A stretch of 64,000 nt of DNA, from positions 253,717 to 317,716 of the forward strand of contig NZ_LMKK01000001.1 of the NCBI RefSeq assembly GCF_001421485.1, in the 5' to 3' direction. Of the stretch, positions 1-64,000 are shown piece by piece. A program made the position numbers and the translations under genes. The notes under the pieces were generated by a model. It saw nothing but the letters and a program-made list of their open reading frames with translations. It was not told where the DNA came from and did no database searches. Source of the stretch: Agreia sp. Leaf210. Its GTDB lineage: Bacteria > Actinomycetota > Actinomycetes > Actinomycetales > Microbacteriaceae. Numbering within the stretch: position 1 is the stretch's first letter; each line of letters begins with the position of its first letter.

Positions 1-1451
1 GCCGCCACGTAGTCGGCGAGAACCTGAGCCGCGGCATCCGTGACGCTGTAGAGGCTCGGAACGACGACGAGCGCGTAGCTGTCGACGGGAGCGCCCGGGG
101 CCACGATGTCGACCGTGATGCCCGCGCCGAGGAGTGCGTTGTATGCGGCGTGCACCTGGGCCAGGTAGCGCACCTCGACCGACGGATGCGAGTCGAGGTC
201 GGTGGCCCACCAGGCCTGCCAGTCGAAGACGATGGCCACGTCGGCGTCGACGACGCTGCCGGTCACCTCGGCCAGTTTCGCCAGGATGTCCCCCAGCTCG
301 ACGACCTCGCGCCAGAGCATCGAATCCGTTCCCGCATGGGGCAGCATCGCCGAGTGGAACTTCTCGCTGCCCTGCAGCGAGGCCCTCCACTGGAAGAAGC
401 TGATGCCATCGGCGCCGCGGGCGACGTGGCTGAGGGTGTTGCGGATCATCTCGCCGGGCGCCTTGGCGATATTGAGGGGCTGCCAGTTGACCGCCGAAGT
501 CGCCTGCTCCATGAGCATCCACGGGCGTCCGCCGGCCAGGCCGCGCGTCGCATCCGCCGCGAACGACAGCTCTGATCGCGGGTCGCCCAGACGATGGTCG
601 AGGTAGTGGTCGTTGGCGATGACATCCATGTGAGGCGCCCAGGCCCAGTAGTCCTGATTGCGGATGTGCGCCGTGACCATGAAGTTCGTCGTGATCGGCG
701 CCGAGCTGTGCTTGCGGAGGATCGCCTGCTCTGCCTTGTAGTGGGCCAGCAGTTCATCCGAGCTGAATCGCATGAAGTCGAGCGCCTGGCCCGGATTTCC
801 GGTCGATACCGTCAGCCGGGGCGTGCGGATGTGCTCCCACGACGCGTAGCGCTGGCTCCAGAACGAGGTGCCCCATGCGGCGTTCAGCTCGTCGATGCTG
901 CCGTAGCGCTCCTCGAGCCAACCACGGAAGGCGACGGAGGAGATGGCGCAATAGCAGTGCGCGTTGTGACATCCGATCTCGTTGGAGACGTGCCACAGAC
1001 GCACGGCCGGATGCGCGCCGTAGCGCTCGGCGATCTTCTCGACGAGCGCGAGCGCGTGCTCCCGGTAGGCGGGAGAGCTCGGGCAGAACGCCTGGCGTCC
1101 GCCGAATTCGCGCGTCGTGCCGTCGGCCATCATGGGCAACGATTCGGGGTAGTCGGCGCTGAACCACGGCGGCGGGCTGGCCGTCGCCGTGCCGAGGTTG
1201 ATGCCGATGCCGTGCTCGTGGAGGATCTGGATGATCGTGTCGAGCGCGTCGAAGTCGTAGCTGCCCCGCACGGGTTCGAGCTGCGCCCAGCCGAAGATGT
1301 TCAGCGCCACCAGGGTCACGCCGGCCTCGTTCATCAGGCGGGCGTCCTCGAGCCAGGTCTCTCGACTCCACTGCTCGGGGTTGTAGTCGCAACCGAAAGT
1401 GAACGCGGAGACGTCGCCATCGATCAGGGTGGCTACTGCGGTCTCGCTCAC
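1..1451 (-). CDS. Beta-galactosidase, GH42 family (C-terminal part outside window)
   Basis: Cytoplasmic glycoside hydrolase predicted to release terminal beta-galactosides. The GTG start at 1451 opens a protein beginning VSETAVATL; an ATG at 1465 is in another frame and meets a stop. Family marks: WHVSNEIG near residues 153-160 with acid/base Glu158, and MEQATSAVNW further on carrying the nucleophile Glu. C123, C161, C166 and C168 fit the zinc site of GH42 enzymes. About 483 codons are visible against the usual 650-700, so the C-terminal trimerisation and beta domains lie outside. It diverges from a LacI regulator, and the two operators between them probably control it. The true substrate could be another galactoside or arabinoside. 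Confidence 0.9.
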   Translation of the reverse strand, partial: MSETAVATLIDGDVSAFTFGCDYNPEQWSRETWLEDARLMNEAGVTLVALNIFGWAQLEPVRGSYDFDALDTIIQILHEHGIGINLGTATASPPPWFSADYPESLPMMADGTTREFGGRQAFCPSSPAYREHALALVEKIAERYGAHPAVRLWHVSNEIGCHNAHCYCAISSVAFRGWLEERYGSIDELNAAWGTSFWSQRYASWEHIRTPRLTVSTGNPGQALDFMRFSSDELLAHYKAEQAILRKHSSAPITTNFMVTAHIRNQDYWAWAPHMDVIANDHYLDHRLGDPRSELSFAADATRGLAGGRPWMLMEQATSAVNWQPLNIAKAPGEMIRNTLSHVARGADGISFFQWRASLQGSEKFHSAMLPHAGTDSMLWREVVELGDILAKLAEVTGSVVDADVAIVFDWQAWWATDLDSHPSVEVRYLAQVHAAYNALLGAGITVDIVAPGAPVDSYALVVVPSLYSVTDAAAQVLADYVA

Positions 1452-1498
1452 GGTACGGGCTCCATTGTCAGTTCATGCTCGATCCCGCGGCCGCGCCG

Positions 1499-1516
1499 TC
1501 TGGGAACGCTCCCAGA
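1499..1516. promoter_or_regulatory. LacI-type operator, copy 1
   Basis: Near-perfect palindrome TCTGGGAACGCTCCCAGA, close to the TGGGAGCGCTCCCA sites bound by CebR-like LacI repressors of actinobacteria. It lies 48-65 bases upstream of the beta-galactosidase start and is repeated exactly 46 bp away. Confidence 0.8.
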
Positions 1517-1544
1517 TTTGTCCGAACGAAAAAAGAAGGTCGGT

Positions 1545-1562
1545 TCTGGGAACGCTCCCAGA
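1545..1562. promoter_or_regulatory. LacI-type operator, copy 2
   Basis: Second identical copy of TCTGGGAACGCTCCCAGA. Two identical sites in a divergent intergenic region suggest cooperative binding by the adjacent LacI protein, repressing the beta-galactosidase and perhaps itself. Confidence 0.8.
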
Positions 1563-1634
1563 ATATGCGCACGGATATCGAGGTGTCAATTCCGGTCGTC
1601 CGATGGCGAACCACCCAGCAGACTTTCAGCCCAG

Positions 1635-1640
1635 TACAGT
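1635..1640 (+). promoter_or_regulatory. -10 hexamer TACAGT, leaderless promoter of the LacI gene
   Basis: TACAGT ends exactly 6 nt before the ATG, so transcription should begin at or next to the start codon. No Shine-Dalgarno sequence is present. Confidence 0.55.
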
Positions 1641-1646
1641 GGGCAT

Positions 1647-2669
1647 ATGACCGCCCGTCGAGCCGCCGCCACACGCGCGACCATCAACGATGTGGCCGCT
1701 GTCGCGGGCGTCTCGCGCGGCACCGTGTCTCGGGTGCTGAACTCTGAGGCGTACGTCTCGGAGGCCGCGCGTTCCGCCGTGACCGACGCCATCTCGAAGG
1801 TGGGCTACGTTCGCAACAGCGCGGCGCGCAACCTGGCCACGCGGCAGTCTCACGCGGTGGGCCTCGTCGTGCACGAACCTCACTCGCTCTTTCTCGAAGA
1901 CCCCAACATCGGCAGCATCCTGCTGGGCATCAACTCCGCCCTGTCCGACGCCGACTATCAGCTCGTCTCGCTCGTCATCGACTCCGAACGCGACAGTCAT
2001 AGGGTGGCCGAGTACCTCAGCGGCGGGTTCGTCGACGGAGTGATCATCGTGTCGGCGCGCGCCCACGATCCGATAGCAAAGGTGGTCGCCGAGCTCGGTA
2101 TCGCGGCAGCCTTCGTGGGTCATCCCGTCGACATCGAAGGCATCCCCTACGTGGGCATCGACAACTTCAGCGCCGCCAAGGCGATCACGACACGGCTCAA
2201 GGAGACCGGTCGACGTCGAATCGGCATGATCGCCGCGGGCCTCGACCGCGACTCCGGACAGGACCGCATGGCGGGCTTCCGCGCCGCGATGGGCGACGCC
2301 TTCGACCCCGAGCTGGTGATCACGACGCCGCTGTACGCACACGCGAGCGGCATCGACGGCATGCGCCTGCTGCTCGACCGTGCGCCCGACATCGACGGCG
2401 TCTTCGCTGCGTCAGACGCCATGGCGGCCGGTGTGCTCGATGTCCTCCGTGAGGTCGGCCGGTCTGTTCCTGCCGACGTGGGCGTCGTGGGATTCGACGA
2501 CAGCGCCTGGGCGACCCGGGCACAGCCCCCGCTCTCGACGGTTCACCAGCCGGCAGGGCAACTCGGTCGACGGGCGGCCGAAAGCGTGCTGGCTCAGCTC
2601 AGGGGCGAGACGGTGGATACCGCGGGCACGTTCCTCGAGACGGCCATCGTCTGGCGCGACTCGGCCTGA
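1647..2669 (+). CDS. LacI family transcriptional regulator
   Basis: 340 aa sugar-responsive repressor. The N-terminal helix-turn-helix with hinge (TINDVAAVAGVSRGTVSRVLN, residues about 12-32) is followed by a periplasmic-binding-protein-like effector domain (VGLVVHEP, DGVFAASDAMAAGVLDVL, VGVVGFDDS). ATG 1647 is chosen because the HTH follows at the family distance and a -10 hexamer sits 6 nt upstream; the open frame continues far upstream only as a shadow of the galactosidase gene. It most likely binds the two CebR-like palindromes in front of the divergent GH42 gene and is released by a galactoside or cello-type oligosaccharide. The ligand is unknown. Confidence 0.9.
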   Translation: MTARRAAATRATINDVAAVAGVSRGTVSRVLNSEAYVSEAARSAVTDAISKVGYVRNSAARNLATRQSHAVGLVVHEPHSLFLEDPNIGSILLGINSALSDADYQLVSLVIDSERDSHRVAEYLSGGFVDGVIIVSARAHDPIAKVVAELGIAAAFVGHPVDIEGIPYVGIDNFSAAKAITTRLKETGRRRIGMIAAGLDRDSGQDRMAGFRAAMGDAFDPELVITTPLYAHASGIDGMRLLLDRAPDIDGVFAASDAMAAGVLDVLREVGRSVPADVGVVGFDDSAWATRAQPPLSTVHQPAGQLGRRAAESVLAQLRGETVDTAGTFLETAIVWRDSA

Positions 2670-2686
2670 GACACGGCCTCCGAGGC

Positions 2687-3553
2687 TCACGATCGGTCGA
2701 GGAACTCCGCCAGCGTCTGAGGGTCGTGCCCTGTCAGAGTTCGGATGTCATCGGTGATGCGCTCCTGTTCGCCGTCAGCCATCGCCGTATACGTCGACAC
2801 CCAGGCGTCGACCTGCCACGATGGCGCGCTATAGCCGGCACGAGACTCGTAGGCCTCGGGCAGCGTCTCGTCGCGGAAGGTGATCGAGCGCCCCGTCTTC
2901 TGGGTGATGATTCGGGCGACCTCGTCGAGGCTCAGCGCCTCGCGGCCTGTCAGCTCGTAGACGGCGCCGCTGTGCGCCGTCGGATCGCTCAGCACCGCGA
3001 GTGCGGCATCGGCCAGGTCTGCCCTGCTGACGGCCGAGACACGACCACTGCCGGCGGGCCCGCGGATCACGCCGTCCTCTCCGGGCAGGAGGGCGAAGAA
3101 GTCCATGTAGAAGTTGTTGCGCAGAAACGTGAAGCTCATTCCGGAGTCTCGGATGTGCTGCTCTGTCGCGAAGTGATCGCGCGCGAGCGTGAACACAGCC
3201 TCGGGGTGCGCGCCGAAGAACGACGTGTACACGATGTGCCGAACGCCGGCCGCTGCGGCGGCATCGATGAACGAGCGGTGCTCGTCGACGCGGTCCGCAC
3301 TCTCCGAGGCGGACACCATGAACAGCGTCTGCACCCCCTCGAGAGCGGCCCGACTCGCCTCGCCGTCGCGATAACTCGCCTGGCGCACCCGCGCGCCCGC
3401 GAGCTGAGGCGCGCGGCTGGCGTCTCGCACCACCAGCGTCTGCGCCTCTCCGCGCTCTGCGATGGCCGTCGCCACTCGTCCGCCGAGATGACCTGTCGAT
3501 CCGGTGACAGCGATCGCCGGGACACTGTCCGTACGGGACTCTGCAATGCTCAT
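2687..3553 (-). CDS. NmrA/QorB-like NAD(P)-binding oxidoreductase
   Basis: 288 aa atypical short-chain reductase with the NAD(P) loop GSTGHLGG near residue 17 and a Rossmann fold; NFYMDFF and the TGREALSLDEVA segment are typical of the NmrA/QorB (quinone oxidoreductase 2 or NAD(P)H sensor) group. It lacks the YxxxK catalytic pair of classical SDRs. Substrate unknown. It has its own leaderless promoter and lies head-to-tail 9 nt from dprA, but is probably not functionally linked to it. Confidence 0.75.
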   Translation of the reverse strand: MSIAESRTDSVPAIAVTGSTGHLGGRVATAIAERGEAQTLVVRDASRAPQLAGARVRQASYRDGEASRAALEGVQTLFMVSASESADRVDEHRSFIDAAAAAGVRHIVYTSFFGAHPEAVFTLARDHFATEQHIRDSGMSFTFLRNNFYMDFFALLPGEDGVIRGPAGSGRVSAVSRADLADAALAVLSDPTAHSGAVYELTGREALSLDEVARIITQKTGRSITFRDETLPEAYESRAGYSAPSWQVDAWVSTYTAMADGEQERITDDIRTLTGHDPQTLAEFLDRS

Positions 3554-3559
3554 GTCTTC

Positions 3560-3565
3560 ACGCTA
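3560..3565 (-). promoter_or_regulatory. -10 hexamer TAGCGT, leaderless promoter of the NmrA-like gene
   Basis: TAGCGT then GAAGAC then ATG on the minus strand, a 6-nt spacing that supports the start at 3553. It overlaps the end of dprA. Confidence 0.5.
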
Positions 3566-4813
3566 CCGTTTCTCTTTCTTCCACCCGGCCTCGCCCTCGA
3601 CCGCCATCCCGTCTAGTGCGAGCAGGCCCAGCACGCCTTCCGTCGCCCCCATCGACATGCCGGTGCGCCGGGCCACATCGCTCGTCGTGCGGGCCGATCG
3701 AGCGCTCAGCGCATCGAGCACACGCACGTGGTCGGGCGGTGGTCTGTCGAATGCCGCGTCGAGGCCGATATCGAGTTCCGGCTGCGCCGCACCATCGGCC
3801 ATGCCCGACGCGAGCTCCAGCACCTCGTCGACGCTCGTGACGCACACCGCATCGAATTCTCTGATCAGACGATGGCACCCCGCCGACGACGGAGACGTGA
3901 CCGGACCGGGAACCGCGCCGAGGGGCCGCCCGACGGATGCCGCGTGCGCCGCGGTATTGAGCGAGCCCGAACGGCGGCCGGCCTCGACGACGACGGTCGC
4001 GACACTCGCCGCTGCTATCAATCGATTGCGTTGCAGAAAGCGCCATTTGGTCGGCGGCGAACCGCAGGGCAACTCGGAGACGACGGCACCGACGGTGGCG
4101 ATGCGCCCCAGCAGGGCATCGTGGCCGCTGGGGTAGAAGCGATCGACACCGCCGGCGAGGAACGCGACCGTGAGCCCGCCGCTCGCGAGCACAGACCGAT
4201 GCACCATGCCGTCGATGCCGTAGGCGGCGCCCGACACCACAGAAACTCCCCTGTCGCTCAGACCAGCTCCGAGTTCCATCGCCATGTGCTCTCCGTAACC
4301 CGTGGCCGCCCGCGCACCGACCAGGGCGACCGACGACGGGAGCGAATCCAAGGCTGCATCGACACCCCGCACCCAGAGTGCGATCGGGCCGTGCACGCCG
4401 AGGTCGTCGACCGCGGAGGGCCAGCTCCTGTCTGACGGAAGAAGAAGTCGGGCCGACACCCTCGCGGCTTGTCTAAGCGCGGTAATGACCGCGCTCGAGA
4501 CCAGACGCGGCCGCCAGCGCTCGAAGGCGAGCGCGAGATCATGCGCGGCGACCGGGTCGGCCCCCGTGCTGGCGGCTTCGGCCGTGACTCGATCGACGGT
4601 CCATGAATCGACGAGAGAAGTGAGGGCAGCCACCGCGCCCAACGACGACACGAGCGCACCCGCGACGGAATCGCCCGGCTCGGCGATGCCCGTCCAGGAT
4701 GCTCTGGCGAAGATCTCGGCCGCAAGCGCCTCGTCGACCTCCGTGTCCGCGCCAGACGACACGGCGGAGGCGAGGCCCATGACCTGACGCGAGTCCAACC
4801 CGAACACGCTCAC
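3563..4813 (-). CDS. dprA: DNA-processing protein DprA
   Basis: 416 aa cytoplasmic single-strand DNA-binding protein that loads RecA on incoming DNA. The Rossmann-like core carries SVALVGARAATGYGEH, VVSGAAYGIDGMVH and RFLQRNRLIAAAS; the C-terminal winged helix (SARTTSDVARRTGMSMGATE) resembles the DprA DML1-like domain. GTG 4813 overlaps the comM stop by 4 nt (GTGA), showing translational coupling and fixing the start; upstream frame is shadow. Last gene of the yraN-comM-dprA run. The N-terminal about 120 residues are poorly conserved. Confidence 0.93.
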   Translation of the reverse strand: MSVFGLDSRQVMGLASAVSSGADTEVDEALAAEIFARASWTGIAEPGDSVAGALVSSLGAVAALTSLVDSWTVDRVTAEAASTGADPVAAHDLALAFERWRPRLVSSAVITALRQAARVSARLLLPSDRSWPSAVDDLGVHGPIALWVRGVDAALDSLPSSVALVGARAATGYGEHMAMELGAGLSDRGVSVVSGAAYGIDGMVHRSVLASGGLTVAFLAGGVDRFYPSGHDALLGRIATVGAVVSELPCGSPPTKWRFLQRNRLIAAASVATVVVEAGRRSGSLNTAAHAASVGRPLGAVPGPVTSPSSAGCHRLIREFDAVCVTSVDEVLELASGMADGAAQPELDIGLDAAFDRPPPDHVRVLDALSARSARTTSDVARRTGMSMGATEGVLGLLALDGMAVEGEAGWKKEKR

Positions 4814-6342
4814 GACTGCAACGACTTCCGCAAGTACAGGGCTCGCCCGACGTGTTCCGCCGTCGGAGACTCGACAGAGTCGAGATCGGCGACGGTCCAT
4901 GCCAGGCGCAGCACCCGGTCGTATCCGCGCATGGTGAGTCCTCCTCGTTCGAGCGCCCGGTCGAGCGACGCTGTGGTGGCGCGATGCAGCCGACGCGGTC
5001 CCGTGCGAAGCCAGGAGCCGGGAACCTGCGAGTTCACCCTCCACGGCGTCTTCGCGAGCCGCTCCGCCGACCGAGCCCGCGCCGCGATGACGGTCGCCCG
5101 CGCCGTAGACGTATCGAGTCGCTCGGCACCGTCGGCCATGCGCAGTTCTGCCGCGGTGATGCGCTGGACACGCAACTGGATGTCGATGCGGTCCATCAGA
5201 GGCCCCGAGATCCGACCGAGATATCGCCGACGGGCGTTCGGGGTGCAGGTGCACTCGGAGTCGCGGGCGCCGTACTGGCCGCACGGACACGGATTCGCCG
5301 CGAGCACCAGCTGGAACGTCGCCGGAAACGAGGCGACCGCGTTCGCTCGATGGATGCTGATGACGCCCGTCTCGATCGGCTGTCTCAGCGCGTCGAGCAC
5401 CGAGGAGTTGAACTCAGGAGCCTCGTCGATGAAGAGCACGCCATGAGAAGCGCGGGCGGCAGCTCCCGGTCTGATCTGTCGCGAGCCGCCACCCACCAGC
5501 GCAGCCGCGGTCGCCGTGTGGTGCGGGCTCTCGAGCGGCGGGCGTGTGATGAGCTGCGAGCCGACGACCTCGCCGCTGAGCGAGCGAAGCGAACTGACCT
5601 CGAGCGATTCGAGGGCACCGAGATCGGGAAGCAACCCAGGTAATCTGGCCGCCAACATGGTCTTGCCCGCGCCGGGTGGGCCGAGCATGAAGAGATGGTG
5701 ACCGCCGGCAGCGGCGACCACGAGGGCCTGAGTCGCGTCGCGATTGCCGACCACATCGGCCAGTTCGAGCACCGGGGTCTCGGTGGCGCTCTCTCTCGCG
5801 AGCAGGATCGGGTCGACGGGCTGAGGCTGGAGGGTACTGCCGTGATAGATCGCCGCGTCACGGACGGAGGCGACGGGAATGACCGTGATGCCGGGCACGA
5901 GGGCCGCTTCATCGGCGTTGCCAGTGGGCACCATGAATCGGGTGAACCCCAATCGCGCAGCAGCGGCCACCGCGGGGAGGATGCCGCTCGTCGGCCTCAA
6001 CCGGCCGTCGAGCCCCAGCTCGCCGAGGTGCACCACCCGGCCGATCGATTCGGCGCTGATGCTGCGTGCGGCCGCCAGCAGCGCCATCGCGATGGCGAGG
6101 TCGAAGACCGGGCCGAACTTCGGCAGTGCGGCGGGCGAGAGGTTCACGGTGATGCGCCTCGCTGGCAAGGGACAGCCTGCGTTGCTCGTGGCGTGCCGCA
6201 CCCTCTCGCGCGCGTTCGACAGCGCCGTATCGGGCAACCCGATGATGGTGAACGACGGAAGGCCGGGAGTGATGTCGGCCTCGACCTCGACCATCTGGCC
6301 GGTCAACCCCAGCAGCGCCACCGCCGTCGTGGTACCGATCAT
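4810..6342 (-). CDS. comM: YifB/ComM family Mg-chelatase-like AAA+ ATPase
   Basis: 510 aa hexameric helicase-type AAA+ protein that promotes branch migration during integration of transforming DNA. Order: N-terminal ChlI-like domain (MIGTTTAVALLGLTG, PALPKFGPVFDLAIAMALL), Walker A GPPGAGKTM, Walker B GVLFIDEAPEF, a Cys cluster CPCGQYGARDSECTC, sensor-2 and C-terminal helical domain. The start at 6342 overlaps the yraN stop by ATGA and matches the family N-terminus. Neighbouring dprA fits a DNA-uptake role, though competence has not been shown for this organism. Confidence 0.93.
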   Translation of the reverse strand: MIGTTTAVALLGLTGQMVEVEADITPGLPSFTIIGLPDTALSNARERVRHATSNAGCPLPARRITVNLSPAALPKFGPVFDLAIAMALLAAARSISAESIGRVVHLGELGLDGRLRPTSGILPAVAAAARLGFTRFMVPTGNADEAALVPGITVIPVASVRDAAIYHGSTLQPQPVDPILLARESATETPVLELADVVGNRDATQALVVAAAGGHHLFMLGPPGAGKTMLAARLPGLLPDLGALESLEVSSLRSLSGEVVGSQLITRPPLESPHHTATAAALVGGGSRQIRPGAAARASHGVLFIDEAPEFNSSVLDALRQPIETGVISIHRANAVASFPATFQLVLAANPCPCGQYGARDSECTCTPNARRRYLGRISGPLMDRIDIQLRVQRITAAELRMADGAERLDTSTARATVIAARARSAERLAKTPWRVNSQVPGSWLRTGPRRLHRATTASLDRALERGGLTMRGYDRVLRLAWTVADLDSVESPTAEHVGRALYLRKSLQS

Positions 6343-6716
6343 CGGAAGACCCCGCGGAGGTGCTCGACGACGGGCATGCCGCCGTCTCGGATGAGCACCG
6401 ACACCGCATCGATGCGGATGACGCCTGGTCGTGCGCCTTTCTGTGCGTCGCACCACGCGGAGGCGAGCCGGCGCAACCGTGCCAGCTTCGCGTCGGTGAT
6501 CGCCTCGAAGGGGTGCCCGAACGCCGTCGACGATCGCGTCTTGACCTCGACGAACACAGTGTCGCGCCCGTCTACGCCGACGAGATCGATCTCTCCGTGC
6601 TCACACCGCCAGTTGCGTTCGAGAACGTCGAAGCCCTGGTCTACGAGGTAGCTCGCCGCCACGTCTTCGCCCCGGCGACCCAGGGCATCTTTTGCTTTCA
6701 TTCGCGCCTCCGCCAT
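6339..6716 (-). CDS. UPF0102 (YraN) family endonuclease-like protein
   Basis: 125 aa. The ALGRRGEDVAASYLVDQGF, HGEIDLV and VFVEVKTRSS motifs give the D-x(n)-ExK pattern of a restriction-endonuclease-like fold. Start taken at MAEARMKAKD (6716); MKAKD at 6701 is also possible. The longer open frame upstream has no conservation. First gene of the coupled yraN-comM-dprA set. Biochemical role not established for the family. Confidence 0.85.
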   Translation of the reverse strand: MAEARMKAKDALGRRGEDVAASYLVDQGFDVLERNWRCEHGEIDLVGVDGRDTVFVEVKTRSSTAFGHPFEAITDAKLARLRRLASAWCDAQKGARPGVIRIDAVSVLIRDGGMPVVEHLRGVFR

Positions 6717-6806
6717 CGAGGATGGCAGCGCGAGAACTGCGGCAGAGGTCACACCGAGAGAACGGGCGAAACCCACTCTCCACAGGCACAACCGAGGAGA
6801 AGACGC

Positions 6807-7130
6807 CTACTCGTCGAGCGCGAGTTCCTTCGGAAGCTCGAAGTCCTTCGTCGACAGCTCTTCGACGTTGACGTCTTTGAAGGTCAGCACGCGCACGCTC
6901 TTGACGAAGCGGTCGGAGCGGTAGACATCCCACACCCACACGTCGTTCATCACGAGCTCGAAGTAGAAGTCGTGCTCGGTGTCGCGGCGAACCAATTCGA
7001 CGTCGTTGGCCAGATAGAACCGGCGCTCGGTCTCGATCACGTACTTGAACTGCGAGACCACATCGCGGTATTCGCGGTAGAGGGCCAGTTCGACTTCGCG
7101 GTCGTAGTCCTCGATCTCATCATCTTCCAT
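6807..7130 (-). CDS. DUF2469 family conserved actinobacterial protein
   Basis: 107 aa, acidic, beginning MEDDEIEDYDREVELALYREYRDVV; a family found almost only in actinobacteria, always near rnhB and lepB. No signal peptide or membrane segment. Function unknown. A -10-like TAGACT (minus strand, 9 nt before the ATG) suggests a very short leader and separate expression. Confidence 0.9.
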   Translation of the reverse strand: MEDDEIEDYDREVELALYREYRDVVSQFKYVIETERRFYLANDVELVRRDTEHDFYFELVMNDVWVWDVYRSDRFVKSVRVLTFKDVNVEELSTKDFELPKELALDE

Positions 7131-7142
7131 GGTGCGCCCAGT

Positions 7143-7805
7143 CTACGGCGTCGAAACGAGGGCGGATTCCTTCAGCCAGCTGCGGCGATGGAAGTCGCTG
7201 GCTCCGTGGCTGGCGATTGCCTCCATGTGCACGGTGCTTCCGTAGCCCTTGTTGCTGTTCCAGCCGTAGTGAGGCGTGTCGACATGGCGGTCGATCATCA
7301 GACGGTCGCGGTGCACCTTGGCCACGACGGATGCCGCTGCGACCGACGCACAGTCACGGTCGGCTTTCACCCGGGTGACGACGTTCAGAGGCGTGGAGAG
7401 GGCGGGGGCCAGCCAATCGTGGGAGCCGTCGAGCAGAATGACGGAACCGGCGACATCCACCCCGCGGCCATAGAGCAGGCCGAGCCCGCGCTTCGCGGCG
7501 AGTCCGAGGCACGCGATGATGCCGAGTTCGTCGACCTCCTGCGGGCTCGCGAGCCCGACGGCGCTGTCGAGCGCCCACTCCGCCGCAAGCGGGGCGATGC
7601 GCTCGCGCGCCGACTCGGAGAGCATCTTCGAGTCACGCAGGCCCGCGGGAATGGGCGCACGCCTGCTGGCGCGGATCACGCAGAGGCCCACGGCGACAGG
7701 GCCGGCGAGCGCTCCCCTGCCGACCTCATCGATTCCGATGACGAGGCTCGCGCCACGGCGCTCCAGGCCGCGTTCGACCGTGAGGGTCGGGTCGGAGACG
7801 GCTAT
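7143..7805 (-). CDS. rnhB: Ribonuclease HII, apparent ATA start
   Basis: 220 aa enzyme that cleaves RNA in RNA-DNA hybrids and misincorporated ribonucleotides. Catalytic set: IGIDEVGRGALAGPV (Asp-Glu), LLDGSHDW and VTRVKADRDCASVAAASVVAKVHRD. The conserved N-terminus follows ATA GCC GTC TCC GAC, where the ATA overlaps the lepB TAG as ATAG, the same geometry as the ATGA couplings nearby, with GAGG 7 nt upstream. There is no ATG, GTG or TTG at that place; the nearest usable GTG lies about 60 nt inside lepB and would add an unconserved leader. The start is therefore uncertain; the gene is not. Confidence 0.88.
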   Translation of the reverse strand: MAVSDPTLTVERGLERRGASLVIGIDEVGRGALAGPVAVGLCVIRASRRAPIPAGLRDSKMLSESARERIAPLAAEWALDSAVGLASPQEVDELGIIACLGLAAKRGLGLLYGRGVDVAGSVILLDGSHDWLAPALSTPLNVVTRVKADRDCASVAAASVVAKVHRDRLMIDRHVDTPHYGWNSNKGYGSTVHMEAIASHGASDFHRRSWLKESALVSTP

Positions 7806-8548
7806 TTCGATCCCTCGCTCTCGACGCCCGCGAACACATCCGAGTAGTTGTCGAGGAATGTCCAGCGATCGGTCGGCCAGGTGATCCACAGAGCACGACC
7901 CACGACGTTGTCGATCGGCACGAAGCCCTTGCCGGGCTGATCCTGGTTGAACCGCGAATCCTTTGAGTTGTAGCGGTTGTCTCCCATGACCCACAGAGAG
8001 CCCTCGGGCACGGTCACGTCGAAGGCGACTCCGGAGGCGGCCGTCTGCCCGTCGGGCAGCTTGATGTAGGGCTCGTCGAGTGGAACACCGTTGACCGACA
8101 TCTGCCCGAGCGCGTTGCAGCACGTGACGTGGTCACCGGGCAGGCCGATGACCCGCTTGATCAGATGGTCGTTGGCGTCACTCGCGGTGAGTCCCACCGT
8201 CTCGAGTACCCAGTCGAGGGCCGCGGCGACCGGCGCCTTCTCGGGTTCGATCGTGGCCGGCAGCCAGCCGCCCGGATCGGCGAAGACGACGACGTCGCCG
8301 CGCTCGATCGGCATGAGGTTCGGCTCGAGTTGGTTCACCAGAATGCGATCGTTGATCTGAAGCGTGTTCTCCATCGACCCCGAGGGGATGTAGAACGACC
8401 GCACGAGGAAGGTCTTGATCAGCACCGAGGCCAGAACGGCCACGAGGAAGATGATGAGGATGTCGCGGAGGAACAGCAGCGTGCTGCGCTGTCTGCGCGA
8501 ATTCTTGTGCCGGCGTGACGTACGCGATGGCATGGTCGTTTCTGTCAT
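7802..8548 (-). CDS. lepB: Signal peptidase I
   Basis: 248 aa membrane serine protease that removes signal peptides of exported proteins. A basic cytoplasmic N-terminus (RTSRRHKNSRRQR) precedes one transmembrane helix (LLFLRDILIIFLVAVLASVLI), then box B SFYIPSGSMENTL with the nucleophile Ser, box D KRVIGLPGD with the general-base Lys, and box E GDNRYNSKDSR. A cysteine pair (TCCN) lies in the insert after box D. Start ATG 8548. The rplS terminator lies just upstream, so lepB probably has its own or read-through transcription. Confidence 0.95.
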   Translation of the reverse strand: MTETTMPSRTSRRHKNSRRQRSTLLFLRDILIIFLVAVLASVLIKTFLVRSFYIPSGSMENTLQINDRILVNQLEPNLMPIERGDVVVFADPGGWLPATIEPEKAPVAAALDWVLETVGLTASDANDHLIKRVIGLPGDHVTCCNALGQMSVNGVPLDEPYIKLPDGQTAASGVAFDVTVPEGSLWVMGDNRYNSKDSRFNQDQPGKGFVPIDNVVGRALWITWPTDRWTFLDNYSDVFAGVESEGSK

Positions 8549-8555
8549 TTAACCG

Positions 8556-8593
8556 CCTGAGCTCCCTGCCATTTTATGGGCAGGGAGCTCAGG
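8556..8593 (-). terminator. Intrinsic-type hairpin between rplS and lepB
   Basis: A perfect 15-bp stem (CCTGAGCTCCCTGCC with its complement) around an 8-nt AT-rich loop, 56 nt beyond the rplS stop. No clean U-run follows on either strand, as often in actinobacteria. Confidence 0.8.
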
Positions 8594-8649
8594 GATGTGA
8601 ATCGGAGGACCGACGGCGTTTCGGCTGTCAGACGATTCGAAGGCGAGAG

Positions 8650-9000
8650 TTACGCGTCGCGCTTCTCTTTGATCTTGGCCTTCTTGCCGCGAAGGGCACG
8701 CAGGTAGTACAGCTTCGCGCGACGAACGTCACCGCGGGTGACGACCTCGATGTGGTCGATGACCGGCGAGTGCACCGGGAAGGTACGCTCGACGCCGACC
8801 TGGAAGCTGACCTTGCGCACGCAGAACGTCTCGCGGACGCCCTCGCCGGAGCGGCCGATGACGACGCCCTGGAAGACCTGGATACGCGAGCGCGTACCTT
8901 CAACGATGTTGACGTGCACCTTGACGTTGTCGCCGGCACGGAATTCGGGAATGTCGCTACGCAGCGATGCCGCGTCGACGAAATCGAGAATGTGGCTCAT
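8650..9000 (-). CDS. rplS: 50S ribosomal protein L19
   Basis: 116 aa ribosomal protein at the 30S-50S interface. It shows the L19 core [40 protein letters not shown] and [20 protein letters not shown]. The ATG at 9000 follows a GAGAG-type ribosome site. Followed by a strong hairpin. It sits apart from trmD here, although in many bacteria rpsP-rimM-trmD-rplS is one operon. Confidence 0.97.
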
Positions 9001-9152
9001 GATGATGATTCGCTCTCTGCAACCGCCACAGGTCGACTACGGGGTAAAAGAAGTGTGAGTTTCGGTGCCATCGTTTATCGCAGACTCCCCTGTGGCAGAG
9101 TCGGGCCGAGGCACAATCGTTTATTCTGCCACACGCGGCGCCCGCGCCACAA

Positions 9153-9656
9153 TCAATGAGTGTCGCGGCTCGTCTCGATGACGATGTACTCGCCGTCGTT
9201 CCGGATGCCCGCGGGCACCTCATTCGGTCGGAATCCGGCACCGGGGGTGGTCGGCGGCACCTCGAACGACGCGAATGCATCCTGCACGCGCTTGCGCGCC
9301 TCGACGAAGAACTGCCACACGGAGGCCCAGAACCCTCCGATGACCGCCACGATCAGAACAACGGATGCGATCGTCGATGCGGCCGTATTGAGGCCGAGGG
9401 TGATCGCTGCGGCCGAGATCACGGTGAGAACGGCCACGTCGATCCACGAGACGAGTTTGGATGCGCGAACGCCCGGCCGCGCGTAGACGATGCCGGCGAT
9501 GGCGGCGAGCGCTACGAACAGCACGATGCCGGCGAGGAGAACCCCCAGGGTCTCCCAGGCGCCGCCACCGAAGATGGCGCTGCCGACGAGCAGCCACGCG
9601 GGGAGAAGGACCGCTGCAGGGAACAGAACCGAATAGAAAGCCCGACGAATCATCAC
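9153..9656 (-). CDS. Hypothetical four-helix membrane protein
   Basis: 167 aa. Four hydrophobic segments (about residues 9-30, 36-60, 70-90, 96-116) are followed by a soluble tail with EARKRVQDAFASFEVPPTTPGAGF. No family recognised. GTG 9656 is chosen because a TAGCCT hexamer lies 6 nt upstream; the next codon is ATG. Divergent from map. Confidence 0.6.
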   Translation of the reverse strand: MMIRRAFYSVLFPAAVLLPAWLLVGSAIFGGGAWETLGVLLAGIVLFVALAAIAGIVYARPGVRASKLVSWIDVAVLTVISAAAITLGLNTAASTIASVVLIVAVIGGFWASVWQFFVEARKRVQDAFASFEVPPTTPGAGFRPNEVPAGIRNDGEYIVIETSRDTH

Positions 9657-9662
9657 CTCTTC

Positions 9663-9668
9663 AGGCTA
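9663..9668 (-). promoter_or_regulatory. -10 hexamer TAGCCT, leaderless promoter of the membrane-protein gene
   Basis: TAGCCT, six bases, then GTG on the minus strand. The spacing selects the GTG over the following ATG. Confidence 0.5.
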
Positions 9669-9728
9669 GGCGCGGCAGCTCGGGAATTGGCTGGGATGAT
9701 GTGCGCCTCGGGCGAACACGAGAGCGGG

Positions 9729-9734
9729 CAGAAT
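9729..9734 (+). promoter_or_regulatory. -10 hexamer CAGAAT, leaderless promoter of map
   Basis: CAGAAT ends 6 nt before the map ATG; no ribosome-binding site is visible. Confidence 0.45.
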
Positions 9735-9740
9735 AGACAC

Positions 9741-10508
9741 ATGATCGAGTTGCGCACGCCCACAGAAATCGACGAGATGCGGGCGGCGGGGCGCTTCGTC
9801 GCCGACGTGCTCACCGAACTGAAATCGCGTGCCGCCGTCGGCATGAACCTGCTGAAGCTCGATGCGATCGCACATGAGATGATCCGGTCTCGTGGAGCCG
9901 AGTCGTGCTACATCGACTACCACCCGTCGTTCGGCGCCAGCCCCTTCGGCAAGGTGCTGTGCACGTCGGTCAACGACGCCGTGCTGCACGGCCTCCCCCA
10001 CGACTACGTCCTGCGCGATGGCGACCTGCTCAGTCTCGACTTCGCGGCATCGGTCGACGGATGGGTCTCCGACTCAGCGGTGTCGATCGTGGTCGGCACG
10101 CCCCGCGCGGAAGACCTCCGCGTCATCGAGACGACGGAGCGCGCTCTGGAGGCCGGCATCGCGGCGGCTCGTCCGGGAGGACGACTCGGCGACATCTCTG
10201 CGGCGATCGGCCAGGTCGCGGCCGAGGCCGGATACCTCGTGAACACCGACTTCGGCGGACACGGGGTGGGCCGCACCATGCACGGCGACCCCCACGTTCC
10301 GAACAGCGGCCGCCCGAACCGTGGGCTCCCGCTACGCGCGGGCCTCGTCATCGCGATCGAGCCATGGTTCCTCGAGACGACCGACAAGATCGTCACCGAC
10401 AAAGATGGCTGGACCCTGCGCAGCGCCGACGGTTCTCGGGGCGCGCACTCGGAGCACACCGTGGCGATCACCGAGGACGGCCCGCTGATCCTGACCGCGC
10501 GTTCTTAA
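9741..10508 (+). CDS. map: Methionine aminopeptidase, type I
   Basis: 255 aa cytoplasmic dimetal protease that removes initiator Met. Metal ligands appear in order: LSLDFAASVDGWVSDSA (two Asp), GGHGVGRTMHGDPHVPN (His), IAIEPWF (Glu) and SEHTVAIT (Glu). No zinc-finger N-terminal extension, so the short type Ia form. Start ATG 9741 placed by the leaderless -10 and the family N-terminus MIELRTPTEIDEMRAAG; the frame runs upstream without homology. Confidence 0.95.
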   Translation: MIELRTPTEIDEMRAAGRFVADVLTELKSRAAVGMNLLKLDAIAHEMIRSRGAESCYIDYHPSFGASPFGKVLCTSVNDAVLHGLPHDYVLRDGDLLSLDFAASVDGWVSDSAVSIVVGTPRAEDLRVIETTERALEAGIAAARPGGRLGDISAAIGQVAAEAGYLVNTDFGGHGVGRTMHGDPHVPNSGRPNRGLPLRAGLVIAIEPWFLETTDKIVTDKDGWTLRSADGSRGAHSEHTVAITEDGPLILTARS

Positions 10509-10523
10509 CCGGTCGCTCCGCGT

Positions 10524-11261
10524 TCAGTCGACCAGTTCGAACGCGGACAGTCCCCCGGAGTAGGCCTTCGGCAGCGGCCGCGCGAACTCGTCTCGCCTCG
10601 ACGTGGAGTAGCCGAGTGTGACGAGCGACTCCACGAGCTTGGTGGCGACGCTCACCCCGTCGATGACGGGAACGCCGACCTCGCTCGAGATGTAGCTGCA
10701 CAGCTCGGCCATCCCGGCGCATCCGAGCACGATCGAGTCGGCGTCGTCTCGCTCGACCGTCTGCCGGCACCGTTCGATGATCACCTGCGCCGCTTTGGTC
10801 GACGGGTCGTCGAGCGCCAGAACGGGGATGTCGCAGGCGTAGACGCCCACGCATCGATCGGCGAAGCCGTAGTGCCTCACCAGATCCTGTGCGCGCCCCA
10901 CCGTTCGCGAGAGCGAGGTGACCACGCTGAAGCTCCGACCGAGGAGGGTGGCCGCGTGCATCGCCGCCTCGGCGATTCCGACGACCGGGCCGCCCGCGAG
11001 CTCGCGAGCGGCATCCAGCCCCGGGTCGCCGAAGCAGGCGATGACGTACCCGTCAGAGCCCGCCCGCTCGCCCTCCGCGATCTTTTGAAGCAGACCGGGA
11101 ACCGACAGCGTTTCGTCGTAGTGGCTCTCGATCGATGCCGGGCCCATCGAGGGGTTCACGGCGCTGATACGCGTTCCGGGGCCGGCCACCCCCCGGGCGC
11201 ACGATCCGATCATGTCGGTCATGGCCCGGGTGGTGTTCGGGTTGATCACGGTGATGTGCAC
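10524..11261 (-). CDS. Hydantoin/allantoin racemase-like Asp/Glu racemase
   Basis: 245 aa cofactor-independent racemase. INPNTT near the N-terminus is typical of the HyuE/allantoin racemase group; the two catalytic cysteines lie in ACFGDPGLD and LGCAGMAEL. GTG start. It follows an NCS1 permease by 35 nt on the same strand, so the pair probably imports and racemises a 5-substituted hydantoin or allantoin, consistent with the purine-degradation genes later in the window. Substrate not provable from sequence. Confidence 0.8.
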   Translation of the reverse strand: MHITVINPNTTRAMTDMIGSCARGVAGPGTRISAVNPSMGPASIESHYDETLSVPGLLQKIAEGERAGSDGYVIACFGDPGLDAARELAGGPVVGIAEAAMHAATLLGRSFSVVTSLSRTVGRAQDLVRHYGFADRCVGVYACDIPVLALDDPSTKAAQVIIERCRQTVERDDADSIVLGCAGMAELCSYISSEVGVPVIDGVSVATKLVESLVTLGYSTSRRDEFARPLPKAYSGGLSAFELVD

Positions 11262-11296
11262 GAGGGCGTATCCATTCGGTGGTGCGGCGAGTGGGA

Positions 11297-12847
11297 TTAC
11301 TGGATGACCGAGGCGGTCTCGTGCTCCTCGGCCGCCTGCATGCTGCGAGCGGCCTGAGGACTGATCTTCTCCGCCAGCCAGTAGACGACGAGTCCGATTC
11401 CGCAGCCGATGAACCAGGCGTACGACGCCGCGCCCTGAAGAGCGGGAACGAAGACGGTGCTGGCCGCGAGGACCGCTCCGACCGCCGTCGCGATGACCGC
11501 GTTCGGGTTGAAGCCCTTCTTGTACCAGTAGCGCCCCTTCTCGCTCATCGAGTAGAGGTCGTCGACATAGACCGTCTGCTTGCGCACGATGTAGAAGTCG
11601 CAGATCAGCACGCCGAACAGCGGGCCGATGAAGGCGCCCAACGTGTCGAGCGTGTAGTGGATGATCTCCGGGCTCGAGTAGAGGTTCCAGGGCGTGATCA
11701 GAATGCTACCGACCGCGGCGATCATGCCGCCCATGCGCCACGAGATCTTCTGCGGTGCGACGTTCGAGAAGTCGAAGGCCGGCGACACGAAGTTGGCCAC
11801 GATGTTGATTCCCACCGTCGCGATGGCGAAGGTGAGCGCGCCGAGGATGATCGCGTAGACGTTGTCGATGCGGGCGACAGTCTCGATGGGGTCGGTGATG
11901 AGCGTGCCGAAGACGGGCACGGTGGCCGAGGCGCAGATCACGACGAGAAGAGAGAAGACGAGGAAGTTCAGGGGCAGACCGAGGAGGTTTCCACGCTTGA
12001 CGGCCTTGTACGACTTGCCGTAGCGCGAGAAGTCGCCGAAGTTCAGCATCGGGCCCGAGAAGTACGACACGACGAGCGCGATCGCGCCGAGCATGACAGG
12101 CACCGCGTCCCAGCCCTCGAACTGCACCGAACCGAGGTTCAGGTCGATGTTCTCCCAGCCCGCCTGCGACACGAGGTACACGGCGAGGATGATCATCACG
12201 ACGTAGACGGCCGGCCCGCAGAAGTCGATGAACTTGCGGATGGACTCCATACCCCGCCAGAACACGAAGGCCTGCGCGACCCAGAGGATGAGGAAGGCGA
12301 TCCAGCCGAGCAACGACAGTCCTGCGAAACCGACAGTGTCGGCATCCGCGATGCCCGCGAGCTCGGGCCAGAGCTTCAGGGCGACGACGACGAGCGCCGC
12401 CGAGGCCAGATAGGTCTGGATGCCGTACCAGGCCACCGCGATCAGGCCGCGGATGATCGCGGGGATGTTGGCGCCGAGGACGCCGAACACCGTTCGCGAG
12501 ATGACCGGATAGGGAACCCCCGACTGCTGGCTGGGTTTCGCGACGAGGTTGCACAGGAAGTAGACGATCGTGATGCCCACCAGCAGAGAGACGAGCACCT
12601 GCCAACTGGCGAGCCCCAGCGCGAACAGGCTGCCCGCGGTGACGTAGCCGCCGACGCTGTGCACGTCGGACATCCAGAATGCGAAGAAGTTGTAGGCGCT
12701 CCAGGTCTGCTTCTTGAGCGGCGCGAGATCCTCGTTGCTGAGGCGCGGGTCGTGGAACGCTTCGACGACGCCGCTGCCCGTGGGCAGTCCGGCGGCTTCG
12801 AGCACGTCGCCGGGCTTCTGGCCAGGGGGGTTGATGACCTCGGTCAT
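11297..12847 (-). CDS. NCS1 family nucleobase/allantoin/hydantoin permease
   Basis: 516 aa cytoplasmic-membrane cation symporter with about 12 helices. NCS1 hallmarks: WSAYNFFAFWMSDVHSVGGYV at TM1, the QSGVPYPVISRTVFGVLGANIPAIIRG loop, and MLNFGDFSRYGKSY. The C-terminus is cytoplasmic and polar. It forms a unit with the downstream racemase. The divergent XRE regulator 186 nt away is a plausible controller. Candidate substrates are allantoin, hydantoins, uracil or cytosine. Confidence 0.88.
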   Translation of the reverse strand: MTEVINPPGQKPGDVLEAAGLPTGSGVVEAFHDPRLSNEDLAPLKKQTWSAYNFFAFWMSDVHSVGGYVTAGSLFALGLASWQVLVSLLVGITIVYFLCNLVAKPSQQSGVPYPVISRTVFGVLGANIPAIIRGLIAVAWYGIQTYLASAALVVVALKLWPELAGIADADTVGFAGLSLLGWIAFLILWVAQAFVFWRGMESIRKFIDFCGPAVYVVMIILAVYLVSQAGWENIDLNLGSVQFEGWDAVPVMLGAIALVVSYFSGPMLNFGDFSRYGKSYKAVKRGNLLGLPLNFLVFSLLVVICASATVPVFGTLITDPIETVARIDNVYAIILGALTFAIATVGINIVANFVSPAFDFSNVAPQKISWRMGGMIAAVGSILITPWNLYSSPEIIHYTLDTLGAFIGPLFGVLICDFYIVRKQTVYVDDLYSMSEKGRYWYKKGFNPNAVIATAVGAVLAASTVFVPALQGAASYAWFIGCGIGLVVYWLAEKISPQAARSMQAAEEHETASVIQ

Positions 12848-13002
12848 GGATTTCTCCGGTTTCTCATCGGTGGTGCGACAGTGTGGTTGGAGGGTGGTGA
12901 GCGGTGGATGATCCGAGTCGATCCACGTTCCCTAACCGGCAGCTCCCCAGGGCTCCGTCAGTGCTCATAAAGCTATTGCTTAACACGCTCCGCACGATTT
13001 CG

Positions 13003-13017
13003 TGCCTGTTACAGGCA
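13003..13017. promoter_or_regulatory. Palindromic operator in the permease/XRE divergent region
   Basis: Perfect palindrome TGCCTGT-T-ACAGGCA. It ends 3 nt before the GACAAT -10 of the XRE gene, where a bound regulator would block its promoter, and may also control the permease. Confidence 0.6.
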
Positions 13018-13020
13018 TGT

Positions 13021-13026
13021 GACAAT
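13021..13026 (+). promoter_or_regulatory. -10 hexamer GACAAT, leaderless promoter of the XRE regulator
   Basis: GACAAT then six bases then GTG 13033, the same arrangement as at moeA. Confidence 0.45.
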
Positions 13027-13032
13027 TGACGG

Positions 13033-13701
13033 GTGGCGAACGTGCTCGAGTCCGGAGACGAGGCGGCTCAGGGCGCGAACGAGTCCCTCGGTCGAAGACT
13101 TCGCGAACTCCGCACCCAATCCGGCCTCTCGCTTCGAGCGCTCGCTCGGTCGCTCGACATCTCGGCGAGCGCCGTGTCGCAGATCGAGACCGGCGTGATG
13201 GTTCCCTCGGTGAACCGCCTGATCGCCATCGTGACCGCGCTGGGTGTTCCCCTGTCGGCGGCGTTCGAAGCTCCGGGAGCGGAATCGGCGGCAGCATCCA
13301 CCACCGCCGCCACAACGCTCGGCGACCGTCTCGCCGGCATCGCCGATGAGCCGGTCGAGGGCGACGGCTATGTCATCTCACGCGCCGGACGCGTGCCCGA
13401 CATGAAGCTCGAGTCGGGCGTCGTCTATCGCAGGCTCTCCCCCGGTCCAGTGCCCGGCCTCGAGATCTTCGAGTCCACCTACCCAGCAGGGTCGACGGGC
13501 AGTGCCCACGGCGACCTCATCCGGCATGACGGGTTCGAGATCGGCAGCATCACCTCGGGCACCCTCACGATCACGTTCGAGGGCGAAGATGTGACCCTCT
13601 CGGCCGGAGACTCGATCACGTTTCCCGCGACGAGGCCGCATCGCCTCAGCAACCGGTCAGGCGAGCCCTGCGTCGCTGTCTGGCTGATCGTCCACTCGTA
13701 G
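13033..13701 (+). CDS. XRE family regulator with C-terminal cupin domain
   Basis: 222 aa repressor. HTH_3 domain at residues about 20-75 ([32 protein letters not shown]), then a spacer, and a cupin at about 130-220 ([38 protein letters not shown], broken across strands). GTG start from the leaderless -10. Such proteins usually sense small metabolites of the neighbouring catabolic genes, here the NCS1 permease/racemase pair. Its last 15 codons overlap the end of trmD on the other strand. Confidence 0.85.
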
Positions 13702-14388
13702 AAGATCGGGACGAACCCGCGCGGTGCGTTCGAGCTGCTGCTCGCGACGCCACTCGGCGATCACGCGATGATTGCCGCTGAGCAGCACTGGCGGAACGGC
13801 GCGGCCTCGCCATTCGGCCGGCTTCGTGTAACTCGGGTATTCAAGAAGGCCGTCTTCGTGCGACTCCTCGACCAGACTCTCGGGGTTACCGACGACTCCC
13901 GGAATGAGCCTGCCGATCGCCTCGATCATTGCCATGACGGCGACCTCGCCGCCGTTCAGCACGTAGTCGCCGAGGCTCACCAACCGCACCTCGGCCTTCT
14001 CGGCCGTGTCGTCGAACACGCGCTGATCGATGCCCTCGTACCGCCCGCATCCGAAGACCAGGTGCTCGCGAGTCGACAGCTCGCGCGCCATCTTCTGGGT
14101 GAACACCTCGCCTGCCGGCGAGGGAAAGATGACCAGCGGGGCCGCGGATGCGGTGGGCTCGGCATCGAGGATCGCGTCGAGCGCCTCGCCCCACGGCTCG
14201 GGCTTCATGACCATTCCCGCGCCGCCGCCGAAGGGGGTGTCGTCGACCTTGCGATGCCGGTCGTGAGTGTGGTCGCGCAGATCGTGCACCCCGAGTTCGA
14301 TGAGCCCGGACTGGCGCGCCTTACCGAGCAGAGAGATGTCGAGTGCGTCGAAGAAGCTCGGAAAGATCGAGACGATGTCGATGCGCAT
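13657..14388 (-). CDS. trmD: tRNA (guanine37-N1)-methyltransferase
   Basis: 243 aa SPOUT methyltransferase that makes m1G37 in tRNA with AdoMet. [16 protein letters not shown] opens the protein; the cofactor knot has [14 protein letters not shown], and [13 protein letters not shown] and [11 protein letters not shown] are diagnostic. It has a leaderless -10 of its own (TAGGCT, 6 nt upstream). It is separated from rimM by a hairpin-bracketed nuclease gene. The 3' end overlaps the convergent XRE gene by 45 nt. Confidence 0.96.
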
Positions 14389-14394
14389 CCTGAA

Positions 14395-14400
14395 AGCCTA
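14395..14400 (-). promoter_or_regulatory. -10 hexamer TAGGCT, leaderless promoter of trmD
   Basis: TAGGCT, TTCAGG, ATG on the minus strand. It lets trmD be transcribed without read-through from rimM across the inserted element. Confidence 0.55.
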
Positions 14401-14444
14401 GCTGCGGCCGCCGCCCCGGTCGCGCAGTGCACACTCGATGAAAC

Positions 14445-14501
14445 GGGCGGAGACGAGAGCATCCGAGCCTCTATATGGTTCGGTTGAGCTGTTCTCCGCC
14501 C
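14445..14501. repeat. Hairpin A, 3' end of element copy 1
   Basis: GGGCGGAGA (14445-14453) pairs with TCTCCGCCC (14493-14501); inside, CATCCGA faces TTCGGTTG imperfectly. It contains the stop codon and last codons of the nuclease gene. Degenerate relative of hairpin B with the same 57-nt span. Confidence 0.75.
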
Positions 14502-15421
14502 AGTGCGATGCCGCCGAGTCCGGCACGCCGGTGCCGCCCTGCCCACATGTGCTCGCGTCGTGCGACGAGGGATCGAATGACCTCCTCTATGAGCGCCCAT
14601 TGGTTCATGACCTGCGCGTAGCTCACGCGAACGACGACGAAGCCTTGACGTAGAAGCTCGAGATCACGACGCCTGTCCTCTGCGTAGGCGAGCGGTCCTG
14701 AGTGCCAGGCTTCGCCGTCGACCTCGAGGACCACCCGATCGCCGATAAGGAGATCGACGCGCCCCACGCCCTCCACGAAGACCTGGCTGCGATAGGGGAT
14801 TCCGTGCCGCCTCAAGCCCAGACGCGCCTTTGTCTCCAACCCCGACTGCGCCGCTGAATCAACAAGCGATAGGAACGAACGAAACTTCTCGGGCAGAATC
14901 GAAGCGATCTCTTCGAGTCGTTCGTGGCTCAGAATTCTCTTGTTGAGGATCGAATCGAGACTCACGATCACTTTGTCGCGGGGTTCGCAGTGAAAGAGAT
15001 GGATGACCGCCATCTCTACCGAATCGACGGAGCGGCCCGTTTCGAGTGCCTCAGATCCAGCGACCGTGCGATGTATTTGAACGCCGCGACTTCCAGGCCT
15101 GCCAAGCGGCATGCGGCGGTCGTGCGGGGCGGAGAGATGCGTTGTGTGTTTGCCCACGCGAACATGCAGGAGCCGGTCATCGTCGCACCAAACTCCGAGT
15201 CGCCGCAGTACGGATTGGCAGGTGAGCACGCCGCCGACCCGAACAGCTTGCACGATCTCCGCGTTCGCCGCCGGCGACGCCACCCAGCCTTGTCTGACCC
15301 GCAGAAGTGCACCAGAGCGCAGCTCGCGGTCGACCTCTCGGCGTGGAACGCCGCGGGTCTGCAGATAACTCAGAGATGCGACTCCGCCAGCCGAACCGAG
15401 GATGGTTTCGAGACTCGTCAT
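14471..15421 (-). CDS. AbiEi-like winged-helix protein with DUF559/Vsr-like endonuclease domain
   Basis: 316 aa. N-terminal winged helix (SYLQTRGVPRREVDRELRSG, then LLRVRQGWVA) as in AbiEi antitoxin-type proteins. The C-terminal about 90 residues are DUF559-like: VGRVDLLIGDRVVLEVDGEAWH gives Asp and Glu-x-Asp, and RRDLELLRQGFVVVRVSY follows, a PD-(D/E)XK/Vsr-type layout. No AbiEii-type toxin partner sits beside it. ATG 15421, with a CACGAT hexamer 6 nt upstream. It interrupts the rimM-trmD pair and is bracketed by hairpins. Role unknown: defence, selfish homing-like nuclease or transposition helper are all possible. Confidence 0.8.
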   Translation of the reverse strand: MTSLETILGSAGGVASLSYLQTRGVPRREVDRELRSGALLRVRQGWVASPAANAEIVQAVRVGGVLTCQSVLRRLGVWCDDDRLLHVRVGKHTTHLSAPHDRRMPLGRPGSRGVQIHRTVAGSEALETGRSVDSVEMAVIHLFHCEPRDKVIVSLDSILNKRILSHERLEEIASILPEKFRSFLSLVDSAAQSGLETKARLGLRRHGIPYRSQVFVEGVGRVDLLIGDRVVLEVDGEAWHSGPLAYAEDRRRDLELLRQGFVVVRVSYAQVMNQWALIEEVIRSLVARREHMWAGRHRRAGLGGIALGGEQLNRTI

Positions 15422-15484
15422 ACGACGATCGTGCCCGGCGCGACAAGCTCGCTGGGGAGCGTCGACAGATCTGTGGAAAACAAA

Positions 15485-15549
15485 GAACGGGCGGAGATCA
15501 GTACATCCGACTCGCTATGCGCGTCGGATGACGTAATCTCCGCCCGTTC
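15485..15549. repeat. Hairpin B, 5' end of element copy 1
   Basis: A 14-bp perfect outer stem (GAACGGGCGGAGAT, 15485-15498, with 15536-15549), 5/5 internal loop, 8-bp inner stem (CATCCGAC, 15504-15511, with 15523-15530) and 11-nt loop. It starts 11 nt after the rimM stop, so it may also end rimM transcription. Confidence 0.85.
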
Positions 15550-15560
15550 GGGTGAAGCTG

Positions 15561-16163
15561 CTACTCGGCCGGTGTGTCCTCCGGCGACGTCTCCTCGGTG
15601 GGAGTCTCGTCGTCCTCGGACTCCGGGAGCTCTTCGAGGAGGCCCGGAGGCGGCGTGATGGTCATCGTTCCGGCCACGATGTCGACGGCTGGCACGATTG
15701 CCTTGACGAACGGAACCAGCACCTCGCCGGATGCCTGCTCGATGACCAGGAGGTCTTGAGCTGGCATGTGATTGACCTGGCGCACGACGCCGATCTTCTC
15801 GCCGTCGCGGATCACGTCGAGTCCGACGAGCTGGTGGTCGAACCAGGCGTCTTCTTCGGCTGACTGCTCATCCGAGTCCTGATCGATCCAGAGGATCGCC
15901 TTGACCAGGCCTTCGGCGGCTGTTCGGTCGGGCACGCCCTTGAAGAATCCGACGGCATGGCTGTTGAACCACTTGAGCTCGATGAGTTCGAGGGTCTTGC
16001 CGTGCCACGGAGACGATGTAGGAACCTGGAGGGTGAACACCGCGCCCGGCACGAAGCGTCGTGCGGGGTCGTCGGTGAAGAGTTCCAGCTTGATCGCCCC
16101 CTTGAGCCCGTGGGCTTTCAGGAGGCGACCAACCCGGAGTTGCTGCGTCTCGTTCTTAGAAAT
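15561..16163 (-). CDS. rimM: Ribosome maturation factor RimM, apparent ATT start
   Basis: 200 aa 16S rRNA processing factor for the 30S head. The family N-terminus LRVGRLLKAHGLKGAIKLELF is present, followed by the PRC-barrel part (DHQLVGLDVIRDGEKIGVV, LVPFVKAIVPAVD) and an acidic tail. The frame is closed by TAG just upstream, and between that stop and LRVGR there is no ATG, GTG or TTG. The only AT-type codons are ATA and ATT, and ATT 16163 (ISKNETQQLRVGR) is the best candidate. The first canonical start, GTG 16052, would delete the conserved N-terminus. It overlaps khpA by 8 nt. Confidence 0.9.
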   Translation of the reverse strand: MSKNETQQLRVGRLLKAHGLKGAIKLELFTDDPARRFVPGAVFTLQVPTSSPWHGKTLELIELKWFNSHAVGFFKGVPDRTAAEGLVKAILWIDQDSDEQSAEEDAWFDHQLVGLDVIRDGEKIGVVRQVNHMPAQDLLVIEQASGEVLVPFVKAIVPAVDIVAGTMTITPPPGLLEELPESEDDETPTEETSPEDTPAE

Positions 16164-16392
16164 CGGTATCCACCACGTCTACACGAACGCGCTTGCCATC
16201 AGCGAGCGCGGCGACGAGTGTGCGGAGAGCCTTGGCCGTGCGACCCGCACGACCGATCACGCGTCCGAGGTCGTCGGGATGCACGCGCACCTCGAGAACC
16301 TCTCCGCGCGGTGAGCTCTTCGCAACGACATGCACGTCGGCAGGTTTGTCGACGATGCCCTTGACCAGGTGCTCGAGAGCAGGAGCGAGCAA
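16156..16392 (-). CDS. khpA: KH domain RNA-binding protein KhpA
   Basis: 78 aa single KH domain with the GxxG loop in LGRVIGRAGRTAKALRTLV. It binds RNA, probably as a partner of a KhpB/Jag protein. It sits 2 nt after rpsP and overlaps the start of rimM, a standard operon position in Gram-positives. Confidence 0.95.
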   Translation of the reverse strand: MLAPALEHLVKGIVDKPADVHVVAKSSPRGEVLEVRVHPDDLGRVIGRAGRTAKALRTLVAALADGKRVRVDVVDTDF

Positions 16393-16394
16393 GG

Positions 16395-16829
16395 CTAGGC
16401 CTTCTCTGCTTCAGCCTCGGGAGCCTCGTCGGCAGCCGGTGCCTCTTCGGCGGGAGCGGCAGGAGCCTCGACCTTGACCTCGGCCTTGGGCTTCAAAACC
16501 GGCTTCTTCTTCTCGTCTGCGACGAACGGCTCCTTGGGCTCCTTGACGCGCACGGTCGAGACCGCGTCCTTGTCGCCCTTGAACTTGCCCCAGTCGCCCG
16601 TGAGCTTGAGGAGAGCGGCGACCTGCTCGGTCGGCTGAGCGCCGACGCCGAGCCAGTAGAGCGCACGCTCGGACTCGATCTTGATGACCGAGGGCTCTTC
16701 GGTGGGGTGGTACTGGCCGATCTCCTCGATGACACGACCGTCGCGCTTGGTGCGCGAGTCGGCAACGACGATGCGGTAGTACGGTGCACGGATCTTGCCC
16801 ATGCGCTTCAAACGGATCTTTACAGCCAC
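16395..16829 (-). CDS. rpsP: 30S ribosomal protein S16 with long acidic tail
   Basis: 144 aa. The core [33 protein letters not shown] and [12 protein letters not shown] is typical S16 of about 80-90 residues. From about residue 105 an Ala/Glu/Lys/Pro-rich extension follows, common in actinobacterial S16. GTG start with AGGAAG upstream. First gene of rpsP-khpA-rimM. Confidence 0.96.
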
Positions 16830-17076
16830 AATTCTTCCTAGGTTTTTCTCTCGGCCCTGGTGGGCCTAAATGTGGGTGAACTGGCAGCCGTGAGCGTGGG
16901 GTGCACACTCGGCGTAAAAAGTTCTCGAGGGTTCTGCCGCAACCTGATTAGAGGGTCGGGCGGGCAGACTCGACAGATCATTCTGTCAGATATTCGACCG
17001 GCGCGCGTAATTCAGAAGCACGTTCCATCGAGTCTGTCAGGATGAGGCGATTCGCTGCTATCGATCGGAGCCGCTC

Positions 17077-18219
17077 ATGGAGATCTCGTTCGCTCATTCC
17101 GAACGCTCGACCCTCGGCATCGAGTGGGAGATCGCACTCGTCGAGCAGAGCTCGGGCGACCTGGTCAATGTCGCCGGCGACGTGCTGCAGTCTCTTCGCG
17201 GAGCCGACGGCGAAGACCACCCCCGCATCACCGAAGAGCTCCTTCTGAACACCGTCGAACTCGTCACCGCGGTGCACACCCGGGTGTCGGATGCCGTGGA
17301 CGACCTCCAGGAGCAGCTCTCCGAGGTGCGCGCCATCACCGATCCCCTCGACGTCGAGCTCATGTGCGCGGGAACGCACCCGTTCGCCCAGTGGTTCGAC
17401 CAGCAGATCACCGACAAGGAGCGGTATCACAAGCTGATCGACCGCACCCAGTGGTGGGGCCGCAACATGATGATCTGGGGCATCCACGTGCACGTCGGTG
17501 TCGAGAGCCGCGACAAGGTGCTGCCCCTGTTGAACGGTCTCCTCAACTACTACCCGCATCTGCAAGCACTCTCTGCCTCGAGCCCGTTCTGGGCGGGCGA
17601 GAAGACGGGCTACGCGTCGAACCGCGCGCTCATGTTCCAGCAGCTCCCGACAGCAGGCCTCCCCTACCAATTCGACGAGTGGTCCCAGTACGAGTCGTAC
17701 GTCGACGATATGAAGGTCACGGGCATCGTCGACGACCACACCGAGGTGCGCTGGGACATCCGGCCTTCACCGCAGTGGGGAACACTCGAGATGCGCGCCT
17801 GCGACGGCCTCTCGAGCCCGGAGGAGATCGGCGCGGTCGCGGCGTTCATCCAGTGCCTCGTCGAGCACATGTCAGATCGGCTCGACGCGGGCGAGACCCT
17901 GCCGACGCTTCAGCCCTGGTACGTGCGCGAGAACAAGTGGCGCGCTGCGCGCTACGGTCTCGACGCCGAGATCATCGTGGATGCGCGGGGCGCCGAGAAA
18001 TTGGTCACCGACGACGTGCGAGAACTGCTGGTCACCCTCGCGCCGATCGCCGAGCGGCTCGACTGCGTCGCCGAACTCGCCCAGGTGAACCTGATCCTCG
18101 AGCACGGTGCCAGCTACCAGCGCCAGCTTCGTGTCGCGGAGGAGAACGGCGGCAGCCTCAAGGCCGTGGTCGCCTCGCTTACTCGCGAACTGCGCCACGG
18201 CCTCGGGCACACCGGCTAG
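17077..18219 (+). CDS. Carboxylate-amine ligase, GCS2 (YbdK) family
   Basis: 380 aa ATP-dependent ligase of the glutamate-cysteine ligase type 2 superfamily. SERSTLGIEWEIALV and GTHPFAQW at the N-terminal half, GIHVHVGVESRDKVLPLLNGLL and RWDIRPSPQWGTLEMRACDG form the active site. The substrate is unproven: weak gamma-glutamylcysteine activity is known for relatives, while actinobacteria commonly use mycothiol. ATG 17077 with GGAG upstream. Its stop shares the tetranucleotide CTAG with the convergent LLM gene. Confidence 0.85.
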   Translation: MEISFAHSERSTLGIEWEIALVEQSSGDLVNVAGDVLQSLRGADGEDHPRITEELLLNTVELVTAVHTRVSDAVDDLQEQLSEVRAITDPLDVELMCAGTHPFAQWFDQQITDKERYHKLIDRTQWWGRNMMIWGIHVHVGVESRDKVLPLLNGLLNYYPHLQALSASSPFWAGEKTGYASNRALMFQQLPTAGLPYQFDEWSQYESYVDDMKVTGIVDDHTEVRWDIRPSPQWGTLEMRACDGLSSPEEIGAVAAFIQCLVEHMSDRLDAGETLPTLQPWYVRENKWRAARYGLDAEIIVDARGAEKLVTDDVRELLVTLAPIAERLDCVAELAQVNLILEHGASYQRQLRVAEENGGSLKAVVASLTRELRHGLGHTG

Positions 18220-19040
18220 GCGTTCTTCTCGTCGCGCCAGGCCAGCAGATCCTTGACCGGGCCGAGGTCGATCGACGGGCCCGTGATTCCGAGGGTGAAC
18301 AGCGTGACGCCCACCTCGGCCTTCTCGTCGAGAACCGCGGCGTCGGCCGAGCCGAAGGCACCGGTGAGCTTCACATCGTTCGAGATCTCGATCTCCGAGA
18401 CGTCGCGGCCGACATCCGACGCGTGTCCGCGCAGAACCTCGAGCTTGTGCTGCAGAGTCGGCACGTCGGAGAAGCTGTGCCAGATCGTCGCGTGCTTCGC
18501 GACGAGCTTGAGCGTCTTCTTCTCGCCACCACCGCCGATCAGTACGGGGATCTTGCGGGTGGGAGCCGGGTTGAGTACACCCCACCGCGCCTCAATGCGC
18601 GGCATGGCCTCGCCCAGCGCATCCAGTCTCTGCCCGACCGTGCCGAACTCGTAGCCGTACTCGTCGTAGTCTCGCTCGAACCAGCCCGAGCCGATACCGA
18701 AGACGAGCCGACCCTCGGCGCCCGGGGTCTTGGCGCTGATGTGGTCCACGGTGCGGGCCATGTCGGCGAGCAGGTCGGGGTTCCGATAGCTGTTACACGT
18801 GACGAGGGGGCCGAACTCGATGGTCGAGGTCTGCTCGGCCCAGGCGGCGAGCATGCTCCAGCCCTCGAAGTGCAGGCCCGCGGGGTCTCCCGACAGCGGG
18901 TAGAAGTGATCCCAGTTGAAGGCGATATCGACGCCGAGTTCCTCGAGCTGACGAAGAGTGTCACGGATCGTCGTGTAGTCGGAGTGCTGGGGTGCGATCT
19001 GAATGCCGATGCGCACGGGGCGCGAAGAGTGTGTCGTCAT
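18216..19040 (-). CDS. LLM class F420-dependent oxidoreductase
   Basis: 274 aa luciferase-like TIM barrel. RIGIQIAPQHSDY opens strand 1, DIAFNWDHFYPLSG is the F420-type strand-2 signature, and RLVFGIGSGWFERDYDEYGYEFG is diagnostic. Substrate unknown. Own leaderless promoter. Ends convergently on the GCS2 gene with overlapping stops. Confidence 0.88.
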   Translation of the reverse strand: MTTHSSRPVRIGIQIAPQHSDYTTIRDTLRQLEELGVDIAFNWDHFYPLSGDPAGLHFEGWSMLAAWAEQTSTIEFGPLVTCNSYRNPDLLADMARTVDHISAKTPGAEGRLVFGIGSGWFERDYDEYGYEFGTVGQRLDALGEAMPRIEARWGVLNPAPTRKIPVLIGGGGEKKTLKLVAKHATIWHSFSDVPTLQHKLEVLRGHASDVGRDVSEIEISNDVKLTGAFGSADAAVLDEKAEVGVTLFTLGITGPSIDLGPVKDLLAWRDEKNA

Positions 19041-19046
19041 GATGCG

Positions 19047-19052
19047 AGCCTA
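19047..19052 (-). promoter_or_regulatory. -10 hexamer TAGGCT, leaderless promoter of the LLM gene
   Basis: TAGGCT, CGCATC, ATG on the minus strand, identical in hexamer and spacing to trmD and moaA. Confidence 0.55.
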
Positions 19053-19102
19053 CTTATCACGCCTGTTCGAGAACTCACCTTGCGGCATCCGGCATCTCAC
19101 CT

Positions 19103-19108
19103 CACAAT
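19103..19108 (+). promoter_or_regulatory. -10 hexamer CACAAT, leaderless promoter of the M23 peptidase gene
   Basis: CACAAT, six bases, GTG 19115; supports the GTG rather than the later ATG as start. Confidence 0.4.
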
Positions 19109-19114
19109 GAACAG

Positions 19115-19891
19115 GTGAAGTCGATAGAGCCGAAGTCTGCGAACATGCGCCCTCAGCGGCCGCGTCGCAACATCGCCTCCCGGTTTCTCCCTCCTGCCGC
19201 GCTGCTCTTCGTCGGCGCACTGGCGGTTGCCACGTCCCTTCCGGCCGCAGCATTCGGGCCCGGCTCGTCGTTCGGACTCACCGGGGCCACGGGCGGTCCG
19301 CAGTCACAGGATCAGCTGCTCTCGGTCGATGGCTCGGCCGCCGACGCCAGCGTTCTGCGCGACGGCTACACCGTGAACACCCCCACGCCCACACCCACCC
19401 CGACGCCTGTGGTCAAGGCCGCCCCCGCGTCGACGGGAGGAAGCCCGGGAGGATGGGGCTGCCAGCGAGACGCCCCCGCCGAGACGACGCGCCTCACCTG
19501 GCCATACGACCATCCCGTCAAGATCGGCGACGGATTCGGTCCACGCGCCGAGGGTATGCACGACGGCATCGACATGCTCGCCGGAGACGGCACGCCCATC
19601 CAGGCGATCGGCGACGGCGTCGTCACCGCGTCGGGCTACAACGGCTCAGCGGGCAATTACGTGGCGATCGCCACCATGGTCGGCGGACAGCGCCTCTGCA
19701 GCATGTACATGCACTTCCAAGACGGATCCGTGACCGTCACCGTGGGGCAGGAGGTCACGGCCGGCACCGTGATCGGGCTCACCGGCGACACCGGCAACGC
19801 CAGTGTCGAGCACCTGCACTTCGAGCTGTTCTTCGCCGACGGTATCCGCTTCGACGCGATCCCCTACCTCACGGCGAACGCGAGCTACTGA
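19115..19891 (+). CDS. Secreted M23 family metallopeptidase
   Basis: 258 aa exported peptidoglycan endopeptidase. A basic N-region and hydrophobic segment (LPPAALLFVGALAVATSLPAAA) form a signal or anchor. A Thr-Pro repeat (TPTPTPTPTP) links to a LytM domain at about 145-258 with zinc ligands in GMHDGIDM and EHLHFELF. GTG start from the leaderless -10. Probably cleaves cell-wall crosslinks outside the membrane. Confidence 0.9.
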   Translation: MKSIEPKSANMRPQRPRRNIASRFLPPAALLFVGALAVATSLPAAAFGPGSSFGLTGATGGPQSQDQLLSVDGSAADASVLRDGYTVNTPTPTPTPTPVVKAAPASTGGSPGGWGCQRDAPAETTRLTWPYDHPVKIGDGFGPRAEGMHDGIDMLAGDGTPIQAIGDGVVTASGYNGSAGNYVAIATMVGGQRLCSMYMHFQDGSVTVTVGQEVTAGTVIGLTGDTGNASVEHLHFELFFADGIRFDAIPYLTANASY

Positions 19892-19932
19892 GCCCGCCTC
19901 CTCCAAGAGGCTCGGAGGACCACGGAACGCCG

Positions 19933-21504
19933 CTAGCGACCCAAAAACTTCTGCAGCGAGGCCAGCTCTTCTTCGCTCGGAGCGCCCGGTGCCGACTTGC
20001 CCTTGCCGAGCCCCAGGCCGAAGCCCGAGCCGCCCGCCGTGACGGGCGCGGCATCCGGTTTGATGCCGGCGGCGCGCGCCGCATCTTCGGCCGCACGCTT
20101 CGCCGGGTTGCCCGACTTCGAGCCCTTCTTCTTAGCGACCTGCTTGCGTCCGCCGTGGGCGCCGGGAACCGGGCCCATTCCGGGGATGTTCGGCATGCCG
20201 CCCTTGGCCACGGTCTTCATCATCTTCGCGGCCTGCTCGAATCGCTGCACGAGCTGGTTCACGTCGGTGACCGTCATGCCGGATCCCTTGGCGATGCGCA
20301 CGCGGCGCGAGCCGTTGAGCAGCTTGGAGTTCTGCCGCTCGGCCTTGGTCATCGACTGGATGATCGCCTCGGTGCGCACGATCTCGCGCTCGTCGAAGTT
20401 CTCGAGCTGCTGCTTCATGCCGCCCATGCCGGGCAGCATGCCCATCATCTTCTTGATGGAGCCCGCGCCGCGGAGCTGCTGCATCTGCGACAGGAAGTCC
20501 TCGAGCGTGAAGGTGTCGGTGGCGAACTTCTCGGCCATCTTCATGGCCTCACCCTCGTCGAAGGCCGACTGGGCCTGCTCGATGAGGGTCAGGATGTCAC
20601 CGAGGTCGAGGATGCGGCTCGCCATACGGTCGGGGTAGAAGGGCTCGAAGTCGTCGAGCGACTCGCCCGTCGACGCGAAGATGATCGGTCGACCGGTGAC
20701 GGAGGCTACCGAGAGGGCTGCTCCACCGCGGGCGTCGCCGTCGAGCTTGGTCAGCACGACACCCGTGAAGTCGACACCGTCTTGGAAGGCCTTGGCCGTC
20801 GCGACCGCGTCTTGACCGATCATGGCGTCGATGACGAAGAGCACCTCGTCGGGATCGACGGCCTTGCGGATGTCTGAGGCCTGCTTCATCATGTCGGCGT
20901 CGACACCGAGGCGACCTGCCGTGTCGACGATGACCACGTCGTACTGCTTGTCGATGGCGAACTTGATGGAGTCTTTCGCGACCTTCACGGGGTTTCCCGT
21001 GCCGTTGCCGGGCTCGGGAGCGAAGACGGCGACTCCGGCCTGTCCGGCCACGACCTGCAGCTGGTTGACGGCGTTGGGGCGCTGAAGATCGGCGGCGACC
21101 AGCAGCGGCGTGTGGTTGTCTTTGGCCAGCCACTTGGCGAGCTTGCCCGCGAGCGTCGTCTTACCGGCGCCCTGTAGACCGGCGAGCATGATCACTGTCG
21201 GCGGCTTCTTCGCGAACTGGATGCGGCGGGCCTCGCCGCCGAGGATCGCCACGAGTTCTTCGTTGACGATCTGCACGACCTGCTGCGCCGGGTTGAGCGC
21301 CTTGTTGACCTCGTCGCCCAGCGCGCGCTCGCGCACCTTGCCGGTGAAGTCCTTGACCACCTCGAGCGCGACGTCGGCGTCGAGCAGGGCGCGGCGGATC
21401 TCGCGCACGGTCGCGTCGACATCCGCGGGGCTCAGCTTGCCCTTGGTGCGAAGGTTCTTGAAGGTCTCTGCGAGCCGGTCAGACAGGTTTCCGAAAGTAG
21501 CCAT
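19933..21504 (-). CDS. ffh: Signal recognition particle protein Ffh
   Basis: 523 aa GTPase that binds signal sequences with SRP RNA and hands nascent chains to FtsY. Order: N domain, G1 GLQGAGKTTLAGKLA, G3 DTAGRLGVD, G4 TKLDGDARGG, then a Met-rich M domain (MQQLRGAGSIKKMMGMLPGMGGMKQQ in pieces) and a Gly/Lys-rich C-terminus. TAAACT 9 nt before the ATG is a likely -10. ftsY is about 3.9 kb away on the same strand. Confidence 0.97.
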   Translation of the reverse strand: MATFGNLSDRLAETFKNLRTKGKLSPADVDATVREIRRALLDADVALEVVKDFTGKVRERALGDEVNKALNPAQQVVQIVNEELVAILGGEARRIQFAKKPPTVIMLAGLQGAGKTTLAGKLAKWLAKDNHTPLLVAADLQRPNAVNQLQVVAGQAGVAVFAPEPGNGTGNPVKVAKDSIKFAIDKQYDVVIVDTAGRLGVDADMMKQASDIRKAVDPDEVLFVIDAMIGQDAVATAKAFQDGVDFTGVVLTKLDGDARGGAALSVASVTGRPIIFASTGESLDDFEPFYPDRMASRILDLGDILTLIEQAQSAFDEGEAMKMAEKFATDTFTLEDFLSQMQQLRGAGSIKKMMGMLPGMGGMKQQLENFDEREIVRTEAIIQSMTKAERQNSKLLNGSRRVRIAKGSGMTVTDVNQLVQRFEQAAKMMKTVAKGGMPNIPGMGPVPGAHGGRKQVAKKKGSKSGNPAKRAAEDAARAAGIKPDAAPVTAGGSGFGLGLGKGKSAPGAPSEEELASLQKFLGR

Positions 21505-21589
21505 GGTTCGACAAGTTTACCTGGCCGCCGACGCCGCAGGTCGAAGGACCGTGCCGACGAGCCCGCTGAACGACACACGCGACGGATCG

Positions 21590-21615
21590 TTAGCCTAACT
21601 AATGAGCTAGGCTAA
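21590..21615. promoter_or_regulatory. MarR operator overlapping the marR promoter
   Basis: Inverted repeat TTAGCCTA-N10-TAGGCTAA. The right half contains the TAGGCT hexamer 6 nt before the marR ATG, so binding would directly cover the promoter: autorepression of marR and the exporter. Confidence 0.7.
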
Positions 21616-21619
21616 AGAT

Positions 21620-22051
21620 ATGACTCCTCCCCTCTCGCTGCCCGCCCTCAGCTCCGAGCTGCGCGGGGTCACGATGCACCTCTCCCGCAGACTCCGCAAC
21701 GAGCGGGCCGATATCGACCTCGGCGACTCCCAGTTCAGCGTGCTGGCGTACCTCGTGCGCACCGGGGCGCACACGCCGAACGAGCTGAGCGCGTGGGAGC
21801 ACGTCACTCCCCCATCGATGAACCGCACGATCAACGCGCTCGAGACCGCCGGCCTGGTGGCTCGAACACCGGATGCGTCGGACGGCCGCAAGGTGTTCGT
21901 CACGGCCACAGAGAACGGCTTCGCGGTCGTGAAGGAGACGAGGCGCAAGCGCGACGCGTGGCTGCACTCGAGGCTCTCGGCACTCACGGCCGAGGAACGA
22001 CGAACACTCGAGGAGGCGACGGTCATTCTGAGAACGATGGTTGCTCGGTGA
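21620..22051 (+). CDS. MarR family transcriptional regulator
   Basis: 143 aa winged-helix dimer. HTH region TPNELSAWEHVTPPSMNRTINALETAGLVARTPDASDGRKVFV with the family wing signature. It overlaps the following MFS gene by GTGA and has a palindromic operator on its own promoter, so it most likely represses the pair and responds to a substrate of the pump. Confidence 0.9.
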   Translation: MTPPLSLPALSSELRGVTMHLSRRLRNERADIDLGDSQFSVLAYLVRTGAHTPNELSAWEHVTPPSMNRTINALETAGLVARTPDASDGRKVFVTATENGFAVVKETRRKRDAWLHSRLSALTAEERRTLEEATVILRTMVAR

Positions 22052-23394
22052 GCGCGATGTTCCGCTCGCTCTCGAGCGTCAACTACCGCATCTGGTTCGC
22101 CGGAGCACTGGTGTCGAACGTGGGCACCTGGATGCAACGTACGGCGCAGGACTGGATCGTGCTCACCGAGCTGACCGATCACGATGCGGCGGCGGTAGGC
22201 ATCGTCATGGCGCTTCAGCTCGGGCCGCAGCTCCTCCTCGTGCCGTGGTCCGGGTTGATCGCCGACCGTCTCGATCGGCGACGCACTCTGATGGTGACCC
22301 AGGCATCCATGGGCATTCTGGGCCTCGGACTCGGCCTCATCGTCGTGACGGGCGTCGCCCAGCTCTGGCACGTCTATCTCTTCGCCCTGCTGCTGGGGAT
22401 CGCCTCCGCGATCGACGCGCCCGTGCGGCAGACGTTCGTCTCCGAACTCGTCGGCGGCTCCAACCTGTCGAACGCCGTGGCACTCAACTCGGCCTCGTTC
22501 AATGCCGCGCGCATGATCGGCCCCGCCGTCGCGGGGATCCTGGTCGCCGTGATCGGCGCGGGGTGGGTCTTCCTACTGAACGCGGTGACGTTCGGCGCGG
22601 TCTTGGCTTCGCTCGCGTTCATCAGGGTCGATCAGCTGCGTCAGAGCAAGCGTGCGCCGCAGGGCAAGGGCCAACTGCTCGAGGGCTTTCGCTATGTGCG
22701 GGCGAGGCCTGATCTTCTCGTGATCTTCGTGATCGTCTTCATCATCGGCACGTTCGGCATGAACTTCGCCATCTTCACGTCGACCATGGCGAGCGTCGAG
22801 TTCGGGCAGGGGCCCGAGGCTTTCGGCCTGCTCTCGTCGGTCATGGCGGTGGGATCGGTGACGGGGGCGCTGATGTCGGCTCGACGCGACCGGCCACGGC
22901 TCCGACTCACATTCGTCGCGGCCACCGCATTCGGCGTGAGCTGTCTCGCCGCCGCCGTCATGCCGAGCTACTGGGGATTCGCCCTCGTGCTCGTCTTCGT
23001 GGGGCTCTCTGCTCAGACGCTCATGACCACGGCGAACGGCACGGTGCAGACGACGACCGCGCCCGAGATGCGTGGCCGCGTGATGGCGCTCTACATGGCG
23101 GTCTTCATGGGCGGAACTCCCCTCGGCGCACCCGTCGTCGGATGGGTGGCGAACAGCTTCGGCCCTCGCTGGGCGATCGGTGTGGCCGCCGCGTCGGGGC
23201 TCGTCGCCGCTGCGATCGGTCTCGGCTGGCTCATCGTGTTCCGGCACCTGCGGTTGCACTACGACCGCGCTGCGCATCCGCACTTCATCGTGAGTCACGA
23301 CGGACGACCCTACGCGCGCAGCAGCGCGCCCGAAACTGCAGCGGAGCTTGAAGAGGATCTCGCCCTCGACGAGGCGGATGCGCGGAGATCCTGA
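22048..23394 (+). CDS. MFS transporter, drug-efflux type
   Basis: 448 aa, about 12 membrane helices. The loop 2-3 signature GLIADRLDRRRTLMVTQ identifies the major facilitator superfamily; SSVNYRIWFAGALVSNVGTWMQRTAQDWIVL is typical of the enterobactin-exporter-like MFS_3 group. GTG start overlapping the marR stop. Substrate unknown; multidrug export is the usual inference for a MarR-controlled pump. Confidence 0.88.
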   Translation: MSAMFRSLSSVNYRIWFAGALVSNVGTWMQRTAQDWIVLTELTDHDAAAVGIVMALQLGPQLLLVPWSGLIADRLDRRRTLMVTQASMGILGLGLGLIVVTGVAQLWHVYLFALLLGIASAIDAPVRQTFVSELVGGSNLSNAVALNSASFNAARMIGPAVAGILVAVIGAGWVFLLNAVTFGAVLASLAFIRVDQLRQSKRAPQGKGQLLEGFRYVRARPDLLVIFVIVFIIGTFGMNFAIFTSTMASVEFGQGPEAFGLLSSVMAVGSVTGALMSARRDRPRLRLTFVAATAFGVSCLAAAVMPSYWGFALVLVFVGLSAQTLMTTANGTVQTTTAPEMRGRVMALYMAVFMGGTPLGAPVVGWVANSFGPRWAIGVAAASGLVAAAIGLGWLIVFRHLRLHYDRAAHPHFIVSHDGRPYARSSAPETAAELEEDLALDEADARRS

Positions 23395-23418
23395 GCGCGG
23401 ATCCCCAAGCGTCAAGCG

Positions 23419-24459
23419 TCAGGCGATGTCGACGACGGTGACCCCAGACGACCGATCTCCCGCAGCAATGGCTTGGAGTGCCGCAGGCGCCTCGGCCAGC
23501 CCGATCCGGTGCTCGATGAGTCGGGCCGGGTCGAGGGCGCCACTCAGAACGAGGTCGAGGAGCGCCGGGTAGTCCGACGCCGGCATTCCGTGACTGCCAT
23601 GCAGAGAGAGCTCTTTGGCGATGATCGTCGGGAGCGGGACCGCGGGCTCCTCTGAGAACAGACCGATCTGCACCTGTCGACCGAGCGGCGCCAGCGCGAG
23701 CACGCTGAGCCGCATCGTCGCCTGCCTGCCCAAGGCCTCGACAGAGACCTGGATGCCGGCAGGGGCAACGGAGGCGATCGCCTCGAGGACCTGAGACTCG
23801 GAGAGGCCGGACGAGTCGATGGTGTGCGCCGCTCCCAACGACGAGGCACGCTCGAGCGCGACAGGGTCGATATCGACGGCGATCACCTCGGCGCCGAGAG
23901 CTATACCGATCATCGCGGCACTCAGCCCCACTCCGCCGCAGCCGATGACGAGCAGGCGTTCACCGCGTTGGAGCCTCGCCCGGTGCACGAGACCTCGATA
24001 GGCCGTCGCGAACCGGCAGCCGAGAAGGGCCGCAGCACCCGAGTCGAGCCCGTCTGGAACGGGGATGAGGTTGACGTCGGCATTGTGCAATGCCACGAGC
24101 TCGGCGAAGGACCCCCAGTGCGTGAACCCGGGCTGCGTCTGATTGCGGCAGACCTGGCCGTTTCCGCCCGCGCATTCGGGGCAGCGCCCACAGGCCGAGA
24201 CGAACGGAACCGTCACGCGTTCGCCGATCCGGAACCTCGTGACCTCCGGTCCCACTGCGGCGATGCGGCCGACGAGTTCGTGCCCGGGAACATGCGGGAG
24301 GGCGATACCGTCGTCATGGCCCAGCCATCCGTGGGCATCGCTGCGGCAGACTCCCGTCGTCTCGACTCTGATGACGACGCCGGCGGCCGAGGGAACGGGA
24401 TCCGGCACGTCGCGAAGCTCGGGGGTACCTCCGAATTCAGTGAAGACAACGGCGCGCAT
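23419..24459 (-). CDS. Zinc-dependent medium-chain alcohol dehydrogenase
   Basis: 346 aa NAD(P)-dependent dehydrogenase. Catalytic zinc ligands in GVCRSDAHGW and GHELVGR; structural zinc cysteines in SACGRCPECAGGNGQVCRN; cofactor loop VIGCGGVGLSAAM followed by DIDP, suggesting NAD preference. Start ATG 24459 with GAAAGAG upstream. Substrate unknown. Confidence 0.9.
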   Translation of the reverse strand: MRAVVFTEFGGTPELRDVPDPVPSAAGVVIRVETTGVCRSDAHGWLGHDDGIALPHVPGHELVGRIAAVGPEVTRFRIGERVTVPFVSACGRCPECAGGNGQVCRNQTQPGFTHWGSFAELVALHNADVNLIPVPDGLDSGAAALLGCRFATAYRGLVHRARLQRGERLLVIGCGGVGLSAAMIGIALGAEVIAVDIDPVALERASSLGAAHTIDSSGLSESQVLEAIASVAPAGIQVSVEALGRQATMRLSVLALAPLGRQVQIGLFSEEPAVPLPTIIAKELSLHGSHGMPASDYPALLDLVLSGALDPARLIEHRIGLAEAPAALQAIAAGDRSSGVTVVDIA

Positions 24460-24524
24460 GGGTCTCTTTCTCGCAAGGGGCGACTCCGACGATACCGGCC
24501 ACGATCGACGTCGGAGCCAGTCTC

Positions 24525-24530
24525 TAGACT
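24525..24530 (+). promoter_or_regulatory. -10 hexamer TAGACT, leaderless promoter of the LLM gene
   Basis: TAGACT, CGGGAC, ATG 24537: six-base spacing. Confidence 0.55.
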
Positions 24531-24536
24531 CGGGAC

Positions 24537-25412
24537 ATGCGCCAAGGAATCGTCATCCTTCCCCAAGACCCTTGGTCGATCGCTCGCCGAAAGTGGCAGT
24601 CCGCCGAGGGGCTCGGCTTCGATCACGCCTGGACCTACGATCATCTCTCGTGGCGCTCCCTCGCAGACCAGCCATGGAACGCGACCATCCCCACGCTCAC
24701 GGCCGCGGCGGTCGTCACCGAGAGCATCCGCCTCGGCACCTTCGTCTCATCGCCCAACTTCAGGCATCCGGTGCCCTTCGCCAAAGAGATCGCGACGGTC
24801 GATGACATCTCGGGCGGTCGGTTCGTGCTCGGCGTCGGGTCTGGCGGAACGGGCTTCGACGCGTTCGTGCTCGGCCAGCCCGAGTACACGCCGCTTCAGC
24901 GGCACGAGCGCTTCGCGGAGTTCGTGACTCTGCTCGACGAGCTGCTGCGGCACGAGGGCGAGGGAGCACGGGGCATCTCCTTCGACGGCGACTGGTACGA
25001 AGCGGTCGACGCGCGCATGGTCGGGGTCGCGACGCAGCAGCCGCGGGTGCCGTTCGTGCTCGCCGCGAACGGCCCGAAGGGCCTCGCGCTCGTCGCGAAG
25101 CACGGGCAGGGGTGGGTCACCACGGGCAAAGACGGCGCCACCGGCGAGGAGTGGTGGTCTGCGGTGGCCACCCTGGCCGGCCGTCTCGACGACGCGGCGA
25201 ACGCGGCGGGCCGCGAGCCGGCATCCATCGATCGTTATCTCTCGCTCGACTCGGGCGGCCAGTTCTCTCTCGAGAGCGTGGGCGCGTTCGACGACATGGT
25301 CGGCCGCGCGGCACAACTCGGCTTCACCGATGTGATCTCGCACTGGCCCAGGCCAGAGGGAATCTACGCCGGCGACGAAGAGGTTCTCTACGAGGTCGCC
25401 TCGCGATTCTGA
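24537..25412 (+). CDS. LLM class flavin/F420-dependent oxidoreductase
   Basis: 291 aa TIM barrel of the luciferase-like family. RQGIVILPQDPWSIARRKWQSAEGLGFDHAWTYDHLSW (in parts) covers strands 1-2; DISGGRFVLGVGSGGTGFDA is the conserved phosphate-binding stretch. Paralogue of the 18216-19040 protein but from another subgroup. Substrate unknown. Confidence 0.86.
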   Translation: MRQGIVILPQDPWSIARRKWQSAEGLGFDHAWTYDHLSWRSLADQPWNATIPTLTAAAVVTESIRLGTFVSSPNFRHPVPFAKEIATVDDISGGRFVLGVGSGGTGFDAFVLGQPEYTPLQRHERFAEFVTLLDELLRHEGEGARGISFDGDWYEAVDARMVGVATQQPRVPFVLAANGPKGLALVAKHGQGWVTTGKDGATGEEWWSAVATLAGRLDDAANAAGREPASIDRYLSLDSGGQFSLESVGAFDDMVGRAAQLGFTDVISHWPRPEGIYAGDEEVLYEVASRF

Positions 25413-25418
25413 GCGGCT

Positions 25419-25448
25419 CTAGCCGACCAGGTTCTAGCCGACCAGGTT
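25419..25448. repeat. 15-bp tandem duplication at the ftsY stop
   Basis: CTAGCCGACCAGGTT occurs twice head-to-tail. On the ftsY strand this repeats the last four codons and the stop, giving Asn-Leu-Val-Gly-stop twice. Confidence 0.9.
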
Positions 25449-26309
25449 CTGAGCGAACACGTGCGGGGTGAAGCCGGTGAGGTCGTTGATGCCCTCACCC
25501 TGGCCGATGAGCTTGATGGGAATGCCCGTCTTCTCCTGCACCGCCAACACGAAGCCGGCCTTCGCCGAGCCGTCGAGTTTGGTCAGGACGAGGCCCGTCA
25601 CCCCGGCGTGCTGAATGAACGCCTCCGCCTGGGCGAGACCGTTCTGGCCCGTGGTCGCGTCGAGCACCAGAAGCACCTCGGCAACCGGAGCCTGCTTCTC
25701 GATGACGCGACGGATCTTGCCGAGCTCATCCATCAAGCCGCCCTTCGTCTGCAGACGACCGGCCGTGTCGATGACGACGATCTCGGTGCCGTGCAGCTTC
25801 GCGAACTCGATGGTCTGAAAGGCGACGGATGCGGGATCCTGGCCCTCGTGCTGCGGCCGCACGATGGCAGCGCCGGCACGTTCTGCCCAGGTGGCGACCT
25901 GCTCGACGGCGGCTGCGCGGAAGGTGTCGGCCGCGCCGATGACCACCGTGCGCCCGTAGGTGGCGAGAAACTTGGCGAACTTGCCGATCGTGGTGGTCTT
26001 GCCGACCCCGTTCACACCGACGACGAGCACCACGGCCGGGCGCTCCGAGAGGTGCAGGGTCGTGTCGAGCCTCGAGAGCCGCTCCTCCATGGTCTCGCGG
26101 AGCATGCGCTGCAGGTCTTTGGGGTCGGTCGTCTTGAAGCGATCGACCTTGGCTCGCAGGTCGCTCACCACGGAGTCGGTGACGTCCGGCCCGAAGTCGG
26201 CCTTCAGCAGCGCGTCTTCGAGGTCCTCCCACGTGTTGGCGTCGATCGTGGGCTTGGTGAACATGCCCCGGAGGGCGCCAGACAAAGACCAGGGGGTGCG
26301 TTCAGCCAT
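25434..26309 (-). CDS. ftsY: Signal recognition particle receptor FtsY
   Basis: 291 aa SRP GTPase that docks Ffh-ribosome complexes at the membrane. G1 GVNGVGKTTTIGKFA, DTFRAAAVEQVATWAERAGA, G3 DTAGRLQTKGGLMDEL, G4 TKLDGSAKAG. It lacks the long acidic A domain, as is usual in actinobacteria. The upstream TAGTCT hexamer is 6 nt from the ATG. The stop is tandemly duplicated. Confidence 0.96.
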   Translation of the reverse strand: MAERTPWSLSGALRGMFTKPTIDANTWEDLEDALLKADFGPDVTDSVVSDLRAKVDRFKTTDPKDLQRMLRETMEERLSRLDTTLHLSERPAVVLVVGVNGVGKTTTIGKFAKFLATYGRTVVIGAADTFRAAAVEQVATWAERAGAAIVRPQHEGQDPASVAFQTIEFAKLHGTEIVVIDTAGRLQTKGGLMDELGKIRRVIEKQAPVAEVLLVLDATTGQNGLAQAEAFIQHAGVTGLVLTKLDGSAKAGFVLAVQEKTGIPIKLIGQGEGINDLTGFTPHVFAQNLVG

Positions 26310-26315
26310 ACGACA

Positions 26316-26321
26316 AGACTA
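26316..26321 (-). promoter_or_regulatory. -10 hexamer TAGTCT, leaderless promoter of ftsY
   Basis: TAGTCT, TGTCGT, ATG on the minus strand; separates ftsY from lipA transcriptionally. Confidence 0.5.
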
Positions 26322-26332
26322 GCGGCGCGCGT

Positions 26333-27331
26333 TCAGCCGACGGCCTGCACGAAACCGTCTGAGCGCTCCGCCTCAGCGGCCAGGTGGGCGAGGCGCTCGG
26401 GCAACTCGATTCCCTTCCGTGCCATGGACTGCGCCCACAGCCGACCCGCCCGGTAGCTCGACCGCACCAGCGGCCCGGCCAGAACGCCGAGGAAGCCGAT
26501 CTCCTCTGCCTCCTGCTTGAACGCGACGAACTCCTCGGGCTTGACCCAGCGCGACACCGGAAGGTGGCGAGGGGTCGGACGCAGGTACTGCGTCAACGTG
26601 ATGATGTCGGTGCCGGCGTCGTGCAGATCCTGCAGTGCCTGACTCACCTCGGCCGGCTCCTCGCCCATGCCGAGGATGAGATTGGACTTCGTGATGAGCC
26701 CGGCGTCGCGGGCCTGCGTCAACACATCGAGCGATCGCTCGTATCGAAACGCGGGGCGGATGCGCTTGAAGATGCGCGGCACGGTCTCGACGTTGTGGGC
26801 GAACACCTCAGGCCTCGACGAGAATACCTCCGCGAGCAGATCGCTGTTGCCCGAGAAGTCGGTGGCCAGGATCTCGACCCCCGTGCCGGGATTACGACGG
26901 TGGATCTCGCGCACGGTCTCGGCGTGCAGCCAGGCACCCTCGTCCGGTAGGTCGTCGCGGGCGACTCCGGTGACGGTCGCATAGCGCAGGTTCATCTTCT
27001 CGACCGACTCGGCGACGCGCCTCGGCTCGTCGGTGTCGTAGTCGGCGGGCTTGCCTGTGTCGATCTGGCAGAAGTCGCAGCGGCGGGTGCACTGAGACCC
27101 ACCGATGAGGAACGTCGCCTCGCGGTCCTCCCAGCACTCGAAGATGTTCGGGCACCCGGCCTCCTGGCAGACGGTGTGCAACCCCTCGTCTTTCACGAGG
27201 CTCTGCAGGGCGCGGTACTCGGGCCCGAAGCGCGCCTTCGTCTTGATCCACTCCGGCTTCTTCTCGATGGGCGTCTCGGCGTTCCTGATCTCGAGGCGCA
27301 GCAGTTTGCGCCCCTCGGGCACGGCGCTCAC
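26333..27331 (-). CDS. lipA: Lipoyl synthase
   Basis: 332 aa radical SAM enzyme that inserts sulfur into octanoyl groups on lipoyl domains. Auxiliary cluster [12 protein letters not shown], radical SAM motif CTRRCDFCQ, and the C-terminal VRSSYRAG serine ligand region are all present. GTG 27331 overlaps the lipB stop by GTGA; the longer upstream frame is shadow. Works directly after LipB. Confidence 0.97.
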
Positions 27332-27996
27332 GCGGCGACCTCCGCGACGGCGTCGGCAGAGAAGCCCGCGAGCGCCGACGAATCGGCGAACCGTTCGGCG
27401 ATGAGCGGAGCGACATCGCTCGGCGTGACGATGCGACCGAGACACTCGCTGATCGTCGTCACCCCCGCGTCGCGGATGCCGCACGCCACGATTCGCGAGT
27501 AGGGCGCGAGGCTGTTGCTGCAATTCAGGGCGAACCCATGCATCGTCACACCATGGGCGATCCGGATGCCGATGGCCGCGATCTTGAGATCCGTTCCGTT
27601 CGCCGAGACCCAGACCCCCGACCGCCCCTCGACGCGTCCGCACTCCACGCCGAGCTCATCGAGCACCTCGATGAGAACGCCCTCGAGACGGCGCACGTAA
27701 CCCACGACATCGACAGGCTCCGCGAGTCGCAGAATGGGGTAGCCGACCAGTTGGCCGGGCCCATGCCAGGTGATCTTGCCGCCCCGGTCGACGTCGACGA
27801 CCGGGGTGCCGTCGGTGGGCCGTTCCGACGCATCCGTTCGTCGGCCTGCCGTGTACACGGACTGGTGCTCGAGCATGATGAGAGTGCCGGGCGAGCGACC
27901 ACCGACCACCTCGTCGTGGATGCTGCGCTGCATAGCCCAGCCCTCTCGATACTCCAGTGCGTCGTCGCCGAATCCGGCAAGGAGAAGCTGCGTCAT
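27328..27996 (-). CDS. lipB: Octanoyl-[ACP]:protein N-octanoyltransferase
   Basis: 222 aa. It transfers octanoyl from ACP to apo-lipoyl proteins. [17 protein letters not shown] carries the conserved lysine and glycine-rich site; [12 protein letters not shown] and [11 protein letters not shown] contain the catalytic Cys/Lys neighbourhood. Leaderless TAGACT promoter. First gene of lipB-lipA. Confidence 0.96.
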
Positions 27997-28002
27997 GCCG
28001 GA

Positions 28003-28008
28003 AGTCTA
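28003..28008 (-). promoter_or_regulatory. -10 hexamer TAGACT, leaderless promoter of lipB
   Basis: TAGACT, TCCGGC, ATG on the minus strand. Confidence 0.55.
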
Positions 28009-28035
28009 ACTATTTAATAGACGCAGTCCAATTAA

Positions 28036-31000
28036 TCACGCCGGCTGGTTGTCGCCGACGCGCTGGCCGACGACGGCCGACACCCCGTCTTGTCGCATCG
28101 AGACTCCATAGAGGGCGTCGGCGATCTCCATCGTGCGCTTCTGATGCGTGATCACGATGAGCTGACTCGTCTTTCGCAGGTCTTCGAAAATGGTGAGCAG
28201 CCGGCCGAGGTTGGCGTCGTCGAGAGCTGCCTCCACCTCGTCCATGATGTAGAACGGGCTGGGTCTGGCCTTGAAGATCGCGATCAGCAGCGCGACCGCA
28301 GCCAGCGATCGCTCGCCGCCCGACAGCAGCGAGAGCCGTTCGATCTTCTTGCCAGCGGGTTTCACCGAGACCTCGATGCCTGTGGTGAGCAGATTCGATG
28401 GATCGGTGAGGCTGATGCTGCCCGTGCCGCCCGGGAAGAGAATCGGGAACACCTCTTGGAACGCCGCCTTCGTGTCGGTGAAGGCCTCGTCGAAGATGAC
28501 CTGCATCTTCACGTCGATCTCGTCGATGATCGTGAGCAGGTCTGTTCGGGTCTTGGTGAGGTCGGTCAGCTGCTCGGTGAGGAACTTGTGCCGCTGCTCC
28601 AGCGCGTCGAACTCCTCGAGTGCGAGCGGGTTCACGCGGCCCAGCTCGGCGAGCTTGCGTTCGGCCTTCGCCAATCGGGCCTGCTGCTGCGCGCGATCGA
28701 AGGGGATGCCCGCGGTCTGCCCCTCGACGGGCTCAGGCGACGGCGTATCGGAGGGGATCAGCTCGTCGGGGCCGTACTCGGAGACGAGCACGTCTTCGAC
28801 GAGACCGAGCTCGCTGCCGACGCGCTCGAGCACGCTCGACAGATGCAGCTTCTTCTCATAGATCTGCAGCTCGAGTCCGTGCACGTTCTCGGTGATCGCC
28901 TGCAGACGCTCGCGCAATGCCGCTTCGTCTCGGCGCAGGGCGAGCAGCTCCTGATTCTGTTCCGCGCGCTCCGCCTCGGCGCGAGCCTGTTCGAGGCGCG
29001 CCTCAGCCACCGAGGCCTCCACCGAGCTGAGCACCGCGGGCAGTGCTTCGACCACGTCGGTCGCCGCCTCGACCTGACGGCGCCGGATCACGGCTCGGCG
29101 GGCCGCCTCTTCGGCCGCTGCACGGTCTGCCTCGACCTGCTTCTCGAGGGCGGCTCGACGAGCCTCCTCGGCGCGCACCCGCTCGCGAGCTGTCTCCAGC
29201 TGGAGCCGCGCGCCGATCTCCCGCTCCCTGGCGCTCTCGAGCTCGGCGTACAGCGCATCGCGCTGACTCACGTCGAGCATCGGGCGCGGGCGGGACTGCG
29301 CGGTCTCGAGTTCGTCCTTCGCCGTCGCCGCCGCCCGCTCGGCCTGGGCGACAGTCTCCTCCGAGGCCGCGAGGGCCGTACTGAGCCGGTCGAACTCACC
29401 CGTCGACGCGTCGAGTTGTGCCTTGAGCCTGGCGAGCTTCTCGGTCTGCGCGGCGAGCGCGGAGTCGAACTCGCGGAGAGCCGCCAGGGCGTTCGCCGAC
29501 TGCTCCTTAGCCACCTGCACTATTCCGCGCTGCTCGGCGAGGGCGAATTTCGCCCGCTCGATCAACGAGCGCGTCTCGTCGAGGCTCACCGAAGCGGTGT
29601 CGCGCTCGGCGCGCAGCTCGATGCGGCTGCGCTTGGCTCCCGATCCCCCGCGCAGCACGTACTCGGTGAGTACGTCTCCCGATCGAGTGATGAGGGTGGC
29701 GCCCGCGTGCTTCGACACCGTCGGCCAGACCTCGCGGGCGGTCGCCAGGTCGTCGACGACGAGCGTTCGGGCAAGCAGTCCGCGCACGCCGGAAGGCGCG
29801 GTGATCACATCGGCAGCCGCGATCACCCCGGCCACAGCGGATGCGATGGGCGAGGCGACCTCGTCGGCGACCGAATCGGAGGGGTCGGCCACGACGATCT
29901 CGACGCGACCCAGCTCGTCACTGTGCGCCAGGTCGATGGCGGTGCGCGCGGCATCCGGGGTCTCGGCGAGTACGGCATCGGCCAGCGTGCCGAGGGCTGC
30001 CGCGATCGCGGCCTCGAAGCCCGGCTTGGCGGTCACGTTGTCGGCCACGAGTCCGAGCACGCCCGGAACCTTGGCGGCAATCAGATCGGTGGTGCCGTCT
30101 TTCTGGTCGAGGGCGAGCGTCAGAGCGCTCGTTCGGGCGGCGAGTGCATCCCGTTCGCGCTCGTGGCCGTGCAGCGTCTCGCGCAGGATCTCGATCTCGG
30201 CCTCGGCCTCGAACAGGCGGGCCTGCGCGAACTCGTAGGCCTCGTCGAGGTCGGTCTCCGACGTTCCTGAGACCGCGGCCTCTGCTTCGAGGAGGGCGAA
30301 TTCTGCCTGCGCCGACTCTCGTCGGGCGGTCGCGGCCTCGAGGGCGTTGGTCTGCCGCAGCACCTCGCCGCGAACGGCCGCCAGACGCGAGTTCGCCGTG
30401 TCGACCTGGCCCTGCAGCTTGGAGATCTCGAGGTCGTGCCTCGAGACGAGGGCACTCTGCGCCGCGATCTCCTCGTCGACCGAGTCGAGCGCAGAGCGCG
30501 CCGTCACGGAGTCGGCCTGCGCAGCAGTGAGAGCCAGCTCGGCCGCGGCGACCTCGCCGCGAAGCCGAACGATCTCGTCGGCCGCGTCGGCGACCATCTG
30601 CGGCGTGACCGTGGGCCCTGCGGCCGTACCCTCGGCATCCGACCCCAGCAGCGCGAGCCGTTGATTCGCCAGAGTGAAGAGCCCGCGCAGGCGCTCCTGC
30701 ACCGACTCGAGACCGAAACTCGTTCGCCGTGCGATGTCGACGGCATCGCCCACCTGAGCGTTCTCGATTCGCGCCACCCGAAGCTGATTCTGCTCGAGGC
30801 GCTCCTGCAGCACGATGCGCTCGGTGCGGCGCTCGTTCTCGGTTCGTCCGTGTTCGGAGAGCGCGGTGCGCAGCGTCACGACCTCGTCTGCGAGAAGCCG
30901 GGCGCGCGCATCGCGAACGACCATGGCGATCGACTGCGCCTCTTTCGCGACCTCGGCCTGGCGCCCCAGGGGCTTGAGTTGACGCCGGATCTCGCCGGCG

Positions 31001-31581
31001 AGGTCGCTGAGGCGCGTGAGGTTGGCCTGCATCGCCTCGAGCTTGCGCTGCGTCTTCTCCTTGCGGCGACGATGCTTGAGGATTCCTGCGGCCTCCTCGA
31101 TGAACCCTCGACGCCCCTCGGGTGTAGCGTGCAGCACGGCGTCGAGCTGGCCCTGACCGACGATCACGTGCATCTCGCGCCCGAGGCCGGAGTCGCTCAG
31201 CAGCTCTTGCACGTCGAGAAGGCGGCACCCCTCTCCGTTGATCGCGTACTCGCTGCCGCCGTTGCGGAAGAGCGTGCGGCTGATCGTGACCTCGGAGTAG
31301 TCGATCGGCAGCGCACCGTCGGAGTTGTCGATGGTGAGGATGACCTCGGCCCGGCCGAGGGGCCCCTTGGTGGCCGTGCCGGCGAAGATGACGTCTTCCA
31401 TCTTGCCGCCGCGCAGCGTCTTCGCGCCCTGCTCGCCCATGACCCAGGCGAGGGCGTCGACGACGTTGCTCTTGCCCGACCCGTTCGGGCCGACCACGCA
31501 GGTCACCCCGGTCTCGAACGCGAAGGTGGTGGGGTGAGCGAACGACTTGAAGCCCTTGAGGGTCAGGCTCTTCAGATACAC
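28036..31581 (-). CDS. smc: Chromosome segregation protein SMC
   Basis: 1181 aa condensin ATPase. Walker A GPNGSGKSNVVDAL near residue 32, long coiled coil with Arg/Glu/Ala-rich heptads, hinge at about 500-650 (GVLGLVADNVTAKPGFEAAIAAALG, in part), second coil, then signature LSGGERSLAA and Walker B FYIMDEVEAALDD. Near residues 947-954 the sequence PSPEPVEG derives from a REP-like DNA repeat. Start ATG 31581. Partners ScpA/ScpB are not in the window. Confidence 0.97.
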   Translation of the reverse strand: MYLKSLTLKGFKSFAHPTTFAFETGVTCVVGPNGSGKSNVVDALAWVMGEQGAKTLRGGKMEDVIFAGTATKGPLGRAEVILTIDNSDGALPIDYSEVTISRTLFRNGGSEYAINGEGCRLLDVQELLSDSGLGREMHVIVGQGQLDAVLHATPEGRRGFIEEAAGILKHRRRKEKTQRKLEAMQANLTRLSDLAGEIRRQLKPLGRQAEVAKEAQSIAMVVRDARARLLADEVVTLRTALSEHGRTENERRTERIVLQERLEQNQLRVARIENAQVGDAVDIARRTSFGLESVQERLRGLFTLANQRLALLGSDAEGTAAGPTVTPQMVADAADEIVRLRGEVAAAELALTAAQADSVTARSALDSVDEEIAAQSALVSRHDLEISKLQGQVDTANSRLAAVRGEVLRQTNALEAATARRESAQAEFALLEAEAAVSGTSETDLDEAYEFAQARLFEAEAEIEILRETLHGHERERDALAARTSALTLALDQKDGTTDLIAAKVPGVLGLVADNVTAKPGFEAAIAAALGTLADAVLAETPDAARTAIDLAHSDELGRVEIVVADPSDSVADEVASPIASAVAGVIAAADVITAPSGVRGLLARTLVVDDLATAREVWPTVSKHAGATLITRSGDVLTEYVLRGGSGAKRSRIELRAERDTASVSLDETRSLIERAKFALAEQRGIVQVAKEQSANALAALREFDSALAAQTEKLARLKAQLDASTGEFDRLSTALAASEETVAQAERAAATAKDELETAQSRPRPMLDVSQRDALYAELESAREREIGARLQLETARERVRAEEARRAALEKQVEADRAAAEEAARRAVIRRRQVEAATDVVEALPAVLSSVEASVAEARLEQARAEAERAEQNQELLALRRDEAALRERLQAITENVHGLELQIYEKKLHLSSVLERVGSELGLVEDVLVSEYGPDELIPSDTPSPEPVEGQTAGIPFDRAQQQARLAKAERKLAELGRVNPLALEEFDALEQRHKFLTEQLTDLTKTRTDLLTIIDEIDVKMQVIFDEAFTDTKAAFQEVFPILFPGGTGSISLTDPSNLLTTGIEVSVKPAGKKIERLSLLSGGERSLAAVALLIAIFKARPSPFYIMDEVEAALDDANLGRLLTIFEDLRKTSQLIVITHQKRTMEIADALYGVSMRQDGVSAVVGQRVGDNQPA
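28720..28743. repeat. REP-like repeat inside smc
   Basis: CCTCGACGGGCTCAGG core, the recurrent extragenic-repeat type that reads as PSPEPVEG. It is in frame and lies between the second coil and the C-terminal ATPase part. Confidence 0.6.
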
Positions 31582-31660
31582 CCGAGGCCCTCCGCTTCGT
31601 TCCGACTGCCCGTGATTGCTCTACGGTACCGAACAGGCGCGAAACCGGGGGCGAGGCTCG

Positions 31661-32539
31661 TCAGCAATGCTCGAACGCGTGGCCGGGCTCGTTCTCGGCG
31701 ACGAGGTTGCGGTCACGGAGGATGGTGGTGGCGGGCCGGTCGCCGGATGCGCAGATCTCGTCGAACGGGGCTGAGAGGTCGTCGGTGTACTCGATGTCGA
31801 TGACCGCGTCGCCGTACACCTCGGCGTAGGCGCCGCACTCCTCGAAACGCACGCATTCCTCGGTGACGGCGAAGTCGAAGCCCGCCTCCGTGCGCCCGCG
31901 CTCGCCCAGCTCGGCCGAGTTCTTCTGCCCGATCGCCATGGCGCGCCCGTGAGCGCGGTCGGCGAAGAGCTTCGCGAGCGCCAGGTTGTCATCGACGCTG
32001 AGGCGCCCCTCGCTGCGCGAGTACGTGTCGAGATTGTCGATCTCGACGGCGTCGAAGCCCTTGTCTGCGCAGATCTCGATCGATGCGCCGATCATGCGCG
32101 AGATGCGCTGCCTCTTCTCAGGGCTCGAGGTGTCGAGAATGAATTCGTCGGGCCAGTTCGGATCGATGATGGCGTGGCCTGCGTCATCCCGCAGCACGAG
32201 GTCGGGGTTGTCGATGTTCCACCGCTCGTCGTCTCCGGGCTGGGATTGGAAGCCGTTGACGTAGCAGATCGAGTACACGCCCTCCGCGGGCTCGGAGGTG
32301 CTGTCGCGCGCGACCATCTTCACCGCGTCATCGACGTCGTAGCTGCCGCCGAGCTGGTAGTCCGCCGGCTCGCCGAATGGGGGAAGCGTGACGCCGTCGA
32401 CAGCCGCTGTGATGACGTAACTCGGCGTCGGGGTAGGCATGGCATCGGATGAGCCGTTCGACGCGCACCCTGCGGCGAGGACGACGACCGTGAACGCCGT
32501 GACGCCTCCGGCTGACAGTGTCTTGATCGAGCTCCGCAT
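31661..32539 (-). CDS. GH114-like (endo-alpha-1,4-polygalactosaminidase type) lipoprotein
   Basis: 292 aa exported lipoprotein; the lipobox VLAAGC lies near residue 25, then Asn/Ser/Pro-rich linker TPTPS. The domain shows GVYSICYVNGFQSQPGDDERW, GFDAVEIDNLDTY and AIGQKNSAELG, fitting the GH114/TM1410 barrel. Start: ATG 32539 has TAGCAT 7 nt upstream; ATG 32548 is an alternative. It may act on a galactosamine-containing surface polymer. Four cysteines near the C-terminus could form disulfides. Confidence 0.78.
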   Translation of the reverse strand: MRSSIKTLSAGGVTAFTVVVLAAGCASNGSSDAMPTPTPSYVITAAVDGVTLPPFGEPADYQLGGSYDVDDAVKMVARDSTSEPAEGVYSICYVNGFQSQPGDDERWNIDNPDLVLRDDAGHAIIDPNWPDEFILDTSSPEKRQRISRMIGASIEICADKGFDAVEIDNLDTYSRSEGRLSVDDNLALAKLFADRAHGRAMAIGQKNSAELGERGRTEAGFDFAVTEECVRFEECGAYAEVYGDAVIDIEYTDDLSAPFDEICASGDRPATTILRDRNLVAENEPGHAFEHC

Positions 32540-32546
32540 AGCGCTC

Positions 32547-32552
32547 ATGCTA
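32547..32552 (-). promoter_or_regulatory. -10 hexamer TAGCAT before the GH114-like gene
   Basis: TAGCAT, seven bases, ATG 32539 on the minus strand. Confidence 0.4.
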
Positions 32553-32628
32553 GGCGGCGTACGCTTGATCCGCCGCCTCGCATACTTCGCGCCGGGGCAT
32601 CGCTCACTGATTGGACGCTCCCGAAGGA

Positions 32629-33858
32629 ATGGCTCACTCCCCGATCGTCTCCCCTGGAGCCGCGCTGACACCCGCCGAACTGAGCCGGTATTCGCGGCAA
32701 CTCACTCTGCCCCAGATCGGCATGAACGGCCAGAGGCGGCTCAAGGCCTCGCGCGTTCTCGTGCTCGGAGCGGGCGGACTCGGCTCCCCCATCCTCACCT
32801 CCCTCACCGCCGCGGGCGTCGGAACGATCGGTGTCGTGGACTCCGACACCGTCGAGCCCTCGAATCTTCAGCGCCAGACTCTGTTCAGCACTGCCGATGT
32901 CGGCAGGCAGAAGGCCGTCGCCGCGGCCGACGCCTTGGCCGAGCTCAATCCGCTGATCGACGTCGTTCCCCTGGTGACGCGCCTGACCTCGGCGAACGTG
33001 CTCGCGCTTGTGGCCGACTACGACGTGATCGTCGACGGCACCGACAACTTCGAGACCCGCTATCTCGCCCACGACGCGGCGAAGCTGCTGGACAAGCCCT
33101 ACGTCTGGGGGTCTGTGCTGCGCTTCGACGGCCAGGCGACCGTGTTCTGGGCTGCGCCTCCGGCCTCCCTCGGCCAGGGCGTCACGGTGCGCGATCTCTT
33201 CGCCGAAGAACCCGCGGCCGACGAGGGCGAGACGTGCGCCACCGCGGGCGTTCTCGGATCGATCTGCGCGTCGATCGGCTCGGTCATGGCGACCGAGACC
33301 ATCAAACTCCTGCTCGGGTTCGGCGAGCTGCTGCTCGGCCGCCTGCTCGTGCACGACGGTCTGGATGCGACGTGGCGCGAGATCCGCTTCGGCCCGGCCG
33401 CTCGCGATGCTGCTCCCCGAGAGCGCGCGGCCGCATCTTTCTCCTCTTCACCCGCCACCCCGCAAACGAAAGGCACTCCCGTGACCCAGCCCGACGCATC
33501 CACCGCCCAGCCCGAGCCGTCGGCCGAACGGCTGACCCCCGCCCAGCTGAAGGATCTGCTCGACGCCCGCGCGCGAGGCGAGCAGAAATTCGTGCTGGTC
33601 GACGTGCGCGAGCCGTGGGAGCGCGACATCGTCGCTATCGAGGGATCGGAGCTGATTCCGATGAGCCAGCTACTGAGCGACGAGGCGCGCGAGAAGATGC
33701 CGCAGGACGACAGGGTGATCCTGTACTGCCACCACGACGGGCGCTCGGGCCAGGCCCGCGACTACATGGCGCAGAACGGCTGGTCGAACATCTCCGACCT
33801 CGGCGGCGGGGTCGACGCGTGGGTCACCGAGATCGAGCCCGACAAGGCTCGGTACTGA
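32629..33858 (+). CDS. MoeB/ThiF-type adenylyltransferase with C-terminal rhodanese domain
   Basis: 409 aa. The E1-like domain activates the C-terminal Gly-Gly of MoaD (or ThiS): RYSRQLTLPQIGMNGQRRL, ATP loop LVLGAGGLGSPIL, DTVEPSNLQRQ. After a Ser/Pro/Ala linker at about 265-305 comes a rhodanese domain with the sulfur-carrying Cys in YCHHDGRSGQ. The family's zinc-binding CxxC pairs are not obvious: only ETCATAGV is seen. ATG 32629 chosen; GAAGGA directly abuts it, so TTG 32611 or a later start is possible. It fits the moaD/moaA genes nearby. Confidence 0.85.
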   Translation: MAHSPIVSPGAALTPAELSRYSRQLTLPQIGMNGQRRLKASRVLVLGAGGLGSPILTSLTAAGVGTIGVVDSDTVEPSNLQRQTLFSTADVGRQKAVAAADALAELNPLIDVVPLVTRLTSANVLALVADYDVIVDGTDNFETRYLAHDAAKLLDKPYVWGSVLRFDGQATVFWAAPPASLGQGVTVRDLFAEEPAADEGETCATAGVLGSICASIGSVMATETIKLLLGFGELLLGRLLVHDGLDATWREIRFGPAARDAAPRERAAASFSSSPATPQTKGTPVTQPDASTAQPEPSAERLTPAQLKDLLDARARGEQKFVLVDVREPWERDIVAIEGSELIPMSQLLSDEAREKMPQDDRVILYCHHDGRSGQARDYMAQNGWSNISDLGGGVDAWVTEIEPDKARY

Positions 33859-33886
33859 CGCGCTCGCGCCTGTCGTCCGTCTGGGG

Positions 33887-33892
33887 CAGAGT
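33887..33892 (+). promoter_or_regulatory. -10-like hexamer CAGAGT, leaderless promoter of the DinB-like gene
   Basis: CAGAGT, CGTCGT, ATG 33899: same spacing as the other leaderless genes, weaker hexamer. Confidence 0.35.
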
Positions 33893-33898
33893 CGTCGT

Positions 33899-34471
33899 AT
33901 GGACGACAAAGAGATTCTGCACACCTATCTGCGGCGCGGGCGCGACAGCCTGCTGACGAAGATCGATGGGCTCAGCGACTACGACGCCCGCCGACCGCTG
34001 ACCCCGACGGCCACGAATCTGCTCGGTCTCGTGAAACATGTCGCGGGCGTGCAACTCGAATACTTCGGTGTGACGTTCGGTCGACCCGCCGACCGCACGG
34101 TCTCCTGGCTCGCCGAGGATGCGGCGGACGATGCCGACATGTGGGTTCCCGCCGCCGAGTCGCGCGCCGACATCATCGAGTTCCACCATTACTCAGCGGC
34201 GCACAGCGATGCCACGATCGATGCCCTCAGCCTCGACGCGATCGGCGACGTGCCGTGGTGGCTACCGGAGACCCGCCGCGTCACACTGCACCAGATTCTC
34301 GTGCACGTGATTGCAGAGACCGCTCGGCATGCGGGGCACGCCGATATTCTGCGCGAGAGCATCGACGGAGAGGTGGGCCTGCGAGACGCAGACCCGAACA
34401 TCCCGGGACGCTCAGCAGAGGAGTGGGCCCTCTATCGCGCCATGATCGAGGCTGAGGCGCGCCGTGCCTAG
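33899..34471 (+). CDS. DinB family (DUF664) protein
   Basis: 190 aa four-helix bundle. Metal-type histidines in LVKHVAGVQLEYFG, ILVHVIAETARHAGHADI. Members include thiol-dependent S-transferases using mycothiol or bacillithiol; this one is uncharacterised. Its stop overlaps the convergent moaD stop in a CTAG tetranucleotide. Confidence 0.85.
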   Translation: MDDKEILHTYLRRGRDSLLTKIDGLSDYDARRPLTPTATNLLGLVKHVAGVQLEYFGVTFGRPADRTVSWLAEDAADDADMWVPAAESRADIIEFHHYSAAHSDATIDALSLDAIGDVPWWLPETRRVTLHQILVHVIAETARHAGHADILRESIDGEVGLRDADPNIPGRSAEEWALYRAMIEAEARRA

Positions 34472-34707
34472 CCGCCGGCGAACGGGGGCAGCACGTCGAG
34501 GCGGTCGCCGTCGCGCAGCACGATGTCTCGATCGGTCGTCGAGACCTCGTTGAGAATGAAAGAGCAGCGCGCGAAAACCGCACGGGGATCCTCGCCCAAC
34601 TCGTCGAGCAGGGCGCCGATCGTGTGTTCGTCTCCGATCGAGCGCGTCTCTTCGGCCACGCCCGTGGCAGCCTTGGCCGCGGCGAAGTACCTCACCTGAA
34701 CCTGCAC
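34468..34707 (-). CDS. moaD: Molybdopterin synthase small subunit MoaD
   Basis: 79 aa ubiquitin-like sulfur carrier ending VLPPFAGG; the terminal Gly-Gly is thiocarboxylated by the MoeB-type protein and donates sulfur to precursor Z with MoaE. It starts 1 nt after moaA ends, on the same strand. Confidence 0.93.
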   Translation of the reverse strand: MQVQVRYFAAAKAATGVAEETRSIGDEHTIGALLDELGEDPRAVFARCSFILNEVSTTDRDIVLRDGDRLDVLPPFAGG

Positions 34708-34708
34708 G

Positions 34709-35809
34709 TCAGCCTCCGATCGCGCTCATGGATCGGGCAGGCTGTTCGAAGCCGGAGGCGTTGATGCCGTGCCCGGATGGCTTCGCCCACATTGCCGCGC
34801 GCCAGAGGTCGGCGATCGCCTCGTCGGTCGCCCCACCGCGGAGCAGCGCGAGCAGGTCGGTCTCTCCCTCGGAGAAGAGGCAGCTGCGAACCCCACCCTC
34901 GGCGGTGATGCGGGTGCGGCGGCAATCGTCGCAGAAGTTCTCGGTGACGCTCGCGATGATGCCCACCATGCCGAGCAGCTCGCCGGTCGGGTCGGACTTC
35001 TCGCGCACCTGGTAGAGCTCGGCCGGGGCTCCGTCGCGCGGAGCCTCATCGGGCGTGAGCACGTAGCGCACCTCGAGCTTCTCGCGGATCTGGGCAGCGG
35101 TGATCATTCCGTCGCGCGTCCACGAGTGATCGGCATCCAGCGGCATCTGCTCGATGAAGCGCAACTGATGACCGCCCGCCAGAGCCCACTCGAGCAATTC
35201 GACACCCTGGTCGTCGTTGATGCCCGGCATCAGCACGGCGTTGATCTTCGTGCGCTCGAGGCCCACGGTGCGCAGCTCATCGATGCCCTCGAGCACGCGG
35301 TTGAGGAACGGCCGGCGGGTGATCGTGGCGAAGGTCTCGGCGCAGATCGAATCAAGCGACACGTTGACCCGGTCCAGGCCCGCCGCGGCGAGCGCCTCCG
35401 CGCGACTCTTCAGCCCGATCGCGTTGGTCGTGAGAGAGATCTCGGGACGGGGCTCGAGGGCCGCGCAGTCTTCGATGATCTCGACCAGGTCTTTGCGCAG
35501 CAACGGCTCGCCACCCGTGAATCGAATCTGCCGTACTCCGAGCTCGTGCACGGCGATGCGGGCGAGGCGCGCGATCTCTTCGCGGGTCAGGAGCTTGGGC
35601 CCGGCCAGGAACGGCAGTCCTTCGGCGGGCATGCAGTACGTGCAGCGCAGATTGCACTTGTCCGTCAACGAGATGCGCAGATCGGTGGCCGTGCGACCGA
35701 AGCGGTCGAGCAGGCCGGCCGCGGCGGGGCGATCGGATGCCTGCGGCTGGCCGGGCGTCACAGCGGTGCCCCGGATCGGGATCGTCGGCATGCCGAGCGT
35801 GATGCTCAT
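34709..35809 (-). CDS. moaA: GTP 3',8-cyclase MoaA
   Basis: 366 aa radical SAM enzyme for the first step of molybdopterin synthesis. N-terminal cluster CNLRCTYCMPAEG, C-terminal cluster NFCDDCRRTRI with a later Cys in SCLFSEGE, and the C-terminal Gly-Gly needed for activity (SAIGG). A leaderless TAGGCT promoter precedes the ATG 35809. Pairs with moaD downstream. Confidence 0.97.
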   Translation of the reverse strand: MSITLGMPTIPIRGTAVTPGQPQASDRPAAAGLLDRFGRTATDLRISLTDKCNLRCTYCMPAEGLPFLAGPKLLTREEIARLARIAVHELGVRQIRFTGGEPLLRKDLVEIIEDCAALEPRPEISLTTNAIGLKSRAEALAAAGLDRVNVSLDSICAETFATITRRPFLNRVLEGIDELRTVGLERTKINAVLMPGINDDQGVELLEWALAGGHQLRFIEQMPLDADHSWTRDGMITAAQIREKLEVRYVLTPDEAPRDGAPAELYQVREKSDPTGELLGMVGIIASVTENFCDDCRRTRITAEGGVRSCLFSEGETDLLALLRGGATDEAIADLWRAAMWAKPSGHGINASGFEQPARSMSAIGG

Positions 35810-35815
35810 TCACCC

Positions 35816-35821
35816 AGCCTA
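35816..35821 (-). promoter_or_regulatory. -10 hexamer TAGGCT, leaderless promoter of moaA-moaD
   Basis: TAGGCT, GGGTGA, ATG on the minus strand. Confidence 0.55.
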
Positions 35822-35879
35822 CGTCGTTCCTCGGCGACCGGACCGTGCTGCTGCTCGCTACGTTTGTCGAGACGACGTG

Positions 35880-36605
35880 TCAGACAGGTCCCAATCCGAA
35901 GGTCAGGAGGCGAGTGAAGTCGGTCTGCGGGTTCAGAAGCACCTCTCGCGTCGCGCCCTGTTCGACGATGCGCCCTTCCTCGAGAACGATCACGCGGTCG
36001 GCCAGCGCGAGCGCGTCGAGCGGGTCGTGAGTGACGATCACCACCGTGCGATCGGCGAGGACCTCTGCAAGGAGGCGCCGCATCAGCGGGGCGACCCCCG
36101 CGTCGAGGGCACCGAACGGCTCGTCGAGCAGCAGCAGTTTCGGCTCGGTCGCCAGCGCCCTGGCCACCGCGACGCGTTGGGCCTGCCCGCCCGACAGCCG
36201 GCGGGGGCGCCGGTCGGCCAGCCCCGTCGCATCCACTCGCTCGAGCCATCGCTCGGCGATGCGGCGGGCCTGGGCGCGATCGGAGCCCGTGCTGCGGGGG
36301 CCGAACGCTACGTTGTCACGCACGCTGAGGTGGGGAAAAAGCAGGGCCTCCTGTGCCAGGAGCGCGACGCCCCGGGAGTGGGGCGGCAACCAGACGTCGC
36401 GGCCGTCGTGATTGGTCGAGACCAGGGTCGTGTCACCCAATCGGATGTTCGCCGAATCTGGTCTCGTAAGGCCCGCGAGAACGTCGAGGAGGGTCGACTT
36501 TCCGGCTCCGTTCGGCCCGAGGACGGCGAGCGTCTCGCCCTCGACGAGCGAGAATCGCGCATCGAGCCGGCCGGGTTCGACGACAACATCGACGTCGAGG
36601 CTCAT
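35880..36605 (-). CDS. modC: Molybdate ABC transporter ATP-binding protein
   Basis: 241 aa ATPase. Walker [13 protein letters not shown], signature [15 protein letters not shown], Walker [13 protein letters not shown], switch His in VTHDPLD. It lacks the C-terminal Mop/TOBE domain found in many ModC, which fits a separate Mop protein in the operon. ATG 36605 overlaps the modB stop by ATGA. Confidence 0.92.
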
Positions 36606-37405
36606 CGGATCTCCCTGCGCCCGTAGGTGACGACCATAACGATCACCGCGACGACCACCAGCACCAGGGCGAGGGCCACGGCCGCGTCCGGGTCCGTCTC
36701 CCGCTGCAGGTAGATCTCGAGCGGCAGCGTTCGCGTCACGCCCTCGAGGCTGCCCGCGAACGTGAGGGTCGCACCGAACTCTCCGAGAGCCCGGGCGAAG
36801 GCGAGCACCGCGCCGGTGACCAGCCCGGGTAGAACAAGCGGCAGGGTCACTCGCCGAAAGACGGTGCTGGGCGAGGCCCCCAGGGTGGATGCGATGGCCT
36901 CGTACCGCGATCCGGCCGCGCGCAGGGCCGCCTCCAGGCTGAGCACCAGGAATGGCAGGGCGACGAAAGTCTGCGCGAGCACGACGGCGACGGTCGAGAA
37001 CGCGATGCTCACTCCCATCGTCTCGAGTGACGAGCCGAGCACGCCGCGTCGGCCGAAAGCGGCGAGCAGCGCGATGCCGCCGACGACTGGCGGCAACACG
37101 AGGGGAAGGAGGATGAGCGCCCGGAGGATGCGCTTGCCGGGAAAGCTCGTGCGCGCCAAGACGAGTGCGAGGGGCACACCGAGCACGATGCAGAGTACGG
37201 TGCTGGCGACCGATGTTCGCAGGCTCAGGGCGAGCGCCGCGAGCGACGAGGGGCTGCTGACGAGGGCAGCGAAGTTGGGCCAGTCGACCCGTGTTGCAAG
37301 GCTGACGATCGGCACGATGACGAGCAGTGCTCCGACGGCGGCGACGATGGCTACCCACGAGGGGATGCCGCCGAGACTCGGGCGCTGCCGTATGCGAGCG
37401 GACAC
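36602..37405 (-). CDS. modB: Molybdate ABC transporter permease
   Basis: 267 aa, six membrane helices. The EAA loop for ATPase contact is [41 protein letters not shown] is typical ModB. GTG start shares one base with the modA stop (TAGTG). Confidence 0.93.
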
Positions 37406-38202
37406 TATGGCTTCGCGAAGCCCGCAGAGGCGAGGATCTTCTGGCCGTCCACGCCGGTGACGAGCGTCACGAATTCTTCTGCGAGCTCGGGGTGGGCCGA
37501 CGTTGTCGTGATTCCGACCGGATACCTGTTCACTGCGCCCGCGGATTCGGGGAAGGAGATTCCCTCGACCGAGTCACCCGCGGCATCGACGTCGGTCACG
37601 TACACGAGACCGGCATCCGCCTCGCCCGACGAGACCTTGCCGAGCACGTCGGTCACGGCGGACTCCTCGCTGACGGGGCTGAGCGCGATGCCCGTGGCTT
37701 GCTCGATCTTGACGGTGGCGGAACCGCAGGGAACCTGCGCAGCGCAGATGACAACCTTGGCGTCGGGCTTGCTCAGATCCGCGAACGAGGTGATCCCGGC
37801 CGGATTTCCCCGAGGAACGGCGATCTCGAGGGTGTTGCTCGCAAAGAGCTCGGGCGTGCCGGCGATCAGCTTCGCATCGGTCAGCTTCGCCATGTTCTTC
37901 TCGTCGGCGAAGGCGACGACGTCGGCAGGCGCTCCCTCGGTGACCTGCGACACCAGATCGGCCGAGCCCGCGAAGTTCAGCGACACCGTCACGCCCGGGT
38001 GCGATGCCTCGAACTCGCTCGCCAACTCGGTGACGGTGTCTTTCAGCGATGCGGCGGCGAAGACCGTGAGCGTCTGCTTCACGACCGGAGTCGCGCTCGG
38101 TGCGCTCGTGTCGTTCGCCGAGCCCGTCGAAGGCGATGCGCACCCGACGAGAAGACCGACGGCTGCGAGGAGGACGAGAGACGCGAGGGCGGCCCGCTTC
38201 AT
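37405..38202 (-). CDS. modA: Molybdate ABC transporter substrate-binding lipoprotein
   Basis: 265 aa lipoprotein, lipobox GLLVGC near residue 21. Binding protein core [53 protein letters not shown]. The PSTGSAND stretch just after the lipid Cys is encoded by a REP-like repeat. ATG 38202 overlaps the stop of the Mop regulator gene by ATGA. Confidence 0.94.
38116..38133. repeat. REP-like repeat inside modA
   Basis: CGCCGAGCCCGTCGAAGG; its complement CCTTCGACGGGCTCGGCG is the common repeat type that reads PSTGSA. It sits in the linker after the lipobox. Confidence 0.6.
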
Positions 38203-38603
38203 GAGAGGCTCCGCGGCGCCTCGACGATGACATTGGTCGACTTGATCACGGCGACGGCGACGGAACCGGGCTTCAGGTCGAGCTCGCGAACGGCCTCGGT
38301 GCTCATGAGCGACACGACGCGATGGGGCCCGCACTGCACCTCGACCTGGCTCATCACCAGGTCGCTCGTGACCTTCGTGACCAAGCCCACGAAACGATTG
38401 CGCGCTGAACTGTTCATGTCGGACGGATCGGCCGGGCTGGCCGAGTGCTCCTGAGCCAGACGCGCCAGCGCAACGCCCTCTACTACTTTGCGGCCCGCTT
38501 CATCGAGCGACGCCTCGAGCACGCCGTTCTCGATCCAGCGCCGCACCGTGTCGTCGCTCACGCCGAGGAACACTGCGGCATCTCTTATCCGTATCTGCGT
38601 CAC
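38199..38603 (-). CDS. Helix-turn-helix and Mop (TOBE) domain molybdate-responsive protein
   Basis: 134 aa. N-terminal excisionase/MerR-like HTH (IRDAAVFLGVSDDTVRRWIENGVL, residues about 5-28) and C-terminal Mop domain SARNRFVGLVTKVTSDLVMSQVEVQCGPHRVV. It binds molybdate or pterin and probably controls modABC, a ModE equivalent with a non-LysR DNA-binding part. GTG start. Confidence 0.85.
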   Translation of the reverse strand: MTQIRIRDAAVFLGVSDDTVRRWIENGVLEASLDEAGRKVVEGVALARLAQEHSASPADPSDMNSSARNRFVGLVTKVTSDLVMSQVEVQCGPHRVVSLMSTEAVRELDLKPGSVAVAVIKSTNVIVEAPRSLS

Positions 38604-38610
38604 AAAGCCC

Positions 38611-38616
38611 AGTTTA
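38611..38616 (-). promoter_or_regulatory. -10 hexamer TAAACT before the Mop regulator gene
   Basis: TAAACT, seven bases, GTG 38603 on the minus strand; promoter of the modABC operon. Confidence 0.5.
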
Positions 38617-38627
38617 GTTCCTCATAC

Positions 38628-38676
38628 GCGCCACTAGCGAGCGTCGGTCGGCGTGGCTGACGCGCTCATGTGGCGC
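38628..38676. repeat. Hairpin in the mod/moeA divergent region
   Basis: GCGCCAC (38628-38634) pairs with GTGGCGC (38670-38676); inside, GAGCG pairs with CGCTC. It lies between two divergent promoters, an unusual place for a terminator. It may be an operator, RNA leader or orphan palindromic repeat. Confidence 0.55.
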
Positions 38677-38677
38677 G

Positions 38678-38709
38678 AATCGACCTGAAACGGGAGTCAT
38701 GGGTCGATT
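38678..38709. repeat. Second hairpin in the mod/moeA divergent region
   Basis: AATCGACC (38678-38685) and GGTCGATT (38702-38709) with a 16-nt spacer, immediately next to the previous hairpin and about 30 nt before the moeA -10. Possible binding site for the Mop regulator. Confidence 0.5.
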
Positions 38710-38739
38710 TGTGACCAGCGGATGCCGCTGCCGCTGCGA

Positions 38740-38745
38740 GACAAT
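38740..38745 (+). promoter_or_regulatory. -10 hexamer GACAAT, leaderless promoter of moeA
   Basis: GACAAT, six bases, GTG 38752, matching the XRE gene arrangement; supports the GTG start. Confidence 0.45.
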
Positions 38746-38751
38746 AGACGG

Positions 38752-40041
38752 GTGACCTCCCGATTGCTCGACCATCACCGCGTCGCGGTAGAGGCGCTGC
38801 TTGCGCCGCTCGCGCAGGATCGCGCCGTCGAGACACTGCCGGTCTCCGCGGCGCGGATCGCCGGAGCTCCCGACACCTATCGTCATCGCGTGCTGGCTGT
38901 GGACATCGTCTCCCCGACAGACCTGCCGCCGTTCGACAACTCGCAGATGGATGGCTATGCCGTGCGGGCCGCCGAGCTGACAGACGCCGCACCGCATGCG
39001 ACGGCGCGGTTGCAGATCGACACACAGATCAACGCGGGCGACACGATCGCCGAGCTGGCTCCCGGCACGGCGGCGCCCATCATGACCGGAGCTCCGCTGC
39101 CCGTCGGCGCCGACGCCGTCGTGCCTATCGAGCGTGCGATTCCCGACCGTTTCCCGACCGCAGGCGAGAGCCCCCGAGCCGATGGAATCGTCGAGTTCTC
39201 GGCAGCGCCACGACCCGAGGAGTTCGTGCGCCGACGCGGCTCCGACGTCGGCGCCGGTGATCTGTTGCTCGCAGCGGGAACCTCGCTCGGGCCCGCCCAA
39301 CTCGGCGTGATAGCGGCCACCGGGCTCACGACGGTCGACGTACTGCGTCGCATCCGGGTACTGCTCATCGCCACCGGCCATGAGATCAGAGAACCCGGCA
39401 CCACTCTCGAACCCGGGCAGATCTACGATTCGAACAGCGCGGTGCTGAGCCAGGCCCTCATCGAGTCGGGCTGCACGGTCGTCGCGTGGCCGTGCCGCTC
39501 CGATGACGCGGCAGAGCTGCTGCACATCGTCGAGAAGGGCGCGCCGACCGCCGATCTCGTGATCACCGTCGGAGGAGTCAGTGCCGGGGCGCGCGAGGTC
39601 GTGCGCGACGCGCTCGGCCCGCTCGGTGTGGAGTTCTCACACGTGGCCATGCAGCCCGGGGGACCTCAGGGTCTGGGCCTCGTCGAGGCGGCCGGGCATC
39701 CGAACGGATTGCCCGTCGTGACCTTCCCGGGCAACCCCGTAAGCGCTCTCGTCTCGTTCGAGATGTTCGTGCGCCCCGCGCTCCGCAGCCTCGCCGGATT
39801 CGTCCGGACCGAACGCGAGGTGCTGCGCCTGCCCCTGGCCGAGTCCGTCGACTCGCCCGCCGACAAGCATCAGGTGCGCCGCGCATCCATCGATGCCGAC
39901 GGTCTCGTTCGACTCGTTGGCGGGCCGAGCTCGCACCTGCTGCATTCCTATGCGGCCTCGACCGCCCTTGTTCACCTTCCGGTCGGGCTCGGCCACGCCG
40001 ATGCCGGAAACCCGGTCGACGTCTGGAGAATCGATGACTGA
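38752..40041 (+). CDS. moeA: Molybdopterin molybdenumtransferase MoeA
   Basis: 429 aa enzyme that inserts molybdate into adenylated molybdopterin. [30 protein letters not shown], the MoCF-like domain with [10 protein letters not shown]-type [36 protein letters not shown] and [13 protein letters not shown], then the beta-barrel C-domain. First gene of moeA-moaC-mogA-moaE, all overlapping. Confidence 0.95.
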
Positions 40042-40513
40042 CGAACCCGCCCTCACCCATGTGCGCGCCGATGGAGCGGTACTGATGGTCGATGTCACCG
40101 ACAAGGCCGAGACGTCGAGGCGCGCCAGCGCGGTGGCCACGGTCATCACGCGACCCGACGTGCTCGAGCTTCTCCTCGCGGGCGAGTTGCCGAAGGGCGA
40201 GGCCCTGGCGGTGTCGCGAGTCGCCGGAATCATGGCGGCCAAGCAGACGTCGTCGCTCATCCCGCTGTGCCATCCGCTGCCCCTGTCTGGTGCGACGATC
40301 GACTTCGCGCCTGGCGACGACCGCATCGTGATCACCGCGACGGTGAAGACCCGAGGCGTCACCGGGGTCGAGATGGAGGCACTGACCGCCGCGTCGGTCG
40401 CCGCCCTCACGCTCTACGACATGATCAAGGCAGTCGACAAGCACGTGGTGATCACCGACATTCAGGTCACAGCCAAATCGGGTGGCAAGTCGGGCGACTG
40501 GACGCTCGAATGA
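40034..40513 (+). CDS. moaC: Cyclic pyranopterin monophosphate synthase MoaC
   Basis: 159 aa. It completes precursor Z after Moa[34 protein letters not shown] and [23 protein letters not shown] (in part) are the family motifs. ATG 40034 overlaps the moeA end by 8 nt. Confidence 0.97.
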
Positions 40514-41016
40514 CGGGCAGCGTCGACGACCCCCGCGAGCGCCGGGCCCGCGTCATCGTCGCATCGACCCGCGCAGCGACCGGGGTCTACGACGACCGCA
40601 CAGGCCCCGTGATCGCCGACTGGCTGCGGCAGCGCGGGTGGGCTGATCCGATGGTGCAGGTGGTTCCGGATGGCGACGAGGTCGTCGCCGCGCTCCAGGA
40701 TGCCGTCGAATCGGGTGCCGATCTCGTCGTGACGACCGGGGGCACGGGAGTCAATCCCACAGACCGCACTCCGGAAGCCACACTGCCGCTACTCGAACGA
40801 GAGCTGCCGGGAGTGATCGAGGCGATCCGTCGACGCGGTGCCGAATCCACGCCCCTCGCCGCACTCACCCGCGGTCATGCCGGAATAGCACGGGGCAGGA
40901 GCTTCGTCGTGAATCTTCCGGGCTCGACAGGCGGGGTGAAAGACGGGCTCGCCGTGCTCGACGAGCTTCTCGACCACGTGATCGATCAGTTGCACGGAGG
41001 AGACCATGAGCGCTGA
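40510..41016 (+). CDS. mogA: Molybdopterin adenylyltransferase MogA/MoaB
   Basis: 168 aa. It adenylates molybdopterin before metal insertion. Family motif [19 protein letters not shown] and the C-terminal [16 protein letters not shown]. Start ATGA-overlaps moaC. Confidence 0.94.
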
Positions 41017-41503
41017 TATCTCCTCCTCGGTAGCGGACTCCGCGCCTGAGTCTGCTGACGATTTCGGCGAGTCGGCACCCGCGGTCGTCGCCTTCGCACG
41101 AGTCACGGATGCGCCCATCACGGTCGACGAGTGCGTCGCCGCCGTCGAGAACGACCACGCCGGAGCGGTCGTGACTTTTGCGGGGGTCGTGCGCGACCAC
41201 GACGAGGGCAAGGGCGTGACGTGGCTGAGGTACTCGGCGCATCCGACGGCCGACGCGGTGTTGCGTGAGGTCGTCGCCGAGACGGCCCGCGCGTACCCCG
41301 GAACGACAATCGCCGCGGCACACCGCGTCGGAGATCTCGCAATCACCGACGTGGCCCTGGCCTGCGCCGTCGCATCCGCCCACCGCGGCACGGCGTTCGC
41401 CGCGTGCGCCGCGCTCGTCGACGAGATCAAGGCGCGCGTGCCGATCTGGAAAGAGCAGGGCTTTACCGACGGCACCACGGAGTGGGTAGCCGCCCTCGGC
41501 TGA
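41006..41503 (+). CDS. moaE: Molybdopterin synthase large subunit MoaE
   Basis: 165 aa. GAVVTFAGVVRDHDEGKGV, AHRVGDLAITDVALACAVASAHR and the catalytic Lys region EIKARVPIWKEQ. With MoaD it converts precursor Z to molybdopterin. It has an unusual Ser/Asp/Glu-rich N-terminal extension of about 30 residues, and overlaps mogA by 11 nt. Confidence 0.95.
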   Translation: MSADISSSVADSAPESADDFGESAPAVVAFARVTDAPITVDECVAAVENDHAGAVVTFAGVVRDHDEGKGVTWLRYSAHPTADAVLREVVAETARAYPGTTIAAAHRVGDLAITDVALACAVASAHRGTAFAACAALVDEIKARVPIWKEQGFTDGTTEWVAALG

Positions 41504-41523
41504 TGTGCTGCTTGGGTGCGCCG

Positions 41524-41874
41524 CTACGCACCCGAGGAGAGTCCGGCCGCCTTGGATGCTCGAACGACAATGACCACGAGCCCGGCGACGAACGTTGCAA
41601 TGGCAACCCAATAGGCCGGCAACGCCACCAGCCCGATCAAGTCGAACGTCACGGCGAGCGCGAGCGCGGCGAGGGCCGGCATCAGGGCAGCCGCGTGGCC
41701 GACTCGCCATGACTCCTCATCGCGCATAAGCGAGGGAAGACGGAGTCCCACCATCGGATTGACCGTGAGCGACCCTCGCTTGGCAGCCAGGCAGATCACG
41801 GCGATCAACGCGAGAAGGCCAGCGGACAACCAGCCGAGAAGAACCAAAGCGGCAACAGGATCCTGCGTTTCCAT
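41524..41874 (-). CDS. SdpI/YhfL family small membrane protein
   Basis: 116 aa, three hydrophobic segments (about 7-28, 60-82, 86-106). The NPMVGLRLPSLMRDEESWRVGHAAA stretch matches the SdpI-type signature G-x-R-x-P...W...H. Relatives give immunity to a killing factor in bacilli; role here unknown. ATG 41874 selected over the longer frame because CAGAAT lies 6 nt upstream. Confidence 0.7.
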   Translation of the reverse strand: METQDPVAALVLLGWLSAGLLALIAVICLAAKRGSLTVNPMVGLRLPSLMRDEESWRVGHAAALMPALAALALAVTFDLIGLVALPAYWVAIATFVAGLVVIVVRASKAAGLSSGA

Positions 41875-41880
41875 AGGGTT

Positions 41881-41886
41881 ATTCTG
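41881..41886 (-). promoter_or_regulatory. -10 hexamer CAGAAT, leaderless promoter of the SdpI-like gene
   Basis: CAGAAT, AACCCT, ATG on the minus strand; same hexamer as map. Confidence 0.45.
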
Positions 41887-42044
41887 CTCCCCCCACGCGG
41901 TCACCTCCGCCACCCCTGGAACACCGTGTGTGTGCCTGCGAGCAGAAGCGGTGGTTCTCGGCGCGGTGAGTTACACGCTCGACACATGTGTGAGGTGTAC
42001 TGGAACCCAGCACCACCGCAACGATTCGGTACGAGGAGACGTAC

Positions 42045-42863
42045 ATGGACCTCAACACCGTGAACCGAGTGGTTCCTGCCCGAAGCCGGGCCGACCTCCG
42101 AGAGCTCGGCAAGGGGGCCGTGCCTCTGGCCGGCGGAAGCGTGCTCTTCGCCGAGCCCGACCCTCAGATCCACACCCTCGTCGATCTGCAGACGTTCGGC
42201 TGGGCGCCGTTCGAGGTCACCGAGAAGGGTCTCGAGGTGGCCGCCACCGCCACACTCGCCGAGCTCTCCCGGCTGCCCGATGACCGGGGATGGCGCGCCT
42301 ACCCCCTCTTCTCCCAGTGCTGCACGGCTCTGTTCGGCTCGTTCAAGGTCTGGAACGTCGCCACAGTGGGCGGCAACATCTGCACCGCGCTGCCCGCCGG
42401 GCCCATGACCTCGCTGTTCAGCGCGCTCGATGCAGAGGCACTGATCTGGAAGGGCGATGGCAGCGACCTGCGCGTTCCCGTCAGCGAACTCGTCACGGGC
42501 AACACGACCACCTCGCTGGACTCCGGCGATGTGCTGCGCTCGCTGCACGTGTCCACCCGCTCACTCGGCTCGCGAACGGCCTACCGAAAGATCGCGCTCT
42601 CGGCCATCGGTCGAAGCGGCGCGGTCGTCATCGGCAGACTCGACCCCGTCGACGGGAGCTTCGTGCTCACCGTGTCGGCGGCCACCGTGCACCCGGAGCA
42701 ACGGCGATTCGCGGGCCTGCCCACGGCATCCGAGTTGCGCGCCGCAATCGAGAGCATCGACAGCTGGTTCACGGATGCGCACGGCGCGGCGGATTGGCGG
42801 CGCGCGGTCAGCGTCGTGCTGGGCGAGGAGATTCGGTTGGAACTAACGGAGGCATCTCGATGA
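42045..42863 (+). CDS. Xanthine dehydrogenase family FAD-binding subunit
   Basis: 272 aa. FAD_binding_5 domain (PLAGGSVLFAEPDPQIHTLVDL) with the second flavin loop VWNVATVGGNICTALPAGPM, then the CO_deh_flav_C domain (RTAYRKIALSAIGRSGAVVI). It receives electrons from the 2Fe-2S clusters and passes them to NAD or another acceptor. GAGGAG precedes the ATG. Coupled by ATGA to the fused Fe-S/Mo subunit. Confidence 0.92.
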   Translation: MDLNTVNRVVPARSRADLRELGKGAVPLAGGSVLFAEPDPQIHTLVDLQTFGWAPFEVTEKGLEVAATATLAELSRLPDDRGWRAYPLFSQCCTALFGSFKVWNVATVGGNICTALPAGPMTSLFSALDAEALIWKGDGSDLRVPVSELVTGNTTTSLDSGDVLRSLHVSTRSLGSRTAYRKIALSAIGRSGAVVIGRLDPVDGSFVLTVSAATVHPEQRRFAGLPTASELRAAIESIDSWFTDAHGAADWRRAVSVVLGEEIRLELTEASR

Positions 42864-45619
42864 CGTTCTCGATCAACGGTGAGACGTTCGACTCGGAGCC
42901 CCGGGCCGGACAGAGCCTGCGCACCTTCATTCGAGACCAGCAGCACTTCGAAGTGAAGAAAGGCTGCGACACCGGAGACTGCGGCGCGTGCTCGGTGCTC
43001 ATCGACGGCACGCCCGTGCACTCGTGCGTGTACCCGGCGTTCCGCGCCGAAGGCAAAGACGTGACGACCGCCTCAGGGCTGGGTATGCCGGGCGATCTGT
43101 CGGATGTGCAGCAGAGGTTCGTCGATCACGCCGCGTTCCAGTGCGGGTTCTGCACCGCGGGCATGGTCGTCACGGCGTCGACCTTCGATGACGACGACCT
43201 GGCAGAGCTGCCACGCCTGCTGAAGAGCAATCTCTGCCGGTGCACGGGTTATCGCGCGATCCACGAGGCTATCGACCACGTGCACACCGACTCCTGCGGC
43301 GTCGAGCTCGAGCCCAGCGCCGCGGCACCGGAGCCGCATACGACGCCGGTCATCAAGACCGGGCCGCGCGCATCCATCGGAACCTCGGTCGCGGCGCCGG
43401 CCAGCGAGCGGGTGGTCAGCGGGCAGGAGCCGTTCACCCTCGACGTCGCGGTCGCCGGGCTGCTGCACCTCGTCGTACTCAGCTCGCCGCACGCGCACGC
43501 GCGCATTACGGCGATCGACACACGGCGCGCATGCGCCCTGCCCGGCGTTCACGCGGTACTCACGCACGAGCACTCCCCCGACACCCTGTTCTCGACCGCC
43601 CGACACGAGTCGCGACTCGACGATCCCGACGACACGCTGGTGCTCGACAGCGTCGTGCGCTATCGCGGCCAGCGCGTGGCCGCTGTCGTGGCCGACTCGG
43701 TCGGTATCGCCGAGGCCGCCGCACGTCTCATCGAGGTCGACTACGAGGTGTTGCCCGCCGTCTTCGACCCGCACCTGTCGACGCTCGAGGGCGCACCGAG
43801 CATCCACGGCGACAAGAACGGAACCACCTCGCGCATCGTCGACCCGCAGCACAACCTGGTCGCCGAGCTGCACGGAGAATACGGCGACGTGGCCACCGGG
43901 TTCTCCGAGGCCGCGCACACGGTCACGGGAACCTGGCAGACGCAGCGCGTGGCCCACACGCACCTCGAGACCCATGCCACGATCGGCTGGCTCGACGACG
44001 ACGATCGGTTGGTGCTGCGGACGAGTTCGCAGGTTCCCTTCCTGGTGCAGACCGAGATCTGCCGCCTGTTCGACCGCGACCCCTCCACCGTTCGCGTCTT
44101 CACGGCTCGAGTGGGCGGCGGCTTCGGCGGAAAACAGGAGATTCTGACCGAGGACATCGTGAGCCTCGCCGTGCTCGTCACGGGGCGGTCGGTGCAGTAC
44201 GAGTTCACTCGCGAAGACGAATTCACGATCTCGCCGACGCGGCACCCCATGGAGGTGGAGGTCACCCTCGGAGCAGACGAGGGCGGCCTGCTCACCGCGA
44301 TGAAGGTCGAGTTGCTCTCCGACACCGGCGCCTACGGCAACCACGGCCCCGGCACGATGTACCACTCGTGCTCCGAGTCGGTGAGTCTGTATACCGTGCC
44401 GAACAAGCGGGTGGATGCCCGCTGCGTCTACACCAACAACGTCCCCTCGGGCGCGTTCCGTGGCTACGGACTCGGGCAGGTGATCTTCGCCATCGAGTCG
44501 GCTCTCGACGATCTGGCGCGCGTCGTCGGCATCGACCCGTTCGAGCTGCGCCGGCTCAACTCCGTGACACCCTCAGACCCGCTGATCGTCACCCACGTCG
44601 AGGGAGACGATCTGATCCTCGGCGGCTACGGGCTCGATCAGTGCATCGATCTGGCCGAGAAGGCTCTTGCGAGGGGAAACTCGACGGTTGCGCCGAGCGG
44701 CGCCGAGTGGCGGGTAGGCCAGGGCATGGCCTCGTCGATGATCGCCACGATGCCCCCGCGCGGTCACTTCTCCGAGGTGACCGTCACGGCCGACGCCGAC
44801 GGCGGCTACACCGTCGGTGTCGGCACCGCGGAGTTCGGCAACGGCACCACCACGGTGCACACGCAACTCGCTGCGAGCGCGCTGTCGACGAGCCCGACGC
44901 GCATCCGGGTGAGGCAGAGCGACACCGACGCCGCGCGCTACGACACCGGCGCGTTCGGGTCGGCCGGCACGGTCGTCGCGGGCAAGGCCGTGCTCGCTGC
45001 CGCGGAGTCGCTCGCGCGCGAGTTGCGACAGCTCGCCTCCGAACACACGCAGACGGCGCCGGATGCCTGGACCCTCGACGACGGCACGCTCGTCTCGGGC
45101 GATCGACGGCTGTCGGTCGCGGAGCTCGTCGGCCCTGAGGGACTGACGGCGACGGCGAACGAAGACGGCGCTCGACGCTCCATCGCCTTCAACGTTCACG
45201 CGTTCCGCGTTGCCGTGAACACACTCACCGGCGAGGTGCTCGTCCTTCAGTCGATCCAGACGGCGGACGCCGGCTTCGTGCTCAATCCTGCTCAGCTGCG
45301 TGGTCAGATCGAGGGCGGCGTGGCCCAGGCCATCGGTACGGCGCTCTACGAGGAGATCATCAACGACGGCGAAGGCACGGTGCTCACCACCGTGCTGCGC
45401 AACTACCACATCCCCCAGCTCTCCGACCTGCCCGTGACCGAGGTGTACTTCGCCGACACCCGCGATCCACTCGGGCCGTTCGGCGCCAAGTCGATGAGCG
45501 AGGCGCCCTACAACCCGGTGGCACCCGCCCTCGCGAACGCGATCACCGACGCGATCGGCCGCCGCCCCATGGAGCTGCCGATGTCGCGCGACCGCATCTG
45601 GCGGTTGCTGCAGGACTAG
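42860..45619 (+). CDS. Xanthine dehydrogenase, fused 2Fe-2S and molybdopterin subunits
   Basis: 919 aa. Residues 1-about 155: plant-type 2Fe-2S domain (KKGCDTGDCGACSVLIDGTPVHSC) and helical 2Fe-2S domain (FQCGFCTAGM, NLCRCTGY). From about 170 the molybdopterin part: GGGFGGKQE, SGAFRGYGLGQ and GPFGAKSMSEAPYNPVAPAL with the active-site Glu. Normally these are separate subunits or one chain with FAD in the middle; here FAD is a separate upstream gene. Predicted xanthine to urate, given XdhC, uricase and guanine deaminase nearby. The usual CTPG is CTAG here. Confidence 0.9.
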   Translation: MTFSINGETFDSEPRAGQSLRTFIRDQQHFEVKKGCDTGDCGACSVLIDGTPVHSCVYPAFRAEGKDVTTASGLGMPGDLSDVQQRFVDHAAFQCGFCTAGMVVTASTFDDDDLAELPRLLKSNLCRCTGYRAIHEAIDHVHTDSCGVELEPSAAAPEPHTTPVIKTGPRASIGTSVAAPASERVVSGQEPFTLDVAVAGLLHLVVLSSPHAHARITAIDTRRACALPGVHAVLTHEHSPDTLFSTARHESRLDDPDDTLVLDSVVRYRGQRVAAVVADSVGIAEAAARLIEVDYEVLPAVFDPHLSTLEGAPSIHGDKNGTTSRIVDPQHNLVAELHGEYGDVATGFSEAAHTVTGTWQTQRVAHTHLETHATIGWLDDDDRLVLRTSSQVPFLVQTEICRLFDRDPSTVRVFTARVGGGFGGKQEILTEDIVSLAVLVTGRSVQYEFTREDEFTISPTRHPMEVEVTLGADEGGLLTAMKVELLSDTGAYGNHGPGTMYHSCSESVSLYTVPNKRVDARCVYTNNVPSGAFRGYGLGQVIFAIESALDDLARVVGIDPFELRRLNSVTPSDPLIVTHVEGDDLILGGYGLDQCIDLAEKALARGNSTVAPSGAEWRVGQGMASSMIATMPPRGHFSEVTVTADADGGYTVGVGTAEFGNGTTTVHTQLAASALSTSPTRIRVRQSDTDAARYDTGAFGSAGTVVAGKAVLAAAESLARELRQLASEHTQTAPDAWTLDDGTLVSGDRRLSVAELVGPEGLTATANEDGARRSIAFNVHAFRVAVNTLTGEVLVLQSIQTADAGFVLNPAQLRGQIEGGVAQAIGTALYEEIINDGEGTVLTTVLRNYHIPQLSDLPVTEVYFADTRDPLGPFGAKSMSEAPYNPVAPALANAITDAIGRRPMELPMSRDRIWRLLQD

Positions 45620-45629
45620 TCGCTCGGCG

Positions 45630-46757
45630 CTACGGCCACGTCACCCGGGTCGCCGCCGTGCGATGGATGGCGCCGGTCTGCGAGCGCAGCGACGCACCAG
45701 CCGCCCCGGTGCGACTCGCGATGACCTCGGCGAGGATCGATACAGCGGTCTCCTGCGGGGTGCTTCCGCCGATATCGAGTCCGATCGGTGAGTGCAGTCG
45801 CGCGATCCGCGCCGCGCTGACGCCGGCATCCTCGAGGGCTCGGATCCGCCGCTCGTGGGTGCTCCGAGAGGCCATCGCTCCGACGAAGGCCACCGGCAGC
45901 CGCAGAGCCTCTTCGAGCAGGGGGATGTCGAACTTCTCGTCGTGGGTGAGCACGCAGATCACGGTGCGCGAATCGGTGTGGGTAGACCGGAGGTATTCGC
46001 TCGGCCAGGCCACGACGACCTCGTCGGCCGACGGGAAGCGCCGCGGCGTGGCGAACAGTGGCCGCGCGTCGCAGACGGTCACGTGGTAGCCGAGCAGACT
46101 GCTGGCGTCGGCGAGCGCCGCAGAGAAGTCGACGGCCCCGAAGATGATCATGCGCGGCGCTGTGGCGGCCACGACGAACAGCACTCGCAGCGCCTCGTCG
46201 TCACAGTCGACATCGAGCGTTCCTGACAGCCCCGACGACACCCGCGCCGTCAGTTCGTGCAGGATGCGCTGCGCGGCGGCGGGATCGAGCCCGTCGCGTT
46301 CGACCTCGGGCGCCGACGCCGTCGCCGCGATCACCGTGCCCGCGGCCCGACCGGCGACGATAATGGCGACGCCGGCCGGGCGGCCGTCGCGCGTCGCCTC
46401 GAGTTCGTGCACCACTCGCGCGTCGAGCGCGCCGCGGGCGCCGCCCATCGTGATCTCGTGCGCGAAGACCTCGATACGCCCGCCGCAGCTCAGGCCGGCC
46501 TCGAAGGCGTCGCCGTCGGTGAAGCCGAACTCGGCCAGAACGGGCGCGCCCGTCTCGAGGACCGTCTCGGCGGCCTGGTAGACCGCGCCCTCGACGCATC
46601 CGCCCGAGATGCTGCCGAGCACTCGCCCCTGGTCGTCGACGGCCATCGATGTGCCGAGGGCCCGCGGGGCCGAGCCATCCACGGTCGTGACGGTCGCGAC
46701 CGCGAGTCGTCGACCCTCGCCGAGGGCCTCAAGCAGGTCTGCTGCGATATCGAGCAT
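45630..46757 (-). CDS. xdhC: XdhC/CoxI family molybdenum-enzyme maturation protein
   Basis: 375 aa. N-terminal XdhC/CoxI domain (VATVTTVDGSAPRALGTSM, GSISGGCVEGAV, GLSCGGRIEVF) and C-terminal Rossmann domain (RMIIFGAVDFSAALADASSLLGYHV, GLDIGGSTPQETAVSILAE). It binds and sulfurates the cofactor before insertion in xanthine dehydrogenase. Start ATG 46757 after GAAAGAGA. Convergent with the dehydrogenase, 10 nt apart. Confidence 0.92.
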   Translation of the reverse strand: MLDIAADLLEALGEGRRLAVATVTTVDGSAPRALGTSMAVDDQGRVLGSISGGCVEGAVYQAAETVLETGAPVLAEFGFTDGDAFEAGLSCGGRIEVFAHEITMGGARGALDARVVHELEATRDGRPAGVAIIVAGRAAGTVIAATASAPEVERDGLDPAAAQRILHELTARVSSGLSGTLDVDCDDEALRVLFVVAATAPRMIIFGAVDFSAALADASSLLGYHVTVCDARPLFATPRRFPSADEVVVAWPSEYLRSTHTDSRTVICVLTHDEKFDIPLLEEALRLPVAFVGAMASRSTHERRIRALEDAGVSAARIARLHSPIGLDIGGSTPQETAVSILAEVIASRTGAAGASLRSQTGAIHRTAATRVTWP

Positions 46758-46833
46758 GAGAACATCTCTTTCGGCCTCGAGGACGGCGATCAGGCCTCGC
46801 CTCGACCGACACAATCCTGACACACAGAGGTGC

Positions 46834-46839
46834 TAGAAC
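46834..46839 (+). promoter_or_regulatory. -10 hexamer TAGAAC, leaderless promoter of the amidohydrolase gene
   Basis: TAGAAC, TGGTCA, ATG 46846. Confidence 0.4.
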
Positions 46840-46845
46840 TGGTCA

Positions 46846-48162
46846 ATGCTCCTCATCCGCAATGCCATCACGACGATGATCGACGAGACGCACGAAAGCG
46901 CCGCTGACCTGGCTCTCGCCGACGGGGTCGTGGTCTCCGCGGCCATCGCGGCGACCAGCGAGGGCGACGAGACAGACGTGCTGGATGCCTCCGGATGCGT
47001 GGTGACCCCGGGCCTCGTGAACGCTCACCACCATCTTCTGCAGAGCGCGTTCCGCACACTTCCCGGCACGCGCGGCGTCGCCATGAGCGACTGGCTGCCG
47101 ACGATGGCGGCGGCGTATGGCCGTGTCGGAATCGATCCCGAACTCGCGCGGGCCGCCGCTCGCGTCGGCGTAGCGGAGGGTCTGCTCTCGGGTGTCACCA
47201 CCGTCGCCGATCACCACCTCACCTGGCCCGCGGGCAGCGACGATGTGGGCATCGCGCGCGCCACCGCCTCGGCTGCCGCGGAGCTCGGCGGCAGACTGGT
47301 CTTCGTGCGCGGCTCCGCCCGCGATGACCCGGAGGAAGCCGCCCTGTCGGCGGAGCGCATCGTCAGCGCGTTGGTTCCGCAGGGTGAGGCCGGCATCTCG
47401 AACGACGGGATGCTGCAGCTCGCGGTCGGGCCGGCCGGGGTGCACAGCGACAGCGAGGAGACGTTCCGGCTGCTCGCGGAGGTCGCTCGGCGGCATGGAC
47501 TGCGCAGGCGCACTCAGGCCAACGAGCAGGTCGACGTGGCGATCGCTCTCGAAAAATACGGCCGGCGCCCCCTCGACCTGCTCGACGAGTGGGGCTGGCT
47601 CGCACCCGATGTCACGATCGCCCATCTCTGTGCGGTCACGCCCGAGGAGATCGCGCGGCTCGCATCCGCCGGTGTCACCGCGACCCACGCGCCCGGCTGC
47701 GACCTGCCCATGGGCTGGGGAATCGCGCCCGTGGCGGCGCTGCGGCAGGCCGGCATCGCCGTCGGACTCGGCACGAGCGGCGGTGGCAGCAACGACGCCG
47801 GGCATCTGCTGGCCGACGCGCGTCTCGCCATGCAGGTCGCTCCGCTCGTCGGTCGTCCCCTCGCGGCGCGGGAGGTCCTCGCGATGGCGAGCGAGGGGTC
47901 GGCCACCGGTCTGGGCCGCGACGAGTTGGGGCATCTTCGACATGGCGCCGCGGCAGACGTGTGCGTCTGGGATGTCTCCGGGGTGGCCGACGCCGGAGTC
48001 GCAGACCCTCTTGCAGGCCTGCTCTGGGCGAGCCCCGGCCGACGCCCGAAGCACGTCGTGGTGGGCGGACGGGTGGTCGTGCGCGACTACGAACTCGTGG
48101 GCCGCGACCAGCGCGACCTGGCCTCCGATCTGACGGCGCTTCTGGCTTCGAGAACCGCCTGA
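46846..48162 (+). CDS. Amidohydrolase of the 8-oxoguanine/triazine deaminase type with altered metal ligands
   Basis: 438 aa. Family features: VVTPGLVNAHHHLLQ with the HxH pair near residues 61-63, GVTTVADHHL, His260 in TIAHLCAV, and C-terminal KHVVVGGRVVVRD. Two residues that bind metal in characterised relatives are different: the HxxE motif reads Gln224-Ala-Asn-Glu227, and the strand-8 Asp is Ser311 in LGTSGGGSND. The catalytic Glu and His remain. It may use another metal arrangement or act on another substrate. Purine context suggests a purine-like ring. Confidence 0.75.
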   Translation: MLLIRNAITTMIDETHESAADLALADGVVVSAAIAATSEGDETDVLDASGCVVTPGLVNAHHHLLQSAFRTLPGTRGVAMSDWLPTMAAAYGRVGIDPELARAAARVGVAEGLLSGVTTVADHHLTWPAGSDDVGIARATASAAAELGGRLVFVRGSARDDPEEAALSAERIVSALVPQGEAGISNDGMLQLAVGPAGVHSDSEETFRLLAEVARRHGLRRRTQANEQVDVAIALEKYGRRPLDLLDEWGWLAPDVTIAHLCAVTPEEIARLASAGVTATHAPGCDLPMGWGIAPVAALRQAGIAVGLGTSGGGSNDAGHLLADARLAMQVAPLVGRPLAAREVLAMASEGSATGLGRDELGHLRHGAAADVCVWDVSGVADAGVADPLAGLLWASPGRRPKHVVVGGRVVVRDYELVGRDQRDLASDLTALLASRTA

Positions 48163-48187
48163 CGCACGCCGATCGAGGAGAAGGCGG

Positions 48188-49156
48188 CTAGAGCTCGAGC
48201 GCCAGGCGCGGGCACGCGGCTCGCGAGACGCAGATCATCATGACCTCGTTGTCGGCCTGCTCGTCGGGGGTCAGCACCGAATCGCGATGATCGACCTCGC
48301 CCGAGACCACGGGCGTCTCGCAGGTTCCGCAGGTTCCCTCTCGGCACGACGAGAGCACGAGCACACCGGCGTCTTCGACGACGTCGAGAATCGACTTGTC
48401 GGGCGGCACCGTGAGCGTCTCCCCCGACAGGGTGAGTTCGACCTCGAATGAGTCGTCGAGCATGGGCGCTCCGGCATCTCTCGCCTCGAAGCGCTCGAGG
48501 TGCAGGCTGCCGTGCGGCAGCGAGGAGGATGCGTCTTCGACGGCGGCGAGAAGGCGGGCCGGCCCGCAGCAGTAGACGAGCGTTCCGTCGGCCACCTCGG
48601 CGACGAGAGCCGCGACATCCATTCGACTCACCTCGCCCTCGTCGGAATCAGCCGCGAACACGCGCACCCGACTGCCGAACAGAGCCTCTAGTTCGCCGAG
48701 GAACGCCATCGTGCGCCGCGAGCGCCCTGCGTAAGCGAGAGACCAGGAAGCACCGGCCTCTTCGGCGGCGTGGATCATGGGGATCAACGGCGTGATCCCT
48801 ATGCCTCCGGCGATGAAGAGGTAGCTCTCGGCGGGCACGAGCTCGAAGTGGTTCAGCGGGCCGCGCAGACGCACCCTGCTCCCGACAGAGAGCTCCGTGT
48901 GCATCGCACGCGAGCCGCCGCGCCCTTCGTCGTCACGCAAGACGCCGATGCGATACGAGCGCCTGTAGGCGGGGTCTCCACACAGGGAATACTGCCGCTC
49001 GACTCCCTCGCGCACGACCACGTCGAGGTGCGCGCCCGGGGTCCACGAGGGAAGTTCTGATCCGTCGACGGCGCGGAACTCGATCGTCTTCACGCCGTCG
49101 GCGACATCGGCGACGCGGCTCACGACGGCGTCGATCTCAGAGAGGTGGAGTGACAT
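48188..49156 (-). CDS. PDR/VanB family oxidoreductase with C-terminal 2Fe-2S ferredoxin
   Basis: 322 aa. Flavin (FMN) domain with RQYSLCGDP, NAD domain with LFIAGGIGITPLIPMIH and VYCCGPARLL, and a C-terminal plant-type ferredoxin with SSCREGTCGTCETPVVSGE plus a later Cys. Such reductases feed electrons to Rieske or other oxygenases. No oxygenase component lies next to it, so its partner is unknown. Confidence 0.9.
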   Translation of the reverse strand: MSLHLSEIDAVVSRVADVADGVKTIEFRAVDGSELPSWTPGAHLDVVVREGVERQYSLCGDPAYRRSYRIGVLRDDEGRGGSRAMHTELSVGSRVRLRGPLNHFELVPAESYLFIAGGIGITPLIPMIHAAEEAGASWSLAYAGRSRRTMAFLGELEALFGSRVRVFAADSDEGEVSRMDVAALVAEVADGTLVYCCGPARLLAAVEDASSSLPHGSLHLERFEARDAGAPMLDDSFEVELTLSGETLTVPPDKSILDVVEDAGVLVLSSCREGTCGTCETPVVSGEVDHRDSVLTPDEQADNEVMMICVSRAACPRLALEL

Positions 49157-49362
49157 GGAGGTGGTGGCTTTCGGTCAGAAGATGCGGGGTGGTCCACTGC
49201 GACAGTACTCTTCGATGAGAACTACTTCGATCACCGACGTCGAGCATTCCTCGAATCGTCATGTGAGGAAATGTTCGTGTTACGTGACCGAAATATCCAC
49301 TGCTTAGAGTGGAATCGTCACTGGCCAGCGTGGGCCCCAAGAAGTTCATCGGAGGGCACACA

Positions 49363-50628
49363 ATGAGCGCACTGCCGAGGGCTGTCTCGCTGCTTCGCTC
49401 CGCGACCCTTGAAGACGGCTCGGTCGTCGATGTGGAGATCACGGGCGATACCGTCACCGGCGTCCGGCCCGCAGGCGACGCGTCTTCTGCCGCGGCATCA
49501 GAGACCCTCGACCTCTCCGGCTTCGTTCTGCTCACCGCACCGGCGGAACCGCACGCCCACCTCGACAAGGCCCTGTCGTGGGACCTGATCGATCCGCCCA
49601 TGGGCGACCTCGGTCTCGCCATCGAGTCGTGGAAGAACTATTCGGCCACGATGACCGTCGAGTCCATCGCAGACCGGGCTCGCCGCGCGGCGCTCATGCT
49701 GCTGCAGAACGGCACCACCGCCATTCGCTGCCACGTCGACATCCTCTCGGGCGACTCTCCGTTGCGCGGGGTTCAGGCCCTCGTTCAGGTGCGCGACGAA
49801 CTCCGTGAGCTGATGCACATCGAGCTCGCAGCCCTCGCCGGACCGACGATCCCCACCGAAGACATCGAGGCGGCCCTCGATCTCGGAGTCGATCTCGTCG
49901 GCGGCGCGCCTCACCTGGCCGACGATCAGAGCGCCGACCTGCAGCGCCTGCTCGCGATCGCCTCACGACGCGGCGTGGGCGTCGACATCCACACCGACGA
50001 GAGCCTCACGGGTGGGTACACGCTCGCCGAGCTCGCCCGCACCGTGCGCGACTGGCCCGAATCGATGCCGGTGACCGCCGGGCACTGCGTGCGACTCGGC
50101 ACCCTCGACCTCGACGAGGCCGACGCGATCATCGACGAGGTCCTCGCCAGCGACATCGGAATCGTGACCCTGCCGATCACCAATCTCTACCTGCAGGGCT
50201 GGCAGCATCCGGTGTCGACGCCGCGCGGCCTCACGGCCGTTCGCAGGCTTCTGGATGCCGGAGTGCGGCTGGGTGCGGGCGCCGACAACGTGCGTGATCC
50301 GTTCAATCCCGTCGGCCGCAGCGACGCGCTCGAAACCGCCTCGCTTCTCGTCACGGCCGGTCACCTCACGGTGCCGGAGGCGTACACCGCGGTCAGTCGC
50401 GGGGCCCGCTTGGTGATGAGCCTCGAACCCGCCGGCGTCGCCGTCGGCGCGAAGGCCGAACTGCTCGCCGTGCGCGGAGCCAACCTCACCGATGTGGTGG
50501 CGAACGCGCCCGCCGACCGGTACGTGATCCACGCGGGGCGTCTCGTCGCCTTCAGCGAGGTCACCCATCACACTGCCCTTCCGACTCGTTCCATCGAGCC
50601 GACCGAACTCCTTCTCGAAAAGAGGTGA
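49363..50628 (+). CDS. Cytosine/creatinine deaminase-like amidohydrolase
   Basis: 421 aa, CodA-like TIM barrel. Metal and catalytic residues: EPHAHLDKAL (His64, His66), VDIHTDESL, GHCVRLGTL and GADNVRDPFNP (Asp). The intact set contrasts with the 46846 protein. GGAGGG lies 10 nt before ATG 49363. First gene of a coupled operon with an ABC importer, a FAD oxidase and a creatininase. Substrate could be cytosine-like, creatinine or another cyclic amidine. Confidence 0.85.
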   Translation: MSALPRAVSLLRSATLEDGSVVDVEITGDTVTGVRPAGDASSAAASETLDLSGFVLLTAPAEPHAHLDKALSWDLIDPPMGDLGLAIESWKNYSATMTVESIADRARRAALMLLQNGTTAIRCHVDILSGDSPLRGVQALVQVRDELRELMHIELAALAGPTIPTEDIEAALDLGVDLVGGAPHLADDQSADLQRLLAIASRRGVGVDIHTDESLTGGYTLAELARTVRDWPESMPVTAGHCVRLGTLDLDEADAIIDEVLASDIGIVTLPITNLYLQGWQHPVSTPRGLTAVRRLLDAGVRLGAGADNVRDPFNPVGRSDALETASLLVTAGHLTVPEAYTAVSRGARLVMSLEPAGVAVGAKAELLAVRGANLTDVVANAPADRYVIHAGRLVAFSEVTHHTALPTRSIEPTELLLEKR

Positions 50629-51407
50629 CGAGCCCGATGACGCTGACGACAGACACCCCTGCCGAGACGACGACGACCGAGCTTCTCCATTTCTCCGACG
50701 TCGCCATGACGTTCCCCAACGGCACGACCGCACTCTCCGGTGTCGATCTCACGGTCAAGAAAGGCGAGTTCGTCACCGTCGTCGGGCCGTCGGGATGCGG
50801 AAAGTCCACGCTGCTGCGCATCGCCTCAGGGCTCACCCCTGCGACGGCAGGCGAGACGAATGTCGCCACCAAGCGCATCGGCTACGTCTTCCAAGACGCG
50901 ACGCTGTTGCCGTGGCGAACCGTGCAGGCGAATGTCGAGCTGCTCGCCGAGTTGAACGGCATCCCCAAGAAGACCCGCGTCGCCGAGGCCGCCAAGGCCA
51001 TCGAACTCGTGGGACTCGCGGGGTTCGAGAAGCACCTGCCCAAGACGCTCTCCGGCGGCATGCGCATGCGCGCCTCGCTGGCGCGGTCGCTGACGCTCGA
51101 CCCCGAGCTCTTTCTCTTCGACGAGCCGTTCGGCGCCCTCGACGAGATCACGCGCGAGCGCCTGAACGACGAGCTGATCAAGCTCTTCACCGAGCAGCAG
51201 TTCGCCGGACTCTTCATCACCCACTCGGTCTCCGAGGCCGTCTACCTGTCGACCAGGGTCGTCGTGATGTCGGGCCGCCCGGGCAAGATCGTCGAGACCT
51301 TCGACGTTCCCTTCGCCTACCCCCGTGATCCTGAGATCCGCTTCACCCCCGAGTTCGCCGAGCTCGCCGGCGAGGTCTCGCACGCGCTCAGAAAGGGACA
51401 CTCGTGA
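50625..51407 (+). CDS. ABC transporter ATP-binding protein, NitT/TauT type
   Basis: 260 aa. Walker A GPSGCGKSTLLRIASGL, signature TLSGGMRMRASLARSL, Walker [15 protein letters not shown], His switch ITHSVSEAVYLS. GTG 50625 overlaps the deaminase stop (GTGA); ATG 50637 is an alternative. Powers uptake of the operon substrate. Confidence 0.9.
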   Translation: MTSPMTLTTDTPAETTTTELLHFSDVAMTFPNGTTALSGVDLTVKKGEFVTVVGPSGCGKSTLLRIASGLTPATAGETNVATKRIGYVFQDATLLPWRTVQANVELLAELNGIPKKTRVAEAAKAIELVGLAGFEKHLPKTLSGGMRMRASLARSLTLDPELFLFDEPFGALDEITRERLNDELIKLFTEQQFAGLFITHSVSEAVYLSTRVVVMSGRPGKIVETFDVPFAYPRDPEIRFTPEFAELAGEVSHALRKGHS

Positions 51408-52273
51408 CCACGACCGCTCCACCGACCGGGCCGGTCGCCACGAACCCGAAGATCCGCACCGTGTCGCGCGCATCCGAGATGCCGAAGCGACGTGGCGGCC
51501 GATTCCCCGCGTGGGTTCCACCCGTCATCGTCTTCATCGTCATTCTGGCGATCTGGTATTTCGTCAGCTACGTGCTGCTCGACCCGGCGCGGTCGTTCCT
51601 CGTTCCGGCGCCCCACGTGATCATCGAAGAGGCGTTCTTCGACCCGAAGACTCTGGGCGACATCATGGGCGCTCTGGCCCGCTCGGCCGGAGTCGCTCTC
51701 ACGGGACTCGCGATCGCCATCGTGATCGGCTTCGTCTGGGCCGTCGCCATGAGCCAGGCACGCTGGATCGAGCGTTCGCTCTTTCCGTACGCCGTCATCC
51801 TCCAGTGCATTCCGATCCTGGCCCTCGTGCCGCTGATCGGCTTCTGGTTCGGCTTCGACTTTCCCGCCCGCGTGATCGTCTGCGTCATGATCGCGCTGTT
51901 CCCGATCGTGTCGAACACGCTCTTCGGGCTGCAGTCGGTCGACAAGGGCCAGCGCGAGCTGTTCCAGCTGCAGAAGGCCAGTCGCTGGACCGTTCTCCTC
52001 AAGCTGGAGTTCCCGGCCGCGCTTCCGGCGATCTTCGCCGGTATGCGCATCTCCGCCGGCCTCGCGGTCGTCGGCGCCATCGTCGGCGATTTCTTCTTCC
52101 GACGCGGCGAGCCCGGCCTGGGGTCGCTGATCAGCAACTACCAATCGCGCGTGCAGGGCGCCGAACTCTTCGCCGCGATCATCGTCGCCTCGCTCTTCGG
52201 CGTCGTGGTCTTCCTCGTGTTCGGCTGGCTCGGCAAACTCGCCGTCGGCCGCTGGTACGACTACAGCAAGTAG
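51404..52273 (+). CDS. ABC transporter permease, NitT/TauT type
   Basis: 289 aa, six membrane helices after a basic N-terminus. The BPD_transp_1 EAA loop is FQLQKASRWTVLLKLEFPAALPAIFAGMRI. GTG start overlaps the ATPase stop by GTGA. Confidence 0.9.
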   Translation: MTTTAPPTGPVATNPKIRTVSRASEMPKRRGGRFPAWVPPVIVFIVILAIWYFVSYVLLDPARSFLVPAPHVIIEEAFFDPKTLGDIMGALARSAGVALTGLAIAIVIGFVWAVAMSQARWIERSLFPYAVILQCIPILALVPLIGFWFGFDFPARVIVCVMIALFPIVSNTLFGLQSVDKGQRELFQLQKASRWTVLLKLEFPAALPAIFAGMRISAGLAVVGAIVGDFFFRRGEPGLGSLISNYQSRVQGAELFAAIIVASLFGVVVFLVFGWLGKLAVGRWYDYSK

Positions 52274-52371
52274 CACCTCGGCGCAGGCCGACCCTCGACT
52301 CACCCATCCCCAGCAGCACCCTTCACAGCACCGAACCGCTTTGCATCCTGCACATCACACAAGGAGATGAA

Positions 52372-53547
52372 ATGCGCATCACTCGATCGAGGTCACTCAT
52401 GGCCGCGGGTCTTCTCGCCTCAACGGCTCTCGTCCTCACCGGTTGCTCCGCGGGCGCAACCGACACCGCCACCGACGCGAGCAAGGATCTGAAAATCGGT
52501 TCGGTCGACCTCGCGGCCGCCGGCTGCCCGGCGACCGTCACGATCCAGACCGACTGGAACCCCGAGGCGGAGCACGGCCACCTGTACTCCATGTTCGGTG
52601 ACGATGCCGTGGTCGACGCGGGCAACAAGAGCGTCTCCGGCCCCCTGTACTCGAAGGGCGAATACACGGGCGTGAACCTCGAAGTGCGCTCCGGCGGTCC
52701 GGCGATCGGCTTCCAGACCGTGACGTCGCAGATGTACACCGACGACAGCATCACCCTCGGCTACTCGAACACCGACGAGGCGATCCAGCTGTCGGCCGAC
52801 ATGCCCACCACCGCCGTCTTCGCGCCGCTCGACATCAACCCCCAGATGATCATGTGGGATCCGAAGACATACCCCGATGTGAAGACCATCGCCGAACTGG
52901 CGAAGGCCGGCGCCGTCATCAAGTACTTCGGTGGAGCGGCGTACATGGAGTACCTCAAGGGTGCGGGAATCGTTCCCGAAGCTCAGGCCGACGGCGGCTA
53001 CGACGGAACCCCCGCCAACTTCGTGACGGCTCAGGGCAAGGACGCGCAGCAGGGCTTCGCGAGTGCCGAGCCCTACGTGTACGAGAACGAGGTCGATGCC
53101 TGGAAGAAGCCGGTCGCGTACCAGCTGATCCACGACGCCGGCTACCCGATCTACGCGGCGGCCGTCTCGGTGCGTTCCGCTGATCTCGAGAAGCTCTCGC
53201 CCTGCCTCACCAAGCTCGTGCCCGTGCTGCAGCAGGCCGAGGTCGACTACTTCGCCGACCCCGCCGCGACCAACAAGCTCATCCTCGACCTCGTCGACCA
53301 GTTCGACACCGGCTGGGTCTACGACGAGGGCGTGGCCGACTACTCGGTCGACACCATGAAGAAGCTCGGTCTGGTGAGCAACGGCGACAACGCCTACATC
53401 GGCGACTTCGACGAGGCCCGTATCCAGAAGGTCCTCGACATCGACACCCCGATCTTCACCAAGCTCGGCACTCCCCCGGCAGACGGTCTGAAGACCTCCG
53501 ACCTCTTCACCAACGAGTTCATCGACCAGACCATCGGCCTGAAGTAA
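52372..53547 (+). CDS. ABC transporter substrate-binding lipoprotein (NMT1/THI5-like)
   Basis: 391 aa. Lipobox ALVLTGC near residue 25. TIQTDWNPEAEHGHLYSMFGD is the NMT1/THI5-like opening of binding proteins for pyrimidine-type or riboflavin-type ligands; NPQMIMWDPKTYPDVKTIAEL follows. AAGGAG gives a strong ribosome site. 98 nt separate it from the permease gene. Ligand unknown, probably an N-heterocycle. Confidence 0.85.
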   Translation: MRITRSRSLMAAGLLASTALVLTGCSAGATDTATDASKDLKIGSVDLAAAGCPATVTIQTDWNPEAEHGHLYSMFGDDAVVDAGNKSVSGPLYSKGEYTGVNLEVRSGGPAIGFQTVTSQMYTDDSITLGYSNTDEAIQLSADMPTTAVFAPLDINPQMIMWDPKTYPDVKTIAELAKAGAVIKYFGGAAYMEYLKGAGIVPEAQADGGYDGTPANFVTAQGKDAQQGFASAEPYVYENEVDAWKKPVAYQLIHDAGYPIYAAAVSVRSADLEKLSPCLTKLVPVLQQAEVDYFADPAATNKLILDLVDQFDTGWVYDEGVADYSVDTMKKLGLVSNGDNAYIGDFDEARIQKVLDIDTPIFTKLGTPPADGLKTSDLFTNEFIDQTIGLK

Positions 53548-53577
53548 CCCGTAGCTGCAGAACCGTCGGCCCATCAT

Positions 53578-53619
53578 CGGTCGCCCGTCGCACCACCTCG
53601 CGTGGGTGACGGGCGACCG
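53578..53619. terminator. Hairpin between the binding protein and FAD oxidase genes
   Basis: CGGTCGCCCGTC (53578-53589) pairs perfectly with 53608-53619 across an 18-nt loop that can pair further. It lies 30 nt after the lipoprotein stop; it could stabilise the transporter mRNA or partly terminate it. Confidence 0.6.
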
Positions 53620-53662
53620 GTGACGGGCCATCATCATTCGGCACCATCTAAGGACCCGCACC

Positions 53663-54982
53663 ATGACCGACCTCACCGAGCCCATCGCATCCCTCGCCAC
53701 AGAACTCGCCGCGATTCTGGGTGAGCGCGGCGTGACGACCGAGCTCCGCGCCCGCGAGAAGGCCTCGGCCGACGGCTCGTATCTGTCTCCGATCATCACC
53801 GAGCAGCTTCCGCTCGGGCTCGCCGACATCGTGGCCTTCCCGACCACGGCCGAGCAGGTCGCACAGGTGATCGCCGCCGCCGTTCGTCACGGGGTGGGAA
53901 TCACCCCCCGCGGCAAAGGCACGGGCAACTACGGCCAGGCCATCCCCATCGAGAACGGTCTCGTGCTCGACCTGTCGAAGCTGCGCGGGGTCGTCGAGGT
54001 CGGCGACGGGTTCCTCACGGCATTGGCCGGCACCCCGATCGTCACGATCGAGCAGGCGGCGCGCGAGTCGGGCCAGCAGATTCTCATGTACCCGTCGACG
54101 GCGCAGTCGTCGATCGGCGGCTTCCTCTCGGGCGGCTCCGGCGGAACCGGATCCATCGCGCACGGCTCGAATCACGAGGGCTTCGTTCTGGCCCTCGATG
54201 TCGTGCACGCGACACCGGATGCGCAGCTCGTGCACGTGGACGGCGACGAGGCGCAGCCCTACGTGCACACCTACGGCACGGCCGGAATCATCGCCCAGGC
54301 CACGATCGCACTCGAGCCCCTGCAAGACTGGCGGGGCCTGTTCGCCAGCTTCGACACCTTCTCCGAGGCCATCTCCGTGATCCGCGAGATCGGACAGCTC
54401 GAGCCGACGCCGCGGCTGGTGTCTGCCGATCTGCCCGTACTGGCCAATGCGCTGCCGGCCGACCCGGGCATCCCCAAAGACCGCGCGAGCCTGCGCGCCA
54501 TCATCGACATCGCGGCCGTCCCCGCCGCGACGGCCCTCATCGAGGCCGCGGGAGGCCGAGTCGAAGAGGTGCGCGAGGGCCCTCAGACCGCCATGAAGCT
54601 CAGCATGATCTCGTACAACCACCCCATCGAGTGGCTGCAGAAGAGCGACCCGGGCAAGTACTTTCACATCGAGGTCGCCGGCGACGCACTCGTCGACCGC
54701 ATCGACGAGGTGCACGCGGTGTACCCCGGCGGCATGCTGCACATCGAGGCCCAGAAAAACCGCCCAATCGGCATGCTCGCCGGCATCTACGAGAGCGCCG
54801 AGAAGGTCTACGAGGGCTTCGACAAGCTCGCTGCGATCGGCGTCGGCGTGCACAACCCGCACGTCTGGTTCGTCGACCACGAGGTCGAACGCACGCTGGC
54901 CCTCGCCGAAACCACCGATCCCCAGGGTCTGCTGAACCCCGGCAAGCTGCAGGGCAAGGGCGTCGTCGGAGCCGCGTCATGA
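53663..54982 (+). CDS. FAD-binding oxidase, GlcD-like
   Basis: 439 aa flavoprotein of the PCMH/vanillyl-alcohol-oxidase fold. PRGKGTGNYGQAIPIENGLVLDLS and STAQSSIGGFLSGGSGGTGSI bind FAD; the C-terminal NPHVWFVDH and DPQGLLNPGKL close the FAD-oxidase C domain. It may oxidise the imported compound or its deamination product. Coupled by ATGA to the creatininase gene. Confidence 0.85.
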   Translation: MTDLTEPIASLATELAAILGERGVTTELRAREKASADGSYLSPIITEQLPLGLADIVAFPTTAEQVAQVIAAAVRHGVGITPRGKGTGNYGQAIPIENGLVLDLSKLRGVVEVGDGFLTALAGTPIVTIEQAARESGQQILMYPSTAQSSIGGFLSGGSGGTGSIAHGSNHEGFVLALDVVHATPDAQLVHVDGDEAQPYVHTYGTAGIIAQATIALEPLQDWRGLFASFDTFSEAISVIREIGQLEPTPRLVSADLPVLANALPADPGIPKDRASLRAIIDIAAVPAATALIEAAGGRVEEVREGPQTAMKLSMISYNHPIEWLQKSDPGKYFHIEVAGDALVDRIDEVHAVYPGGMLHIEAQKNRPIGMLAGIYESAEKVYEGFDKLAAIGVGVHNPHVWFVDHEVERTLALAETTDPQGLLNPGKLQGKGVVGAAS

Positions 54983-55806
54983 GCGGCGCCCCTACGGGCG
55001 ATCCCGTCGTGAACGACCTGGGAACGCGCAAACTGGTCGAGCTGTCGGGGCCGGCCGCGACAGCGGCGCTCGACGCCGACTCCGTCGTCGTCATTCCCAC
55101 GGGGGCGATCGAGCACCACGGATCGCATCTTCCTCTGATGACCGACTACCTGCTGGCGGATGCGATCGCGAACGCCGCCGTCGAGCGCGCCGCATCGCAG
55201 GGTGTCGACGCGTGGATTCTGCCGACCCTGGCGTACACCAAGAGCGACGAGCACCACTGGGCATCCGGAACCATGTGGCTCACCTGGGAGACGATGATGA
55301 ACACCATCGTCGACCTGGGCAACTCGATCGCCGCGACCCCCGCGAACAAGGTGGCGTTCTTCAACGGCCACGGGGGCAATCTCGCGCTGCTGCAGGTCGC
55401 CTGCCGCGAGTTGCGACGCCGTTTCGGGTTGCAGACATTCCTGCTCGGGCCGATCGTGCCGCCGATGGCAGACGGCACGGGCGACGGGCCCGACGAGCTG
55501 GGACTCGGCATCCACGGCGGCCACAGTGAGACGTCGCTGATCATGCACATCCGACCCGATCTCGTCGATCTCTCACTGGCTCAGCGCAGTGTTCCCGAGC
55601 ACCTGGCCGACTACGAGCACATCGGATTCAAGAAGCCCGTCTCGTTCGGCTGGCTGTCGAACGACTTCGGAACAGACGGCGTACTCGGCGACGCGACGGC
55701 TGCCAACGCGGCGTACGGCGCTGAGCTGTTCGAGCACTCCGTGGAGCAGGCCGCGGCGGCGTTCGCAGAGATCGCGCGCTTCGACCCGGCCGGGCCCGTG
55801 GCGTGA
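54979..55806 (+). CDS. Creatininase family amidohydrolase
   Basis: 275 aa dinuclear-metal cyclic amide hydrolase. IPTGAIEHHGSHLPLMTDY carries Glu45, His47 and Asp56; FFNGHGGNLALL and IHGGHSETSL supply the rest. Members open creatinine, or act in riboflavin/F420, mycofactocin and oxidised-pyrimidine pathways. Here the operon points to ring opening of the imported heterocycle. Confidence 0.88.
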   Translation: MSGAPTGDPVVNDLGTRKLVELSGPAATAALDADSVVVIPTGAIEHHGSHLPLMTDYLLADAIANAAVERAASQGVDAWILPTLAYTKSDEHHWASGTMWLTWETMMNTIVDLGNSIAATPANKVAFFNGHGGNLALLQVACRELRRRFGLQTFLLGPIVPPMADGTGDGPDELGLGIHGGHSETSLIMHIRPDLVDLSLAQRSVPEHLADYEHIGFKKPVSFGWLSNDFGTDGVLGDATAANAAYGAELFEHSVEQAAAAFAEIARFDPAGPVA

Positions 55807-56402
55807 ACGTGCGCGCACCGGAGCCCACCATTCCCGACGAGGCCTTCGCGGTCTTGACCGAGTGGCTTCCTGCGAACGGCGACCACGCTCGGCCGCTCAT
55901 CGCGCTGGCCACGGTCGACGTCGAGGGGCGCCCGGATTCGCGCAGCGTGCTGCTCAGCGAGTTCGATCGCAGCGGGTTCTTCGTGCACACCGATTCGCGC
56001 TCGCGCAAAGTCGCCGATGTGGAGGCCCACCCGGAGGTGGCGTTCTCGATCGCCTGGCCGGCCGATCTGCGTCAGTTGACGGTGCAGGGTGTCGCGCGAC
56101 GCGCATCCCCAGAAGAAGAAGCATCTGCGTACGCTCGACGGTCTCGCTACCTGCAGTTGCTGGCGTGGCTCAATACCCCCGAGTTCGCTCTGCTGCCGAC
56201 AGATGAGCAAGAGCAGAGCTGGGCCGCCTTCGACGCCGCTCACCCGGACGGCACGCTGACTTCCCCGGACACATGGCTCGGTTTCGTGATCGAGCCCACG
56301 CGGCTCACGTTTTGGGAGGGCAACCCTCGAGCGGCGAGCCGCCGCACCGAGTACCGCTCTGCCGCGGACGGCACCTGGAGCACGGCGACTCTCCCCGGCT
56401 GA
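55803..56402 (+). CDS. Pyridoxamine 5'-phosphate oxidase-like flavoprotein
   Basis: 199 aa split beta-barrel. LIALATVDVEGRPDSRSVLLSEFDRSGFFVHTDSRSRKVADVEAHPEVAF (in parts) and the C-terminal RTEYRSAADGTWSTATL resemble PdxH. GTG start GTGA-coupled to the creatininase gene, so it may serve the heterocycle pathway rather than vitamin B6 synthesis. Last gene of the operon; hairpin C follows 21 nt later. Confidence 0.8.
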   Translation: MNVRAPEPTIPDEAFAVLTEWLPANGDHARPLIALATVDVEGRPDSRSVLLSEFDRSGFFVHTDSRSRKVADVEAHPEVAFSIAWPADLRQLTVQGVARRASPEEEASAYARRSRYLQLLAWLNTPEFALLPTDEQEQSWAAFDAAHPDGTLTSPDTWLGFVIEPTRLTFWEGNPRAASRRTEYRSAADGTWSTATLPG

Positions 56403-56423
56403 GCCGGTCTCGCGCACGCTTTC

Positions 56424-56482
56424 GTGCCCGAATGCCTCCATTCGTGCAACGAGACCGCGCGCAAATGGAGGTATTCGGGCAC
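56424..56482. repeat. Hairpin C, 3' end of element copy 2
   Basis: The 19-nt arms 56424-56442 and 56464-56482 pair with one G-T wobble, plus four more pairs inside and an 11-nt loop. It begins 2 nt after the nuclease gene stop, so may end its transcript. Confidence 0.88.
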
Positions 56483-56484
56483 AA

Positions 56485-57432
56485 TTACCGCCGCGTCACG
56501 ATCGTCAGTCCTGCCGCGAGCAGAAACGGCTTCAGTCGACGCGGGTTCATTCCGATATCCCAGTCCCATCGAGAGAAGCCCGGACCGAGCGCACGTATCC
56601 GATCCTCTCTGATCTTCTCGTCGAAGAGGATCTGCGTGAGCGATCTGCCTCGAGTCAGCTCGTCGTCGAAGTACTTCGCACGTCCGTCAGCCTCGCCCAC
56701 ACGATTCAATTCGCGCCAAAAGAAGTCGCTGTACCCGATGAGACCGCGGTAGTCGCGCCATTCCACCTGCAGCTCCGGCGCAGGAAATCCCAGCAAGTGA
56801 ATGTTGACCCGGCTGCCTGATTCCAAGGGACTCTCCGCCAGATGCGTCGCGAATTCCAGAACACGTCGAGCACGGACGTGGCCGCGAAAAGGCAGTCGGT
56901 TCTCCCAGACCTCGGCAAGCGTGGCCTTCTCGATTCGAGTCTCCCGCTTATGGCACAGGGCGAAGTCCGCTGCGGTAACGGCAGACATGAACGTCGAGTC
57001 CACAGCGAGATCGAGCACCGTTCGAGCCACCGAAGTGACGAGCATTCCGTCGATGAGCACGACGTCGTCGGCATCCACCCCGATCGCGTGACGGACGATC
57101 TCGCCGCGCGAACGAACAGTCGACGCGCGGTCGACGATGACATGCAGCCGAGTGGGCCACGCGCCGATCAGGGGTATGCCGTGGATGGCGGCCGCGGTCC
57201 AGTGGGAGAAGACGGGAGCGGACTTCCACCGTTCGGAGGCCGCTCGCGCCCGTTGCGTTGTGCGCTGAATCTCGTTCAGCGCGTCCCAATGCTGCCGCGA
57301 CATGTAGCTTCCGGGCGCGATGCGGGCGAGCTCGTCCCGTCGAACGGCCCGCGTCAGCGCGTTCGCGCTGTTGCCTGTCTTACGCACATCGCGCGCGAAA
57401 ACGAGAGAAGCATCAGATGAAGGAGTGTCCAT
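56485..57432 (-). CDS. AbiEi-like winged-helix protein with PD-(D/E)XK-type C-terminal domain
   Basis: 315 aa. N-terminal helices and wing (NALTRAVRRDELARIAPGSYM) resemble AbiEi-type antitoxin domains. The middle part has FSHWTAAAIHGIPLIG and VTSVARTVLDLAVDSTF. The C-terminal GYSDFFWRELNRVGEADGRAKYFDDE has the Asp...Glu-x-Asp-Gly-x-x-Lys spacing of a nuclease. ATG 57432 starts at MDTPSSD; the longer frame runs through hairpin D. No toxin partner. Paralogous in design, not in close sequence, to the 14471-15421 gene. Confidence 0.78.
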   Translation of the reverse strand: MDTPSSDASLVFARDVRKTGNSANALTRAVRRDELARIAPGSYMSRQHWDALNEIQRTTQRARAASERWKSAPVFSHWTAAAIHGIPLIGAWPTRLHVIVDRASTVRSRGEIVRHAIGVDADDVVLIDGMLVTSVARTVLDLAVDSTFMSAVTAADFALCHKRETRIEKATLAEVWENRLPFRGHVRARRVLEFATHLAESPLESGSRVNIHLLGFPAPELQVEWRDYRGLIGYSDFFWRELNRVGEADGRAKYFDDELTRGRSLTQILFDEKIREDRIRALGPGFSRWDWDIGMNPRRLKPFLLAAGLTIVTRR

Positions 57433-57539
57433 GGCCACAGCCAAGCGCCTCGCCTCGCCACCCACCCCGCAGAGGTCGGCAGCTGGGGAGGGATACGGGA
57501 GTCTCGACGCTGGGTAGGAGAGGTCGACGCGCGGTGATC

Positions 57540-57598
57540 GTGCCCGAATACCTCCATGTGCGCACTCTTCTTCTGCACGAATGGAGGTATTCGGGCAC
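57540..57598. repeat. Hairpin D, 5' end of element copy 2
   Basis: Perfect 18-bp arms (57540-57557 with 57581-57598) and further GTGC/GCAC pairing inside. It is an inverted copy of hairpin C. A third partial arm, GTGCCCGAA, follows at 57604-57612, only 21 nt from the reductase stop. Confidence 0.88.
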
Positions 57599-57619
57599 AA
57601 AAGGTGCCCGAACGCAGGC

Positions 57620-58687
57620 TCACAGGGCGAGGCGCTGGGCCGTCTCCGCGAGCGCGATGGCGAACTCCGCCTCGTGGCCGGCGCCCGCTCCACCCGAGAG
57701 GTTCACGCCCGCGACCCCCTCGATCTCGAGCAGTTCCAGGCTCAGAGCCACGGCGGCCCGGATGCCCTCCTCACGCGGATCCTCGGCCGACACGATGCGC
57801 TCCAAATATCGATCGGGCAGCACGAGCGACGGGAACGACTGCAGCAGCCGCGCGCTCCCGTGATCCGTCACCATGGGCACGCAGGGAATGAACGCGGCCG
57901 TCACGCCGAGGTCGTGCGATTCGCGCACGAACCGGCCCACGGCATCCACGCCCCCGCAGTGATTCACGAAACAGACGTCGGCACCCGCGCGGGTCTTCTC
58001 GAGGAGCCGGGCGGCGCGCAGCTCGACGGGCGGGGTCGTCGGCGACTCCCCCACCGACACGAGGTGACCCGCTGCACGCGCCAGAGCGGCGAGCTGCGAA
58101 GAGTCGAGGTCGAACACCGGCGCCGCGTCGGGGCGGGAGCCGAGCAGTGTGTGGTCGCCGGTCACGCAGTGCACACCGGCGACTCCGATGTGCGCGAGGC
58201 CGGCGAGCTCTCCCTCGATCGCGACGCGGTTGCGGTCGCGGCAATTGAGTCCCGTCCAGACCTGCAGCCCCGCGGCGCGGATGAGTGACGCCCGGTAGCT
58301 CGGCGAGAACTGCACCCGAGCAGTTCCCGCGTCGCCGGCCAGCGCGGCGTCGACGGGCCCGGCGAGCAGCGCCGCGCACTCCGTCAACGACTCGGCATCC
58401 ATAGCCTTGGCCGGAAAATCGGCGACGACGATCGGCCGGGTCGTCATCAGAGCCATCATCTCGGCGGCACCGGATGAGCGCCGCACGGCCTCGGACTCGG
58501 CCGGCGCGCCGACGCGCCAGGTCACGAGAGGGTCGTCGAGAAAGACGCAGCGGAAGTCCCCGACCTCGCAACTGCCATCGAAGCCGACCCCGCCGCACGG
58601 CCCGTACTCCATGTTTTTCGGGCAGCCGGCGTGCCCGGCCACACGGCTGAGAAGCGATTCCACGAGGATCCTTCCGACCGGTCGCAC
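57620..58687 (-). CDS. Methylenetetrahydrofolate reductase-like protein with N-terminal MetV-type cysteine domain
   Basis: 355 aa. Residues about 14-50 carry GCPKNMEYGPCGGVGFDGSCEVGDFRC (in parts; Cys22, 31, 40, 47), the MTHFR C-terminal/MetV zinc or Fe-S type domain, here at the N-terminus. The rest is a MetF-like TIM barrel (VQFSPSYRASLIRAAG, VTGDHTLLG, VCFVNHCGGVDAVG). It probably handles C1 units on folate from demethylation of a catabolite. GTG start uncertain. Lies inside the purine-degradation region. Confidence 0.75.
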   Translation of the reverse strand: MRPVGRILVESLLSRVAGHAGCPKNMEYGPCGGVGFDGSCEVGDFRCVFLDDPLVTWRVGAPAESEAVRRSSGAAEMMALMTTRPIVVADFPAKAMDAESLTECAALLAGPVDAALAGDAGTARVQFSPSYRASLIRAAGLQVWTGLNCRDRNRVAIEGELAGLAHIGVAGVHCVTGDHTLLGSRPDAAPVFDLDSSQLAALARAAGHLVSVGESPTTPPVELRAARLLEKTRAGADVCFVNHCGGVDAVGRFVRESHDLGVTAAFIPCVPMVTDHGSARLLQSFPSLVLPDRYLERIVSAEDPREEGIRAAVALSLELLEIEGVAGVNLSGGAGAGHEAEFAIALAETAQRLAL

Positions 58688-58787
58688 GCTGCAGATGTTT
58701 CATCAGCGGTGATGCGAATATTTCATGCTAGCTCTGGCGTGTAACACGGGTGTTTCCGAACCTGCCTCGGCGACGGACCCCCATCAC

Positions 58788-58793
58788 TAGGCT
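58788..58793 (+). promoter_or_regulatory. -10 hexamer TAGGCT of the allantoinase promoter
   Basis: TAGGCT lies 45 nt before ATG 58839, giving a leader of about 38 nt that holds GAGGAG; this favours ATG 58839 over GTG 58806. Confidence 0.45.
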
Positions 58794-58838
58794 TGATCCG
58801 TCGATGTGACCACCGACGAACGAGGAGACGACGACGCC

Positions 58839-60200
58839 ATGGCAGAACGCTACGACCTGGTCGTGAGGGCCGAGAGGGTGCTGATCGACGGCGAGTTCCG
58901 CCCCGCGACCGTGGCCACGGCCGACGGCGTGATCGTCGCGATCGCCGACCTGGATGCGTCGTTCGACGCCGCAGAGACCGTCACCCTGCCCGACGACCAG
59001 GTTCTCATTCCCGGCATCGTCGACACCCACGTGCACGTGAACGAGCCCGGTCGCACAGACTGGGAGGGCTTCGCCAGCGCGACCCGCGCGGCCGCCGCGG
59101 GCGGTGTGACCACGATCATCGACATGCCGCTCAACAGCATCCCGCCGACCACCACCGTCGAGGCGCTGGAGCTCAAGCGCGAGGCCGCGGCTCCGCAGGC
59201 GAGCGTCGACGTGGGGTTCTGGGGCGGGGCGATCCCGTCGAGCCTCGGCTCGCTGAAAGCGGTGCACGACGCTGGTGCGTTCGGCTTCAAGGCGTTCCTC
59301 TCGCCCTCCGGCGTCGACGAGTTCCCCCATCTCGAGACCGAGCAGCTCTTCGCTGCCGCCCTCGAGATCGCCGAGTTCGGCGGCCTACTCATCGTGCACG
59401 CCGAAGACCCGGCCGTGCTCGAGAAGAGCGAGAGCCACGGCGGCACCGACTACCTCGACTTCGTCTCGAGCCGCCCCGATCTCGCCGAAGAAGACGCCAT
59501 TGCGCACGTCATCGAGGCCGTGCGCTCCACCGGAGTGCGAGCCCACATCCTTCACCTGTCGAGCGCTCGCGCCCTCCCGCAGATCGAGGCGGCCAAGGCC
59601 GAGGGACTTCCGATCACGGTCGAGACCTGCCCGCACTACCTGAGCTTCTCCGCCGAGGGCATTCCCGACGGCGGCACGCAATTCAAGTGCTGCCCTCCTA
59701 TCCGCGATGCGGGCAATCGGGAGCTGCTCTGGCAGGCGCTCGAGTCGGGACTCATCGACATCGTCGCCTCCGACCACTCCCCCTCGACCAAGGAGCTCAA
59801 GTTCGCCCACGGCGGCGACTTCGAACTCGCCTGGGGCGGCATCTCCGGCCTGCAGCTCAGCTTCAGCGCCGTCTGGACGGGCGCTAAGGCCCGCGGCATC
59901 GCCCTCGAGACGGTCGTCGAGTGGATGTCTGCCAAGACCGCCCGCTTCGCCGGGCTCTCGCAGAAGGGCCGCATCGAGGTGGGCGCCGACGCCGACCTCG
60001 TGGCGTTCGCACCCGACGCCGCCTTCACCGCAAGCGCCGATGCGCTGCTGCACAAGAACAAGGTCTCGGCGTTCGACGGATCCGAACTCACCGGCCTGGT
60101 CGCCGTCACGTGGCTGGCCGGAGTGCCGGTCTACACGAGCGGCGAATCGGCCGACGCACCGGCATCCACACCCACCGGCCGGCTGCTCGCGCGCGTCTGA
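58839..60200 (+). CDS. allB: Allantoinase
   Basis: 453 aa dihydroorotase-like amidohydrolase that opens allantoin to allantoate. IVDTHVHVNEPGRTDWEGF (HxH), FGFKAFLSPSG with the lysine that is carbamylated, IVHAED, HILHLSSA, and IVASDHSPST with Asp. ATG 58839 follows GAGGAG. First of allB-uricase-guaD. No allantoate amidohydrolase is in the window. Confidence 0.93.
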   Translation: MAERYDLVVRAERVLIDGEFRPATVATADGVIVAIADLDASFDAAETVTLPDDQVLIPGIVDTHVHVNEPGRTDWEGFASATRAAAAGGVTTIIDMPLNSIPPTTTVEALELKREAAAPQASVDVGFWGGAIPSSLGSLKAVHDAGAFGFKAFLSPSGVDEFPHLETEQLFAAALEIAEFGGLLIVHAEDPAVLEKSESHGGTDYLDFVSSRPDLAEEDAIAHVIEAVRSTGVRAHILHLSSARALPQIEAAKAEGLPITVETCPHYLSFSAEGIPDGGTQFKCCPPIRDAGNRELLWQALESGLIDIVASDHSPSTKELKFAHGGDFELAWGGISGLQLSFSAVWTGAKARGIALETVVEWMSAKTARFAGLSQKGRIEVGADADLVAFAPDAAFTASADALLHKNKVSAFDGSELTGLVAVTWLAGVPVYTSGESADAPASTPTGRLLARV

Positions 60201-60242
60201 CCCCGGATCTCATTCACCCCTCACGACCGCAGGAGCACACCC

Positions 60243-61163
60243 ATGGCAATCGTCCTCGGACCCAATCAGTACGGCAAGGCAGAGAACCGCGTGGTGCGCA
60301 TCACCCGCGACTCCGCTCGGCACGAGATCCGCGACCTGAACGTGTCGACGGCTCTGCGCGGCGACTTCTCGGCGGCACACCTCGTGGGCGACCAGTCGCA
60401 GGTCCTTCCGACCGACACCCAGAAGCAGACCGCGTACTCCTATGCCAAGGAGAAAGGTGTCGAGTCCATCGAGGCCTACGGGCTCGAGCTGGCACGCCAC
60501 TTCGTCGACGACGTCGTTCCGGTCGAGGGCGCGCGCATCGAGATCGAGGAGTACGCCTGGGAGCACGCCGTCGTCGACGGCGAGGAGCACGAGCACACCT
60601 TCGTGCGCCTGGGCCAGGAAGTGCGCACCGCCGCCATCACCGTTGAGGGCACCGGGGCCGAGCAGCAGACGTGGGTGATCAGCGGTCTCAAAGACCTCAT
60701 CATCCTCAAGTCCACCGGAAGCGAGTTCCATGGCTTCCTCAAAGACGAGTACACCCTGCTCGAACCGACGACCGACCGGGTGATGGCCACCGCCCTCGTG
60801 GCGCAGTGGCGGGTGAGCGAAACCGACGTCACGTGGGCCGAGATCGACTGGAACAGTGTCTACGCCGGCGTCAAGCGCATCCTCATCTCGAGGTTCGCGA
60901 CCGTGCAGTCGCTGGCTCTGCAGCAGACGCTCTATGAGATGGGCAAGGCCGTGCTGGAGGAGTACCCGTTCATCGCTGAGATCAAGTTCTCGGCCCCCAA
61001 CAAGCACCACTTCCTCTACAACCTCGAGACCTTCGGCGTCGAGAACAACAACGAGGTCTTCCACGCAGACGATCGGCCGTACGGTCTGATCCAGGCCACG
61101 GTTCTTCGCGACGACGCGCCCGATGCGGGTCCCGCGTGGACGCCCGCGGCGAACCTCGCGTAG
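60243..61163 (+). CDS. Urate oxidase (uricase)
   Basis: 306 aa cofactor-free oxidase converting urate to 5-hydroxyisourate. YGKAENRVVRI, VLPTDTQKQTAY with the catalytic Thr, LKSTGSEFHGF, and KHHFLYNLETFG near the end. ATG with AGGAG upstream. Two tunnel-fold repeats. Works with the HIU hydrolase and OHCU decarboxylase encoded at the end of the window. Confidence 0.96.
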   Translation: MAIVLGPNQYGKAENRVVRITRDSARHEIRDLNVSTALRGDFSAAHLVGDQSQVLPTDTQKQTAYSYAKEKGVESIEAYGLELARHFVDDVVPVEGARIEIEEYAWEHAVVDGEEHEHTFVRLGQEVRTAAITVEGTGAEQQTWVISGLKDLIILKSTGSEFHGFLKDEYTLLEPTTDRVMATALVAQWRVSETDVTWAEIDWNSVYAGVKRILISRFATVQSLALQQTLYEMGKAVLEEYPFIAEIKFSAPNKHHFLYNLETFGVENNNEVFHADDRPYGLIQATVLRDDAPDAGPAWTPAANLA

Positions 61164-61170
61164 ACACCTC

Positions 61171-62577
61171 GTGAGCACCACCTACCTCGGCCACATCTTC
61201 CATGTGGCCGGCTCCCCCACCGTTGCGGATGCACGAGAGCACCTCGTGTCGCTTCCCGACGGTGCGCTTGTCGTGTCGGATGCCGGCACGATCGAATGGA
61301 TCGGCGCCGCCCGAGACCTGCCGCCGACGTTCGCCGGCGCATCCGTCGTCGACAACCGCGGCGGATACATCGTGCCGGGCTTCGTCGACGCGCACATGCA
61401 CTTTCCGCAGACCTACTCCACCGACTCCTACGGTGGAGGGCAGCTGCTCGAGTGGCTCGACAACTGCATCTTCCCCGCGGAGTCGCGCCTCGCCGATCCC
61501 GCCTTCGCCGAGGGCATCGCGCGCGACTTCACTCGCCGCCGCATCGCGGTCGGCACGACGGCCGCGATGGTTTTCGGCTCGGCGTTTCCGCACGCTCAGG
61601 ATGCCCTCTTCCGCAGCACGCGGGAAGCCGGGCTGCGTGTGGTGTCGGGCCGTGGCATCCAGACCGTCGGGCCGGAGTCGGCGTCGGCCCTGCTCACCGG
61701 GGAAGCGGAGGCTCTTGCGCTCGTGCGAGACGAGATCGACAGGTGGCACGCCGTCGATACCGGCGACGCGACGACCGCGCGCATCCAGGTCGCCATCGTG
61801 CCGCGGTTCAGCCTGTCGGTGACGCGCGAGACGCTGCGAGCGCTCGGCGAGCTGTACGACGCGGTGCGCGGATCGGGCGTCTACTTCCACAGTCACCTCA
61901 GCGAGAACGACAGCATCATCGGCGGAGAGATCGCCGCGGTGAAGGCGGTCTACGAGACGACGAGCTACCTCGACACCTACGACGGCAGGTTCATGCCAGG
62001 GTCGACAGAGGGCGGATCGTCACTTCTCGGCCGGCGCAGCATCTTCGCTCACGGGGTGCACTGCACCGACGACGAGCTCGCCCGCCTCGCCGAGACAGGG
62101 TCGTCGATCGCACACTGCCCGACGTCGCAGCAGTTCCTCGGCTCGGGAACGATGCCGTGGAAACGCACGACCGGGTCTGGGGTGACCGTCGCGCTCGGAA
62201 GCGACGTGGGAGCGGGCGACGAATGGCTCATCTCGCGGGTCATGAACGACGCCTTCAAAGTGCACATCAGCGAGCCGCTCGAGGCGAGCGTCTCTCTGCA
62301 TCCGGCGGAGTTGCTCTTCACCGGCACCCTCGCCGGAGCTCGGGCGCTCGACATGGAGGAGCGCTTCGGCAATCTCGACGTGGGCAAAGACGCCGACTTC
62401 TTGCTTATCGACCCCGAGCGCTGGGAGCCTCTGGCGATGCTGCTCGAGGGGCGGGTGCGCTCTGACGACGAGCGGGTCGACGCCGACAGGGAACTCTTCG
62501 CGCTGCTTATGGGCCTGCGCGAGGCGGCGATCGCGGGCGTCTACGTGCAGGGCACACGCGTGGTGGCGCCAGAGTAG
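61171..62577 (+). CDS. guaD: Guanine deaminase
   Basis: 468 aa zinc amidohydrolase converting guanine to xanthine. GFVDAHMHFPQTY (HxH), FHSHLSENDSII (His, Glu), FAHGVHCTDDEL, AHCPTSQQFLGSG and [11 protein letters not shown] with the Asp ligand. GTG start 7 nt after the uricase stop. Supplies xanthine dehydrogenase. Confidence 0.93.
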   Translation: MSTTYLGHIFHVAGSPTVADAREHLVSLPDGALVVSDAGTIEWIGAARDLPPTFAGASVVDNRGGYIVPGFVDAHMHFPQTYSTDSYGGGQLLEWLDNCIFPAESRLADPAFAEGIARDFTRRRIAVGTTAAMVFGSAFPHAQDALFRSTREAGLRVVSGRGIQTVGPESASALLTGEAEALALVRDEIDRWHAVDTGDATTARIQVAIVPRFSLSVTRETLRALGELYDAVRGSGVYFHSHLSENDSIIGGEIAAVKAVYETTSYLDTYDGRFMPGSTEGGSSLLGRRSIFAHGVHCTDDELARLAETGSSIAHCPTSQQFLGSGTMPWKRTTGSGVTVALGSDVGAGDEWLISRVMNDAFKVHISEPLEASVSLHPAELLFTGTLAGARALDMEERFGNLDVGKDADFLLIDPERWEPLAMLLEGRVRSDDERVDADRELFALLMGLREAAIAGVYVQGTRVVAPE

Positions 62578-62600
62578 TTGCCCCGTTGGCGCAGCCTCTC

Positions 62601-62671
62601 GCCGAGCGCGCCGTTACCGGGCAAGAGCGCCATCACGGAGCGCGCGTTCACCCGATAACGGCGCGCTCGGC
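62601..62671. repeat. Long hairpin between convergent guaD and uraH
   Basis: 21-nt arms 62601-62621 and 62651-62671 (20 of 21 pair) around a 29-nt loop that can pair further. It may terminate both genes. Similar in size and build to hairpins A-D but with no nuclease gene and no shared sequence. Confidence 0.8.
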
Positions 62672-62678
62672 CCAGACG

Positions 62679-63023
62679 TCAGCTGCCGCGGTACGTCGAA
62701 TACGCGAACGGGCTCAGCAGAAGCGGCACGTGATAGTGCGCGTCGCCGTCGGCCAGTTCGAATACCACCTGCACCTCGGGGTAGAACGCTGTCTGACCGA
62801 GCGATGCGAAATACGCCTGCGTATCGAACGTCACCCGGTAGCGGCCGACCGGCACACTCTCGGGGCCGAACTGCGAGACGCGGCCATCGGCATCCGTCAC
62901 CGCTTCGGCGAGTACTCGCCACGCGTCACCGTCGAGCTGCGCCAGCGTGACCGGAACACCGGCCGCCGGCGTGCCCGTCGCCGCGTCGAGCACGTGGCTG
63001 GTGATGTGGCTGCGGGCACTCAC
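62679..63023 (-). CDS. uraH: 5-hydroxyisourate hydrolase
   Basis: 114 aa transthyretin-like hydrolase turning 5-hydroxyisourate to OHCU. SHITSHVLDAATGTPAAGVPV at the N-terminus, RVTFDTQAYF in the middle and the terminal tetrapeptide-type YRGS, with HVPLLLSPFAYSTYRGS. GTG 63023 overlaps the uraD stop by GTGA. Confidence 0.96.
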   Translation of the reverse strand: MSARSHITSHVLDAATGTPAAGVPVTLAQLDGDAWRVLAEAVTDADGRVSQFGPESVPVGRYRVTFDTQAYFASLGQTAFYPEVQVVFELADGDAHYHVPLLLSPFAYSTYRGS

Positions 63024-63523
63024 TCGGCCACCTCGATGCCCCGCTCGGTGAACGTCTTCTCGAGGCGAAGCAGGGCGATCTCTCGAAGCTGCTGTTCGAC
63101 GATCGCGAACTCCTCGTCGTCGTCGAGGCGGATGCGTCGGTTCAGTTCGGCGAGGATCTCGGCTCGGCTGCGGCCGGCGGCGCGGATGAGGAAGACCCGG
63201 TCGAATCTCTTTTCGTAGATCGCGTTGCCCTCGGCGATGGCCGCCGCTGTCTCGGCATCGTCGTCGCCCAGCGACTCCTGCTCCGAGCGAGAGAAGGTCT
63301 GCGCTGCGCCCTCGCCAACGGGCTTGTCGCCGATGCGCGGGTGATCGGCCAGCGCCGCTTCGACCTCGTCGCGGGTCAGGGGGTTCGCGGCGGTTCGGCC
63401 GGCCTCGAGCAGATCGTCGACCGATCCGAACGGAGCCTGCTCGGCGACCTCGTCGATCCAACGCGGAACGGCGAGGCAGGCGCGTAGATCGACACGCAGA
63501 TGGTCGGCAGAGTGATCGGTCAT
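63020..63523 (-). CDS. uraD: OHCU decarboxylase
   Basis: 167 aa. It decarboxylates 2-oxo-4-hydroxy-4-carboxy-5-ureidoimidazoline to S-allantoin. HPRIGDK with the catalytic His, SRSEQESL, FLIRAAGRSRAEILAELNRR near the C-terminus. ATG 63523 after GAAAGG. Upstream of uraH in a coupled pair. Confidence 0.95.
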   Translation of the reverse strand: MTDHSADHLRVDLRACLAVPRWIDEVAEQAPFGSVDDLLEAGRTAANPLTRDEVEAALADHPRIGDKPVGEGAAQTFSRSEQESLGDDDAETAAAIAEGNAIYEKRFDRVFLIRAAGRSRAEILAELNRRIRLDDDEEFAIVEQQLREIALLRLEKTFTERGIEVAE

Positions 63524-63606
63524 GACCGGCCTTTCGGGCACTGTGCAGCCTCGCCGTGGTGCGGGGCAGACACCCGATTCTATTCGGAGGCACCGACGGC
63601 CGGGCC

Positions 63607-63612
63607 TACGAT
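63607..63612 (+). promoter_or_regulatory. -10 hexamer TACGAT, leaderless promoter of the MocA-like gene
   Basis: TACGAT, GAGGCC, ATG 63619. Confidence 0.5.
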
Positions 63613-63618
63613 GAGGCC

Positions 63619-64000
63619 ATGTCCACAGCCCACGCATCCGTTGCCGGGGTGGTGCTCGCGGCAGGTGCGGGCACCCGCTTCGGCATGCCGAAGGCACTCG
63701 TCGAGTCGGCCGACGGAACCTTGTGGCTCGTCAACGCGGTTCGCAGTCTGCTGGGCGGCGGATGCGCGCCCGTCGTCGTTGTGCTCGGGGCACGTGCCGA
63801 CGAGGCCGAGGCCCTGTTGCGCCGTTCGTTCCCCGACGCGGATTCGGTGCGGGTCGCGCGCGCTACCGGATGGGAATCGGGCATGGCGGCATCGCTCCGC
63901 AGCGGGTTGGCCGCCGCCGAGGCACTCGTGCCCGAGGTCGACGCCGTCGCCATCGTCACGGTCGACGTGCCGTCTCTCGGCTCGGCCGAGGTGCGGCGAC
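63619..64000 (+). CDS. MocA/MobA-like nucleotidyltransferase (partial)
   Basis: 127 codons visible, cut by the window end. GVVLAAGAGTRFGMPKAL is the NTP-transferase loop of MocA (molybdopterin cytidylyl- or guanylyltransferase) proteins; WESGMAASLRSGL and VTVDVPSL follow the family pattern. It may make the dinucleotide form of the cofactor for xanthine dehydrogenase-type enzymes. Confidence 0.82.
   Translation, partial: MSTAHASVAGVVLAAGAGTRFGMPKALVESADGTLWLVNAVRSLLGGGCAPVVVVLGARADEAEALLRRSFPDADSVRVARATGWESGMAASLRSGLAAAEALVPEVDAVAIVTVDVPSLGSAEVRR

Follow-up and report, generated by a model that had tools for sequence, protein, structure and literature searches.

Two solitary genes in the window, a 64,000-nucleotide stretch of the Agreia sp. 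Leaf210 genome, each lie between two palindromes that are alike within a locus and different between loci. The question raised by this arrangement, which proves not to be peculiar to the window (solitary nuclease-like genes of actinobacteria often lie between two copies of a gene-specific palindrome), is what such a protein does with the palindromes at its ends.

Two genes and their palindromes

The first gene, E1 (14471-15421, minus strand), encodes a 316-residue protein in which an AbiEi-like fold is joined to a nuclease domain of the PD-(D/E)XK/Vsr type (MTES_1575/DUF559). It is flanked by genes that are presumed, from their sequences, to be trmD (13657..14388, minus strand) and rimM (15561..16052, minus strand), the latter serving as the anchor for orthologous sites. 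In Pfam, E1 scored above the cut-off for DUF559 and below it for MTES_1575 (E 4.5e-7), and AbiEi_4 reached only E 0.14. The predicted structure matches the AbiEi antitoxin 6y8q (E 2.3e-6) and the endonuclease I-Bth0305I (3r3p; E 1.2e-3, TM 0.77 on the target), with 1vsr also among the fold matches of the catalytic domain, so that domain search and structural model both point to a PD-(D/E)XK/EDxHD catalytic domain. The second gene, E2 (56485-57432, minus strand), encodes an AbiEi-type protein of 315 residues and is anchored by a presumed pdxH-like gene (55803..56402, plus strand), likewise named from its sequence. E2 matches AbiEi_4 below the cut-off (E 2.7e-4), the PADLOC AbiEi model (E 4.5e-16) and the AbiEi fold weakly in structure search (E 4.7e-3). 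Its Pfam search gave no nuclease match and its structural model is poor in the presumed nuclease half; 8 of 13 aligned relatives match MTES_1575, and this alignment suggests that the C-terminal half is probably a nuclease. Of the winged helix and nuclease proposed for both proteins in the preliminary description, the nuclease half of E2 is thus an extrapolation from relatives.

The palindromes at E1 (type 1, GGGMGGAGA...TCTCCKCCC) occupy 14442-14501 at the 3′ end, with a 57-nt core at 14445-14501, and 15485-15549 at the 5′ end, in the gap from the stop codon of rimM to the start of E1, with a 57-nt core at 15489-15545. They are 73% alike over 60 nt in direct register. Those at E2 (type 2, GTGCCCGAATRCCTCCAT...ATGGAGGTATTCGGGCAC) are 59 nt each, at 56424-56482 (3′) and 57540-57598 (5′). 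The gene lengths, the equal hairpin lengths, the distances of the 5′ hairpins from the start codons (63 nt for E1, 107 nt for E2) and the shared layout with locus-specific palindromes are all as first described; the 3′ hairpin said to touch the stop codon in fact takes in the final 31 nt of E1, and at E2 it starts 2 nt past the stop codon. As single-stranded DNA, all four palindromes fold more stably than every one of 200 shuffles (z -4.3, -9.4, -8.1, -9.6). In type 1, compensatory pairing was seen in 51 cells versus 32 in shuffles, a value that none of 500 shuffles reached and that kinship of the copies can inflate. Type 2 is constant in length at 59 nt, and its centre shows neither sequence conservation nor pairing beyond that of shuffles, a combination that suits two half-sites held at a fixed spacing.

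Matched flanks at conserved gene sites

The genes themselves stay in place. The site between rimM and trmD holds E1 orthologues in all eight genomes of the genus that were examined and in four genomes from other lineages (12 in total), the family genes cluster by conserved site, and no recent gene insertion was seen among the genes examined. "Insertion", as E1 and E2 were first described, is therefore not an apt term for the genes: both are orthologues at conserved sites, and such conserved positions speak against mobile homing genes that occupy their own cleavage sites.

Matched flanks are common in the family. A search of the eight genus genomes gave 59 family matches, from which 15 in frames longer than 1000 residues were left out; the other 44 and E2 were taken, and one (L098) could not be scored because of its closeness to the end of a contig, leaving 44 scored genes. 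In 24 of these the likeness of the 5′ flank to the 3′ flank exceeds that of every one of 161 neighbouring ORFs, in keeping with single-copy genes that have the same palindrome family on both sides; the remaining 20 fail this test. Across 28 loci at eight sites, chosen where a palindrome pair had mostly already been seen, flank similarity is 36.4 within a locus versus 11.9 (maximum 22) between different sites. Each gene site has its own palindrome family, with palindromes of about 40-110 nt, and protein distance correlates with palindrome distance over 16 sites, one hand-picked palindrome per site (Mantel r=0.30, p=0.002). Both expectations of the preliminary description, that palindromes would be enriched around this gene family and would co-vary with the protein, were thus borne out.

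At E1 the two palindromes also change together: the flanks of one locus score 30.2 against each other versus 16.7 against those of other genomes (nine loci, p=2e-4). Only E1 and E2 show such joint change at a significant level; at three other sites (S094, S075 and S091) the flanks of one gene are no more alike than flanks from different genomes. Three E1 orthologues (L242, L244, L247) retain the 5′ palindrome alone.

Single copies and the readings they allow

Palindromes of types 1 and 2, and of a Collinsella family, are also scattered in intergenic space; for type 3, only the flanking pair was found. The eight genus genomes contain 79 type-1 palindromes, flanking ones counted, with 6-16 in every genome, and the reversed type-1 pattern, used as a control, was found in none of them. 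About 12 type-2 palindromes lie in the genome of the window. At orthologous positions, a type-2 palindrome is present in some species and missing in others (7 of 16 sites were queried in full or nearly so), and it is the single palindromes, not the genes, that are the polymorphic part. The unoccupied type-2 sites that were compared show no target-site duplication. The idea that single palindromes at site B are remnants of full elements was rejected: none of the ORFs in stretches of 0.5-1.2 kb at this site matched the family. One genome (G003) carries closely similar scattered copies. Scattered type-1 copies resemble the E1 palindrome of their own genome at p=5e-4 with genome G007 included and p=0.22 without it. 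Type-2 single copies persist in two genomes without E2 beside pdxH (G001 and G005), and strict type-2 counts (5, 2, 0, 2 and 0 in genomes with E2; 0, 1 and 0 in those without) do not track the presence of E2.

Matched pairs at each gene together with scattered single copies suggest a palindrome-plus-enzyme system comparable to that of REP sequences, with an unrelated enzyme. In the REPIN-RAYT (REPtron) system, as presented in PMC3116915 and PMC3733652, the enzyme gene is single-copy and vertically inherited and has palindromic repeats on both sides, more copies lie in intergenic space, and every enzyme is paired with a repeat family of its own. The flanked, vertically inherited single-copy gene, the scattered copies and the dedicated family all recur here. 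The differences are that the enzyme would be an AbiEi-PD-(D/E)XK protein and not a Y1 (HUH) transposase, that the palindromes are longer than single REPs, described as 20-40 bp, and that copy numbers are low. A RAYT was rejected as the source of the palindromes: the Y1 transposase domain (PF01797) was found in none of the eight genus genomes (positive control, 5 of 14), and the modelled fold of E1 is of the Vsr type. We give roughly even chances to a resident nuclease of the AbiEi-Vsr type that serves a palindrome family of its own, analogous to REPIN-RAYT. The AbiEi-like part, in keeping with studied AbiEi proteins, which bind pairs of 23-bp inverted repeats, would bind the palindrome as two inverted half-sites, binding at the 5′ copy also providing autoregulation, and the PD-(D/E)XK domain, of the type found in Vsr and EDxHD homing endonucleases, would nick or cut at palindromic sites, from which repair would copy palindromes from site to site. 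Over time, single copies would spread to intergenic places and the two flanking copies would be homogenised, with protein and palindrome staying matched, in the way that REPINs rely on a RAYT present in one copy. PD-(D/E)XK enzymes are not known to form a covalent DNA intermediate, so insertion at a new site would need a repair step.

The main rival, which we consider rather unlikely, holds that the palindromes are operators of the AbiEi type, serving autoregulation at the 5′ copy and regulatory or boundary functions elsewhere, with no copying by an enzyme. AbiEi and Rv2827c, as described in PMC7319586, autoregulate by binding 23-bp inverted repeats in pairs, and neither binds the repeats of the other; recognition of paired inverted repeats is thus a known property of the AbiEi fold and, by analogy, a candidate likeness here, given the match of the E1 model to the antitoxin of this type IV toxin-antitoxin system (AbiE). 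The E1 orthologues that keep only a 5′ palindrome and the half-site character of type 2 also fit operators. The E1 protein departs from AbiEi in its added nuclease domain and in that no AbiEii toxin gene is evident in the neighbouring ORF lists of E1 and E2, read by eye, and palindromes lie behind the gene and at further places too. Operators do not readily explain the 3′ copy, the closely similar copies in G003 or the joint change of the two E1 flanks, and few of the scattered copies lie in divergent positions, which are rich in promoters (4 of 35 type-1 and 0 of 14 type-2 rows by crude gene calls; the 35 are 44 rows less nine "tandem" E1-flanking ones, namely L065 twice, L069, L071, L072 twice, L073 and L140 twice, and the rows include orthologous copies from different genomes and are not all independent).

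We think it improbable that the palindromes are ordinary transcription terminators that resemble one another through the prevalence of a single terminator type in each genome, even though they fold stably and many sites directly follow stop codons and separate convergent genes. In four of the nine E1-flanking rows, the 9 nt next to one side of the palindrome contain at least five T; for the 5′ palindrome this is the side of E1, so that a terminator could plausibly act between rimM and E1. At scattered copies, in contrast, T-tracts are rare (1 of 14 type-2 and 3 of 35 type-1 rows), and canonical terminators were rejected there for this reason. Actinobacterial terminators can lack T-tracts, so this rarity is not decisive; terminators nevertheless explain neither a separate palindrome family for each site nor matched pairs at many family genes that none of the 161 control ORFs equals.

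A selfish cassette, in which gene and palindromes insert and home together in the manner of free-standing homing endonuclease genes, is a quite improbable and already weakened reading. The catalytic domain of E1 is predicted to resemble that of I-Bth0305I and other Vsr-like (EDxHD) homing endonucleases, and a weak PADLOC "homing endonuclease" match (E 4e-4) points the same way. Unlike such enzymes, these proteins were observed in neither introns nor inteins and are AbiEi-like in the rest of the chain, and the grouping of genes by conserved site, with E1 at one position in 12 genomes and no recent insertion among those examined, argues against homing as a unit. The interpretation first offered therefore survives in part: its parallels with RAYT/REP, given a different enzyme, and with Vsr-like homing enzymes fit, and the mobile element inserting as a unit gives way to fixed genes and polymorphic single palindromes. 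Very improbable is a defence nuclease insulated or marked by its palindromes, for the PADLOC AbiEi models match but a reading of the neighbouring ORF lists showed no evident AbiEii toxin gene for E1 or E2, and the scattered palindromes would be unexplained.

Spread and significance

Of twenty further loci, eight repeat genomes already included and 12 are new, and six of nine plasmid-collection matches were taken. In other families of the phylum, matched-flank scores reach 60 and 83 in Tsukamurella, 127 in A. oris and 60 in Collinsella, and in the three records with control ORFs none attains the target score (0 of 29, 0 of 32 and 0 of 32). In other Microbacteriaceae the score exceeds 26 at only 3 of 12 loci, one (L253) being without a detected 5′ palindrome. 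The A. oris palindrome was found only as the flanking pair in its record; that of Collinsella occurs at 17 places, flanking ones counted, in a 0.9-Mb record. We see somewhat less than an even chance that these represent palindrome replicators present throughout the Actinomycetota, each with its own sessile AbiEi-Vsr-type nuclease, which would make them a second, independently evolved parallel to REPIN-RAYT based on another enzyme chemistry.

For many families of palindromic repeats in bacteria, no enzyme is known. According to the survey in PMC3733652, no dedicated transposase seems to serve the CGTC repeats, and families without the tags used in that survey are still to be assessed. If the phylum-wide reading is correct, AbiEi-Vsr-type nucleases could be the missing enzyme of palindromic repeat families in genomes without RAYTs; a nuclease gene matched to its own palindromes offers a testable enzyme-repeat pair outside the RAYTs, and suggests a function for proteins now labelled AbiEi-family antitoxins or DUF559 proteins. 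A search limited to open PMC text turned up no paper that we recognised as reporting matched palindromes at AbiEi/DUF559-nuclease genes. As an observation in its own right, E1 provides a fixed-locus case of two short DNA sites evolving together.

Two palindrome-flanked nuclease-like genes

The window, part of a 3.54-Mb genome, holds two solitary genes for AbiEi/nuclease-like proteins, E1 and E2, and their coordinates bear out the preliminary description in that each is flanked by two alike hairpins that differ between the loci. E1 (minus strand, 14471-15421; 316 aa) lies between what we take, from their sequences, to be rimM and trmD, and its palindromes, of a family termed type 1, occupy 15485-15549 on the 5′ side and 14442-14501 on the 3′ side. 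E2 (minus strand, 56485-57432; 315 aa) adjoins a gene that is presumably pdxH-like, with palindromes of a second family, type 2, at 57540-57598 (5′) and 56424-56482 (3′). The 3′ hairpins, initially described as touching the stop codon, stand close to it in slightly different ways: the E1 copy overlaps the gene end and the E2 copy starts 2 nt past the stop. All four palindromes fold more stably than all 200 shuffles of each. Other palindromes in the window (8556-8593, 47523-47584, 53568-53629, and 62601-62671) resemble neither type.

Structural matches to the predicted E1 model (mean pLDDT 89) are an AbiEi antitoxin (6y8q; E = 2.3e-6 over 197 columns), the catalytic domain of the homing endonuclease I-Bth0305I (3r3p; E = 1.2e-3, TM 0.77 on target), and Vsr (1vsr; E = 0.02). 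Because Pfam sets the nuclease domain at residues 203-281, the AbiEi-like part is placed N-terminal to it, on the Pfam range rather than the ranges of the structure matches. The expected PD-(D/E)XK core residues are conserved, D223 and D235 being invariant and E233 nearly so, and these three are presumably catalytic. E2 is also AbiEi-like (PADLOC, E = 4.5e-16; model to 6y8q, E = 4.7e-3); its C-terminal half is a putative nuclease domain, with no Pfam nuclease match and a poor predicted model, although 8 of the 13 proteins aligned with it match MTES_1575.

Matched flanks within and outside the genus

The PF18741 family has 59 matches across the eight Agreia genomes; 15 sat in frames of more than 1000 aa and were excluded, and 44 were taken together with E2. 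Each gene's 5′ flank was locally aligned against its 3′ flank, with 161 neighbouring longest-ORF calls from the same stretches as controls. The proposed enrichment of flanking palindromes was found in these genomes: 24 of the 44 scored family genes lie above all 161 controls (top control 26, top target 60), while the 20 that fail include truncated genes, over-long ORF calls, and genes with one palindrome or none. Five of the seven solitary genes found in the window's genome beat every control (E1, 28; E2, 58; L114, 57; L088, 53; L093, 29); L115 scores 24, inside the control tail, though its palindromes are visibly one family, and L083 scores 16, with no palindrome pair seen. Across 28 loci at eight sites, selected mostly for an already observed pair, a gene's own 5′-3′ likeness averages 36.4, versus 11.9 (at most 22) for flanks taken from different sites. 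A different solitary protein in the window's genome (L118, G000:C2:366000-374200), which combines several DUF4379 treble-clef zinc fingers with a C terminus weakly matching MTES_1575/DUF559, has a palindrome ∼340 nt downstream; the flank test found no matched pair there.

Among 12 other Microbacteriaceae loci, three score above 26 (L243, 51; L253, 33, its 5′ palindrome not detected; L245, 30) and the others fall below (L246, 25; remainder, 14-19); in the E1 orthologues L242, L244, and L247 only the 5′ palindrome remains. Six relatives from other families were tested, with control ORFs in three records, none of which reached the target (0/29, 0/32, and 0/32; top controls 28, 44, and 19). Tsukamurella loci score 28 (L259), 27 (L260), 60 (L261), and 83 (L262, whose repeat is weakly palindromic), the two lowest not exceeding the highest Tsukamurella control; Collinsella L263 scores 60 and Actinomyces L264 127. 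The Collinsella palindrome occurs at 17 places in a 0.9-Mb record, flanking ones included, and no copies beyond the flanking pair were found for the A. oris palindrome or for a third family, type 3. Two records labelled as plasmids, NZ_LR134451.1 (carrying secA and mtrAB) and NZ_OY725717.1 (carrying ftsX and ftsE), look like chromosome pieces.

Conserved gene sites and scattered copies

Flank synteny sorts 45 loci into 19 groups, eleven with members from at least two genomes, and wherever palindromes were found each site has a separate family. The order rimM-E1-trmD is present in all eight genomes and recurs outside the genus in Subtercola boreus, Microbacteriaceae bacterium 3FA27C10, and two records from Herbiconiux. 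The sequence of the palindrome at this site is not conserved: the Agreia genomes have GGGCGGAGAT or GGGAGGAGAT, Herbiconiux a form like TGCAGAAATAACG, and Subtercola one like CAATCGGCGGCCCTGC. The aligned S. boreus stretch (L245) has one in-frame stop, which may reflect a decaying copy or an alignment that extends beyond the gene end. As judged by alignment, the two flanking palindromes at E1 bear the mark of concerted evolution: among loci with both copies, to which the comparison was limited, same-genome 5′ and 3′ copies are closer than counterparts elsewhere (30.2 vs. 16.7; permutation p = 2e-4, 9 loci). At E2 the values are 46.8 and 37.8 (p = 0.03, 5 loci); at the six remaining sites, with two or three loci each, the excess is significant at none alone, and at S094, S075, and S091 own flanks are no closer to each other than to those of others.

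Single palindromes are also scattered. Counting flanking copies, the type-1 pattern with a free centre finds 8, 7, 13, 13, 9, 7, 6, and 16 palindromes across the eight genomes; the reversed control pattern finds none. In G003, a composite type-1 repeat is present in six closely similar copies spread over five places, and at L162 (G007:C103) two type-1 palindromes of identical sequence are separated by 199 nt. Strict type-2 counts are 5, 0, 2, 0, 2, 1, 0, and 0; in the window's genome, type-2 arms form ten pairs, with 40-41 nt between the partners, and two more arms occur singly but also belong to palindromes. All of these arms (22, ∼12 palindromes) lie on contig C1, ∼35% of the assembly, which would be very unlikely under independent placement and points to local spreading or to a role tied to this region. 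Seven type-2 sites were compared across species. Sites A, D, E, F, and G are occupied in some species and empty in others, sometimes holding another repeat in that place; C is occupied in all three genomes aligned, B is complex, and the comparison revealed no target-site duplication. Other repeats (CGTTCCCTGAGCTTGTCGAAGG-like, CTGGTCGAGTAGCGAGG...TCTCGATACG-like, and CTAACGGAGCAC-like; L039, L156, L210, L213, L221, L222, L229, and L230) stand beside type-1 copies, or at the type-2 place in some species without type 2.

Palindrome form and a possible mode of action

Twenty type-1 57-mers have 51 cells of compensatory change along the stem versus 32 in shuffles, a measure that related copies can inflate; none of 500 shuffles reaches 51, slid controls are lower, and the pairing itself thus seems to be kept. 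Type 2 has a constant 59-nt length in fourteen copies (one more, L032, is 60 nt), strongly conserved outer arms of ∼19 bp, and a centre with neither sequence conservation nor pairing beyond shuffles, a form that fits a pair of inverted half-sites a fixed distance apart.

The expectation that hairpin and protein co-vary was upheld: with one palindrome per site, hand-picked by the author, palindrome likeness tracks protein likeness (Mantel r = 0.30, p = 0.002, 16 sites; r = 0.57, p = 5e-5 with E1 orthologues added, 21). Scattered type-1 copies are closer to their own genome's E1 palindromes than to others (34 copies, p = 5e-4), a match that rests on G007 (5/5 best match; p = 0.22 without it), and two genomes that lack E2 beside pdxH still carry type-2 copies. 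The palindrome is probably the protein's binding site. According to PMC7319586, AbiEi and Rv2827c each recognise paired 23-bp inverted repeats, and neither binds the sites of the other, which sets an example for a one-to-one pairing of protein and palindrome. A protein apparently matched to its own palindrome, with a nuclease domain, would be kept at a conserved place while its palindromes seem to spread, become homogenised, and turn over; that the nuclease drives their copying is an even call. The main rival, an AbiEi-type operator without copying, appears rather unlikely. The REPIN-RAYT system shares the working plan proposed here for E1 and E2, a resident enzyme gene with spreading palindromes, as described in PMC3116915, but it has a Y1 transposase; because a PF01797 search found none in the eight Agreia genomes, membership is ruled out. 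A description of such nuclease/palindrome systems was not found in openly readable PMC text.

At the rimM-trmD site of G004 and G005 (L257 and L111), the E1 5′ palindrome cores are 59 nt rather than 57 nt, and the two scattered copies from G004 that were compared are 57 nt long and best match the G003 E1 palindromes, a pattern in G004 as if E1 had been replaced. By crude gene calls, with some rows orthologous, type-2 copies are convergent in 8 of 14 rows, within a called gene in 5, and tandem in 1; type-1 copies, nine E1-flanking rows excluded, are convergent in 14 of 35, tandem in 11, inside a gene in 6, and divergent in 4. T-tracts are rare at scattered copies and present in 4 of the 9 E1-flanking rows, by which the E1 5′ palindrome may also end transcription.
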